NCBI GenBank assembly: GCA_010015655.1
Contig: ML976662.1
Span: forward strand, 1,415,653-1,479,652
DNA from: Bimuria novae-zelandiae CBS 107.79
Lineage: Eukaryota; Ascomycota; Dothideomycetes; Pleosporales; Didymosphaeriaceae
Reading direction: 5' to 3'
DNA: 64,000 bases
The notes under the pieces were generated by a model. The model did no database searches. It saw only the letters and a program-made list of their open reading frames with translations, and had not been told where the DNA came from. Position numbers and translations under genes: made by a program. Of the stretch, positions 1 to 64,000 are shown piece after piece (positions within the stretch are counted from its first letter, which is position 1; each line of letters starts with the position of its first letter).

Positions 1-1661
1 GAAAAAGGCATAGTAATAGCCTTAGGAAGAAAAGGAAAAACGCCTTAGGCCTACAGAGCTAGTAATAAGGAAGATATCTTTTTTAGACGTAGGCTTAGGC
101 AAGAGAACGCCTTTAGAGAAGTAAATACTACTAATAGTTAGATATTAATTAAGCTACTAGTATAGCTTAAAAGAACATAAATAAAAACTATACTAGACTT
201 AAGAGCACATGAGAGCTATATATATAAAAAAGACATTTAATAAAGTAGGACTTTATAAGCGCAGGAAGGCTATACCCTATGTTATAAGGCTCTTACACCT
301 TGTTCCGATCCGGGTTAGGGCGGTAAGGTATCGTGGTGCTTCACGGATTATTCAGTGGTATAAGTTGATGCGACACTTAGCGCGGCTGGACAATCCAATC
401 TTATAACAAGTAAGATAACTATCAATCTGTATAGGAGAACGTACTCGCACAGAAGATATTGTAGTTAACTACGAAGGAAGGAAATAACATAGGGAACCGT
501 CCTTGCTATATACCTCCCCTGTCCCATAGAATCCCACGATGTCCCACATCCCTCGTTCCTGGGATTTCCTGGGATATCGTGGGACGTCACGTGACCCACG
601 TCACGTGGTCCCACGATGTCCCATGGTCTTGGCACCTGGGGCGATCTGGGACATTACATAAGCCGAGGTGGGGCCGGCGTGCCGTTATAAGGCCTTCTCG
701 TCCCACCCGTCGCCTTCTGGTCCATAACACCCTATACTATTTATATTATAAATTAATAACTAATACCTAGTAAAGTAATAATTAAATACGAGGTTAAAAT
801 TACCCTTATAATTTATAGATACTAGGAACTAATTACCTTTAATATTATTAAGAAAGCTAATTACAATGTAATTTTAAAACTAACCTAATTAATGAAGCAT
901 AACCTCATAATTATTTAAGAAAAGAAAAAGCTATTCTTTAAGTGCTATAATTATATATTATAAATAAAGCTTACGTATTAATAGAATATAATAGTAAATA
1001 AAAGAGCTATTAATAATATAGTCTCACGACAAATAGTTAAAAAACGGGAAACACCCTTCGCGGACGCTAGCAGGAACTACTAGGTTATAGAACGCAAGAA
1101 GATGGAAGACAGCACAAACCATAGAATTCTAGAATACTACTAGGCATGGAATGACATGTTTATAGAGAAAGAAGGAAAAGCAAACCTTCTGGAATATTAA
1201 TCCTAGAATCACGCGATCGACCTAAAAGAAGGGAAAACGCCACTCTTTAGACTACTATATAGTAAATCTAGAAAGAACTCTAGCAGGAAAAAGAATTTAT
1301 TAAGATAAATCTTATAAAAGGCTATATTAGATCTTTAAAATTACTAGCGGCAAGCCCTTTTATATTTATATTAAAGAAGGATAGATAACTAAGGCCTTAC
1401 GTAAACTATAAGAAACTTAATAATATAATAATTAAAAATTAACATCTACTACTAAATATCTTAGAACTTTAAGACTAACTCTTAAGAGTAAAGATCTTTA
1501 CGAGAAGAGATTTATAAAATAAATACTACCTTATATAAATTAAAAAAGGTGATAAGTGGAAGATAGCATTTAGAATACGCTATAAACTATTTAAATATAT
1601 AATTATACCTTTTAGACTTACTAATGGAATAGCAACCTTTCAGGAATTAGTTAATAATATA
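1..1661 (+). pseudogene. gypsy A pol, protease to first half of reverse transcriptase (broken)
   Basis: Degraded pol segment. A retroviral-type aspartic protease site is still visible at about 190-240 (TILDLRAHESYI, where families normally have D-S/T-G-A). The frame continues past the solo LTR (280-729) into the fingers/palm of reverse transcriptase at about 1330-1661, with FTRRDL, KWKIAFRIRY and FRLTNGIATFQEL at the places of the conserved RT blocks. It stops at about 1661, where the pogo-type element is inserted; the YIDD box lies on the other side of that insertion. Many in-frame TAG/TAA codons make it non-coding today. Confidence 0.8.
280..729. repeat. Solo LTR of the gypsy B family (450 bp), TSD CCCTA
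   Basis: The element starts TGTTATAAGG and ends CCATAACA, with a perfect 5-bp target duplication CCCTA at 275-279 and 730-734. It is homologous to the LTRs at 44287-44731 and 50820-51264, and its 280-480 part to the inverse complement of the LTR at 21326-21777. No internal region remains, so it is a solo LTR left by LTR-LTR recombination. It sits inside pol of gypsy A. Relative to coding direction it is in minus orientation. RIP-type mutation is light compared with its surroundings, suggesting a younger insertion. The U3-like part holds clustered CACGTG words and GGGAC/GTCCC repeats. Confidence 0.92.
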
Positions 1662-3521
1662 CAAGAGTCCCCCCCCCAGATTTGACCCAACCCTAGATTT
1701 AACCTAGTAAAAGCACGCGACGCGCATGCATTACGCGTTATCCTTACTAATGCCTCCCTAAACACTAAAAAGACAATTAAATCGCGAAATTCAAATACAA
1801 AAGGCTTTATATGCCTTTTAAAATAAAGATTTTTCTTTTCTAAATTCTACTATAGACTTCTTTAAAGTTTTATAACATACCTTACACCGCAGGCATCACG
1901 GCGGCTTAACGCAGTCTATAAGCCACGAAATAGCTTAGATCCTTTTAAACACGGAAGAAAAGACTCTTATACGATAAATTAAGAACTATACTATTACTAG
2001 AACCTAAATTACCTACTTAATACTAAAGGAGCTTGCCCTCCTTATACGGGCCGTACGCGTTACGCACGCGTTATAACTAGCCTCTCCTTTATAATTATTC
2101 TCCTATATTAATAATAAATAGATTACACGTTTTTAAAAGAGGAACCCTAAAATAGAAGGGGTATTTACTAGGCATCTTAAGTATTTATAAAAGAAAGGAG
2201 CATCCTACGCGCGTGTAGAGCCCTAGTTTAACGCAGTAGCTTTAAAAATAGAGGAGCATGCGTACCTCCCTTTGGATATATAGAATATAGATGAGTCAGG
2301 ATTCGGTGTTAGTGAGCAGCAGATTATAAAGGTATTAGTGTACCTTAATACTACTTAAAAGGATAAAGTAATTGCTAGAAAGCAAGAATAGGTTATAGAT
2401 ATTAAGTATATTAATACTACAGGCAAAGCGCTAGCTCCCCTCCTAATCTTTAAAGGAAATAATATTAACATACGATAGATTAATAAGTAATCGCCTCTAG
2501 GGTGGCATTTTACTACTAGTAAGAATAGCTAGACATTAAATAACCTAGGTCTAGAATAGCTAAAGAGAGTATTTAATCTATTAACCCGCGATAAGGCTGT
2601 GGGGCGCCAGCGTTTACTTATCGCGGATAGACATAGAAGTTATATACGCGCAGATTTTATCGCCTACTATATAAGAAATTAAATTAATCTTCTAATTATA
2701 CCTGCTTATTACTTGCATATACTCTAACCTCTTAATCTTAGTATCTTTTTAGCATTTAAATAGTATCACTCCTGTAAGACGCATGCGATATCCTGGCTTA
2801 GCTTACAGCGCATCCCGCGATTAGAGTGGATAGAATTACTATCCTGCACACGAAAGAAGGCAATATTAAAGAAAAATATACTTAGTAGATAGCGTGCCGC
2901 TAGCTTATAGCCTGCGTTACTTATGCGCGTCCTTAGTAACCTGCCTCGCAAGTCGCCCCCGCTATTGCCTGTCCTAGCTACACTATAATAAGCGACTAAT
3001 CTAGATCTCTCTCTACTATAGAGCTCTCCTCTAGAGCTAGTAGAACTACTAAGATTAAATAAGTAATTTATAGAGTTGCTTCGTGAGGATCCCGCAGTCC
3101 TCTCGCCGGTGAAACGCTACGTAGAGCGGATAACACGCCTCTACAAAATATAGAATGCTATAATAGCTATTTAAGCTAAGTAGATTGCAGATTAGTCTAA
3201 GCTTCTTTAAAAGCGAAAGAAGGCTAAGAAAGGAAAAAGAGTTTAACTAAAAGGTTAATTAATCTATATAATAATAGAAGTGTTACAGATCGCCCGCAAG
3301 GAAGAGGCAAAGCTAATAATAAAATAAGTAAGGGGGCGCCCATAAAAGGTTATAGTACTAGAAGAAGATAGTCAGGAGGAAGCGGAAGGTTCGGATTATT
3401 TAGTAGATAGTTTATTAGAGGGGCTAGTAAAGCGCACGCGACGCGCAATGCGATTACGTACGCAGAGTTAATTTTACTAGGTTAAATCTAGGGTTGGGTT
3501 AAATCTGGGGGGGAGACTCTA
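1662..3521 (+). mobile_element. pogo/Fot1-type DNA transposon inside gypsy A, about 1.86 kb
   Basis: Both ends carry the same inverted repeat: a C-run followed by AGATTTGACCCAACCCTAG at 1669-1696, and its inverse complement before the G-run at about 3490-3512, so the TIR is about 45 bp. It interrupts the RT frame of gypsy A, which resumes at about 3522 with NYLDIFIIAYIDDILVFS. TA is present at both edges, as expected for Tc1/mariner-pogo elements, but RIP and one extra base make the exact left border uncertain by 2-3 bp. One long degraded transposase frame fills it. Confidence 0.88.
1750..3471 (+). pseudogene. DDE_1 (pogo/Fot1) transposase, RIP-inactivated
   Basis: A single frame runs from an intact ATG at 1750 to TAA at 3469, 573 codons, typical for fungal Fot1/pogo transposases. 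It is interrupted only by TAG/TAA codons at former Gln positions. The N-terminal third corresponds to the helix-turn-helix/CENP-B-type DNA-binding part. The catalytic core shows DESGF at about residue 181 (first Asp), ADRHRSY at about 292 (second Asp region) and QPLNLSIF at about 325, where the third Asp reads Asn, as expected from G-to-A mutation. A basic tail ends the protein. No product can be made from the present sequence. Confidence 0.87.
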
Positions 3522-4551
3522 TAAAACTACCTAGATATATTTATTATAGCGTATATAGACGATATCCTCGTCTTCTCTAAAAATAAATTAGACCACGTAT
3601 TATATATATAGATAGTACTAACGGCACTGGATAACGCCCACCTATAAATTAAACTAGTAAAATGTAAATTCTATATAATAAGACTAGAATTTCTAGGATA
3701 TATTATTAGCATAGATAGAATTAAAATAGCACTAGATAAAATTAAATGTATTAAGAACTAGCTAGTACTAAGAACTATAAAGGATATCTAAGAATTCTTA
3801 GGATTCGATAGATTTAATTAATAATTTATTAGGGACTACGCGAATATTACAATACCCCTAATAAACCTTATAAAAAAAGATATACTATTTATATAGATAG
3901 TAGAGTATAAAATACTATTTTAACTCTTAAAGATAGTATGTATTATGCCACTAGCACTTATCTACTTTCGTAATAAAGAACTACTATAATTTAAAACAAA
4001 CGTAAGCAATCTCGCAATAGGCGCATGTGCAAAACAAGAAAAGAACGGTAAATAGTATCTAATCGTATACTACTTACGAAAGTTTAACGACGCAGAAACA
4101 CGATACAACGTACACGATAAGGAACTCTACGCTATTGTAAAAGCATTAAAGTACTAGAGGATCTACGCCTTTAGCTACTTAACGCTAAAAATCTATATAG
4201 ATTATAAAAATCTACTATAATTCACAACTACAAAAGAAATTACACCACGATAATAATAATAGTTACAAACTACTAGATAATACAAGTTTAAAGTTATTAA
4301 TATAGTAAAATAAGAATAGACAAGCAAATGCTCTTAGATAATAAAGTAACTTTATAGGTAAAAAAGTAAAAACCTATTCTGTAATATTATAAAAGAATAA
4401 GGATGGATCTCTTAAACTTATAGTAGAACTTAACTAACTCCTCGTTACTACACGAAAAGTACCTAAGGAACTATAGACTAAGATTATATAATAATATTAT
4501 AATAACCTAGTATACAGACACCTGGGTATTAAGAAGATAATTGAACTTATC
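3522..4551 (+). pseudogene. gypsy A pol, RT palm, RNase H and start of integrase (broken)
   Basis: The frame resumes after the pogo-type element with the RT catalytic box YIDD at about 3552-3563, followed by the thumb region and the RNase H domain (about 3950-4330; LAIGACAKQEKNGKQY and HDKELYAIVKALK). The integrase zinc-binding region begins near 4490 (RHLGIKKIIELIYNK) and is cut at 4551 by the TRIM-like element. Stops are almost all TAG/TAA from RIP-type mutation. Confidence 0.82.
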
Positions 4552-4774
4552 TATAATAAGGTAAGCGCCCCGCTTACTAAGCCAATACTATGTGACTTCC
4601 TTACCTGCACCAAAAGGTACGCACGAGAATACTTAAGCCAAGTATTACTCGTATAGTATAATATATATAGGATATGCTAGGGTCAGCCACTAGCGCTAGT
4701 GTTTAATCCTAGCCTAGCCGAAACCTCTATAAGCGAGAGAAGGCCACGTGTTCGATCGTGCCTACCTCGTTACA
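4552..4774 (-). repeat. TRIM-like element, left terminal repeat (223 bp)
   Basis: Near-identical to 4963-5185; most differences are C/T or G/A transitions. Its left end reads TATAATAAGG where the right copy keeps TGTAATGAGG, a RIP-type change. On the minus strand this would be the 3' LTR, next to the purine tract. Confidence 0.85.
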
Positions 4775-4962
4775 CTATCCCCCTCCCGCAAAAGTCTTAG
4801 CCCCTAAGACTGTTACGGCCAGGACTATATATCCGCTCTACCCCAACTAGAATAGCGTCCAACGCCTCTAGTTTAAGCCAGGGACATTTCTACGCCGCAC
4901 GTAGGACCCTCTACGCCGCACGCAGGAATCGAACCCTCGACCTTAGGGTGGCTTAAGTATTA

Positions 4963-5185
4963 TGTAATGAGGTAAGCGCCCCGCTTACTAAGCCAATACT
5001 ATGTGACTTCCTTACCTGCACCAAAAGGTACGCACGAGAATACTTAAGCCAAGTATTACTCGTATAGTATAATATATATAGGATATGCTAGGGTCAGCCA
5101 CTAGCGCTAGTGTTTGATCATAGCCTAGCCGGAACCTCTATAAGCGAGAGAAGGCCACGTGTTCGACCGTGCCTACCTCGTTATA
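4963..5185 (-). repeat. TRIM-like element, right terminal repeat (223 bp)
   Basis: Direct repeat of 4552-4774. It keeps the unmutated left end TGTAATGAGG, while its right end has changed from TTACA to TTATA. On the minus strand this would be the 5' LTR. No clear tRNA primer-binding site starting TGG was seen just inside it. Confidence 0.85.
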
Positions 5186-6480
5186 TTATCTAGTAGAACT
5201 ATAGCTTTAAAAGAATTAAAGAAGTAGTAACTATATATATCCGTAAATGCGTTAATTGCTAGCGCAATAAGCACGCAACACATCTTAAATATAAAAAGAT
5301 ATAAGTAATCTAAATACTAGTTATACTCTAGGAAGACATCGCTATAGACTTTATTATAGAATTACTAAGATTAAAGGATCCTGTAATAGGAATTAGTTAC
5401 AACGTAATACTAAATATTGTTTGTTAATTTACTAAATATATGGAATTACTACTATATTAAAAGATAATTATAGTAAAGGAACTCGCATTCCTTATCCTAG
5501 ATTAACTTATATAATACTACGGTATTCTAAAAATAATTATTAGTGATAGAGATAAACCCTTTATCTTAAACTGCTAAATAACACTTATAGCACTAATTAG
5601 AATAAAATAAAAATTATTGATAGCATATTATCCGCAAACTAACGGACAGATACAACGTAAAATTTAGATAATTAAAACGTACCTACGCATCTACTACAAC
5701 GACTAAAAGAATAATTAAATTTCCTTATTACCTATATCACAATTAGCATACAACAATAAGATATTAGTAGTAATAGAATGTACACTATTTTACGCAAACC
5801 ATGAAAGGTATCTATATCTTTTTAATTAAGTATTTTCTACAACAATTAGAATAGAAGAAGTAATTAACAAGGCAGAAACTATAAAGGATATATATACAAC
5901 TCTAAAAAAATCTCGAGAAAGCTTAATAATAAAGCATTTTATATATAAACTAAAAAAGAAAAACGGCATCTTAGCTAAAGAAGGGGGATAAAGCATATTT
6001 ACTTATAAAGTATCTTTAAAATTAGAAAAAAAATACAAGAAACTAGACTATATTAAAGTTAAGCTATTTTTTATAATTAAATAAATATTACTAATTAATT
6101 ACTAATTAGAACTACCACTGGACGCGAAAATACACCTAGTATTTTATATAGAATAACTTAAACCTATAGACCCTAAAATACTAGGTAAGACAACCTTCTA
6201 TTACAAACTAGAGAAAGAAAATAAATTTAAAGTTAAAGCACTCTTAAAATATAGGAAAGTTAAATAAGAAGATTTTTAAAATAATAAGTTTTTATAGAAA
6301 TAGTTAGTTAAGTAGAAGGGCTACCTATACTTAGAAAATATATAAAAACCTAAATCTAAACTTTACAAGAACTACTAATAGCTTTTAAAAAAGGTACAAA
6401 GCAAGATCTGTAACTACTACTACTATATTAGGGTAATATAAGAAAATTTAAAGGAAACGAGACTTATAACACGATAATAA
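5186..6480 (+). pseudogene. gypsy A pol, integrase and chromodomain (broken)
   Basis: The integrase core follows the TRIM insertion: an Asp-containing block near 5350 (DFIIELLRLKDP), ISDRDKPFIL near 5550 (second catalytic Asp) and YYPQTNGQIQRKIQI near 5630, the region of the catalytic Glu. At about 6290-6400 a block resembling a chromodomain (LVKQKGYLYLENI) closes the polyprotein, as in chromoviruses. In-frame TAG/TAA codons occur throughout. Confidence 0.8.
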
Positions 6481-6499
6481 TTTAAGAAGGTATATAGAC

Positions 6500-6940
6500 T
6501 AATAATATTACGTAGCATAAGAGAAAGGCTTTAACTAAATTATAAACTAGTCTATTACTTTAGCACCTAAAGTAGTATCTAGATTAATTAACACTATAGC
6601 CTAAGTAAGCTCTTTACAAGCCTTTAAAGTCTCCAACTTATCTACTATAGATATACTATAATTAAATAACTTTTATTCCTTTTAACGTAACTTCTTATAC
6701 TAATTACGCAAACGCGCTATCTTCTCTTATGCTAAATAAGTACGTAGAAGCGCTGCGTAAGCGAGCTCTTCTTTAACCTAAAGTTTTACCTTCTCTTTAG
6801 CCTCTAACTTTTCTAGTCTTTCTAACTTGGCATCTATTTTTTAATAATCTAGTAACGGAACCTCCTCTAGCTTACCCTTTTAATTACTATACTAAATATA
6901 ATTTATACTGTTCGAGTGTAGCGATAATAGTGAATAAGGT
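6500..6940 (-). pseudogene. Antisense accessory ORF of gypsy A, coiled-coil protein (broken)
   Basis: On the minus strand, between the pol end and the 3' LTR, a frame rich in Lys, Glu and Leu can be read (for example KIDAKLERLEKLEAKEKV followed by LAQEKIARLRNQYKKLR), typical of a coiled coil. It ends with a region rich in Leu, Thr and Ala. Its position, orientation, coiled-coil character and Ser/Asn/Cys-containing start match the antisense ORF of gypsy B at 44845-45230, although the two retroelements are clearly different families. Function unknown. RIP has put TAG codons into it. Confidence 0.6.
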
Positions 6941-7092
6941 AATTACTTTTTAGTATAGTATAAATAGATAATTATAGTAAATACGTAATTTTACTTAAGA
7001 TAATTGGCTTACAAGTAATAGTATTAGGTAAATTATAAAAGTAGCTTTATAGGTAGTTAACTTATAAGGACATTAAGTCTAGAGAGGGGAGC

Positions 7093-7378
7093 TAATATTA
7101 AGATCTATTAAAAATCTAACACGATATAGGTAAGGTATAGATACTTATTTATATAACTTGCTAAGATTCTTAACTTAGTTATAAGTTACGTAATTAAGTC
7201 ACGCGTCTTAGAAATATCGGGCATCCTAAAAGTATCTTAGCACAGGAGACTTTGGGATTCCTAGGACTCTTAGGATTCGTGGGACAAGTCATGTATATAG
7301 GAACGCGATAGTAGTCTTCTACTATCGTATTTAACCTATTTACTAATCTATTATTTAGATTTAACTTAGACTGTCACA
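7093..7378 (+). repeat. Candidate 3' LTR of gypsy A
   Basis: Begins after a purine tract (AGAGAGGGGAGC, 7081-7092) at TAATATT, a RIP-changed TG start, and ends CTGTCACA at 7371-7378. The matching 5' LTR is outside the window, so the borders rest on the purine tract and the TG...CA convention only. Confidence 0.45.
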
Positions 7379-7399
7379 TTAATTTAATTATACTATATA

Positions 7400-8390
7400 T
7401 ACTTTTAATACTAACGCCCTATTAATACGCGCAAGCTATTAGTACCCCTTACCTATATTACTAACACTCTTACCTAAGAACTAACCCTTACCCTTTGGGA
7501 CCAGCTACCCCTTAGGGCTTAACAGTAGCTATTAATCCTTTAGGCCTTTAAATATATAGGTATCTCCCCGCTAAATTTAATAATTATTTGCAAGTAATTT
7601 AATTAAGCTATACCTTTTAATTAATAATTATAAAAGAGCTTAACCTTAATACTTAGTGCTTTAGATTAGAGAAAGATTAACTAGCTACGAAAAACTATTA
7701 TTAATATAGGGGGTAGTAATAAGGCTAAAAAGCTAAGTTAAACTATATACTTAATTTTTATATAAAAGTAACTCTTAGAGCATAAAAATAAAGGTTTACA
7801 AGAGGCTCTAGCAATGTAGAAGAAACGCTTAAAGTAAGGTATATCTTTACCTTTTAATTAGCTAAATAAGTATTATTGTAAAGCTATTTTTTAGTTACCT
7901 AATAGCGTATAATAGGCACGCAATTATTAACAAGAAAAAAATACTAAAGCGTAGTAACTATAGCTTTAAAAAAGTAAGTAAGTAAAAGCCCGTTAGGCTA
8001 GCTAGTAGCTTAAAATAAGGCTACTTTAAAAAGGGCGTATTACTTAAGTAGCTACTAAAAATATACGCGTAAAGTAAAGGGCTAATAAGGCTACTAAGTA
8101 ACGCCTTAAGTAATAGGCCCGTAAAATATAAAGTTAACTTTAAAACCGTATTAAAATATCTAAATTAGGTAGTAAGAATATCTTAAGGCCTTTTAATAAA
8201 ACTATTAAGAAAAAACAGCCTTAGCGTAAGGCTATAAATATTACTAAGACCTTATTTATTATATTTACCTTAATGTCGCGCAGCAGCTAAACAATTAGAA
8301 TACTAAAAAAATATTAATAATTTAAGTAGTTAGTAATTATTTATAGGCCTTAGAGACCTTAACTCCAGAAAATCTCGTAATAATATTAAT
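7400..8390 (+). pseudogene. pogo-type transposase, C-terminal fragment
   Basis: Degraded plus-strand frame. From about 7790 it gives a Lys/Arg/Gln/Ala-rich segment (KGLQEALAMQKKRLKQG, then RARNYQQEKNTKAQQLQL-like text once TAG is read as Gln), the usual basic, coiled C-terminal tail of Dothideomycete DDE_1 transposases. The upstream part (7480-7780) resembles the linker after the catalytic core. No N-terminal domain or TIR is visible, so it is an isolated remnant lying directly against the gene island. Confidence 0.6.
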
Positions 8391-8399
8391 TATAGGTGG

Positions 8400-8987
8400 C
8401 TTAGTAGCCCATGTTGCTGGCCGAGAGATCATGTTGGGGTGGCGCGTTCAGTGACGCGGCGCGCCAACTGCCAATCTACGGTAATGACGCTCAGGATGCC
8501 GCTGTGAAACCTTTTTTGGTCCCTTAGCTCGTATTGTCACATGCAATCTAGCCGTTTCTGCGAGCAAGTGGAACCCTCGCGCTGAATCTCAGCGTTCTCG
8601 TGTGTGCCTGCTATCCCTAGTTTTAGGGTTGCTATGCTCGCTCTCCAGATGTGATCACTATCTCCTACACGTCTGCCGGCAGCGATGAGAGTATCATCCC
8701 GACTAGGAATACTCCAGTCCAAACCCATAGGAGATGGACTGAATAGTGTTCACAATTCTTTCAATTCCATGTGCAAGAATGTAGGGATATCAGTCTCCTC
8801 GCAAGCGTTGGATCAAACAGCGATTGAACGTATATAGTGGCATATCTAGCTATGCTGGACTCTATTGCTGGGAATGCATTTTCAGACGTAAAGTAGAGTG
8901 AGTGGATGTAAAGGACTTAATCAGATTGGGTAAAACAGACTACATTACGTATTTATTGAGGGCGATGTTGACATCAGCAATCCAGAA
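8400..8987. other. Left edge of gene island, no gene recognised
   Basis: Composition changes sharply at about 8400 from TpA-rich repeat DNA to ordinary balanced sequence. Short frames on both strands have no recognisable motif. It presumably includes the promoter and 5' leader of the TRAPPC12-like gene that starts at 8988. Confidence 0.6.
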
Positions 8988-10452
8988 ATGTCAGGTTCCC
9001 GCCCACCCCGACGTCAGTCCACCATGTCGTCGCATGGCCGCATCAACAGCACCGACGAGCGGAGACGTGGTACGCATTACCTCACATTCCTTTCTCGTAT
9101 ATGCAGCGTATTTCTAATACTCGACTTGAACAGTTGCGATCCCCCGCCGCTCGACGAAAGGCCCACTGGATGTCGTGGATGACGAGTATGTTCTCATCCC
9201 CTTACGGAAAGAGGTTGCAATGCGCTGACATGCTTAAAGTCCGCTTACCGCCCTTTCACCCTCTCAAAATGCATCTTCCACGGTAGACCGTTCGCCTTCG
9301 CGGCCTACGCGCTCACCTGCGCCCCGCCTCCAATCTCCCACAACCGCTCAACCTACTGTCCTCCCACCAAAGGACTTCTCCTTCCTGCAGGACGCCTCCG
9401 CATACCATGTATTACCTGCCTCCAACATCCCTCCACCCTTCTTAAACGCCCCAAACATCCCCTCCGTTTCTTCCCCCATCGGCACCCTCCTCCTCAGCGG
9501 CCATTATCGGCTTGCTGCCATTGCCGCGGCCAGGAATTTGGTGACCTCCACACCGTCTACCGACTATACCATACTCTTTCACTTCGTGCACATTCGCCTC
9601 GCATGCCTCTGTCTCATAAACGAGCACGCGCTCGCCGCCTAGGAAGCCAAAGTGTTTGGCGACCTGAATCCTTCCTTATACTATGCGGATCAGGGGATGG
9701 GTGGGAGAGGGACTCACCTAGTTCCCTGGGAACTCCGCATCCTGGTTGTACGGCTCGCAGCATTGGGGTACAGCGAGTGAAGGAAGGGTGTAATGGGGTA
9801 CTACGAACTCGCCCGCGAATGTCGCGAGGCTATCCTATCGTTGAGCACAGATGAAGAGAAGGAGATGTGGAGGGCGAGGCTAAGGGACTGTGGAATCAGG
9901 GTTGCGAACGTGCTGGTTGAGATGGGGGACTTGGAGGGTGCGGGACGGCATTTGGCATCCCTCAGCTCTGATGAAGGCTGAGGAAGAGAGGTGGCCGTCA
10001 TGGAGACACTTACCTGGCTCCGCCTAGGCGACATCACCGCCGCACGCCGCTGTCTGTCAAGCACATCTTCGCCCGAAGAAGAGAATGATGGAGATGAGCT
10101 CGCTGGCGGGGCGCTTGAGGGCCTGATTCAGCTCGCGGACTCGGATTACACCGCCGCTGCATCCACGTTCGAGGCACTGTACGAGAGATTTCCCTCCGAC
10201 GCCATGCTTACCCAGAACCTCGCCGTCTGTTTATTGTACACAGGTCGGATAGCCGAAGCGAGGGAGTTATTGTCAGGTTTGGTAAACGAGGGCCAGCCAT
10301 TCCACTTTCTGGTGTTCAATCTGTGCACCGTGTATGAGTTGTGCACGGAGCGAAATAGGGACAGTACGATGGGCTTGGCGAGCCAGATGGCAACGCGCAG
10401 GGGCGATGGAAGCGTAGGCTGGTAGATAGCCATCTCGACTTTCAAGCTGTGA
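8988..10452 (+). pseudogene. TRAPPC12-like TPR gene (TRAPP complex subunit), broken by four in-frame stops
   Basis: Proposed exons 8988-9069, 9134-9185 and 9240-10452 (introns 64 and 54 bp; the second has a GTATGT donor and a CTGAC branch site) join in one frame of 449 codons. The protein has a Ser/Pro-rich start and a TPR region: YYELARECREAILSL, LVEMGDLEGAGRHLASL, NLAVCLLYTGRIAEARELL, FNLCTVYELCTERNRD. This matches fungal TRAPPC12/TTC15-type proteins, helical-repeat subunits of the TRAPP tether in ER-Golgi traffic. Stops: TAG at 9640 (codon 179), TGA at 9778 (225), TGA at 9979 (292), TAG at 10423 (440). The first is Gln-to-TAG in RIP style (LAA*EAK). No frameshift is seen, so decay is recent and by point mutation. 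It converges on the enoyl-CoA hydratase gene 476 bp away. Sequencing error is possible but four independent stops make it unlikely. Confidence 0.8.
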
Positions 10453-10928
10453 TAGTGGATAAAGAGGTAGATTCATCGAATGATACCACCTTGCTACATC
10501 ATCCACTATGCTGAGCATAAAGCTGGCTCTTTTTTCGATTACATGTTCAATTTGACGGTTGACGTCATACGGAAACCTCACCGATGAAGACCGTCGGGAG
10601 AGCGCGACAAATCCATCGATCAGGTTGTACAAGCAGTGAAAGCAGTGTATACCAACATGATGTTCAAATAGAGTTGTACAAAGTCTTAACTAGCGATCGT
10701 TCGGCGTGCATGTGGGGTGGGGGGCCTGCCTGCCTCCGCGGAGCAACACTCGCCTTCTCGAACTTTATACCCACGTTTCACCTTCCATTCCATCCATCTC
10801 CTGTGCTCAATACAATTGCATTTGCAAGTCGCATTCCAGTGGCATGATCGTACCGCTTGCGCTGTGTATATGTCGATCATCTATCCACCACTCTCATAGG
10901 AAACTCGGAACTTTCACAGCCTGCAACA
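10453..10928. other. Intergenic region between convergent genes
   Basis: Tail-to-tail spacer between the TRAPPC12-like pseudogene and the enoyl-CoA hydratase gene. Frames here overlap on both strands without motifs. It should hold the 3' ends of both genes; no clear structural terminator or repeat is seen. Confidence 0.5.
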
Positions 10929-12018
10929 TTACTCATGAATGAAGTGGGGCGACCGCTTCTGCAGGAATGCTGCAATACCCTCCTTACAGTCCGCTAGTGA
11001 GAAACTGCTATAATACAAGGCACGCTCGATCTCTAGGCCCCCTGGCAACGTCGCTGTCTCGGCTGGGGATGCTTAGCAAAGAATCCACTCAGAGTGTGCG
11101 TACTCACCAGCCTTGACTGCCTGTTTTGCTAATCCTACCACAGGAGCAGAGAAGGTCGCAATGGATGTTGCGATTTTGATTGCTTCCTCAACAACATCGT
11201 GATCGGTTGCAACCACCTTATTCACGATGCCGTATCGCTCCATCTCATGTGCTGTCAAAGATGAGCCAGTCAGGATGAGCTCCATGGCCTGTAACACATC
11301 ATTAATCACCCAAACGACAGCGACATTAGTCCATGACCTCACCTTTTGTTTCCCAGTCGCCCTGGTCAGTCTTTGTGTACCTCCCGCTCCCGGTATGGTA
11401 CCAAGCTTTATTTCCGGAAAGCCAAACCGAGCGTCTGCCGAAGCGAACAGCATGTCGCACTAACATCGAAGCGTAAGAGTTGCTCTGTCAAGAGAGAATT
11501 AATGCGTAAACCTACCATGAGTGCAACTTCGAAGCCTCCACCGAGCTGTGCGTCCCACAAGATCAGCAATCATCATCAGATTGTGTAGCTTCAAACGGGA
11601 ATCAAGAATCGGCAGCTACTCACGGCGTACCCTCGCACTGCTGCTACGATTGGCTTGCGCAGTGCCGTGAAACCATCTTCCAGGTCTTTCAACCATCCGG
11701 TTCGATGCGCCTCTGCAGTCGAAATGTTTGCCAACTCTTGAATATCTGCACCAGCTACGCATCGAAGTCATTTCATCGCATAGGAAATGGACTGCCACAA
11801 GAACACATACCGCAAAATGGTGACTGACTGCTGCTTGTGAGCACAATGGCGCGTATTTCGGCATCACGGTCCAGTTTGCGCAGCGCGTCATTCAACTCAT
11901 CTATCAGATTCTGCGATAACGCGTTGCGTTTGTGCACGCGGTTCAGCTCGATTACAGCTACGCCCGCTTCTCGTTTGGACACTACAACAACTTCAAGATC
12001 GTTTTTGGCCAGATGCAT
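10929..12018 (-). CDS. Enoyl-CoA hydratase/isomerase (crotonase) family, intact, six exons
   Basis: Exons on the minus strand: 12018-11811, 11754-11624, 11545-11516, 11459-11343, 11288-11108 and 11053-10929; all five introns are GT-AG (56, 78, 56, 54, 54 bp) and the joined frame is 263 codons plus stop. The protein has the crotonase fold signatures: SPFCAGADIQEL (oxyanion-hole segment, about residues 66-77), LGGGFEVALMCD with Glu119, and FPEIKLGTIPGAGGTQRL with Glu139. These two Glu match the catalytic pair of 2-enoyl-CoA hydratases. The C-terminus (EGIAAFLQKRSPHFIHE) is typical too. It should hydrate short-chain enoyl-CoA in beta-oxidation or branched amino-acid breakdown; methylglutaconyl-CoA hydratase (AUH type) is an alternative. 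No mitochondrial presequence is obvious and the C-terminus is not a plain SKL-type PTS1. No RIP-type stops. Confidence 0.92.
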
Positions 12019-13654
12019 AATGTCCTAATTTCCAAAGGAGTATGAAAGGGATTGAGAAGAGTACGTTCTCGATAACGTGCGCGTCTGAGAATGACTCCAT
12101 ATTGTATGGCGGGATACGGCCGCGCGGTTGGCTGTTTGACGCCTATGCAAGGACTTGATGGTTTCGCCGGAGCCACATTCAAGCGTGTCTATCAACCCAG
12201 GCGCTCTTTGTCTCCAGTGGTGGCCTACTTGACAAACAATAGCGGTACTCCGCTCCCGTTATCAGGAAAATCCTCATTTATCCTGCCACTCAAGCTTGAC
12301 CTGCAAACGTCGCGCACTCGAGAGTGTTAATTGCGCCGTTATTGTCGAGCCGGCGACCTCACTACAAATGGCAGGTACCAAGGTGCGTCCGTCTACACCA
12401 CAATCGCATGTTAATATCTCCTTCCTAAAGTACAAATTATGACCGAGCAAGGTTTCTCCGCGCCAAACAGCCTGATTATTCGGCAGCTACCGACTTGGTC
12501 CTGCAGATCGATCACTGTCGGCTCCTCTTCGGCAGCTTCCAACGAGGGTGATTGGTCGGGGTCCCTACAGGCGCGTCCAGAGTAGGAATAGCAGACCCAC
12601 TTCATATAAGCATTACGACCAGCACTGCGGCAATGAGCTCCCGGACCATGCACATGTGCTCTTGCACATCCTGCAAAGTTCAAGCTCGGCCTTCCTTGCA
12701 GCAATACTAGGTCTGGATATTAACGCCATGCTTCACGCACAAAGCATAATTATTCCATAGATTGTGCCACAAAAACCACGAATGACGACCTCATTGGCTC
12801 AAGACTACAATGATGCTGGAGGCTTTGATCTCGCAAACTTGGGCAACGGATCAGTTCTCCTTCACCTTCGCGGGAATAATTTGTCCGAAATCCGGGCGTC
12901 ATCCTACATAATAATTGCAAAACAACGTTCCTACCCTCCTATAACAAACTTAAAACAGATGCACCGACGTCAAAAACAAGGCATGTGGCGGCATGGCGTT
13001 ATTGGTGGAGACATGCTCGACCAGTTGCATTTATGGGATCGATACTTATCTAAAGGCTTCGATTATGAGTAGTCCGCGATGCATGTTCACAATTGCAACT
13101 TCCTAGTGGACTATACCAGGACACGGTACACCTCGCCAGAACATGGTAGACCCATACCACGGCGCTGTATATTTACATATAATATATGTCAATCCTTATA
13201 TCCGTGAATGGCTCACAAAATAGGTACTGCTTGCTGAAACGACCGTTGCCTTCCTTCAACCGCAACTGTCTCAGTCTCCGATAACGATGGCTGCGATGCA
13301 GCAACCTCGGGTAACCAGTGATTTACGAGGACATTCTAAATACCCATGTCTATTAGAACGTGCATCGACTGGATCTGGAGCTTCCGCAAACGTACAATGT
13401 CCGTACGACTTGCACAATAGCCTGACCACGAACAAATAACATGCTTTGAAGAAAACGCTGATCAAGTGGTCGCTTATCACGCTAAGGCTTCGTGTGGCTA
13501 CATTTGGAGGCTAGACTTAGAATGGTAGATTTCGCCATCACATGGCGTGTCAATATCATGACAGCAATTGCACACCGCCGACTTTATTATAGGCACGGGC
13601 GGCGTGTTTGAATATCTACTGTTTCTCGAGTGCAGTCTCTTCATTATCATCAAG
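12019..13654. other. Divergent intergenic region between the hydratase gene and tmpL
   Basis: About 1.6 kb separates two divergently transcribed intact genes and must contain both promoters. I found no convincing exon. The best frame (plus, 12764-13072, 102 codons) has no motif I recognise, and an ATG at 12368 followed by a possible GTGCGT donor leads only to frames with early stops. Composition is normal, without RIP signature, so old gene debris or long regulatory DNA are both possible. Confidence 0.5.
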
Positions 13655-16600
13655 ATGGTTCAATCTCCCATTTTCCAGAACATCTCCAATCTATCTTCCA
13701 AAGACCAGGTTCTCTTCACTCGATTTGGGTGCGGCCCAACCGCCATGGTCCCTCATTACACCGTACATGAAGCTTTCGAACACATCGTCGACACATATCC
13801 CTCAGCAGCCGCAGCCAAACATAGCGGCAGGATCATTACATATGCCGACCTAGATGTGGAGGCGAATCGATTAGCCAACTATCTTATTGGACTTGGTTTG
13901 AAACCCAAGCAGCGAGTGTGTCTAGTCGTGCAACGCTCGCTCGAGATGCTCGTTGGTATATTCGCGGTGCTGAAGTCCGGCTGCCAATATGTTCCCATGG
14001 ATGGAGGAGTCGTATCGGACGAAGCTTTACAGCACACTTTGAGTGATACGGACGCTTTTTTCACTTTATGCCTGCCAAAGTTTGAAGAAAAGGTCAAGAG
14101 ATTGGCACGACCAGACGTTCGAATCATCTGCTTGGGAACAGGCGCAGAAAGATTTTTATCCTCAGATCGGCCCACTGTGTCTGTAAACGCAGATGATGGA
14201 GCTTATGCTATCTATACTTCAGGTAAGGCTGCGCCAGGTACAGCAATGCAGAAGCTGACCAAACCAAGGAAGCACTGGGAAGCCCAAAGGCGTTGATGTC
14301 TCCCACAGCAACGTAACTAATGCGTTGCTGCTCGAGCCTGGGAGGTTGGGCATTACCGCTGGAACCAAGGTTGGTCAGGTGTTGAGCGTATCTTTCGATA
14401 TGGGTAAGCGAACTGGTTCAAGAAATATCTCCATACGCACTACTTACGATCAGAGATAGGTGCATGGGAGATGCTGGCCTGCCTTATTAATGGCGGCACC
14501 TTGTGCCTTAGGACTTCGAGCTGGGAAGAGACACTGCATGAAGTCTGTCGATCCTCATAATACAACCGCTCGCGGCACTGACTTGACTAGATCGATGTTC
14601 TCATCTCAACACCTTCGGTCCTGGCCAAATGGAGCCGGAAACAATTCCCCAATATCAAGACTGTGGTCACCGGCGGCGAGCCTTGTCCGCAAAGGTGAAA
14701 TCCCCCGTATTTTGGTCCTGCAACGGCGGATACTGAACTAAATGCAGCCTCGCGGACAAATGGGCAGTTGACACCACGTACTATAATATATGCGGCCCAA
14801 CAGAGGTTACTATCCTCAACTCTGCTCACCTGCATGTCCCTGGCCAAAAACTCTCAATTGGTACGCCTCTGCCCAATACCACAGTTTACGTGTTGGACGA
14901 ACAGGAGAGCCCTGTAGCCATCGGGACGAAGGGATCGATGTGGGTAGGTGGCGCAGGTGTGACACGAGGCTACATCAACCTGCCCAAAATCACTGAGCAG
15001 AGGTATAAGCGGGATAAGTTCCGTAACGATGGGTATGTCTTTACCGAGTGTTGTGACAAGCGGAACTAATGGATTTAGCTCCACAATGTTCAATACCGGA
15101 GACATCGTTAGGTGGCGCGATGACGGCTCACTCGAAACTCTTGGTCGATCAGATGACCAAGTCAAGATCAAGGTAAGGCAACTATTGGATAAGAAAGATT
15201 TTTCTGACAGGATGAGGGTTTCCGCGTTGAGCTGGATGGCGTCACTGCCGTTGTTGAGGTAAGTTACCTTCACCTGTCCCGATGGATGACGAGCAAGGCC
15301 GGGAACCTTCGCAAACGAATTCGTTCCGCATCTCCCAGAATTTGTTGCAAAAAAGCCTGCCCTACAAACGCTGTCAACCAGAAGCTGTACAGATTTGTTT
15401 GAAGTCTGCGGGTGTATTCCAATTCTGGGGTTATGGCATACACGACGATTGCGAAGCGGCTCCTGGATTTGCATCGTTCCCCGTCGTCCACGACTGCATG
15501 ACTGACAAGATAGAAATATCCCGGTGTACCCCGAGCTTGTACCATGGTGGTTCATGGAAAGTTAGCTGCTTTCTATACTGCTAAGATTCCCATCAAAGAA
15601 GAAGCCCTCGACGCCTTCGCTAGGCAGCACCTTCCGTTCTATTCTGTCCCAGAAAGATGGATACGTGTTCTCACAATCCCGCTCACTCCCAACGGAAAGG
15701 TGGATAAGAGGAATCTTGCTCAATTAGCTCTACATACCGTCATAACGAAGCCCGATTCCATTGCACGACCGCTCTCTACCATCGCCGCCACCCCACAGAT
15801 AGTGGAATTGGAGAAGGATCTGGAAAGAGGAGAAGTAGACGACAGCCCTGTCACCAGAAGCAGCCTCTCGATTATCAAAGGCGGTGCTATCAGCATATCT
15901 GAATCGCTCGAATCGCGACTCGATGCACTGCCAGCAAAGAAAGGCTTTCATGGACAAAGGTGGCTACGCCACCGTGCCTTCATCCTTTACCGGCGTTTCT
16001 TCTCAGTTGTCTTGCTGGCAAACATAGCGGTGGCTTGTTTCATTCTGTACCAGAGGGTGAAGCGAGATCGCTACATACTTGCTGATGTATCCACTGCATT
16101 TGCCGCGAACTTGTGCATGACAGTCCTGATGCGGTCTGAACCTGTAGTCAATCTACTGTTCACAGTCGCATGTTCCGTTCCTACCTCATGGCCTCTCGCG
16201 ATCCGTCGTCACTGCGCGAGGGTGTTTCATATCGGTAAGCAGTCCAACTCGCCTTGTGCCATCAGCGCGCTACTTACCATGTCTTTCTGCAGGTGGCATC
16301 CATAGCAGCTGCGCAATTGCGGCTGTTGCTTGGTTCACGATCTTCACCATCGGCGCGAGCTTAGAATTCGCAAAGGAGTCAGCACTCCGCTGTCTCGGTC
16401 TTGCTCCAGTAATACTAACGTATCTTGTCTGGCCGATTCTTGCCGCCATCGCAATGACATCGCATCCCGCCTTCCGGGCCAAGCACCACGACGTCTGGGA
16501 AGCTACACACCGCTTCGGTGGATGGACGGCGCTTATTCTACTCTGGGTGCAAACATTCCTCGCCACGAAAGACCTTGCAATTGGCGTAGCGCCCTCTCGC

Positions 16601-17347
16601 GCCTACCTCACTTCGCCTGGAGTGTGGCTCCTCGCCGTCGCAACCTGCGCCATCATCTTTCCGTGGCTACATCTCCGCAAAGTACCCGTCCGGTCTGAAG
16701 TCTTGTCTAGCCACGCCGTTCGTCTGTGGTTCGACTACACGGACCCTGTGGTGGGCACAGCTGTCCGCCTGGGTGGGTCTCCCTGTGCTAAATGCATTCC
16801 TCACAACACTGACAAGCTAATAGCTGAGCGCCCCCTCCGCGATTGGCACGGCTTCGCTACCATCACCAATACCAACGGCCGGGGCTTCTCCCTAGTCGTC
16901 AGCAACGCGGGCGACTTCACCGCGCGCACCATCGCCCGCGCGCCGACTTCCATCTGGGTGCGCGGCATCCCGACCTGCGGCGTCCTGCGCATCGCGCCGC
17001 TCTTCCGCTCCATCGTGCTCGTCGCCACGGGTTCAGGCATCGGGCCGTGTCTCGCGGTGATCCTGGCGCGCAAGGTGCCGTGCCGCATTCTGTGGACGGC
17101 GCCGAACCACGAGCAGACGTTTGGGAGGGCGCTCGTGGAGGAGGTGTTGGCAACGGATCCAAATGCTGTCATTCATAATACGCGCACGATGGGGAAGCCG
17201 GATATGCCGCTGCTGGCGTGGAGGCTGTATAAGGAGAGTGGGGCGGAGGCCGTGTGTGTGATTAGTAATAAGGTGTTCACGCAAAAGATCGTGTATGCAA
17301 TGGAGACGAGGGGGGTGCCGGCGTATGGCGCGATATTTGATTCGTAG
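13655..17347 (+). CDS. tmpL: TmpL-like protein: AMP-binding domain fused to a membrane ferric-reductase-type flavoreductase
   Basis: Ten exons (13655-14222, 14269-14403, 14460-14542, 14591-14694, 14748-15032, 15079-15172, 15217-15258, 15514-16234, 16293-16772, 16824-17347) join without a stop into 1011 codons; the ATG at 13655 has a good context (CAAGATGG). Residues 1-505 are an adenylate-forming domain: YTSGSTGKPKG (187-197), GPTE (313-316), TGD (398-400), GRSDDQVKIK then GFRVELDG (414-431), NGKVDK (497-502). No carrier-protein Ser motif is seen before the membrane part. About six hydrophobic segments follow from residue 598, with FHIGGIHS and KHHDVWEATHRFGGW holding His as in ferric-reductase membrane domains; VATGSGIGP (904-912) is the NAD(P)-binding loop. 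This architecture is that of TmpL of Alternaria brassicicola and Aspergillus fumigatus, needed for redox homeostasis and virulence; TmpA/TmpB are relatives. The 255-bp seventh intron is unusually long. Confidence 0.88.
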
Positions 17348-17460
17348 GGAGAGGTGAGGTCTTGAGGTTGAGCGGTGAAAGGTTGGGGGTTTGTGCGGTA
17401 TATGTGGGTGTGTGTGAGCGTGAGAAAGGTTGGAGAAGGAGGCAGATTCATCTTATCGGT

Positions 17461-17738
17461 GTTTTCGGAAAAACCTGCTCGACCCACTTTTGCGTATTTC
17501 TCGTCAGACTGCGCGTATTTCTATTCTAGACCTCTCCATTAACCTTTAAAGCCACACTACGCGCTTTCCTTAATAGAATATTCAATTCTAGAGGTAGAGG
17601 AAGCTTCTATAGATCTTTAAGTACTATAGTATAGATTTTTAAAATTTTCTATGAGGTCGCGTTGAGGGATAGACAAGGAAATGAAGGGACGACTGTGACT
17701 GGCTGCCTCTGTGGGTCGAGCAGGTATTTCCGAAACCA
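17461..17738. mobile_element. MITE-like element with 27-bp terminal inverted repeats, just 3' of tmpL
   Basis: The segment 17461-17487 (ending ACCTGCTCGACCCAC) recurs as inverse complement at 17711-17737 with two mismatches. Total length is about 278 bp, with no coding capacity and an AT-rich, partly RIP-like middle (17570-17650). No clear target duplication was found. It starts 113 bp after the tmpL stop codon, so it may supply or disturb the 3' UTR or polyadenylation region. Confidence 0.65.
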
Positions 17739-18182
17739 TAATAATCCGCTTTTCTACCGTGTCCGTGCTCGTAATGCGCATGCCGCGCAACGCGCACCAT
17801 TAGTACCTACACTACCCACAGAAAAATGAGGCTTTACAGCCACACACAATGGCTATTGCAACTAGAATTTTTAGTGGATTGATCTATAGACCTACACGAC
17901 AAAGCCTGCTACCAAAACTTACGTGGCTGACGTATTTTCCGGCCGCGGCTGTCGAGTGTTATCGTGACTCTTAGCGTAACGCGCGCTATCCCCCGCACTG
18001 CCAACATCGCCCTCCCACGGGCCACCTAACAGGGACCAATCGGTGAATAGCTCTAACCTTGGCAGAACACTAAATAATACTAGATTTATATAAGGATATA
18101 TATAAGTAATAAATATTTAGTAATAGCAAGGTGTAAGATAATTAATTAATTAATTAATAGTTAAACTTTTAGTAGTGTTTAT
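17739..18182. other. Right edge of gene island, no gene seen
   Basis: Normal composition persists until about 18060, then the TpA-rich repeat signature starts. Nothing recognisable was found; an ATTA-repeat (about 18138-18160) marks the border to the piggyBac-like remnant. Confidence 0.5.
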
Positions 18183-20152
18183 TTATTTAATAACTTTTAC
18201 TCGGCGGAGGTCCTCCTCTTAATATAGCCTAAAGTTACCTTTTATAGAGTCTCCTTTATAGAGGGGTATATTATAACGCGTATAACTATACCTACTTTAA
18301 GGAGTACGCTAGGATTTATATAAATTACCTAAAGTAGCTACTAGGGGTGCTTTCTTACGCTAAGAGGCGTGGGCTTTACGCCTAGCTTTAGTATAAGTAG
18401 TATACGTTTTTACTTTTACCTATATAAGCTTAGGCGCTTTATGTAAAGTATTATTATTAATACTAATAGAGCTAAAGCTAGGCTTTAATATTACTTTTTA
18501 AAAAGACGCTTTTTGTGCTTAAAAAGCTACTTAATAAAAGTATATAAAAAGTCCTTATAGCTACCGCGTTTAGTAATAGTTTTAGCTAAGTATAATAATA
18601 GCCTGTAATAGTTATTAAGCGTTAAGTTAAGTAGGAAGTAAAAAAGAGATCTTTAAGTATATTATTTAACTATAATATACGTCGCCCTATACTACGCCAC
18701 CATACATCCCTAAAAGAAATAAGTAATAATAACTATTGTTATAAGGCATAGGATAGGATATATAGGCATCGTGTTATTAATCTACTAAGTACTATAGTAG
18801 CTTTTACACTAATTAAAGCAATTTACTTTACTTTTATATATATTATAGCTATTAATAAAATTTAGTATATTTAGTAATTTAACAGACGCGTTGCTAAAGG
18901 CCTTTTAAAATATTGATAGATTTCTTACGGAGCTTAATAATCTCTTAATTAGCTTAGTAGCAAATATTATTAGTTACTTAATTATATAAGATTAAGGGTA
19001 ATCCTTACGCTTAGTAATAGTACTAATAAATAAGATAACCTAATTATCTTTTTAAGCTACCTATAGTATTTATATACTTTTTAATAAAGTCTATCGCGAC
19101 TTTCCCTAAGCTAAGTAGTTTTTAAACTATATTTTTATTCCTATAAGGTTACTATTAAAGCGCTTTTTTATAAATTTCTATTTACCACCCGCGCGCACTT
19201 TAGGTATTTTTACTTTTACTTCTTTAATTATCTTATTCTTAAAGCACTTCTCTATACTTATATACGTTATTTTAATTATTTTTATATAGCTTACGTTTTT
19301 ACTTCTTAAGTATTTAAGTAAAATAATAGTGTTAAAGAGATTATTATCCTCTATAGTGTAAAGACTTAGCTAGAATAATTACTAGCTAGCGCTATTAAGG
19401 GTAAGTAAAAAAAAAATAAGAATATTTTTAGTAAGTATAAAAGCTTTTATTTAAGCGTCTAAAGTAAGTAAGTCAATAGGCCCTTTACTAGTACCTTATA
19501 TATAAAATAATTAGTTTAGTATAATATTATTATTACCTAAATACTAGACCTTAGAGCCCTTAGTCGTAGGTTTTATTTTAATAATTATAACCTTAGTAGC
19601 GCGCTTAGTAAAATATATAATTATTTTATTAACATAGAGGTGCTTACTAAGTACGTAGTACTTTAAAGTACGCTCTCTAATGGTCTCCGAGAGCTCCTAT
19701 ACTTAGCTAAAGGGTAACTTAAAGCTCTGCTCTACCTTAGTATAATATAGGTATTAATCTAGCTGCTACTAGCGGTTCTTAGCTATAAAGTTATTAACTT
19801 TGTGCGTAGGCGCGTTTTTGTGAAGCTAGCTCCAGTACTCGTCTAATAAAGGCTCGCGATAAATAGCCCTATATACGATAATTACGAAGTACGTATATAG
19901 CTCTGCTCGCGATATGGGCTTCCAGCCACGTGCGTAGGGCTACTCGGGCGCATTATTCTAAAGCTTCTCCGCATGCTAATTCGTGTAATAAGCGATTACC
20001 TCCAGCACCTCTGCGTCGAAAAATAAGTTAAATAATTGTATTAGAGAGGCTTTATTAACGCCCTTAGGTATCCTGGGCATACCATGTTTGTGTGGGTTGT
20101 TAATATCTATAGGTCTCTAATCGGGTGGCGGATGCGACGGCATCTCAGGCAT
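18183..20152 (-). pseudogene. piggyBac-like transposase (DDE_Tnp_1_7), RIP-inactivated
   Basis: Minus-strand frame from an ATG at 20152 to about 18183, roughly 650 codons, the usual size for fungal piggyBac-like transposases. The N-terminal domain reads GWKPISRAELYTYFVIIVYR and EPLLDEYWS, the typical start of DDE_Tnp_1_7. A catalytic-region block at about 19680-19600 (LYVNKIIIYFTKRATKVI) has Asn/Lys where Asp-Glu is expected, and KGPIDLLTLDA follows. The C-terminal part is Lys/Arg-rich with former Cys now Tyr (TGY to TAY change), consistent with a decayed zinc-binding tail. Many TAG/TAA stops and at least one frameshift. TTAA-flanked termini could not be fixed. Confidence 0.75.
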
Positions 20153-20315
20153 TTTACCTAACTTTTACTATACTTTGTATATCTTATAAAGTTAGGATTA
20201 TTGCTAAGTGGCGCCGCACGTTTTGGCATATTTACAGATGCTTTAAACGATTTTTTAGGTACGAATTTGTATATACAAAATATTTGCTAACATTATAATA
20301 TAGATTCGTTGTTGT

Positions 20316-21325
20316 TTGTCACTTACCGTGACTTACCGCCTGGCGATCGCCCCTACCTGGCAATCGCTGAACACCAAATGTTCGACATTTTTACACGACC
20401 ACCACTACCGTAATATATACGCTATAGATGCCGCACTAGAGTTATTAAAGTTACTCAAGCCTAAAAAAAAGCCTAATTACGCGCAAGTTGCTAAAAAGTA
20501 TAATATTAATTAAAATATAGTATCGCGCTATTGCTGCAGGGTGCAGGGCACCTATATAAAAAAAAGTTAAAAATAGTTGCCTCCTTAATAATATCCAGGA
20601 ATCTGCGCTTATAGAATATATAGATAGCCTTTATGTAAGAGGTCTACCTCCTATAAGGCAAATAATATAAAATTTCGTAATAGAAATAGTAGGAAAAGAG
20701 CCTAGTAAAAACTAGATTAATTACTTTATTAATTAGCATTAGATTAACTTAGTTTTATAATAGATATTTAGTCTAGATGCCCCCTATAAGCGCGCTAATT
20801 CTGCGTTTAAATATAGCTTATATTTTAAGCTTTTAGAGGACAAGATTGCCTAATATGCTATTAAGCCTTAAAACATATATAATATAAATAAGAAAGGCTT
20901 CCTAATTAGGGTGCTATTAAAAGTAAAGCGTACTTTCTCTTAACGTCTATATAACTAAGGAGGAATAAAGCAGATACTTTAAAATAGTAATTATAAATAG
21001 ATTATAATAATTATATATATATACGCTAATAGTAGTTATCTTATACTAGCTTTAATTTATTAGACTACTAGTAGTAAGATCTAAGACTTATAGCTATAAA
21101 ATTTTAATTTAATAAAGTATTAAGTCTTTTTTTTCTTAATATTAAGTAGATAAATAAATAATTAGCTTAAAATAGTATAGCTTTAGCAGGTCTTTAATCG
21201 CGAAATAGAAATAAAAGTAAAGTAGTTCTATTACCTACTTATTTTTAATAGATATAGATTATATATTATAATAGAATTTATTAAGTTTTATAACAATAAT
21301 AGGATCCTTCTAGCTATTTACCTAC
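20316..21325 (+). pseudogene. pogo-type (DDE_1) transposase, N-terminal and core fragment
   Basis: A helix-turn-helix segment at about 20419-20515 (KKKPNYAQVAKKYNIN) opens the frame, followed by a CENP-B-like region and the catalytic core (NINKKGFLIRVLLKVKR, in which the usual DEKGF reads NKKGF; then LLIFNRYRLYIIIEFIKF, where the second Asp has become Asn). It stops abruptly at 21325, where the LTR of gypsy B' starts. The missing 3' part is not found after B'. It belongs to a pogo family different from the 1750-3471 copy; the fragment at 7400-8390 could be its kind of C-terminus. Confidence 0.72.
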
Positions 21326-21777
21326 TATTACGACCACGAATCCCACAAGGATAAAGAAGCCAGACAATTACGCCAAGAGAGTAATTATTAACGAAGTAGC
21401 AGAGTTAACGGGACCTAACGGGGCGCGGGGCAGCTTAGTCAGCAGTCACGTGACGAAGTCCCGTATAAAGGGAAGTCCCATAGGACTACCGTAGTCCCTG
21501 GGACTACAGGACCTTGGCGGGACTACGAAGAAGGAATAGGCTAGTATATAGTGTGGCGACTTTCCTATTATTATTTCCTTTCTTATAGTTAACTTATATA
21601 TTTTCTGTGCAAGTACGTTCTCCTATACAGACTAATAGTTATCTTATTTATTATAAGATTAGATTGTCTAGCCGCGCTAAGTGTCACATTAACTTATACT
21701 ACTAAATAATCCGTAAAGCACCACGATACCTTACTGCCCTAATTTAGATTAGAATAAGGTGTAAGAGCCTTATAACA
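21326..21777 (+). repeat. 5' LTR of gypsy B' (452 bp)
   Basis: Starts TATTACGACCA (RIP form of TGTTACGACCA) and ends GCCTTATAACA. Its last about 250 bp match, as inverse complement, the first part of the LTRs at 280-729, 44287-44731 and 50820-51264; the U3-side half is diverged apart from a shared GTCACGTGAC word near 21446. Confidence 0.85.
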
Positions 21778-21798
21778 CTTTAACTACCCTACGGTATA

Positions 21799-22920
21799 AT
21801 GGCAGGACCTAGTTCGACCACCGCAGCTCCAGCACTTAAGGAAAAGACCCTAGGAGAGATGGTTATCGAACAAGCGGCTTAGATAGCCTAGTTACAGGAA
21901 ATTATTAACCAGATAAGCGAAAAGATGAGCTAAGTTAATAGGAAAATGCGAAACATTAACCAAAGGTTCTAAAGTCCGAATCCTATTTAGGAAAGGGTCA
22001 CCCAGGAACGTTCCTAACCCAGATAGAACTATTTATCCGTTACAACCTAGGAAAGTTTAATACGGAACAAGATAAGATCCTAGTTACTTATATAAATATA
22101 TAAGACAAGATAGCCGCGTAGGCTAGACTAATAATTAATAATTTCCTTAAGAATAGTAAATTGGAGGATTATAGTTTAGACGCCACTAAAGACGCCTTCG
22201 AGGACTAGGAGTCTTTTCGTAAGGCCGTGAAAGGAATGTTTGGCACTATTAATAAAGGATATTAAGCCAAAATATGTCTCCAGCGCCTACGTTAGGAGAA
22301 ATCGGCGGTACTCTATACACTAGAGTTTAAATAGATTATGGCAGAACTTGAAGGATGGGGAGAAGCCCCACTTATAATTACCTACTATAATAGACTAGAA
22401 GAATTAGTTAAAGACGAATTGGTCCACTAAGGAAAAGCAGACGACCTGGAAGAACTTATTAATAATATAATTAAAGTAGATAATTGCCTATACGAACGTA
22501 AGCTAGAAAAATAGCATAGTACTAGGCTACTTACTAGAAAAGAGAATTAATCTAGGCCCGCAGGAAGAGACCAGGACGGAGATGTTATTATAACTAATAA
22601 AGCCTAATAGTATAAAAAGAAGAACGGCAAGGGAAAATAGCCATATAGACTAAAGAAGAGTTATTAAGGCAAGAATAGCATCTTGCAGGAAGAGCGAGAA
22701 TAGAGGTTTAAAGATAAAGCCTGCCTCTAATGTAGTAAGCTAGGCCACTTCGCCAAAGACTGTAACGATCAGGAGACTAAGGTTAATATAACTAACCTCC
22801 TATAAGTGGCTATGGCCACCTTTACGCCGGTAGAAGCCAACGGAGTGGATCTTACGCAGGAGATCCTAGAGCTAATAAAAGAGAAAGAGGAACGAAAGAC
22901 CCTTCCTAAGTACTAGATTT
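21799..22920 (+). pseudogene. gypsy B' gag with CCHC zinc knuckle (broken)
   Basis: Begins with an intact ATG (MAGPSSTTAAPALKEKTLGE) 22 bp after the LTR. A coiled-coil start is followed, after a one-base frameshift near 21985, by the capsid-like region (LTQIELFIRYNLGKFNTEQD, 22015-22075) and a zinc knuckle at about 22722-22760 (ACL*CSKLGHFAKDCND; the star is a TAG). RIP-type stops are frequent. Confidence 0.8.
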
Positions 22921-25900
22921 TCTAAAGACTAACCAATAATACTTGCTGGATATGCAGCAGTGCGCTACATTAATTATCTTAGTATAAGGTAAAAGTAATT
23001 GTCTAAGGGGCACACGCATGGGACGCCTACTAGCTAGCGGAGAAACTATAGGGGCGCCCAAAATAATACCTACGCTAGATTACGATATAGGAACGACATA
23101 AATACGCCAAATAGTAGTAATACACGCGTAAAGGATGCCGACAACACTCTAAGGCTAGAGTCAGGGCCTCCTATTTTCTAAGAGGTTTAGAATACTATAG
23201 GCTAAAGCAGAGCTAGTGCAGCGTGCCTAATAATTATCATAAGCACTTTTTAGCCTATTAGGCTAAGTACCATAAATGGAATAGTTAGTATTAATGTTTT
23301 AACATTACCTATAAGCTACACAGGTAGTAAAAGTTCGAAACAGGCTAGTTCCCTTAGGGCTTAGACCCCCGCAACACTAGCACGATAATAAAGAATACGT
23401 AGCTGGGAAGAGACGCGGACTACTTATTAATTAGGTAAGAATAATATAACCTATAGTGCTTCGCATACCTAAGCCTGCAGGAAGAGGCAGCCTCCTTAGA
23501 TAGCTATCTAAGGCATAATACATTAGCCTAGAACGAATGCCTTACTCTAAATTGCCCGCAACATGGGAATTAAGGAGTATATAAATCTAATAAGATTAGA
23601 AAGACTTACGCCCTGTATTAACAGTAATATAAGTGGCACTAAATTAAGGAAGTCTCTAAGCTATCTAAGATCCAGGACTAGATTAAGGAAGCCGACGCCG
23701 ATTAGCCTAAAATCTTAAATAAAAGGTTTAATAATTTAAAAAACTAGATTATTACTAGGCAACAAGCCACACTAGTAATAGTGTAATTATTATAACTCAT
23801 TAAGTGGACACTCGCAGAATCGAGAAACGCTTAATTAAAGATATTACGGTGTATAAACATCGTGTTATAGCACTAATTAACCTAGGGGTAGATGCGTGTC
23901 TAATCGCCCCGCGAGTAATTAAGAAGTATAATATGCCATATTATAACAAGAAAACACCGCTATAAATAGGACTCGCGGACGGGACCTGATTGTAAGGATA
24001 CAGTAATAGTTGGCTACGCCTCAAGACGGCGCCGGTATAAGTTAATATAGAAGGCCTAGAGAGCCAACACGTCTTCACTATCGCGGAGATGGGAGACCTT
24101 AAAGCCATTATTAGATACAAATGGCTAGAACAACACAATCTATAAATAGACTGGATTAAACGAACGATCCTTCCCCGGGACTTACTAGCGAAGGCTTAGG
24201 CGAGCCCTAGTAAGAGGGAAACTCCCCAACCTTAGGCGAGAAAAAGGAGTTAACTATCTAGGATATAAGAAATATTAGTATACAAGATAGATAGGATCTT
24301 AAAGCAATATCTAGGGCGGGTGCACTATATATAGGTCCGGGAGACTAAGATAGTCCTAGACAACCCTAGTCTATTAGAAGAATATAAGGAATTCGCAGAC
24401 CTGTTTAAGGAACACGACGAGACTATCCTACCTAAATACAAGGAGTAGGATCACGAGATACCACTAGTAGAGGGAGCCAAGCTATGGCTAGAACGCCTGA
24501 GGCCCCTTACCTACGAATAAGAAAAAGAGTTAAAAGAGCTAATATAGAAGAATCTACGCTTAGGGAAATAGCAGCCTAGTTAGAGTCCTATGGCCTTCCC
24601 TATACTCTTTATTCGCAAAAAAGACGGCAGGCTACGACTCTATATAGATTATAGATAGCTAAACGCCGTGACAATTAAGAATTACTACCCGTTACTACTA
24701 ATAACGGAGCTTATGAATAGACTCCGAGGAGCTAAATACTTTACGAAATTTAACGTTCGGGATAGATTCTATAGGATTCGAATTACGAAAGGGTATAAGT
24801 GGAAAACGGCGTTCCGCACACGATATGGCCTTTTTAAGTACACGGTTATGCCTATAGGGCTAACCAACGCACTAGTAACCTTCCAGGAGTTAATAAATTA
24901 AGTACTATATAAATACTTAGACGTATTCTACACGGCGTACCTTGACGATATCTTAATATACTTACACGGAACCTTAGAAGAGCATAAAGGACATGTATGT
25001 AAAGTACTATAGAAGTTATAGGAGCATTAATTGCTTCTACACCCTAAGAAGTGCGAGTTCCATGTTACTAAGACGGAATATTTGGAATTTGTGATATCCC
25101 GAGAAGGTATTAAGATAGACCCGAAGAAGATCGCGATAATAGAAGAATAGCCACTATCGTAATTAGTAAAAGACATCTAGTCTTTCTTAGGCTTTACTAA
25201 CTTCTATCGCAAATTTATTAGGAACTACTTAAAAACGACCGCTCCGTTAACAAAACTTATAAAGATAGGGAAATAGCAACCTCTGTAAAAGGCAGAAATA
25301 GTAGCTTTTAAGTAGCTTAAACGCCTATTCCTAATGGCACCCCTACTATAAATATACGACCCAGAGCAGTAATATCTTATCTACACGAATGCATTAGACT
25401 ATGCGCTAGGGGCCGTATTATTATAAGAGTGTAATAATAGTAAATAGAGACCAGTCTTCTATTACGCACGCAAGCTCTTAGGAGCAGAACTAAATTATAA
25501 GATTCACGACAAGGAGTTACTCGTAATTATTAACTATTTTAAGTAATAAGAAGCGCAGCTTAAAGGAGTAAAGCACTAGATAGAGGTCTTTTTAAATTAC
25601 CTTAACCTTACGCGCTTTATAACTACAAAGAAGCTTAATTAATAATAGGCTAGATAGTTAGAATAAATGGCGGAATTTAACTTTTGTATTACCTATTTAC
25701 CTAGTAACTCGAACGCTATAGCAAACGCACTTAGCAGACGTTTAGATCTCGTAGAAGAAGATAATAGAAGTAACTATATTATAATCCTAACCTACGCGAA
25801 GGACGGAACCCTTTACTATAATAAGATATAACTTACGCTAGCACTAAAAGCATGGCGCATAGATCTTACCTATTATAGGCTAGTTATAAAAGAGATACAG

Positions 25901-27300
25901 GATTATAATAGGCTTAAGGATAAGAATCGCTAAGCGTATAATCTCTACTAAGCCACGAAATTAACAGCACGGGACTATCGAAACCGTATCTAGATTAGCG
26001 AGTAGATGGCTCCGCTACTAATTAAAAAACTACACGAAGATAAGGATTAGGGACACCTAGGGATCGCTAAAACAACGCGTTAAATCGCGAACGAATATAC
26101 CATTCCTAGGCTACGCCAGGCGGTATAAAAGGTTTTAGGTAACTATTTAGCCTGTTATAAGAATAAGCCTAAGAGACATAAGCCCTACGGCCTCTTACAG
26201 CCACTATAGCCACCCCTAAGACCATGGTTAAGCGTGACTATAGACTTTATCGTGAAGCTACTGGCATCACTAGCACTAGGGAACAAGAATCCCTATAACT
26301 TAATCTTAGTTATAATCTGTTAACTTACTAAGGAATCGAGGTTTGTGCCAATTAGGGAAGCTATATTAATAGAAGAACTAGCCTATATAGTAGAACGAGA
26401 ACTAATATTACAGGTTAAACGACCTAACGAGTTTATTACAGACAGGGCCAAGATATTCACATCGTTATACTAGACCACGTTTATAGCTAAATTAGGAATT
26501 AAGCATAAGCTCACGACGAGCTTCCATCCTAAAATAGATAGTTAAACTAAGCGAATAAACCAAACGTTAGAATAGTATCTCCGGATGTATATAAATAAGC
26601 TTTAAGATAACTAGGTTAAGCTATTGCCAACGATCTAGCTGGCATATAATAGCGCAAGATCGGCGACTACAGGGTACTCGCCATATTACGCCAACCATGG
26701 ATGTAAGCCAACGACTTACTAGAATCTATTAGATATCTAGAGTATTGCAAAGAACGTAGCTAATAAGGCTAAACTTATATAGGACCTATATAAAACACTG
26801 CACAAGAATATCGCGCAACGTAATAAATAAATAGCGCGATAAGCGAATAAGAAAAGGATTATAGGACTAACCTTTAAAGAGGGGGATAGAGTCCTCCTCT
26901 CGCGAAAAAATCTTAAGATAACAAGGCTAAGCAAAAAACTAGATAATCTTTAAAAGGGACTATTTAAAATCTAAGAGGTTAGGGGACTAGTTAATTTTAA
27001 ACTACGGCTACCTATAGATACACGGATCTACCCGGTCTTCTATAAGTCATTATTAGAACCAGCACTACTAGACGCCGAACTAGAAACCTAGCTCGAACTC
27101 GAAGATAAGGAGTATAAGGTTAAAGCCATTAGGGACCTACAAAAAATCGGGCGTTAGTACAAGTATCTGGTAAAGTAGGAAGGATGGCTAGAGAACCATA
27201 ATACGTAGGAATTAGTATAAAGCCTTACGAACTACAAGACAGCGCTAGAGAGGTTCTATAAGGAATATCTAGAGGCGCCGCAAATGAAGACCGAAACCGC
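22920..27300 (+). pseudogene. gypsy B' pol: protease, RT, RNase H, integrase, chromodomain (broken)
   Basis: A Cys/His-containing stretch (about 22930-23800, with CWIC and CRQHSKARVRASYFLRGLEYY) precedes the protease (near 23860-24120; VIALINLGVDACLIAP). RT covers about 24590-25200, with [29 protein letters not shown] and the YLDD box at about 24940. RNase H is around 25350-25740 (YTNALDYALGAVLLQ, HDKELLVIINYF), and the integrase around 26000-26900 (VTIDFIVKLL, FITDRAKIFTS, TSFHPKIDSQTKR). A chromodomain-like block lies at 27150-27290 (YLVKQEGWLENHNTQEL). Almost all stops are TAG/TAA/TGA from RIP-type changes. Confidence 0.83.
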
Positions 27301-27700
27301 GTATAAGGTTAGAGAATTTTCGGGAATAAAATTTTTATTTCTATACACTAAAATGTAGAGCGTGCGCGTGCGAATCGAACGTACTCTTTTGAATTTTTAT
27401 TAGGGTTATGGTTGTGGAGTTATTCGTGCTAAAAGTGGTGTGGTTGTGCAGTACGAGTCCAGATTTAGTAAGGCGCGGTAAGCGAGGCGCTAAGCTAAAA
27501 AGAGTTATTAACCTAATCTGCTAATAATAATAGTAACAACGCAGACAGCTAATAAAAACGCTAGAAAAAGGTATTAGTTTAAGCTAAGAGATATACAGAT
27601 TAAATACACTATACAAATTCTTAACTTAAGTTATAGTTTTAGGGTTATTTGTGTTTAGGTTGTGCAACAGGAGACGCTAGGCTAAAAAGAGTTATTAACC
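27300..27700. repeat. Left flank of element C with imperfect direct repeats
   Basis: CTAAAAAGAGTTATTAACCT occurs at about 27492 and again at about 27681, each preceded by GGTTGTGCA-type sequence; the repeat spacing is about 189 bp. It could be a tandem duplication in a leader or a remnant of terminal repeats. Confidence 0.4.
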
Positions 27701-29514
27701 TAATTTACTAAGCCATTACTCCCTAGTCTCTAACATAACGCGTCTACACTCTGCAACGTAGAGTTTATAGCTTTAAGTATACTAGGAGGAAGGCTAAAGA
27801 AGTATTCTATAATTAACGCTTAGGCCAAGGTAAAGCGGACGCGTAAATACAAAGAGTATATACGCAGGAAGAACTGTTCTTTTTAACTAGTAGCTTACCC
27901 TAACTTTATTTACTATAAGCCTACACTCCTAGGCGCTTTAATTACCACCCACCCAGACCTTAGTGTTTAAATTAGTAACGATATTCCCATTCCTCGCGAC
28001 CCTCTTGTCTAGCTAGACAAGTTACTAGAAGGCGAGAATAAATATAAACCAGTATCTCCTCTCGCGTCGCAAGCAATAGATAATAAAGAGGCCGTAATAA
28101 TTATTAATTAACTTAGAGCGAGTAATAGGGAACAGATAAACAAGCGTATTAAGTATAAATAACGTATACTATAATAGATAAGCGATAGCGATATAAGGGC
28201 TACTAGTATTTTACTTATAATATAGGCTAGGACTGCGCAAGTAGGTGCAAGCATAGATATAACTCTAGCTATAAAGGAACCCCCTATTACAAAGACTTAT
28301 AGTGTTAGTAATAAATTAATACTAACTCTAGCAAGAGCTGCGAGCGCTTCTTAAAAGGCTTTAAATACGTCACGAAACTAGCGCAGCGTCTTTTTAGCTT
28401 AGTTAAATAGCTAACGCAAGACCTTTCTAGCCTAAAGTAATACACTACTATCTTAGGTTAAACGTGTATCTAGATAAGCGTCTAAAAGTAGGGACGCGCC
28501 GTAGCTAGCGCAGCTAATTCCTAGCTATAGCATGGCTCTATTACTACCCTGGCTATCTAATTTTAGTACACCTTGGCTACTATAGCTATCTAATAATAGT
28601 AGCACGCCTTAGGTAGTTGCGCAAGAAATACTAACTATTACGTTACCCTCCCCCTTTACGCGCCCTAGTAACGTGCCGAGTCTAGTTACTAGCTAAGTAG
28701 TATTACTAGGGTAATTAATACCTAGAGCAGGCAGTTTACGCACGCTAGGGTAATTAATACCTAGGGTAGGTAGTCTACACACGCCGCCTATAAAGTAAAC
28801 CGCGTATAAACTCGCTAAGTAACTACGGAACTTCTAAGGCTATACGCACGAGGAGTATATAGAGGTAAACTAACTTTACTAAAAATATTACTAGCGCCCT
28901 AATGTACACTCTATATACTTATTATTTAAGGAAATTACGCGCCTGCTTTACGGGGTGCATAATAGGAGAACGCGTTTACTAGATGTCCTTAGTAATCCTT
29001 AGCTAATAAAGCCCTTTACTTTACCTAAAGGCCTAGATCTAAAGGCTACGTTTAAGGGCATAAGTCTTATAGCTTTCCCTAAGAATATTAGTATGGTAAA
29101 CAAGAAGCTACCCCGTAATCTATGCCTATAGTAGCACTATAATAGTAGTAGAAAAGGACGAGCTGCCAAGGTTAGGTTTAATATAAATAGTGTCTATTAC
29201 TTTCCTAGCAGCCTAGGGTTTACTTAGAACGGGATCGACTGGCACCCTTAAACGCATCTAATTTTAAACCTAGACGCTAATATACACTTTAGTCTAATAG
29301 TGTCTATATATAATAGTTAAGGCAACCTAGCAACAAGAAACCTACTACTATATAAAATCCCTTACTACTACTTTAGTTTAGTTATAGGTAGCACGAAGTC
29401 GCTACTAATCATTATCTTCTTTTTAAAGCTCTACCTTAAAAGCTAGTACGAGCACAGTACCTACGTAAGTAAGTAAAATTAGTAGCTTTAGCTAGACGCG
29501 GTGCTACTCCTAGC

Positions 29515-32500
29515 CAGTGATGTCCATAGATGGATTGAATTAACGAATCCATCCATATCCATCCAATCCAAACAGCCCATGGAAATCCAATCCATCCACG
29601 TAGATTGTTCTATACCTAATTAGGCGTTGTCTAGACCTAATTAAGGTATTAAATTAGTGGTTTCGTCGTCTAACAGTTTTCCTGTGGCTTGTTAAGGCAA
29701 GCGACCCAAAAAATCGCAATATCTAAACTTAACCTTACCTAGTTTGACGAAACTTCCATAACACCTATTTAATAGCTCTAAAACGGTCGAAGCTGCTTTT
29801 ATTTAGTATTTTCTTAAATCCCGCGACTTATCTTTGCCAGTTATCTAATTATCTATTAAAATGCGCCTTTGGTTAAATAGTAAGCGCCTACGGCACCAAC
29901 GCATAAGGACCTCTCTAGAGCCACTTAGTGTCTCCCTACCTACGCTAATAATTATAGAAGCTTCGGAGGCTATTAAGACGCCTATTAAAGGGGTAAAACG
30001 ATAGATTAAGTTAAATTCTACGTTGTCGTAAACCCGTAAGCGTGTCCGGGCGCCAGAAGTGGCGTTAGTACTAGACTTATAAGACTCCCCATAACTATCC
30101 GTTCTATCAACTCAAAGTGGCCAGCAGAGTAGCAGTACGTACGGTATAAACTTATAGTTACTTAGTATATCTATTAACGATATTTGTGGCTCTATTGCTA
30201 ACCCCGTTACTATAGATACTAGTGTCAATAATTGGCTTAATTTTTAATTAGAGGTATCAGAATTAACTTCGCAATATACTACCCTAATTTAATTAGTATT
30301 AGCTAGAGACTCTATACATGCCACAAGACGCCGCGAGATTAAGATATTAAGCTTTAATTACTCCTAGGTTAACCTTACCAACAACTAGGCGTTTAACACT
30401 TACACTAAGGTATACGATCCTAAAGGGAGGCTTAACTTATGGATCTGGAAGTACGGCGTCCCACTTAAAAGCACGAATAAGAAGACATTTACTCGGTTCT
30501 TCTTATATAAACCGTGCTATATCGACTGCCTCAAGGCAAAGATCCTTAATATAAGAAAGGGGTATAGGTTAGTTACTAGCCATCTTAAGAAATATAAGAT
30601 CTTTAATCCAAATCGTTGGCCCCTTATAGGGCAGGATAAGATAGATTAGTTCGCGCTTAATACATCTTCTCTAGAAGGTTTAGCTACTATTAATGCTGTG
30701 GCGTCTTTCTTTAACGTCGATAAGTTCCATCGACTTTTGGTTAGATGGATTATTATAAGCAGGATCCCCTTTGTTAAGCTAGATGCCAAAGAGCTCCGTG
30801 AGGTGTTTTAGTATCTTAATTTAGCTATAAAGATGCCTCGCGCAATTCCATCTCGTAATACAATAAGGCGTAGGATCTCCGTAGAGTACGCACGTTTAAA
30901 GGATGTAGTTACTACTTACCTAGACTAAGCCATTACAAAGATTTACCTAGCCTTCGACTTATAGACTTCTAGTAATAATAAGTCGTATAATAGTGTTGTC
31001 GCATAGTTTCTTAACGAGAAAGGTAATCCACGAAACCTTCTCCTTACTCTTAAAGCTATAAAAGATGCCTATACTAGTAGAAATATTGCGGTATCGCTAT
31101 AGGGGGTTATCTCCCACTAGGGGCTTTAAGACCGCGTAGGATATCTTACCTCCGACAACGCCGCAGCTAACAATACGGCAATAGACGCTCTAGGAGAGAT
31201 TTTTAGAGAAAATTAGCTTAACTTTAACCTTAAGTAGCAGCGTATAAGGTGTATAGGGCATATCTTTAACCTTGTTGCGAAAGCGCTAATATTCGGAGCT
31301 AATATTAGCGGCCTAACTCGGGCAAAGGAGGTGGCATTTTTTAAGTAACATAAAGCTTATAGGACTATTAAAAAGCTTCGCAATATTATTAAATAGATTA
31401 AGAAAAACACCTTAAGAAACGCCAGGTTTATTACTACTTAGGAAGTTTATCCTAGATAGGTGCGATCGGATAGCCTTACAAGACCTTTATAGTTAATACT
31501 TAGTAACGCCACCCGCTGGAATTCCATATACCTAATAATCGAGCGAGCTATAGTGCTTAAAGAGGTGCTTAACAACTTTTATAAAGACGAATTACGGTCT
31601 CTTAATAATACTAGATCGCAGCGGCAAAGTGGCAGCTAGCAGAGTTAATTTATTAGCTACTATTAACTAGATCTCCGTCTTTTTATAGCCGAGTAGTAGT
31701 ACTTAAAGGAGAATCTTAAGCTTCTTAAACCTCTAAACGAGCTTACTTTGCGCCTCTAAAGTTATCTTAGTAATAATAACGACGATCCTCGAGAGTATAG
31801 TAATATTAAATAGTTATACACTTCGCTAGACGATCTCCTAACGGACCTCGAAGCTCAAGAACTTTAAGCACGAACAGATAGAAATATCTAGCTTAAACAG
31901 CGTCTTTATAAAGGCTGGGAGACGGCATCAAAGTACTACACCTTATTTATAGAGTCTCCGGCCTACACGGTGGCAATTGTCTTAGATCCTACCCGGGGCA
32001 TGGATTACATCCGTTCTTAATGGGCAATAGAGCATCCAACTTAGCCAGATATCGCATAAGGATGGATTAAAGAGCTATACAACCATAATTACAAAGACAG
32101 AATAATACTTAACTAATAGGAGATAGACCTATCTTCTTCTAAGACTGCTCGAGCGCTCTTAAGATAGGAGACCTTTACGCAAAAAGGTTAAGTAAAGGTA
32201 AATAAGAAATAATAGGTAGACGGCGACAAGTTAGTAGAGTACCTTAAGCTCTCTTAGTTCGCTATTAATGTTCCTCCTTTTATTTGGTGGCAATAGGATA
32301 AGTAACAACGACGCTGGCTAAGAGTATCTTAGATGGCTCTTAACGTACTTTCTGCCATGCCTATGAGCGATGAACCTGAGAGAGCTTTTAGCGGCGTAGG
32401 TAACCTTATTACGAAGCCCTGTAATCGTCTTAGTAACGATATTATAGGGCATTACGAGTGTATGGCTTTATGGGAGAGGGTAGGATTAATTAAAATTAGT

Positions 32501-32882
32501 AACAACTCTATGGAGGACTTAGACGAATTAGATAATATAGATAAGGAGATATTAGATTAGAACTTTACGCGCTGTTTTTTATAGTGCTCTTTTCTCCTAT
32601 ATTAAAATACTAAGGCACTTTATTAATCTATTTCTGCTATATCGTTAATAGGGTATTAATGTATTATCTAGTTCGAGCGCCTGCGTGGCTAAAGTAACGA
32701 TTCTTAATACTAAAATAGCTGTTAAGATGGATATACTTAATACTAAACGCTAGAATAAGCTTTTGCGACATCTGTAGCGTCTAATAGTGGAATATAATAA
32801 GCTTAAAACGGATGGATTAGATTTTTATGGATTTTGTGGATTTTGCATGGATGGATATCCAATCTATCCGTGAATATCACTG
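29515..32882 (+). mobile_element. Complete hAT transposon (3368 bp), perfect 8-bp TSD CTCCTAGC
   Basis: The left end CAGTGATGTCCATAGATGGA matches the inverse complement of the right end (CAGTGATATTCACGGATAGA), with subterminal repeats of CCATCCA/TGGATGG words. The 8-bp target duplication CTCCTAGC lies at 29507-29514 and 32883-32890, unmutated on both sides. An 8-bp TSD and a CAGTG start are hallmarks of the hAT superfamily, and the transposase inside ends in a hAT dimerisation domain. It disrupts the long frame of element C. Confidence 0.95.
29861..32560 (+). pseudogene. hAT transposase, RIP-inactivated (about 899 codons)
   Basis: The frame opens with ATG at 29861 and stays in phase to TAG at 32558, 2472 bases before the dimerisation domain and without net frameshift. 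Readable parts: a BED-finger-like basic region near 30400-30540 (KYGVPLKSTNKKTFTRFF), the RNase H-like core (LTSDNAAANNTAIDALGEIF near 31150; CIGHIFNLVAKALIFGA near 31250; NATRWNSIYLIIERAI near 31510) and the C-terminal dimerisation domain LSAMPMSDEPERAFSGVGN at 32345-32401. Interrupted mainly by TAG/TAA at former Gln codons, so no transposase is made. Confidence 0.9.
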
Positions 32883-35449
32883 CTCCTAGCTATAGGTAAG
32901 ATAGTAAATAACTTAACCCTAGCGTTATACCTTCCCGCGTTTAAGAATACTATTAGCAGGGGCGTTACTACGGTATTAGCAGAAATATTAAAGTAAAAAG
33001 AGAGCGCGCAGGAGCAGCTCTTAGAGTATAGGCTATAGCATAAGTACCTTAATCCGCTATAAATAGCCATCCTTAAGCGGATCGCCAAGAACGCTAGGTT
33101 AGATTAGTTTAATAATGCTACCCTATTTATACACGCGAAGAACACTAAGCTGGCGTATATAAGAAATAAGCTAATGGCTATATATAGGCGATAGGAGGAT
33201 GTCTAAATAGAGGCTACTTACTCGTAGTTTTATAGCTAAGACAGAACCTTTATAAATATTACCAAGATAATTATATTAGAGGACTACGCTTACCCGTACA
33301 ACGCCGTCCTAGACAAGTTTAAGGCGGAGACATATTTCTAGAAGCAATGCTACCTAGAGTCGTACGCCTATACGCGCGTAAAGCTACTAGATAATAATAA
33401 GTAGGTAAGAGGGAGTCCTCGCGTAATAACCTACCTATAGGCCACGACAAGAAACTTAATAGGCCAAACGCTATCGAGCGTGCCGCGCGGCCAGGAGAAT
33501 ATAAAGGGATTAGTATATTCGTAGTTTTACGCTAATATTAAAACGCCCTTTAATAATTTTAAGGTGTACGTGTTTAATAACCAGGCGGTGGAAAATCTAG
33601 CGCTGGATCCTGGCTACATCCGCTTACTATAGTAGCAGGGTGGGGGCGTAACCTTCTTAAAAAAGGTCTTCCAAGGTGCCTACCTGCATAGTAAGGGTCG
33701 TGCATTCTCTAGCCTTAGAGATAACTAGAGAAAGTCGTACAGGATTCGGGAAGAGCATTAAGTCTCTCTTACTATAATAGATAAGATCTGCGAGTAATAG
33801 GGCGAGTAGGATCTCTATAATAATAGTATTAACAACGCTAACTAGCTACTCCCTTACTATATTATTCCCTTACTAGAGCTATTTAGCTTTCTCCACGCCT
33901 AGATTAATAAATACTATTTCCTATTCGAGCACACGCTCGCGCATACCGCCAGGACCTATTCGCTACTCGAGACTATAGTTATAGTAGTTACACTGCGAGC
34001 GCTCTAGTTCTACTATAGTAGTAATATACCAGCGAGAGAGTTAGTGCTATATAAAAATCGCTGGGAGTAGAGGCGTGGGCAAGATATTATCGTAAAAGAG
34101 GGCCTTAGCATATAGGAAACAATAGATAAGTGTGGCCTAGGCTAGTTCCTGCCTAAGTTTAGCTAGATAACTAGGTAGTTAGTTCCGCCGTATAGTAATA
34201 ACATGCTTGTCGGGAACGTGCTAATGCATGCTAAGTATAAGCGTAAGTAGTAAGTGGTTAAGGACCTGCGGGACGTGTTTATTTAGTTTAACTAAGTAAT
34301 AGGATAGTTTTAGTAGCACTGCGTCCTACAGCACCCTTAGCTACTTTAAATCTGGCTAGAGTATCTACACGTCCTTTACCTAGAGTAGTTTAACGCTAAT
34401 ATCTAGGCAGCCATGCTTGCCGCGTATAAGAGCCGTCTAGAGCTATTAGGCGCTACGCTAAGGCAGGATAGCAACGTAGCGTTCTACTATAAAGGAATAA
34501 AATACATGTTCCTAAATAAAGGTGTAGCTAGGCCGCTATACATGGTTACAGGTAACAAGATACGCTTCTTAATTATTAGTAAGCTACTAGAATTTTTCTT
34601 TCTCTAGAATAACGAGCTAGAGCGGGCAGGATAGGAAGTAAAGCCCTTTTATTTAATCCTACAAAAGAGCTTCGAGTTTATAGAAAGCTAGCTAGGCCAG
34701 TAGCGCGCGAATAGGTAGCTAGACAAGTTCTTTTATCTAGTTTACCTAACGTATTAGATCCTGCCCTACCTATCTAACAAGTTACTAATTATGTCTATAA
34801 AAGAAAGCCGCACGCAAGGCTTATAGGGATAAATAATATAGTTTTTAGCTATCTTTGCGGACCCTAGCATAGTCCGATTGCCATTTAACGAACTACCCAG
34901 AATAGTCTATAGTCTTGTCTACCAAGCGCATCGACACTTGGGCCAAATAGGTACGCACGAGCAGGCCTAGAAGATAATAACGCTTATAAAGGCGTGTAGA
35001 GGGCGAGGACTACGCATGTAGGGTATGGATAAGATAATAGAGCACTAGATTGCTGGGCGGATAAGCGCGGGCGCTAAGGGGTTCTTACCTATATAGGAGT
35101 AAGGGATGCCTCCTATACTATTAATATAAGAGAGGATTAAAGGCTTAAGTTTAGATAAGCTAAACGGGTTAATGGTAGCGCTCGCGCAGGAGCGAGGCGC
35201 TACAATTAGGGAAGGAGAAATAGGCCTAAAGGCTACTCTCGCCATAGCTATCGTGCCTTTAGAGAGGTCGGCGCGTGTTACCCAAAGTTTTAAGTAGATA
35301 AGGGAGGAGTGGAGCGAAAGCGGTAGTGTATTTATACTATTTATAAATAGGAATTAAATTAGTCTTATAGGGTAGGAAGGAAATACGCTATTGGCTAAAT
35401 ACGCACGTAGTATTAAGGGGGTTAGGTAGGTAGGTAGAGAGTAAGTACT

Positions 35450-38392
35450 TTTGGTAGGGTACTTAACTATCTACCTAGTACTCTACTAAAGCGTACCTCT
35501 TGTGAACACGTAACTAGGATAAGGAGTTGGTAGGTCTCGATTACTTTCTTAACCTAGTATAGATAGATGGCTAGAACACTAGTGTGCAAGATAGTATACT
35601 TATGTCTTTAAAAATAGGTACTATATATTAGTTATTATAAATAAAGATAAATTAAGATTAGGGCTTGCGCCTATAGCCACGGCACATAACTTTTTATTTA
35701 AGGATAAATTAGCTTTACCTCTCCGCGCAGTCTAGCATAGTAATGTCCTATAGTAGTAGTAAATTAGCCTTACCTTTCTTTAGGGCTTCCTTTTATATTC
35801 TATAAACTACTTCTCTTCTTGCTAAGGATTATCCCACTTCCTACCTATAGTTAAGCCGTGGCTAGAATCCATTCCACCTACCTTAACCAAACGCCCGCTA
35901 TTAAGTGGCATTTAAACATAAAACTTAAATACAGATTAGCACGAGCGCATACGCCTTTACTTATAAACACGTGCTATTAAATCTTAGACGTTTCTTACGG
36001 CCTATTAGAATAATAAAGTAAGCTACTAATATAGCAGGACGTCTAGTCGCTATGCCGCTAAGGTCTGGATCTAATAGGGATTTTACTTACAGGCCTTCTA
36101 AGAACTCCCTCTACATAATTATTAACCCTCTAACTCTATATTTGGCGCCGCGTTGGTCAGCAGTGGATTTAGAATTAAGGTAAAGTAAAGCTAAAACTTA
36201 AACTACGTCCTTAAATAACTTCCTATTAGATATTTACTTTACAAACGCCTATGTGCTAATAGAATTAAGGACGAATATCTATTTAAGTATCCTAGGAAAG
36301 TTTCTTAGGCACAAAAGTAGTTATCTTATCCTCGTAAAGGCAAGAATCTTTCTTTAGCTTAGCTAAGACATGCGCAAAGTATTGTTCTCTACTTTATTAA
36401 TAATATAAACTAACTTTGCATCTATAGGATTAGTAGTTACTAGTATTTTAATGCGCCTAACCGCTTCTATCTTTACTCTACGCATATAATAAAGTATGGC
36501 GGCGACATGTTTAGATGCCCGTGCATAATCTATAATAGACGCGGCAGTATCCTGCCTAGTAGGCCCGCCTTAAAGGCTGTAAGCTTACACTCCAGCGGCA
36601 GCTCTAAGAGTAGATTAAGCTTTTTTAAATATAAGCCGCGAAAGCTCTAAGCAATTGGCGCTTAACGTTTAGACTACTAGTCTACCTATTAATAGTATTA
36701 TTTACCAAAGCGCCTTGCGTAGTCGTGAGTTACCCTAAAGTAGTTAACGCAGACATGTATAGCGCATGTATAAATAAGGAAGGGATGCCTAACGTGTATA
36801 GTAACCTTATTAACAAGCTAAAGCAACACGGTACGCTGGGATAAGGTTATTTAAGAGCCTTTAAGCTCTAATTAGCGTGCTAATTAAGAGCTTATTTCTA
36901 GCTTAATACAGGAGCTATAACACGATCCTTAATAGATTTCTTAAATTAGGGACACAGTCTTCCCTTGTTTAAAACCTACCTTAAGGTATTAAGAGTGGCC
37001 TGAATGAGGAAACCAAGGAGTGTTAACTTTAGGATCTACAAGGGCAAGCGTGACAAGGAGACACTAATACGTAAGAGGCTAGATTAGTAGGATAAGGCCC
37101 TACTAATACCTTAGAAGGTATTAGTAATAATTAGTAGTACGTGGGCAAGTCTCCCGTGCGCGTAAAACTACTTCTAAATCTTAATAATATAGATAAGTCT
37201 ATTTTTAAAGCGGTATATATATATCTAGCCTAAACATACCCGTCCTTTCTTTTTATAGTAAGAAGAGTATATTAGTAATTATACAAAGTAAGAGCGGCAT
37301 GTAATTATATAAAACGCATTTACCTATTATAGCTACTATGTCTTTTGTAGATAAATACTATTTCTAGGGTAAGTGGCCAGAGGCACATATCTTCTACCAC
37401 GGAATCTATATTAAAAGTAAATAAATTATAGTAGGCAATACCGTTCGTATGCTACCTAAAAAGCTAGCGATAAGTCTAGATTAGACGTTCTTATAGTAAG
37501 GTGTATCTAATTATAGCTACGTAATCTTAACAGCGCCTTATTAAATAATAACAATAAAGGACGCCCCTTATAATTTAGAAAGGTAGAGAGACCTATTTTA
37601 CTTATTATTATTTCTTTTACAATAGCGTCTAGTATAGATAAAGCGTCCTGGCTAGCATCCCGGAAAAATTAGGACACTTGGCCTAAAAGTGGAATCTATT
37701 TAGGGGCCATGTACTACTCGGGGAAAGATAGGACGTGGGAAAGATAGGAACTTAACTAGGAATATATCTACGTGGCTAATGCCCTAGCAAGTCCGGTGGC
37801 TATATATTACGTTTAAACGCATTACTATCTAACGCGATAAAGAAATATTAGCGTAGGCTAATGGCCTAATAGCGTAGCTATCGTAGTAATATTATCCAAG
37901 AGGGGGCGTATCTGGCACTTAAGAATAGCTAAGAAGGTATAGGCGGCACGCTAGTAGTTAGGTATAATAGTAAGACTATTATATAGTATAAGTAGCCTCG
38001 ATAGGGCGTTTAATGTTTCGAGGAGAATGCAATATGTACATATACGAATAGGCTCTATAAACCCTACTACTCTTTATTTACGTGGAAAACATAGTAAACC
38101 TCTCTATTTACTTATAAGGCGCTTTTATTTTATGCTGCAGGTTTCTCCCTAATCTAGGACCTTACTATCTAACTATACTTAGGCGGATCCTAGGGTGCCA
38201 GCAACCCCTTTTATAACCTATATAATTATTAATACGTACTAAAACAGCACAGGAAGGAAAATTAGTTATATTTTACTATATAATAGCTTTTCTATTATAA
38301 CTTGCCTTGGCTAGCGTAACCTATTAGGTTTCCCCTCTAAAGCGGGCCGTCTCTTAAGGCATTAAGATAATTAAGCCTACGCTATATATACC
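35450..38392 (+). pseudogene. Right part of element C, two degraded coding stretches of unknown family
   Basis: After the giant frame, plus-strand coding character returns twice. Around 36250-36900 a Lys/Arg/Leu-rich stretch can be read (KVSQAQKQLSYPRKGKNL, FNAPNRFYLYSTHIIKYG, HSSGSSKSRLSFFKYKPRK). Around 37290-37720 another reads SFVDKYYFQGKQPEAHIFYH and GNTVRMLPKKLAISLDQTFL. I recognise neither. The spacer between them contains nothing clear. Confidence 0.35.
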
Positions 38393-38572
38393 CTAACCCA
38401 GGGCTATATAAACATGTAGCCCTACATGTTAATAGGATCCTAGTTTTGTTAGGGATAAAATATCCGCGCTAGGCTAATTCTTCTAACCCAGGGCTGCATA
38501 AACATGTAGCCCTATATGTTAATAGGACCCTGGTTTTGTTAGGGATAGAATATCCGCGCTAGGCCAATTCTT
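38393..38572 (+). repeat. Two 90-bp 5'-end-only units of the helicase array (units 0a, 0b)
   Basis: Units at 38393-38482 and 38483-38572 repeat the first 90 bases of the helicase element (CTAACCCAGGGCTGCATAAA onward, to CAATTCTT) and then restart; the third copy at 38573 continues into the full element. The left border reads CCCTAACCC, one and a half telomere-type repeats. Differences between copies are C/T or G/A transitions. Confidence 0.93.
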
Positions 38573-41500
38573 CTAACCCAGGGCTGCATAAACATGTAGT
38601 CCTACATGTTAATAGGACCCTGGTTTTATTAGGGATAGAATATCCGCGCTAGGCCAATTCTTCTATATATATTTAAGAACGTAGCCTGTATGTTAAAGAT
38701 AGTTAACCCCACATGTTAATAGGTTCCTGTAGTCTAATTAACCCAAAATTTTAGTAACAGATTTAGCACACTAAGTTACACGTCCTAGCTAATTTATAGC
38801 ACTAAATAATATATAGTTATAGGCGTTAGGGTTGCGCGTTAGGGTTAGGGTAAATATAATAAGGCGGCGATCAGACACCGGAGGCAGCTCTAAAATAGAG
38901 ACTAACACGTAGCATAAGTAAAGACGCGTTAAGTCGCGAAGAATTCCACGCGTTAAAAAGGCTATATAGTGCGATAGGGACCTATTATTAGAACCCACCT
39001 GCAGCAGTATTAAGCCCGCTATTATAATAAAGAGTAGCATCGCAAGCGAGTATTTCGAACATTTACCTAAGTATTTATTAGCGATATGCAAAGAGTGCAG
39101 GTATAGGGTTTAGCCTAGCTAGGTAAGTAACTATTTACGGTGGATTTATTAGGGTGTTAGGCGCACGCGAGCGCAGTTAGTAGTAAATAAGCTTAGTAGT
39201 TAGGCTAGTTTACTCTAGTATGCTAATAAGCTAAAGGTGCCTAGTTAGAGCATTAAACCTATTAGCCAGTTACTAGTATACACAGATAGATTAATGTGCC
39301 AATTAGCCCTAGGCCAGTGTTATTAGATTATTTAAAGTTTCCGCATTATAAAGAACTATTGGCGCGATGTTTATAGTTAGTTACTAGTAGGTAGAAGTAG
39401 TTATCTACGTTAATTAGAGAAGCAAAGCATATAGTTACGTAGCGATTAGGGTTAGAGGCGCGTTTATTACTAACAATTGTTAGCCTAGGGCGCCAGTTCG
39501 CAGTATTTCGAGGTCCACTAACCCGAACCCACCCCTAAACCTATGGACGGCGAGGCCGGGTGGGCAAGCGTTGGCAGGAACATGGACAAGACATGAGTTA
39601 ACGTATAGAAGTAGGCTAAGATAATAATCTAGGACAGCGCGCGAGACAAGGTGAACCTATAACTAAAGTAGACTAGGTAGATACCGTATTTAGTAGGTAT
39701 AGAGTAGCCTAAATTATTAGCGAGCGTAGAAGAGCCTAAAGCTAAAGAGAAGCCTATAGCGGCCACTATATAAAAGGCTATAAATGGGTTAGCGTAGTTT
39801 AGCCAGGCGTCTATTATCCACCGCACGGGGATATTCGTGCGATTAGAAGTAATCTAGACGAAAAAGCACTAAACGCGGTTTACGCTATTATAGCCATATA
39901 TAAATAAGAAGGCGGTTAGTAACCATGCCTAGCTATAGAAGCAGATATTAATATTTTTTTAGCAAACGTAGTAAGCGCACGCGTAGAAGAGCCCTATATA
40001 CTAGTTTACCCAATAGTAGCGCGAGGCGTGGGAGGCGTTAGTAAAGGTAGTAAAAGGAGTAGTAGAGGAGGAAGAGGAGGAAGAGGAGAAAGAAATAAAA
40101 AAAATAAGAGATAGAAATAGTAGTGTAAATAAGGTAATAATAAACAACGCAAACAGTGTAGTAGGGGAGATAAAGGAGGCCAAGTAAAAGGTAAAGAAGG
40201 GTAGAATTATGGGCAAGCGCAAAGCGTTATTAAGCATTAAGAAAACGTGTTTAGCGTTTTATATTACATTATTAAGCCAGTCTATTACCCGCAAAGAGTA
40301 CAACAGCCCGTTAGTATGTATATTGGCCGTATTAGGGGTAAAGGAGGACGGGTGGAAGGGCGCCAAATAGTACCCGCCTATTTTATTAGCTATTATTAAG
40401 GTTACCTAGTTTATAGTAGTGTAGTAAGCGTTGGAATTATTAGATACATTCGCAGGAGACAACATAAATAGTAATAGTATATATAAGAGTGATAGGGATA
40501 GCACCCAGCGACAAGACTAACCGAAAGAGTATTTATAGTAGGTCTAGTAAATAATAGACAGGTTTATAGTGCGCGGCAGCCACAGCCCCATATAGTAAAT
40601 ATTAAATTTACGGACGTACGGGCTAAAGATCCATTACAACACGACGTTACGCGACTATATAGAGTGGGTAGAGCAGGACAAGTTATTATACAAGAAGCTA
40701 TAGTTTACTATGGCCCAGTTCCGCAATATAGTGCACGGGTTAAGGAAGGAGAGTTAGTAGTTATTAATAGAGGATTTATTATTTAATAATGGCCCGTTTG
40801 CCGAGCCCGTCCCTAGTATCCCATAGGAGAGTTTACGCGATAATCTAACTAATAAGTAACTAGGGTAGAATTTTTTAAAAGACCAGCGCACCCGCATGCC
40901 CGTAGATAAGAAGTAATCGTTATATAAGTAGATTGGCCAGGACGCCCAAATTAGGGACCAGTTTATAAAGCTAGGCACCCGTTCAGGCGTTAACTAGTAA
41001 GAGGTTAGGTAGTATATAGACTAAGTAGTTATATTTAGGGAGAAGTTAATTACGTTAATACATATTACAGGCGGGTAGCTAGCCAAAAGACCCGAGATTA
41101 TAAGTATCTGGCACAGCAACATAGTTAAAGGGGGCCACCGTAATATATTTATCGAGAACGGCAAGGTAGTATTTATAATAAGATACTATAAAGGGTATGC
41201 CGTTAGCAGTGACGTTAAGATTATTTATTAGTATTTACCACGCGAGGTAGGCGAGTTAGTAGTGTATTATATATGGCTAGTGTTGCCGTTCCAGCAGCGG
41301 ATAGAGGCAATAGTATAAAAGAAGAAGGCAATTTCGTTGCATATATAATTAGCCAACCCTAATAGGCGCAAGTAGACGATAGACTAATTATAAGAGGTAT
41401 TAAAACGCGAGACTAGCGTTAGATTAGGCTAGTTATTAATAATTACCGTGTACCGTAAGATCGCTATTAGTATTAGTCGACGGTTTTTATACGGGTTTAC

Positions 41501-43175
41501 GGCGTTTTAGCTAAAAGAAGGAGATAAAAGTAAGGTATAAAACAAAGAGAACACGAAAGCGTTAGTAGTAAATTTATAGGCCAGGCACACGGTGCATGTG
41601 GCGGGTATAGTATACGCACAAGATATTATAGAGTAGGCTAGGGTAATAGTAGACAAGTAGTAATAGTTTTAGATATCGAGCATAGATTAGCATTAATTTT
41701 TAGGGTTTCCGCTAGATAGTAGTAAGGAGGATAGGTACAGGAAGCAAAAGAGGGCGCCATTTAAGAGTAAGGCAAACGAGGCCAGGATAGATTAATAGGG
41801 AAGGTTAAGAAAGATAGACACCGCTAAGTAGTTATAGAGAATAGTAGATAAGACGGTAACATTTTAAAGCGTGCAGCAAGAGGCGATTAATACTATCGTG
41901 AGTAAAGAAAGCCCTATAGTAGTAGTAATACTAATAAGGGTAAGTAAGAGCATGTTATTTATATTACTAGTATAGGCTAAGTAGGGCGGCACGACTATTA
42001 TCGTCGTCCCGTTAATTACATTACGAGGTAATATAATATAATAGTATAGGAAGCTAGGGATATTATATACAGCGTAAGAGAGCCGGCGCCCGCCTAACGT
42101 AGTCATGGTAGTATTAGTAACGCCTAAGTTAACTATCACGTAGGGGTTTACCATATTCGTAAACCGTTTAAGAGCAACACGATAGTTAGACTAAATTATA
42201 ATTAATAAGTGCTATATTATGTTAAATTAGCGGTACACGTTCCGCAAGTAAATATAGTAGTTAGGCAAGTTAGTGGCCGCGGAGACGTAAATAGTGTTAT
42301 TAATAGCAACGTTGCCGCCTAGCGAAGAGAACAAGTTATTCTAATAAATATATTTTAATCCTAACTAGGTTAAGGTATTCCAAGTAGAGACGGCGCGGAC
42401 AAACGTGGTATACTAGGTAATTAAGGTAGGGAGGGTAGCAAAGAAGCAGGAGGTAGAGGGGATAATATTAGGCGTAGTATAGTAGAAGTTACGCAAGTAC
42501 AGGTAGGGCAAGGTAGTAATATATAGTAATTTAGTGCGTAAGATTAAGGCATTAGCGTAGTAGTTAGGGTGCCATGCGTATTACTACGACGCTATTAACA
42601 AGATAAGCATGTTAAAGGATTTTATATTAGGTAGTAAGCGGGTTATTATAGCTATAAGCGTGTTAGGAATAGGCGTTAACATTTCTAATATCTAGTACAT
42701 CGTCTACATTAATTAGCCGTTTTCCGTGTTGGATTACGCGCAGGAGAGCGGCCAGGTAGGATAAGATAGGGTATAAAGCAAGATAGTTATAATCGTGTAG
42801 GAAGGGTATAGCGAGTAACTAAAGATAAGTAAGAGGAGAAGGAGCATGCGTTAGTATAAGCGTTAGTAGGAGAAGGCAAGACGGCAACGTGCAGGCAGGT
42901 AGTATTGGGTAGGTATTTAGATTATAGAGAAGCAGAGCGGGTAGGGTGTAAAGAGAAGGAAGAGAAATATAATATTTATAAAGAAGGTAAAGAGATAAAA
43001 GAAGAGGAAAGTAAAGAGGGTAGTAATAAGGATAATAATAATAGAGAAGAGATAGACATAGTTAAAGTAAAGAGAAAAACTAAGAGGGAAGCAGTATAGC
43101 GTGCGTTCTAGTAATAAGAGTAGACACGATAGGGTCCGCGATAGAGGTTTATATAAGACTAGTAAGAGGCGTACG
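38573..43175 (+). mobile_element. Subtelomeric RecQ-helicase (TLH-type) element, unit 1, 4.6 kb, 3' truncated
   Basis: Starts CTAACCCAGGGCTG. About 250 bp in (38825-38852) it carries interstitial TTAGGG motifs (GCGTTAGGGTTAGGGT) and then a helicase gene. Its 3' end is cut compared with unit 8 (CGTACG at the break) and joined directly to the CTAACCC start of the next unit. RIP-type mutation is heavy. Confidence 0.88.
39024..43175 (+). pseudogene. TLH-type RecQ helicase, unit 1 copy (broken, 3' truncated)
   Basis: The start codon is mutated (ATA at 39024; unit 2 still has ATG in the same place). An N-terminal Cys/His finger (LLAICKECRY, 39078-39107) resembles the DUF3505/OrsD-type finger; a long middle region includes an acidic tract (EEEEEEEEKEI, about 40068-40096). 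The helicase core at about 41850-42760 has the Walker A region decayed to VSKSMLF, the DEAH-box region as INKCYIML, and motif VI-like DYAQESGQVGQDR. A one-base deletion in a G-run near 42807 shifts the frame before the zinc-binding tail. RecQ-family helicases near chromosome ends are known in Magnaporthe and fission yeast. Confidence 0.82.
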
Positions 43176-43763
43176 CTAACCCAGGGCTATAATTAGAGTT
43201 AGGGCTAAGTCCAGTTTTATAGTTAACTTTATTAGGGATAGAATATCCGCGCTAGGCCAATTCCTATGCGTATATTTTATTACGTAGGCTAAGTCTAGTA
43301 AACACTTACTCGCCAGTCTAGTTAGGTTCCTATAGGCTAATTAACTTAAAATTTAGGCTATAGATTCAGCGCGTTAAGTTACACGTCCTAGCCAATTTAC
43401 AGCGCTAGAAACTATATAGTTATAGGTGTTAGGGTTGCGCGTTAGGGTTAGGGTAAACATAATAAGGCGGCGATTAGACACTAGAGGTGGCTCTAAAATA
43501 GAGGCTAACACGTAGCATAAGTAAAGACGCGTTAAGTTGCGAAGAATTCCACGCGTTAAAAAGGCCATATAGTGTAATAGGGACCTATTATTAGGACCTA
43601 CCTATAGCAGCGTCGAGCCTGCTATTATGGCAAAAAGCAGTATTACAAGCGAGTATTTTAAATATTTACCTAAGCATTTATTAGCGATATGCAAAGAATA
43701 CAGGTACGGGGTTTTACCTAGTTAGGCTAGAAGCCATTTATAGCGTGTTTATAGGCTTAGTAG

Positions 43764-44217
43764 TGTTAGGTTCCATCTAAGATAGCTAATCCTAAATGGG
43801 CTATAGTTGGTTCTCGGGCAAGAGTACTAGGAGGACGGGAGAGAGTCGTAGTAATAGCTTACGCTTATTACTAGAGTGTTGGTATTAAAGGTGTGTACAG
43901 CATAATTAAATTAATAAGGTTGCTTATTCAGATCTAAACGATAGATTAATAAACAAGATTAAACACGAATATTCGGGAGGGATATTCGAGCTCTCTATAT
44001 ACATAACCTTTTCTGCCATCCTGCATCCTTTTACCATCTAACCCTTGGCGGGATAGTGCTGCCATCCGGGATGTTACTACTATCCTATTCTTGGCAGGAT
44101 GGTTCCTCTTGGCAGGATAGTAGGTCACGTGATCTTGGTAGTGTAGTTCTACTAATAGTTACCCCGCAACTGCCCATCGTTAGTCCTTAACACTTATAGG
44201 TCGCTTGGATTTTAACA
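43764..44217. repeat. Solo LTR (454 bp) of a different retroelement family, TSD AGTAG
   Basis: Starts TGTTAGGTTCCATC and ends GGATTTTAACA, flanked by the perfect duplication AGTAG (43759-43763 and 44218-44222). Removing it restores the sequence seen in units 3 and 8 (GGCTTAGTAG then AAGGAAGC). Unlike its surroundings it keeps many CA/TG dinucleotides (CATCCTGCATCC), so it is little affected by RIP. The ends are compatible with a Ty1/copia-type LTR. Confidence 0.88.
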
Positions 44218-44286
44218 AGTAGCAAGGAAGCACAGCTAGTAATAGACAAGCTTAGTAGCTAGGCCGGTTTAATATAGTATACTGGC

Positions 44287-44731
44287 TGTTATGAGGTGCA
44301 CTCGCTTAGTCCAATCCGGGTTAGGGCGGTAAGGTAATGAGGCGTCTCACGGGTTATTCAATGGTACGAGTTAATGCGACAATTAAGCGCGGTTAAATAA
44401 TCTAATCTTATAGTAAATAAGATAACTATTAGTCTATATAGGAGAAGGTACTCGCACAGAAGATATTTTAGTTAACTACAAGGAGCGTATAAAGGAAACC
44501 ATCCTGTATATATATCCTCCTTGTCCTATAGAGTCCCATGGTATCCCATATCCTAATCTTGTGGGATCCCATGGGATTTCCTGGGACGTTACGTGACCCT
44601 GGGTCACGTGGTCCCATAATATCCCATAGTCTTGGCGCCTGGGACAGCCTAGGACATTACGTAAGTCGGAGGTGGGGCCTAGTTGTCGTTATAAGGCCTA
44701 TTATCCCACCATTAACTTCTAGTCCGTAACA
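44287..44731 (-). repeat. Gypsy B 3' LTR (left, 445 bp)
   Basis: TGTTATGAGG to CCGTAACA on the plus strand. Less mutated than its partner at 50820-51264 in the first 100 bases. Contains the GGGTCACGTGG cluster also present in the solo LTR at 280-729. Confidence 0.95.
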
Positions 44732-44844
44732 CTATCCTCCTCCCTCCTCTGCATGTCCTTATGCAGTAGCCAATATCCTCTTAGAGTACCCTCTATTATT
44801 ATTCTATTAGAGATTAAATAAACTCAATTAGTTAGATTACTATA

Positions 44845-45230
44845 GTGTCCTGCAAGTATTACGTAAAGAAGGGCTTAACCTATAAGCTATTGTCTCTTAA
44901 GGCGTAGTGTTATAATTACTATAAAAATGGCGTCGTAAAGTATAAACCGCTAGAACCCGCGGTTCTAAACTTCTCCCGAATTAATTCTAAGGTAAACAGG
45001 CTTAAGCGTTTGGAGGAGGCGACAGCTATTAAAGAAGAGTTAGCTATAGTAGCCCTCTAGACTACTTAAGCGAAAAGGAAGAGATTAATAAAGCAGAAAC
45101 GTTTACTTAAAAAGCGTAAGGAGAAGCTCCTTACTAACTTAATAAAATTCGTTAAGGAGATTAAACGCCTTAAGGGGCTAAAAGAGTTAGGCCGGGATAT
45201 TATATAGCTAGAGGGGGCCTCATGCCTAGT
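44845..45230 (+). pseudogene. Antisense accessory ORF of gypsy B: Cys-rich start plus coiled coil (broken)
   Basis: On the strand opposite to gag-pol, between the 3' LTR/purine tract and the chromodomain end of pol, a frame reads SCKYYVKKGLTYKLLSL, then CYNYYKNGVVKYKPLEPAV, then a long Lys/Glu/Leu coiled coil (NRLKRLEEATAIKEELAI; KRLLKKRKEKLLTNLIKFVK). Several Tyr occupy positions that look like former Cys (TGY to TAY is the RIP change), suggesting two CxxC-type clusters before the coiled coil. No LTR-retrotransposon core function fits it. It corresponds to the antisense ORF of gypsy A at 6500-6940. Stops are TAG/TAA only. Function unknown. Confidence 0.7.
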
Positions 45231-48200
45231 ACCTTTACCCTTAACTAGGCTATTTACCCTCTGCCCTTTAATCCTAATAAACCTAAGACCTCTGTCTCCT
45301 AGGCTTTTCTAGGTATTCCTGGTAGAACCTCGCCAGAGCGTCTTCGCAGTTAGTAAGGTTCCTTGCTAGTTCCTATATATTATGGCTCTCCGGCCATCCT
45401 TCCCATTTCACTAGGTACTTATACTAACGTCCAATTTTCTATAGGTCTCTAATTGCTTTAACCTTATATTCCTTGTCCTCGAGTTCGAGTTATGTTTCTA
45501 GTTCGGCGTCTAGTAGTGCTAGTTTTAATAATAATTTATGGAAAACTAGGTGTATGCGTGTGTCTATAGGTAACTGTAGTTTAAAATTAACTAGGCCTCT
45601 GACCTCTTAGATTTCAAATAGTCCTTTTTAAAGGTTATCTAGTTTCTTGCTTAGTCGTGTTATTTTAAGGTTTTTTTTATAAGAGGAGAACTCTATCCCC
45701 CTTTTTAAAGGTTAGTCCCTTAATCCTTTTCTTATTTGCGCTTCTTACCGTTTGCAAGTTCTACTAGGTAATATTCTTACGTAATATTTTATATAATTCT
45801 CGCATAAGTTCTACTTTTTCGGTTGCGTTCTTCGCGACGCTTTTAATATCTAGTAGATCCCGGTAAGCCATTAGTTCACATCTATGGTTGGCGTAGTAGG
45901 GCGAGTGCCCTGTAGTTACCGATTTTACGCTATTATATGCTAACTAGGCTATTAGTAATAGCTTAACCTAGTTATCTTAAAGCTTATTTACATATATCTA
46001 GAGGTACTGTTCTAAGGATTAGTTCGTTCGTTTAGTTTATTTATCTATTTGGGGGTGGAAGCTCGTCGTAAGCTTATGTTTTATCCCTAATTTTACTATA
46101 AACGTGGTCTAGTACAAAGATATGAATATTCTTGCTCTATTGGTAATAAACTCGTCTAGTTGTCTAACTTATGTAATAAGTTCTCGTTTCACTATATAGG
46201 CAAGTTCTTTAGCTGGCATAACCTCTTAGATTAGTATAAATCTTAATTTCTTGGTAAGTTAATTAACTATAACTAAGATTAAATCGTATAGGCGTTTATT
46301 CCCTGGTGCTAATAATGCTGGTAGCTTTATAATAAAGTCTATAGTTACACTAGACCATGATTATAGGGGTAGTTACAGTGGCTGCAAAAGACCGTAGGGC
46401 TTATATCTCTTGGGCTTATTTTGGTGACATGCCAAACAGTTGCCAATAACCTTCTATACTAATAGTCGCAACCTAGGAATGGCGTATTTATTCGCGATCC
46501 TACGCGTTGTTTCCGCGATTCCCGGGTGTCCCTAGTCCTTATCTTTATGTAGTATTTTAATTAGTAGTAGTGCTACTTATTTATGTATTCTAACCCTGTT
46601 CCTATAGTCCTTCGTGGGTAATTTCATGGTTTCTTAGAGATCGTATGCGTGCCAATCTTTATCCGTAAGCCCGGCGTAGTCCTGGGCGCTATTTATAAAT
46701 AGTCCGTAATAGGTAAAGTCTACACGTCGCGCATCTAATATTGGCGCAAGTTGTGTTTTATTATAGCGCAGGGTTCTATTCCTTACTTTTATAAGAATAG
46801 CGTTATAGTCCAGACTACCTTCTTCTTCTATAAGGTTAGAGCGTTGGCTAAGTGCGTTTACCGCTCTATTAGCACTCTCTACCAGGTAGGTAATTTAAAA
46901 GTCGTATTCTACTAGTTATTTAGACTATTTAGCCTGTCTTCGATTAAGCTTCTTCGTTATTATAAAGCGAGTGAGATTTAATTAGTTAGAAAATACTTCT
47001 ACCTAGTGTCTAGCTCCCTTAAGCTATGCTTCCTATTACTTAAAGTAATCTATAATTGCTAAGAGTTCCTTATTATAGATCTCGTAGTTAAGTTCTGCTC
47101 CTAAGAACTTCCTTAAATGGTAGAATACTAGTCTCTATTTCTTATTATTATATTCTTATAGGAGTATAGCTCCTAGCGCGTAGTCTAATGCGTTAGTATA
47201 GATACGATGTTGCTATTTAGGGTTATATATCTATAGTAATAGCGCGGTTAAAAACAGGCGCTTTAGCTTCTCAAAAGCCTCCTATTCCTCCTTTCGCAAT
47301 AGTCGCCATTTACTAATCTTTGTAAGCTTGGTTAGCGGAGTAGTTATCTTAAAGTAGTTCCTAATAAATTTATAATAAAAGTTAGTGAAGCCTAAGAAAG
47401 ACTAGATGTCTTTTACTAATTCTAGTAGTAGTTATTCTTCTATTATCGCAATCTTCTTCGGATCCATCTTAACGCCCTCTCGGGATATTACGAATCCTAG
47501 GTACTCCGTTTCCGTGACGTAAAACTCGCATTTCTTCGGGTGTAGGAGCAGCCTGTGCTCCTATAGTTTCCGAAGTACCTTTTAAACGTGCTCTTTATAT
47601 TCCTTTAAGGAACCGCTCGAATAGATCAGCACATTATCCAGATACGCTATATAGAATACGTCTAAGTATTCGTGCAGAACTCGGTTTATAAGTTCCTAAA
47701 AGGTTACTAGGGCGTTCGTTAGGCCCATTGGCATAACCGTGTACTCGAAAAGACCGTATCGTGTACGAAAGGCGGTTTTCCATTCGTGTCCTCTGGCAAT
47801 TCGTATTTAATAGAATCCGTCCCAGATATTAAATTTCGTGAACCACTTAGCTCCGCGGAGTCGATCCATGAGCTCCGTGATTAGGGGTAAAGGGTATTAG
47901 TTCTTAATTATTAGGGCGTTTAGCTACCTATAGTCTACACAGAGCCGAAGTCTGCCGTCTTTCTTTAGTATAAAGAGTATTAGGAAGGCCGCAGGACTCT
48001 AACTAGGCTACTATTTCCCTAAGCGGAGATTCTTCTCTAATAACTCTTTTAACTCTCTTTCCTAGTCTTGTGTAAGAGGCCTTAGGCGCTCTGGCCATAA
48101 CTTAGCTCCCTCTACTAGTAGTATCTCGTGATCCTACTCCTAGTGTTTAGGTAAGACTATCTTATTATATTCCTCGAACAAGTCTGCGAATTCCTTATAT

Positions 48201-50796
48201 TCTGTTAGTAGACTAGGGTTCTCGTTAACTGTCTTAGCTAATTGTACCTACATATAACGCACCTATTCTAGGTGTTATTATATAACTTAATCTATTTTAT
48301 AAATTAATATCTTTTATATTATAGATATGTTGTACTTCTTCCTCGCCTAAGGTTCCTGAAGTTTCTCCTATTACCGAGGCTTATTCGGAGTTATCGTTAG
48401 CTTTTTCCTGGGTAGGATCGTCCTGGATATCTAGTTTATCTCTAGATTATATCGTTCGAGCCATTTATATCTAATAATAGCCTTAATATCACCTATCTCT
48501 ATAATAGTAAATATGTGTTGGCTTTCTAGGCCCTTAATGTTAACCTATACTAGTGCGGTTTCTAATTATAACTAATTATTACCGTATCCTTACGATCGGA
48601 TCCCGTCCGCGAGTCTTATTTATAGTAGTGTTTTCTTATTCTAATATAGTATATTATATTTTTTAACTACTTCTAGGGATATTAAACACGCGTCTACCCT
48701 TGAGTTAATTAGTGCTAGTACACGGCACCCGTGTACTATAATATCCTTAATTAAGCGTTTCTCGACTTGGCGAGTGTCTACTTAATAAGCCATAATAATT
48801 ACACTATTACTAGTGTGGCTTGTTGCCTAGTAATAGCCTAGTTTTTTAAATTGTTGGATTTATTATCTAAGATTTTAGGCTAACTGGCGTTAGCTTCTTT
48901 AATCTAGCCTTGGACCTTAGATAGCGTAGAGACTTTCTATACCTTATGCCACGTATATCGTTGCTGGTATATAGTGTAGAATTCTCGGATCCTATCGGAT
49001 TCGTATACTCTGGGTATTCCGTGCTAGATATATCTTAGGGTAAGGCATTCGTAGTTTAATAAGGCGTTATACTTTAAACCTTCCTATGCTAAGACTACTT
49101 TTTCTTAAAGGCTTAGGTGCGCTAAGTACTATAGGTTATATTAATCTTAAGTAAGCTTTATGTAGTCTTTGTCCTCTCTTAGTTAGATATCCCCTATTGT
49201 CGTGTTAAGGTCGCAGGGATCCAGGCCCTAAGAAAACTATCCTGTCTCGAATTTTTGCTATTAGTGCAGTTCGTAGTTATCCTTAAAGCATGTATGCTAC
49301 CTATTCCACTTATAGTGCTTTGTCCAGTATATAGGAAAATGCTTATGGTAGTTATTAGGTACATTACACTAGTTCTTTTTTAAGCGATAATACTTAGAGT
49401 CCCCTAGAATATATACGGTCTAAACTTAGGCCTTAGAATACTAACGGCATCCTTTGCGCGTGCATTGCCACTATTTAGCGTAATCGTGTTGCTTAAGTGC
49501 CATTACCTAACGTAGGTACTATTCTAGTAGGCCTTATAGTTTCTTAGCACGCTAATAGACGTCCTATACGTATAGTCCTTACACGATAACCTTCGCTTTA
49601 TATTATAACGAGTAGTGTAACTTACTATTGCACATCTAATAGATATTATTAGCAAGCTACTAATAGATCTAGTGTTCCTAGAGGACTATTCGTTCCTCCT
49701 ACTATTTAGCTAATTCTAGAATCTCTTGTGTAAGATCTACTTCGTTTATTACCGCTAGTGTAAGAGTGGCTATTACTACTCGGACAAGGTTAGTTATATT
49801 AACCTTAGTTTTCCGCTTTTCGCAGTCCTTGGCAAAGTGTCTTTACTCTCTATAATATAGGCATGCCTTATTTTTAAACCTTTATTCACGTTCCTTAGGC
49901 AAAAGTCCATCCTTTCACTAATAAGACTTCTAGGGCCTCTTGCCCTTATTCGCCTATTTCTTGTGCCAGCGGGCTTTATTAGTTATAATAACGTCTCCGT
50001 CTCGGTCCCTGGCTATAGGTCGATTTCCCGAGTCCCTCTTAGAGAATATTCGGCTGCCATGTTGCTTCTCTAGTTTTCGCTCGAAGAGACGGTTGTCCGC
50101 GGTAATAGCGTTATTTATAAGTTCGTCTAAATCGTCTGCCTTTGTCTGGTGTACCAGTTCGTCCTTAACTAATTCTTTTAGCCCGTTATAATAGGTAATT
50201 ATGAGTAGGGCTTCTCCCTATCCCTTTAGTTCTGCTGTAATCTGCTTAAACTCTAGTGTATAGAGTATCGCCGACCTTTCTTATTAGAGTCGTTAAAGGC
50301 GTATCTCTGCCTAGTGTTCTTTATTAATCGTGCTAAATATTCTTCTTATAGCCTTATAAAAGAACTCCTAACTTTTAAAGGCTTCCTTTATAGCTTCTAA
50401 TTTATATTTCTTAAGCTCGCTATGCTTAAGGAAATCGTTAATTATTAGTTAGGCCTATATAGCTACCTTGTCCTACATGTTTATAAAAGCGACTAAGATC
50501 TTATCTTATTCTATCTTAAACCTCCCTAGGTTATAACGGTTAAACAGTTCTATCTGCGTTAGAAATATTCCTGGGTAACCCTTTCTAGTATAGGGTTCTG
50601 GCTTTAGGACCTTTAGTTAATGCTTCGTATTCTCCTACTTACTCATCTTCTCGCCTATCTCGTTAATAATTTCTTGGAGCTAAGAGATCTAAGCTACTTG
50701 TTCGGCCACGACTTCCACAGGGTCTCGGTCCTGGATTTAGGCTATTGGGGCCAGGGCAGCGGGCTTGGCTGCTAGGGTAGTACTTAGTCCTGCTAT
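45230..50796 (-). pseudogene. Gypsy B gag-pol (broken)
   Basis: Minus strand. The gag start codon is mutated to ATA at 50796-50794 (B' has ATG followed by the same Ala-Gly). The zinc knuckle lies at about 49865-49805 (HFAKDCEKRK). The protease region is near 48750-48500, and RT at about 48100-47500, with the catalytic box decayed from YLDD to YLDN near 47610. RNase H lies about 47300-46850, the integrase about 46550-45850, and a chromodomain-like end about 45440-45310 (YLVKWEGW-type, intact Trp). Long antisense frames on the plus strand here (for example 49940-50191) are shadows. Confidence 0.85.
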
Positions 50797-50819
50797 ATTA
50801 TACTATAGGGTAGTTAAAG

Positions 50820-51264
50820 TGTTATAAGGTGCACTTACTTAGTCTAATCTAGGTTAGGGCGGTAAGGTAATAAGGCGTCTCACGGGTTATTTAATAGTAT
50901 AAGTTAATGCGACAATTAAGCGCGGTTAAATAATCTAATCTTATAGTAAATAAGATAACTATTAGTCTATATAGGAGAAGGTACTCGCATAAAAGATATT
51001 TCAGTTAACTATAAGGAGCGTATAAAGGAAACTATTCTATATATATATCCTCCTTGTCCCATAGAGTCCTATGGTATCCTATATCCTAACCTTGTGGGAT
51101 CCCATGGGATTTCCTGGGACGTTACGTGACCCTGGGTCACGTGGTCCCATAATATCCTATAGTCTTGGCGCCTGGGACAGCCTAGGACATTACGTAAGTT
51201 AGAGGTAGGGCCTAGTTGTCGTTATAAGGCCTATCGTCCCACCGTTAACTTCTGGTCCGTAACA
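50820..51264 (-). repeat. Gypsy B 5' LTR (right, 445 bp)
   Basis: TGTTATAAGG to CCGTAACA on the plus strand. Same length as the left LTR. Followed on the minus strand by CTTTAACTACCC, the leader also found after the B' LTR, probably including the primer-binding site. Confidence 0.95.
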
Positions 51265-51283
51265 CTGGCGAGCTAGAGGCGCC

Positions 51284-53502
51284 CTAACCCAGGGCTGTAA
51301 CTAGAGTCAGGGCTAAGTCTAGTTTTGTAGTTAACTTTGTTAGGGATAGAATATCCGCGCTAGGCCAATTCCTGTGCGTATATTTTATCACGTAGGCTAA
51401 GTCTAGTAAATACTTACTCGCCGGTCTAGTTAGGTTCCTATAGGCTAATTAACCTAAAATTTAGGCTATAGATTTAGCATGTTAAGTTACACGTTCTAGC
51501 TAATTTACAGCGCTAGAAACTATATAGTTATAGGTGTTAGGGTTGCGCGTTAGGGTTAGGGTAAACATAATAAGGCAGCGATTAGACACTAGAGGTAGCT
51601 TTAAAATAGAGGCTAACACGTAGCATAAGCAAAGACGCGTTAAGTCGCGAAGAATTCCACGCGTTAAAAAGGCTATATATTGCAATAGGGACCTATTATT
51701 AGGACCTACTCGCAGCAGCGTCGAGCCCACTATTATAGCAAAGAGTAGTATTGCAAGCGAGTATTTTAAATATTTACTTAAGTATTTATTAGCGATATGC
51801 AAAGAATGCAGGTACGGGGTTTTACCTAGCCAGGCTAGAAGCCATTTATAGCGTGTCTACTGGCTTAGTAGTAAGGAAGCGTAGCTAGTAGTAGATAAGC
51901 TTAGTAGTTAGGCTGGTTTAATATAGTATGCCGGCGAGCTAGAGCCGCCCCGTTAGACTATTAAGCCTATTAGTTAGTTGCTAGTGTATACGAACGGGTT
52001 AATATGCCAATTAGATCTAAATCGATGTCACTAGATATTTTAAAGCGAAGAGGTTATAAGGAAGCATTAGTAAAAGGTGTATAATTAGTTACTAGCAGGT
52101 AGAGGTAGTTATCCTAGTTAAATAGAGCGGAAGCGCATATAGTTACGCAATAAGCAGGGTTATAAAGCCGTCTATTATTAGCAATTATTCGCCTAAGGCG
52201 CTAGTTCGCAGTATTTCGAGGTCCACTAACCTAATTCCACCCCCGAACCCGTAGACGGCGAGGCCAAGTGGGTAAGCGTTGGCAGGAACATAAACGAGGC
52301 GTGGGCCAACGTGTAGAAGCGGGCTAGGACGACAATCCAGGATAGCGCGCGGGATAAAGTGAATCCATAGCTAGAGCAGACTAGGTAGATACTATATTTA
52401 GTAAATATAAAGCGGCCTAAATTATTAGCGAGCGTAAAAGAGCCTAAAGCTAAAGAGGAGCCTATAGCAGCCACTATATAAGAGGCTATAGATAGGTTAG
52501 CGTAGTTTAGCTAGGCATCTATTATCCACCGCATAAGGATATTCGTGCGATTAGAAGTAATCCAAACAAAGAAGCACTAGATACGGTTTACGCTATTATA
52601 GCTATATATAGATAAGAAGGTAGTTAGCAACCATGCCTAGCTATAGAAGTAAATATTAATATTTTTTTAGTAGACGCAGCAAGCGCACGCGTAAAAGAGC
52701 CCTACGTACTAGTTTACCTAGCGGTAGCGCGAGGCGTGGGAGGCTTTAGTAAAGATAGTAGGAGGAGCGGCAGAGGCGAAAGAGAAGGAAGAGATAAAAG
52801 AGATAGGAGATAGAAAGGTAGATAAGGTAATAATAAATAACGCAGACAGTGCGGTGGGGGAAATGGAGGCTAAGTAGGAGGTAAAGAAGGGTGGAATTAT
52901 AGGCGAGCGTAAAGCGTTATTAAGTATTAAGAAATTATATTTAGTGTTTTATATTATATTATTAAGCCAGTCTATTACCCGCAAAGAGTACAACAGCCCG
53001 TTAGTATATATATTAGCTATGTTAGGGGTAAAGGAGGATAGGTAGAAGGGCGCCGAATAGTATCCGCCTATTTTATTAGCTATTATTAAGGTTACCTAGT
53101 TTATGGTAGTGCAGCAGGCGTTAGAATTATTAGATACATTTATAAGAAACGATATAGATAGCGATAGCGCGTACGAGAGTAATAAGGACAGCACCTAGCA
53201 ATAGGGCTAACTAAAAGGGTGTTTATAGTAGGTCTAGTAGATAATAGACAGGTTTATAATACGCGATAGCCACAGCCCCATGTAGTAAATATTAGATTTA
53301 TAGACGTACGGGCTGAAGATCCATTACAACACGACGTTACACGGCCATGTAGAGTGGGTAGGGCAGGACGAGTTATTATATAAGGAGCTATAGTTTACTA
53401 TAGCCTAGTTTCGCAGCATAGTGCACGGGTTAAGGGAGGAGAGTTGGTAGTTATTAATAGAGGATTTATTATTTAGTAACAGCCCGTCCGCCAAGCCCGT
53501 CC
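51284..53502 (+). mobile_element. Helicase array unit 3 (2219 bp, 3' truncated)
   Basis: Second 5' subtype (CTAACCCAGGGCTGTAACTA). Contains interstitial TTAGGG motifs (51535-51562) and the start of the helicase gene (mutated start ATA at 51735), including the finger, and ends in the middle region at CCCGTCC, where unit 1 continues CTAGTATCCC; here CTAACCTAGGG of the next unit follows. The helicase core is missing. Confidence 0.88.
51735..53502 (+). pseudogene. TLH-type helicase, unit 3 N-terminal fragment
   Basis: Carries the N-terminal finger and middle region only, without helicase motifs. RIP-type stops throughout; cut at 53502 by the junction to the next unit. Confidence 0.75.
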
Positions 53503-53531
53503 CTAACCTAGGGCAGCATAAACATGTAGCC
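53503..53531 (+). repeat. 29-bp micro-unit of the helicase array (unit 4)
   Basis: Only the first 29 bases of the element (CTAACCTAGGGCAGCATAAA to TGTAGCC) before the next CTAACC start. The full element continues CCCTACATG at this point, so the break is again at CTA. Confidence 0.88.
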
Positions 53532-54425
53532 CTAACCTAGGGCTACTTAAAAATATTACCTAATATTTTAATAGTAGCGTTATTTTATTAGGAATAAAAT
53601 ATCCGCGCTAGCTACTTCCTATGCGTACGTCTAAGAACGGGGGTAATATTTTAAAGATACTAAAGGTAACATTTCGATAGGTTCTCGCGGGCTAGTTTAC
53701 CCTAACTTTGGACTTAAGATTTAGGGTTACGAGTTGCACGTCTTAGCCAATTTGCAGCGCTAGAAACTATATAGTTATTAGCGTTAGGGTTACGCGTTAG
53801 GGTTAGGGCAAACATAATAAGGCGATAATTAGACACTAGAGTTAATTCTAAGATAAGGACTAACGTGTAGCAGAAGCAAAAACGCGTCGGAACGCGAAAA
53901 ATTATAGGAGTTAAAATAGCTATATAGCGCGATAGATGGCTCGCAGGTAGCTGCAGTAACGTGTATTTAATTACTATTACCTAGTATTACGCATAACGCA
54001 GCTAGCAACCCGTTCCGCAACCTATATACCGTGTAGTGACTAGTATAGTAAACCGCATAGTTATTAATAGTAGCAACGCGTCGCAGCAATCCATAACTTA
54101 TTATAAAGCCTAGGGATTCGTTATAGCACCTATAACCCGTTTAGTAGCCTATAACCTATTACAGGAACCCATTAAAAACCCAGGCGCAGTAGCGTCGAGT
54201 CTGGTATTATAGTAGAGAGTAGCGTCGTAGGCAAGTATTTTAAACATTTACCTAAGTATGCGTTAGTAATTTGTAAAGAATATAGGTACGGCGTTTTGCC
54301 TAGCCACGCCAGGAGCTATTTATAGCATGTCTATAAGGGGGTTAAACGCGAGTAAGCATAGTTAGTAGCTAATAAGCTTTAGAGTTAGGCTAGTGTAATA
54401 TAGTATGCCAGCGAGCTAGAAGTGC
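53532..54425 (+). mobile_element. Helicase array unit 5 (894 bp), divergent subtype
   Basis: Starts CTAACCTAGGGCTACTTAAA and differs clearly from the other units in its first 600 bp, including an extra segment (about 53930-54180) not seen elsewhere. It keeps TTAGGG motifs (53783-53810), the degraded helicase start (ATA near 54209) and the finger region, and ends GAGCTAGAAGTGC before the next CTAACCC. Confidence 0.8.
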
Positions 54426-54472
54426 CTAACCCAGGGCTATATAAACATATAGCCCTATATATTAATAGGACC
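54426..54472 (+). repeat. 47-bp micro-unit of the helicase array (unit 6)
   Basis: First 47 bases only (CTAACCCAGGGCTATATAAA to ATAGGACC), then the next CTAACCC. In unit 0a the same place reads ATCCTAG, in most other copies CCCTGG. Confidence 0.88.
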
Positions 54473-57400
54473 CTAACCCAGGGCTGCATGAACATATAGC
54501 CCTACATGTTAATAGGATCCTGGTTTTGTTAGGAATAGAATATCCACGCTAGGCCAATTCTTCTATGTATATCTAAGAACGTAGCCCGTATATTAAAGAT
54601 AGTTAACCCTACATGTCGATAGGTTCCTGTAGTCTAATTAACCTAAAATTTTAGTAACAGATTTAGCACACTAAGTTACACGTCCCAGCCAATTTGCAGC
54701 ACTAAATAATATATAGTTATAGGCGTTAGGGTTGCGCGTTAGGGTTAGGGTAAATATAATAAGGCGGCGATTAGACACTAGAGGCAGCTCTAAAATAGAG
54801 ACCAACGCGTAGCATAAGCAAAGACGCGTTAAGTCGTAAAGAATTTCACGCGTTAAAAAGGCTATATAGTGCAATAGGGACCTATTGTTAGAACCTACCC
54901 GCAGTAGCGTCGAGCCCGCCATTATAGCAAAGAGTAGCATCGCAAGCGAGTATTTCGAATATTTACCTAAGTATTTATTAGCGATATGCAAAGAGTGTAG
55001 GTACAGGGTTTAGCCTAGCTAGGCAAGTAACTATTTATAATAGATTTATTAGGGTGTTAGGCGCACGCGAGCGCAGTTAGTAGTAAATAAGCTTAGTAGC
55101 TAGGCTAGTTTACTCTAGTATGCTGGCGAGCTAGAGGTGCCTAGTTAAAGTATCGAACCTATTAGCTAGTTACTAGTATACATAGACAGATTAATGTGCT
55201 AATTAGCCCTAGGCTAGTGTTGCTAGATTATTTAAAATTTCCGCGTTATAAAGAACCATTGGCGCCATGTTTATAGTTAGTTACTAGTAGGTAAAAGTGG
55301 CCATCTACGTTAATTAGAGAAGTAAAGTATATAGTTACGTAGTAATTAGGGTTAGAGGCGCGTCTATTGCCAACGATTATTAGCCTAGGGCGCCGGTTTG
55401 CAGTATTTCGAGGTCCACTAACCCAAACCCACCCCCGAACCCGTGGACGGCGAGGCCGGGTAGGTAAGCGTTGGCAGGAACATGGACAAGGCGTGGGCCA
55501 ACGTGTAAAAGCGAGTTAAGATAATAATCTAAGACAGCGCGCAAGACAAGGTGAACCTATAGTTAGAGTAGACTAAGTAAATACTATATTTAGTAGGTAT
55601 AAAGTGGCCTAAATTATTAGTAAGCGTAAAAGAGCCTAAAGCCAAAGAGGAGCCCGTAGTGGCTACTATGTAGGAGGCTATAAATAGGTTAGCGTAGTTT
55701 AGCCAGGCGTCTATTATCCACCGCACAGGGATATTCGTGCGATTAGAAGTAATCTAGACAAAGAAGCACCAGACGCGGTTCACGCTATTATAGCTATATA
55801 TAGATAAAAAGGCGGTTAGTAACTATGCCTGGCTATAGAAGTAGATATTAATATTTTTTTAGCAAACGCAGCAAGCGCACGCGTAAAAGAGCCCCACGTA
55901 TTAGTTTACCTAGTGGCAGCGCGAGGCGTGGGAGGCGTTAGTAAAGGTAATAGAAGGAGCGGCAGAGGAGGAAGAGGAAAAAGAGAAGGAAGAGATAAAA
56001 GAGATAGGAGACAGAAATAGTAGTGTAAATAAGATAATAATAAATAACGTAGATAGTGCGGTGGGAGAGATAAAGGCCAAGCAGGAGGTAGAGGAGGCTA
56101 GAATTATAGGTAAGTATAAAGCGTTATTAAGCATTAAGAAATCGTGTTTAGCGTTTTATATTATATTATTAAGCTAGTCTATTACTTGTAAAGAGTACAA
56201 CAGCCCGTTAGTGTGTGCATTAGCTATATTAGGGGTAAAGGAGGATAGGTAGAAGAGCGCCGAATAGTACCCGCCTATTTTATTAGCCATTATTAAGGTT
56301 ACCTGGTTTATAGTAGTGTAGTAAGCGTTGGAATTATTAGATATATTCGCAGGAGACGACATGGATAGCGATAGCGTATATAAGAGTAATGGGAATAGCA
56401 CCCAGCGACGGGGCCGGCCAAAAGGGTGTTTATAGCAAGTTTAATAAATAATGGACAGGTTTATAGTGCGCGGCAGCCACAGCCCTATGTAGTAGATATT
56501 AGATTTACGGACGTACGGGCTAAAGATCCATTATAACACGACGTTACGCGGCCATGTAGAGTGGGTAGGGCAGGACGAGCTATTATATAAGGAGCTATAG
56601 TTTACTATGGCCTAGTTCCGCAGCATGGTGCACGGGTTAAGGGAGGAGAGTTAGTAGTTATTAATAGAGGATTTATTATTTAGTAACGGCCTGTCCGCTA
56701 AGCCTATTCCTAGTATCCCGTGGGAGAGTTTGCGCGATAATCTAACTAATAAGTAACTAGGGTAGAATTTTTTAAAAGACCAGCGCACTCGCATGCCCGT
56801 GGATAGGAAGCGGTGGTTATATAAGCGGGTTAACCAAGATGCCCGAATTAGGGACTAGTTTATAAAGCTAAGCACCCGTTCAGGCGTTAACTAGTAAGAA
56901 GTTAGGCGGTATATAGACTAGGTAATTACATTTAGGGAGAAGTTAATCGCGTTAATGTATATTACGGGCGGGTAGCTAGCTAAAGGGCCCGAGATTATAA
57001 GCATCCGACACAGTAACATAGTTAAAGGGGACTACTATAATATATTTGTTAAGGATAGCAAGGTAGTGTTTGTGACGAAATACTATAAAGGGTATGCTAT
57101 TAGCAGCGACGTTAAGATTATTTACTAGTATTTACCACGCGAGGTGGGCGAGTTAGTAGTGTATTATATATGGCTGGTGTTGCCGTTCTAGTAGTAGATA
57201 GAGGTAATAGTATAGAAAAAGGAGGTAATTTTATTATATATATAGCCAGCCAACCCCAACGAGCGCAAGTGGACGACGAACTAGTTATAAGAGGTATTAA
57301 AACGCGAGACTAGCGTTAGATTAGGCTAGTTATTAATAATTGCCACGTACCGTGAGATTGCTATTGGCATTAGTTAACGGTTTTTACGCGGGTTCACGGC

Positions 57401-58237
57401 GTTTCAGCTAAAAGAAGAAGATAAAAGTAAGACATAAAATAAAGAAAACACAAAAGCGTTAGTAGCGGATTTATAGGCCGGGCACATAGCGCATGTGGCG
57501 GGTATAGTGTACGCACGAGGCATTATAGAGTAGGCTAGGGTAGTAGTAAATAGGCAATAGTAGTTTTAGATATTAAGTACGGATTAGTATTAATTTTTAA
57601 GGTTTTCGCTAGATAGTAGCGAGGAGGATAGGTGCAGGAAGCAAAAGAGGGCGCCGTTTAAGAGCAAGATAGATAAGGCTAGGATAGATTAGTAGGGAAG
57701 GTTAAGAAAGATAGACACCGCCGAGCAGTTGTAGAGGATGGTAGGCAAGATAGTAATATTTTAAAGCGTGTAGCAAGAGGCAATTAATGCCATTATAGGC
57801 AGAGAGAGCCCCGTGGTGGCGGTAATACTAATAGGGGTAGGTAAGAGCATGTTATTTATGTTGCTGGCGTAGGCTAAGTAGGGTAGCACGACTATTATCG
57901 TCGTCCTGTTAATTACATTATAAGGCGACATAATATAGTGGTGTAGGAAGCTAGGAATATTATATACAGCGTGGAAGAGCCAGCACCCGCCCGACGTAGC
58001 CGCGATAGTATTAGTAACGCCCGAGTTGGCTATTACGCAAGGGTTTACCATATTCGTAAACTATTTAAGAGTAACATAGTAGTTAGACTAGATTGTGATT
58101 AACAAGTGCTATATTATATTAAATTAGCGGTATATATTCCGTAAGTAGATATAGTAGTTAGGCAAGTTAGTGGCCGCAGAGACGTAAATAGTGTTATTAA
58201 TAGTAACGTTACTACCTAGTAAAGAGGATAAGTTGTT
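54473..58237 (+). mobile_element. Helicase array unit 7 (3765 bp, 3' truncated)
   Basis: First 5' subtype. Long copy closely matching unit 1, including TTAGGG motifs (54722-54752), finger, acidic tract and the first half of the helicase core. It ends GATAAGTTGTT at 58237, where units 1 and 8 continue CTAATAAATAT, and is joined to CTAACCC of unit 8. Confidence 0.88.
54924..58237 (+). pseudogene. TLH-type helicase, unit 7 copy, cut inside the helicase core
   Basis: Mutated start (ATA at 54924). Reaches the Walker A region (about 57838-57860, GVGKSMLF-like and less decayed than in unit 1) and the DEAH-box region, then is cut before motifs IV-VI. RIP-type stops are common. Confidence 0.78.
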
Positions 58238-61200
58238 CTAACCCAGGGCTGCAACTAGAGTCAGGGCTAAGTCTAGTTTTATAGTTAACTTTGTTAGGGA
58301 TAGAATATCCGCGCTAGGCTAATTCCTGTGCGTATATTTTATCACGTAGGCTAAGTCTAGTAAACACTTACTCGCCGGTCCAGTTAGGTTCCCATAGGCT
58401 AATTAACCCAAAATTTGGGCTATAGATTTAGTACGTTAAGTTACACGTCCTAGCCAATTTGCAGCACTAGAAACCGTGTAGTTATAGGTGTTAGGGTTGC
58501 GCGTTAGGGTTAGGGTAAATATAATAAGGCGGCGATCAGACACTAAAGGCGGCTTTAAAATAGTGACTAACACGTAGCACAAGCAAAGACGCGTTAAGTC
58601 GCAAAGAATTCCACGCGTTAAAAAGGCCATACAGTGCAATAGGGACCTATTATTAGGACCTACTCGCAGCAGCGTTGAGCCCGCCATTATAGTAAAAAGT
58701 AGTATTGCAAGCGAGTATTTTAAACATTTACCTAAGCATTTATTAGCGATATGCAAAGAATACAGGTACGGGGTTTTACCTAGCCAGGCTAGAAGCCATT
58801 TATAGCGTGTTTATAGGCTTAGTAGTAAGGAAGCGTAGCTAGTAGCAGACAAGCTTAGTAGCTAGGCTAGTTTAATATAGTATGCCGGCGAGCTAGAGGC
58901 GCCCTATTAGACTATTAAGCCTATTAGCCAGTTGCTAGTGTATACGAACGGGTTAATATGCCAATTAGATCCAGATTAATATTACTAGATATTTCGAAGC
59001 GAAGAGGTTATAAGAAAGCATTAGTAAAAGGTGCATAATTAGTTACTAGTAGGTAGAGGTGGTTATTCTAGTTAAATAGAGTAGAAGCGCATACAGTTAC
59101 GTAATAAGTAGGGTTATAAAGCTATTTATTACCAGCAATTATTCGCCTAAGGCGCCGGTTTGTAGTATTTTAAGGTCTACTAACCCGACTCCACCCCCGA
59201 ACTCGTGGACGGCGAGGCCGGGTGGGCAAGCGTTGGCAGGAATATGGATAAGGCGTGGGCTAATGTGTAAAAGCGGGCTAGGATAATAATTTAGGACGGC
59301 GCGCGGGATAAAGTGAATCTATAGCTAGAGTAGACTAGGTAGATGCTATATTTAGTAGGCATAGAGTAGCCCGAATTATTAGTAAGCGTAGAAGAGCCTA
59401 AAGCCAAAGAGGAGCCTATAGCGGCTACTATATAGGAGGCTATAAATAGGTTAGCGTAGTTTAGCTAGGCGTCTGTTATCCACCGCACGGGGATATTCGT
59501 GCGATTAGAAGCGATCTAGATAGAGAAGCACTAAACGCGGTTCACGCTATTATAGCTATATATAGACAAGAAGGTAGTTAGCGACTATGCCTAGCTATAG
59601 AAGTAAATATTAATATTTTTTTAGTAGACGTAGCAAGCGCACGCGTGGAAGAGCCCTACGTACTAGTTTACCTAGTGGCAGCGCGAGGCGTGGGAGGCTT
59701 TAGTAAAGGTAGTAGGAGGAGCGGTAGAGGAGAAAGAGGAGGAAGAGGAGGAAGAGGAGGAAGAAAAGGAAGAGGAAGAAGAGGAGGAAGAGGAAGAAGA
59801 GAAGGAAGAGAAGAAAGAGATAAAAGAGATAAAAGACGGAAATGGCGGTGTAGATAAGGCAATAATAAATAACGCAGATAGTGTAGTAGGAGAGATAAAG
59901 GCTAAGTAGGAGGTAAAGGAGGGTGGAATTATAGGCAAGCGCAAAGCGTTATTAAGTATTAAGAAATTATGTTTAGCGTTTTACATCGCATTATTAAGCT
60001 AATTTATTACCTATAAAAAGTACGATAGCCCGTTAGTGTGTGCATTAGCCATGTTAGGGGTAAAGAAAGATAGGTAGAAGGGCGCCAAATAGTACCTACC
60101 TATTTTATTAGCCATTATTAAGGTTACCTAGTTTATAGTAGTGTAGTAGGCGTTAGAATTATTAGATATATTCGTAAGAGATGATATAGACAGCGATAGC
60201 GCGTACGAGAGTAATGGGGATAGCACCCAGTAATAGGGCTGGCTAAAAGGGTGTTTATAGCACGTTTAGTAGATAATAGATAGGTTTATAGTACGCGGTA
60301 GCCACAGCCCCATGCAGTGAATATTGGATTTACGGACGTATAGGCTAAAGATCCATTATAACACGACGTTACGCGGCCATGTGGAGTGGGTAGGGTAGGA
60401 CGAGTTATTATATAAGGAGCTATAGTTTACTATGGCCCAGTTCCGCAGCATGGTGCACGGGTTAAAGGAGGAGAGTTAGTAGTTATTAATAAAGGATTTA
60501 TTATTTAGTAATAGCCCGTCCGCCGAGCCTATCCCCAGTATCCTGTAGGAGAGTTTACGCGATAATCTAACTAATAAGTAACTAGGGTAGAATTTTTTAA
60601 AAGACCAGCGCACCCGCATGCCCGTGAATAAAAAGTAGTAGTTATATAAGCGGGTTAGTTAGGACGCCCGGATTAGGGACTAGTTTATAAAACTAGGCAC
60701 CTGTTCGGGCGTTAACCCGCAAGAGGTTAGGCGGTATATAAACTAGGTAGTTATATTTAGAAAGAAGTTAATTACGTTAATATATATTACGGGCGGACAG
60801 CCAGCTAGAGGACCTAAGATTATAAGTATTTAGCACAGCAACACAGTTAAAGGGGGCCACTATAATATATTCGTTAAGGACGGCAAGGTGGTGTTTGTGA
60901 CAAGATACTATAAAGGGTATACTATTAGTGGCAACGTTAAGATTATTCACTAGTATTTGCCGCGCGAGGTGGGCGAGTTAGTAGTATATTATATATAGCT
61001 AGTGTTGCTGTTCTAGCAGTGGATAGAGGCGATAGTATAAAAAAAGGAGGCAATTTCGTCGCATATATGGCTAGCTGACCCTAATAGACGTAAGTAGACA
61101 ACGGACTAGTTGTAAAAGGTATTAAAACGCGAGACTAGTGTTAAATTAGGCTAGCTATTAATAATTACCGCGTACTATAAGATTACTATTAGTATTAGTT

Positions 61201-63404
61201 AACGGTTTTTGCGCGGGTCCGCGGCGTTTTAGCCAAAAGAAGGAGATAAAAGCAAGGTATAAAATAAAGAAAACACGATAGTATTAGTAATAAATTTATA
61301 GGCTAGGTACACGACGCACGTGGCGGGTATGGTATACGCACAAGGTATTATAAAGTAGGCTAGGGTAATAGTAAATAGGTAATAGTAGTTTTAGATATTA
61401 AGCACGAATTGGTATTAATTTTTAGGGTTTCTACTAGATAGTAGCGAGGAGGATAGGTGCAGGAAGTAAAAGAGGGCGCTGTTTAAGAGCGAGGCGGACG
61501 AGGCCAGGATAGATTAGTAGGGAAGATTAAGAAAGATAGACACCGCCAAGTAGTTGCAGAGGATGGCAGGCAAGATAGTAATATTTTAAAGCGTGTAGTA
61601 AGAGGCGATTAATGCCATCGTGGGCGGAGAGAGCCCCGTGGTAGCGGTAATGCTAATAGGGGCGAGTAAGAGTATGTTATTTATATTATTAGCGTGGGCC
61701 GAGCAGGGCGGCACAACTATTATTATTATCCTATTAATTATATTACGAGGCGATATAATATAGTAGTGTAAGAAGCTAGGGATATTGTATGTAGCGTGGG
61801 AGAGCCAGCGCCCGCCTAACGTAGTTGTGGTAGTGTTAGTAATGCTTAAGTTGGCTATTACGCAAGGGTTTACTATATTTATAAACTATTTAAGAGTAAC
61901 ACGGTAGTTAGACTAGATTGTGATTAATAAGTGCTATATTATGTTAAATTGGCGGTACATATTTCGTAAGTAGATATAGTAGTTAGGCAAGTTAGTGGCC
62001 GCGGAGACGTAGATAGTATTATTAATAGTAACGTTACTACCTAGCGAAGAGGATAAGTTATTCTAATAAATATATTTTAATCCTAACTAGGTTAAGGTGT
62101 TCCGGGCAGAGACGGCGCGGACGAACGTAGTATACTAGGTAATTAAGGTAGGAAGGGCAGCGAAGAAGTAGGAGGTAGAGGGGATAATATTAAGCGTAGT
62201 ACGATAGAAGTTACGTAGGTATAGGCAAGATAAGGTAATAATATATAGTAATTTAGTGCGTAAGGTTAAGGCGTTAGCGTAATAGTTAGGGTGCCATGCG
62301 TATTACCACGACGCCATTAGTAAGGTAAGTATATTAGAGAATTTTATATTAGGTAGTAAGCGGGTTATTATAGCTATAAGCGCGTTAAGAATAGGCGTTA
62401 ATATTCTTAATATTTAGTGCATCGTCCACATTAATTAGCCATTTTCCGTGTTGGATTACGCGCAGGAGAGCGGCCGGGTAGGATAAGATAGGGCACGGAG
62501 CAAGGCGGTTATAATAGTGTAGGAAGGGGCACAGCGAGCGGCTAAAGATAAGTAGGAGGAGAAGGAGCATGCGTTAGTGCAAGCGTTAATAGGAGAAGGC
62601 GGGGCGGCAACGTGCAGGCGGGTAGTGTTAGGCAGGTATTTGGATTATAGAGAAGTAGAGCGGGTAGGGTGCGAAGAGGGGGAAGAGAAATGCGATATTT
62701 GTAAAGGAGGCGAAGAGATAAAAGAGGAGGAGAGCGAGGAGGGTAGTAATAGGGATAGTAGTAATAGAGAAGAGATAAACGTAGTTAAAGTAAAGAGGAA
62801 GAGGGATAAGGAGACTAAGAGAGAAGTAGTATAGTGTATATTCTAGTAATAAGAGTAGACACGATAGGGTCCGTGGTAAAGGTTTATACAGGACTAGTAA
62901 AAGGCGTACGCCAGTATAGAATAGTTACGTAGTTAGTTAGCGTAGTAGGTAAATTAGTGCGGGATATATAAAGGTGCGGGCGACGAATAGAGCGCATATA
63001 ACATTTAGCGATATTAGTAAGTAAAAAGCTAGCAGGCAAAGGAGCTAATTAAAAAAATAGAGTAGCAGATCTAGTATAAGCCGTATTTAGGTTGTTTTTA
63101 GTGCGGGGTGCCACAGGAGATGTGCCATTAATAGGAGGAGAATAGATAAGGGCGTTATTAGCAGGTAGCAGGCGGCGAATGCTAGTATTATAGCGTTTTA
63201 GTAGGTAGATTAATAGGGATCGTGCATAGTAGCGAGGATTCCGTTAGGAACCGTTAGGTTAATAAATTATTATGTAAGAGGGTTGATAGATTATTAATAG
63301 ATAGGTTAGTTTAATATTTAGGGACAAAGCAGGCATTTGATTCGGTAGAGAGTAACCATTTAGTGGCTGAGTTTTATTGGATCACCCGATTATTAGGAGA
63401 GTAG
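58238..63404 (+). mobile_element. Helicase array unit 8, the most complete copy
   Basis: Second 5' subtype (CTAACCCAGGGCTGCAACTA). The only unit that retains the entire gene including the C-terminal Cys/His region. The natural right end of the element is not evident; the sequence passes into AT-rich DNA after about 63420. Confidence 0.85.
58689..63404 (+). pseudogene. TLH-type RecQ helicase, full-length copy (about 1,571 codons) inactivated by RIP
   Basis: From the mutated start (ATA at 58689) to TAG at 63402 the frame is preserved across 4713 bases. N-terminal finger LLAICKEYRYG; acidic tract from about 59720. The helicase core begins near residue 975, with the Walker A region as GASKSML, INKCYIML at the DEAH box (about 1077) and DYAQESGRVGQDRARSK at motif VI. 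A RecQ-type zinc region (VGCEEGEEKCDIC, about residue 1327) is followed by an acidic linker and a second Cys/His segment near 63090-63125 (GVPQEMCH). RecQ family helicases unwind DNA 3'-5'; subtelomeric members in fungi are linked to telomere maintenance. Damage is mostly Gln-to-stop and Asp/Glu/Gly-to-Asn/Lys/Ser changes. Confidence 0.87.
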
Positions 63405-64000
63405 GGGTATAGAGGAAAAAATAAAAAAGGTTTTTTTATTAATATATAATTTTATTTATATTTTGGCTATATATTTTAAGTTTTGAATAAAGTAAAAAGA
63501 ATAAAAAAGTAAAAAGGTATAATAATAATAAAACTATAAAAAGAAAAAAGTTTAAAAGGAAAATATAACATTTTATATATAAGATTAAAAAAATTTATAT
63601 ATATAAAAAATTTATATATATAAAAAATTTATATATAAAAAAAATGTAAAAATAAAAAAATATAATAATAATAAAAATATATAATAAAAAAAGTAGAGTA
63701 TTATAAAAATAATTAATAAATAAAGTAAAAGGCAAAGTAGTAAAATAGTAAAAATAGTAAATTAATAATAAATAAATAGTTTATAATCAAGGTGTTTAAT
63801 AAAATTAATATATAATTTAAATATATTTATAATATAATAAAATTAATATAAAAAGTTTAGAAAAATAGTAGTAAGAAGTTTAAAACAGTAGTAAAATAAT
63901 AATAAAAAAAAGTTAGAAATAAAAAAAAATATAAAATAATAATATAATAGTATATAAAAAAATTGTTAGTGTTAAAAACAATAATAACAAGTATATAAAA
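63405..64000. repeat. Extremely AT-rich low-complexity tract
   Basis: Composed almost only of A and T with A-runs and repeated TTTATATATA / AAAAAATTT words (for example 63590-63650). No gene, repeat unit or TTAGGG array is visible. It begins right after the helicase C-terminus and may be an intergenic AT isochore. Confidence 0.8.

Follow-up and report, generated by a model that had tools for sequence, protein, structure and literature searches.

Ten helicase units in a head-to-tail array

The window, that is, the whole stretch of 64,000 nucleotides analysed here, carries ten CTAACC[CT]AGGG starts (0.9 expected by chance). Each lies exactly where an earlier note on this DNA had placed it and, as the note had also recognized, all ten units lie on the plus strand, head to tail (a slash marks the cut):

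38393..38482, plus strand: unit 1, 90-bp leader-A fragment, ending ...AATTCTT/CTA (breakpoint A90)
38483..38572, plus strand: unit 2, 90-bp leader-A fragment, same breakpoint as unit 1
38573..43175, plus strand: unit 3, leader A, cut at unit position 4673, where uninterrupted copies read C[TC]AGTAT
43176..51283, plus strand: unit 4, leader B, unit positions 1-666
43765-44217 and 44287-51266 (Ty3/gypsy relic): insertions in unit 4
51284..53502, plus strand: unit 5, leader B, cut at 2297 (GTCC/CTAGTAT)
53503..53531, plus strand: unit 6, 29-bp mini-unit, cut at the leader inverted-repeat centre (GTAGCC/CTACATG)
53532..54425, plus strand: unit 7, leader C, cut at GTGC/CTAG
54426..54472, plus strand: unit 8, 47-bp mini-unit (GGACC/CT[GA]G)
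54473..58237, plus strand: unit 9, leader A, cut at about 3825 (GTTATT/CTAA)
58238..64000, plus strand: unit 10, terminal, untruncated, leader B, entering an AT-rich tail at the contig end
38839..38850, plus strand: internal TTAGGGTTAGGG, also at 43442, 51550, 53797, 54739, and 58504

Four of the ten units are thus only 29, 47, 90, and 90 bp long, and unit 5 is the first unit of a block common to contig C189. TTAGGGTTAGGG recurs 265-266 bp inside each longer unit, with its G-strand oriented toward the telomere. The notion that every unit is cut at a different 3′ point has to be amended in two respects: the junctions at 38483 and 38573 share one common point and those at 51284 and 54426 almost coincide, so that seven positions remain, and the last unit (58238) is not truncated, since its reading-frame relic is complete (58689-63401) and runs on into the AT-rich tail. 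GC content shows a trend along array position (p 0.005); the dinucleotide RIP index shows none (p 0.17).

The truncated ends face the telomere

For a genome-wide view, 144 starts were fetched from 41 contigs, covering 133 of 138 CTAACCCAGGGCH matches and 11 of 14 CTAACCTAGGGC matches; the 144 do not include a pair of starts of another variant, CTAACCCAGGGCGG, found on C149 and C154. At ten contig ends, (TTAGGG)n tracts show that the truncated (3′) ends of the units are the ones facing the telomere. TTAGGG directly abuts a cut unit at six of these ten assembled telomeres, and 138 of the 144 units are oriented toward the nearer contig end. The polarity assumed in the earlier note, with CTAACCC on the telomere side, is therefore wrong: it is the centromere that lies on the CTAACCC side, and the eroded end that invaded cannot have been a 3′ end reading GGGTTAG. 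Rather, erosion or cutting affected the partner that ends in CTA, and the incoming tip has CTAACCC precisely at its inner end. The model built on the former polarity, in which an eroded telomere with the end GGGTTAG enters another subtelomere at an internal TAG/CTA and copies it out to the tip, would account for CTA at the breakpoints and for one intact end per unit, but with the telomere on the opposite side we give it very little credence. Its broader idea fares better, as each event does look like an addition in one direction that supplied a chromosome with a new tip.

This inner end is CTAACCCAGGGC, with an inverted repeat next to it, and it falls at the same motif in all 30 protein-found units (30 scored among 266 candidates) and in all 36 leader cores. 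The repeats in the window are:

54491..54510, plus strand: subterminal inverted repeat of leader A, centred at unit position 28.5, with one mismatched pair here (repeat geometry computed on the leader-A string of other copies)
58253..58278, plus strand: subterminal inverted repeat of leader B, centre 28.5
53550..53569, plus strand: subterminal inverted repeat of leader C, centre 28.5

DNA folding energies are not unusual for leaders A and B (z -0.58 and 0.91) and only modest for leader C (-2.16), and we therefore place weight on the shared repeat centre instead of stability. Pairing holds in only 81% of cells within leader A, with few double changes. Since leaders A and C are identical at 31 of 48 positions, the four leaders do not amount to four independent cases; in leader D, the C153 and C34 copies agree with the C105 copy only through the first 205 bp.

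CTA at the breakpoints

The earlier note had reported that uninterrupted copies carry CTA where units of the array are broken. This stands for most of the nine junctions in the window, with weaker support than claimed at 51284. Among comparable uninterrupted copies genome-wide, the share with CTA is 59% at 38483/38573, 79% at 53503, 100% at 53532, 25 of 25 at 54426, and about 60% at 58238. At 54473 only a minority of copies has it (7 CTAG vs 66 CTGG), and at 43176 it is found in one of three flank-matched or two of four aligned copies, the remainder reading CCA. An insertion shortens the flank at 51284, leaving no comparison copy there; a junction on C78 with an identical 16-base flank has CTA in its closest copy, yet in only 1 of 40 copies overall.

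Chance, which the earlier note had wanted weighed, does not explain the coincidence, which is real and far above background genome-wide. Setting aside 36 of the 144 junctions that lack an uninterrupted copy in the fetched DNA and three more excluded for identity below 78% or N, at least one uninterrupted copy carries CTA at 34 of 42 distinct breakpoints, against a background of 5.0-8.1% of positions, and the closest copy does so at 21 of the 42, against 2.7-3.3% of words. Within the unit body, 20 of 185 positions with a CTA allele are used as breakpoints vs 3 of 4383 other positions. Eight acceptors lie outside the reference unit; four of them have CTA in the uninterrupted copy, the others CCA, CTT, CTG, and TGG. 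Usage is uneven as well: breakpoint 2843 was seen about 20 times, sites sharing longer homology are used far more often, CC is enriched before CTA (22/94), and very short units are over-represented, with 24 of 94 junctions inside the first 140 bp.

A putative recombinase between OrsD and RecQ

The terminal unit retains the relic of the element's gene:

58689-63401, plus strand: relic of a gene for a 1550-aa OrsD / tyrosine-recombinase-fold / RecQ helicase protein (tblastn to P0121, 59% identity)
58716..59039, plus strand: relic of the OrsD domain (PF12013)
60807..61337, plus strand: span of the five recombinase catalytic positions (P0121 R683 to Y859)
61590..62501, plus strand: RecQ-type helicase relic (PDB sequence match RECQ5/RecQ1; Helicase_C)

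The relic is full of stop codons. Its RecQ-type helicase assignment comes from RECQ5/RecQ1 structures matched by sequence (E 6e-14), and the homologues P0121, P0122, P0147, and P0176 carry DEAD and Helicase_C domains. For the region in between, the catalytic-domain fold of tyrosine recombinases (YRs) was found on homologue P0197, and the catalytic residues R683, K718, R806, H850, and Y859 (P0121 numbering) are present in 115 of the 116 homologues that cover all five. The H-to-Y spacing is 9, H is not the conserved residue at the first position of HxxR, and two of the five positions are mutated in the terminal unit. Sequence searches with Pfam, PDB hmmsearch, and hhalign against XerD and Cre returned no YR match; an excerpt of PMC3212892 calls the sequences of YRs very divergent. 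The element protein appears to carry a putative tyrosine recombinase in its middle region, between OrsD and RecQ, and this enzyme could make the CTA joints, which offers another route than the break-induced replication proposed in the earlier note. No reverse transcriptase was detected in the six frames of the terminal unit at E up to 0.01. Homologues occur in Alternaria, Pyrenophora, Plenodomus, and Didymella, and the best named protein matches are mostly from Pleosporales.

How the joints may form

The best explanation, which in our judgement falls a little short of probable, is that telomere-linked-helicase (TLH) tips are replaced at CTA, with the joint made by the element's own recombinase-fold protein; on this reading the array is a stack of dead TLH tips. 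Going by the anatomy, each junction marks the renewal of a tip in one direction: once a subtelomere has been shortened as far as a CTA, the exact inner end of another tip (5′-CTAACCCAGGGC plus the inverted repeat) is joined to it there, the joined tip continues to the telomere, and the old unit remains, truncated at CTA, as the array grows outward. We infer that the element's protein, with its putative YR fold in the middle region, would perform strand exchange at the 3-bp core CTA, between the end site and the chosen CTA, and that the fused RecQ helicase and/or replication would take the event to the chromosome end, with the result that the reciprocal product is lost. The one-way outcome would be accounted for if the donor molecule were acentric, or if copying came after the exchange of a single strand. 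More broadly, the TLHs of this group might be chromosome-end mobile elements of a new kind, namely recombinase-RecQ fusions in which a single end site (CTAACCCAGGGC plus dyad) acts on CTA to cap broken or chosen subtelomeres with a complete telomere-bearing tip; arrays would then be the fossil record of one-ended transpositions, and RIP would both kill the element and make CTA targets from CCA. This wider proposal is possible but doubtful.

An element enzyme would be unnecessary if the host's microhomology-mediated repair (MM-TAIR/MMBIR) made the joints, the eroded 3′ end CTA(A) of a subtelomere priming on the telomere-like CTAACCC of another tip and copying to its end. This is a real possibility, if on balance a rather unlikely one. 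The primer polarity is right, because a right-end 3′ strand ending in CTA copies telomere-ward; the preference for longer homology and the CC before CTA also favour it, and so does a 3306 bp multi-unit block (90.6%) that, among the matches listed, is joined to one acceptor on C7 and to another on C189, the outcome to be expected of duplicative copying. TAIR and one microhomology-mediated case are moreover described in Pyricularia TERT mutants in an excerpt of PMC8381367. The joints here thus show microhomology, and the distal sequence has been copied duplicatively. Such repair is expected to enter its donor at points not confined to one base, but every one of the 30 units and 36 leader cores begins at the same motif although CTAA words occur all along the donor, and host repair also leaves the shared inverted repeat and the YR fold unexplained.

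Our first candidate was reverse transcription, since a unit with one end fixed and the other variable resembles the product of target-primed copying, which usually leaves one exact end, one variable end, and 3-nt pairing. A transcript that ends or starts exactly at the unit start and is copied, in the style of telomeric retroelements, onto a chromosomal 3′ end CTA would reproduce this anatomy, and the excess of very short units would suit it; RNA- or cDNA-templated addition is nonetheless improbable, as no reverse transcriptase was found in the terminal unit's six frames, multi-unit blocks were transferred with their internal junctions, and terminal units are full length. Unit-by-unit reverse transcription was set aside on the strength of the C7/C189 block and these full-length terminal units. 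Were a few ancient junctions merely inherited and spread among arrays by homologous recombination, the repeated use of breakpoint 2843 and the block common to C7 and C189 would follow, but exchange spreads junctions and cannot create them at CTA, and 42 distinct breakpoints, 34 with CTA, and the four CTA acceptors of eight outside the unit would still need an origin; exchange as the only process is very improbable. B129/B blocks on four contigs cluster only weakly (96.6% mutual vs 93.8% to others), and a single-lineage idea was therefore not used. As for an assembly artefact, the fetched DNA does contain 916 masked N bases, but a base-exact pattern that recurs on 41 contigs, some reaching real telomeres, makes this scarcely credible.

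A Helitron-like one-ended transposition was rejected; the only domains shown by the unit are OrsD and Helicase_C. Reciprocal recombination was likewise dropped, as was ordinary circle insertion, since the fetched DNA showed neither a 5′-truncated nor a resumed unit: the start is reached by 66 matches, and the two flagged exceptions are edges or a gap.

Comparison with known systems

Subtelomeric RecQ helicase genes are known in fungi, and their truncated arrays have so far been ascribed to general repair. Taken with a 3-bp core, a shared dyad, and the recombinase fold of the protein, a donor end exact to the base offers a testable enzymatic account of tip delivery and, if it is true, TLHs would join TATE as telomere-resident tyrosine-recombinase elements. 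Even if host repair makes the joints, the 42 distinct breakpoints form an unusually full natural archive of how microhomology is chosen where chromosome ends erode.

Like fungal TLHs, the element is a RecQ helicase gene at chromosome ends, in many copies (138 of 144 starts outward; TTAGGG on the unit at six of ten telomeres), some of them truncated; in Mycosphaerella graminicola, an excerpt of PMC4522978 counts 13 TLH copies on nine chromosomes, six of them truncated. It differs from known TLHs in its exact inner end, its outer cuts at CTA, and the YR fold between OrsD and RecQ, and no paper in the collection searched combines 'telomere-linked helicase' with 'tyrosine recombinase'. TAIR and microhomology-mediated TAIR in Pyricularia, as excerpted from PMC8381367, are similar in that compromised ends capture subterminal sequence duplicatively, giving tandem arrays and truncated copies; the repaired ends in that fungus retain small vestiges of telomere or make use of interstitial telomeres, whereas the junctions seen here lack a TTAGGG vestige and donor entry is at one base. 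MoTeR and FoTeR likewise form chromosome-end arrays with one constant and one truncated end, but in the portion of PMC12857005 available they encode reverse transcriptase and their constant end has telomere repeats oriented as in the chromosome itself; the motif of the present units runs the opposite way, and a reverse transcriptase such as MoTeR, FoTeR, and PLE have was not found in the terminal unit. With DIRS and Crypton elements the unit shares YR catalytic residues and a short shared word as recombination substrate (CTA, at 34 of 42 breakpoints), such words being 3 bp in DIRS and 4-6 bp in Crypton according to excerpts of PMC3266345 and PMC3212892. It departs from them in having no DIRS-type reverse transcriptase, a fused RecQ helicase, and one defined end with variable outer ends in place of two, with no resumed target DNA seen. 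Finally, TATE of Leishmania braziliensis is, in an excerpt of PMC6681497, a telomere-associated element of the DIRS/YR class whose tandem clusters occupy a single position in the telomere hexamer; TATE is a retrotransposon within telomere repeats, whereas the junctions described here lie in subtelomeric DNA.

Unit starts are fixed genome-wide

The window spans C7:1415653-1479652 and closes at the last base of that contig, at the right-hand end, in a genome of 77.4 Mb assembled in 191 contigs. Its array comprises ten head-to-tail copies (units) of a telomere-linked helicase with OrsD, tyrosine-recombinase-fold and RecQ parts, whose named protein relatives are mostly from Pleosporales. The ten CTAACC[CT]AGGG starts lie where the earlier note had placed them, with 0.9 expected by chance. 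Unit 4 (43176..51283) carries two insertions, and the window also holds a GC-rich gene:

44287-51266, minus strand: RIP-damaged relic of a Ty3/gypsy chromovirus-type LTR retrotransposon nested in unit 4, with RT, RNase H, integrase zinc finger and chromodomain
43765-44217: second insertion, about 450 bp, at whose ends the unit coordinates overlap by 6 bp
13568-17347: the GC-rich gene, which encodes an AMP-binding domain; its C-terminal part also occurs in fungal proteins, some of them named as NRPS or as gramicidin S synthetase

Genome-wide, CTAACCCAGGGCT occurs 122 times; with CA and CTAACCT variants included, 144 starts on 41 contigs (also numbered C here) were collected. Because this list was built with the start motif itself, fixedness was checked by two further routes. 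Of 36 occurrences of the 23-base leader core AGGGCTGCATGAACATGTAGCCC, 35 directly follow CTAACCC and the remaining one (C162) is at a CTAACCT variant. CTAACC[CT]AGGGC lay upstream of all 30 helicase copies scored among 266 candidates from a protein search (C149 and C154 included), all full length or nearly so. In fetched DNA, chosen around starts, 66 matches extend to the unit start; two seem 5′-truncated, both near either the edge of a segment or a gap of low complexity.

Breakpoints favor CTA

The proposal that truncated units break at CTA more often than chance allows held up when the starts were gathered genome-wide and their flanks compared to uninterrupted copies. Across 105 junctions with such a copy at ≥78% identity, the stretch shared with CTAACCC reached at least three bases at 93 when all copies were considered and at 64 for the single closest copy. 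These junctions represent 42 distinct breakpoints, of which 34 had CTA in some copy (background 5.0–8.1%) and 21 in the closest copy, taken as the most frequent value (background 2.7–3.3%). The eight without CTA read CTT (2), CCA (2), CTG, CCG, CCT, and TGG, and among the 34, several have CTA as the minority allele, with CCA or CCG commoner; RIP converts CCA to CTA.

Of the 63 junctions inside the unit body, 59 fell on the 185 positions with CTA in at least 10% of copies, using 20 of them; three of the others fell on 20 CT-only positions and one on the remaining 4363. Thirty-five junctions were concentrated on ten CTAAC positions. CC was enriched ahead of CTA (22 of 94 distinct flanks vs 7.5%), arguing that homology to the telomere-like word is sometimes longer.

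An inverted repeat shared by four leaders

Leaders A, B, and C (the starting-sequence types) and family D, a second, divergent unit family with a weak OrsD, carry after CTAACCCAGGGC an inverted repeat (arms of 9, 7, 9, and 9 bp, respectively), in every case centred at position 28.5. Four coinciding centres have a chance of 4e-6 if independent, a figure that overstates the case because A and C are related (31 of 48 identical). Four pairs in the consensus arms of A and C differ on both sides with complementarity kept, while B and D show no visible relatedness. Both A and C have CTA within the repeat centre; in leader A it is a hot breakpoint, giving 29-bp mini-units. These end exactly at the repeat centre before CTA (position 29) at no fewer than ten loci, and each of the three leader types occurs after them. 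The family D unit on C105 extends to the telomere, and arrays on C32 and C128 have D DNA as acceptor.

Family D units, starting with CTAACC[CT]AGGGCT and the inverted repeat centred at 28.5
C105:242289-244873
C34:28530, 18114
C78:24373
C153:54448, 64894

The truncated side faces the telomere

Nearly all starts (138 of 144) point to the nearer contig end; the other six are on C76, C153, and the 13.8-kb C189. Starts facing away include C76:313916 and C153:54448 and 64894 (all minus), possibly internalised or inverted tips. Tracts of (TTAGGG)n are present at ten contig ends, and at six (C4, C34, C44, C48, C128, and C174) the repeats directly abut a helicase unit, each cut at a different 3′ point. 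The truncated side is thus the telomere side and CTAACCC points toward the centromere, reversing the polarity first proposed, in which CTAACCC was telomeric. The six ends form a natural series of healed ends. All ten tracts measure 90–95 bp and were probably trimmed. At C161:1-160 (L136), A-runs mixed with TTAGGG pieces (aaaaaaaaaagggttagggttaaaaaaaaacaggttagggtt) lie just inside the telomere repeats, unlike the other nine borders.

Terminal units are complete. Of 31 protein matches to P0121, the homologous 1550-aa query, 28 reach residue 1547–1550; the three shorter ones are the telomere-capped C4 and C174 copies and half of a split C7 copy. Twelve of 16 sampled contigs end in AT-rich DNA (GC 0.08–0.20), the other four in the last part of a unit. 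Among the matches listed, the ends of C19, C31, C32, C42, C47, and C53 resemble the window's tail at 82–93%, that of C20 at only 65–67%. GC falls toward inner units (39 units, rho −0.44, p 0.005; terminal 0.425 vs internal 0.416, p 0.03), and the TA/AT index showed no trend with array position (p 0.17). C154:9652-14289, the least damaged of the 30 scored copies (77% to P0121; 31 stops vs about 100 or more elsewhere), is possibly the youngest of them.

Positions 51282-54586, a block containing four internal junctions, match C189 at 90.6% over 3306 bp. The block starts two bases ahead of CTAACCC, and its acceptors differ between C7 and C189, arguing that the moving part is the distal tip outward from a unit start, which was duplicated; homologous exchange within the block's first unit is a possible alternative.

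How the joint may be made

The anatomy of the arrays shows that tips were replaced at CTA by new ones whose inner end is exact; no reciprocal product was seen. We tentatively favor the element's own putative recombinase as maker of the joint, a reading that would cover four features at once: one exact end, a word of 3 bp, the dyad, and the enzyme itself. Alone, it leaves the lack of reciprocal products unexplained. An acentric donor would yield none, nor would a one-strand exchange completed by copying, as integrons finish theirs. Host microhomology-mediated replication, which we judge somewhat less probable, would explain one-way copying and the homology preference and has a precedent in Pyricularia (PMC8381367), yet leaves the fixed start base unexplained. 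RNA templating ranks third, as an improbable source of the joint.

Our search, with most subscription papers and bioRxiv preprints outside it, found no paper combining 'telomere-linked helicase' with 'tyrosine recombinase'; 'subtelomeric', 'RecQ', and 'tyrosine recombinase' co-occur in a single paper, on Trypanosoma cruzi. For the putative recombinase, the 3-bp word may be likened to the 3-bp junction by which DIRS elements integrate and to the 4–6-bp repeats of Cryptons, as described in PMC3266345 and PMC3212892, respectively.
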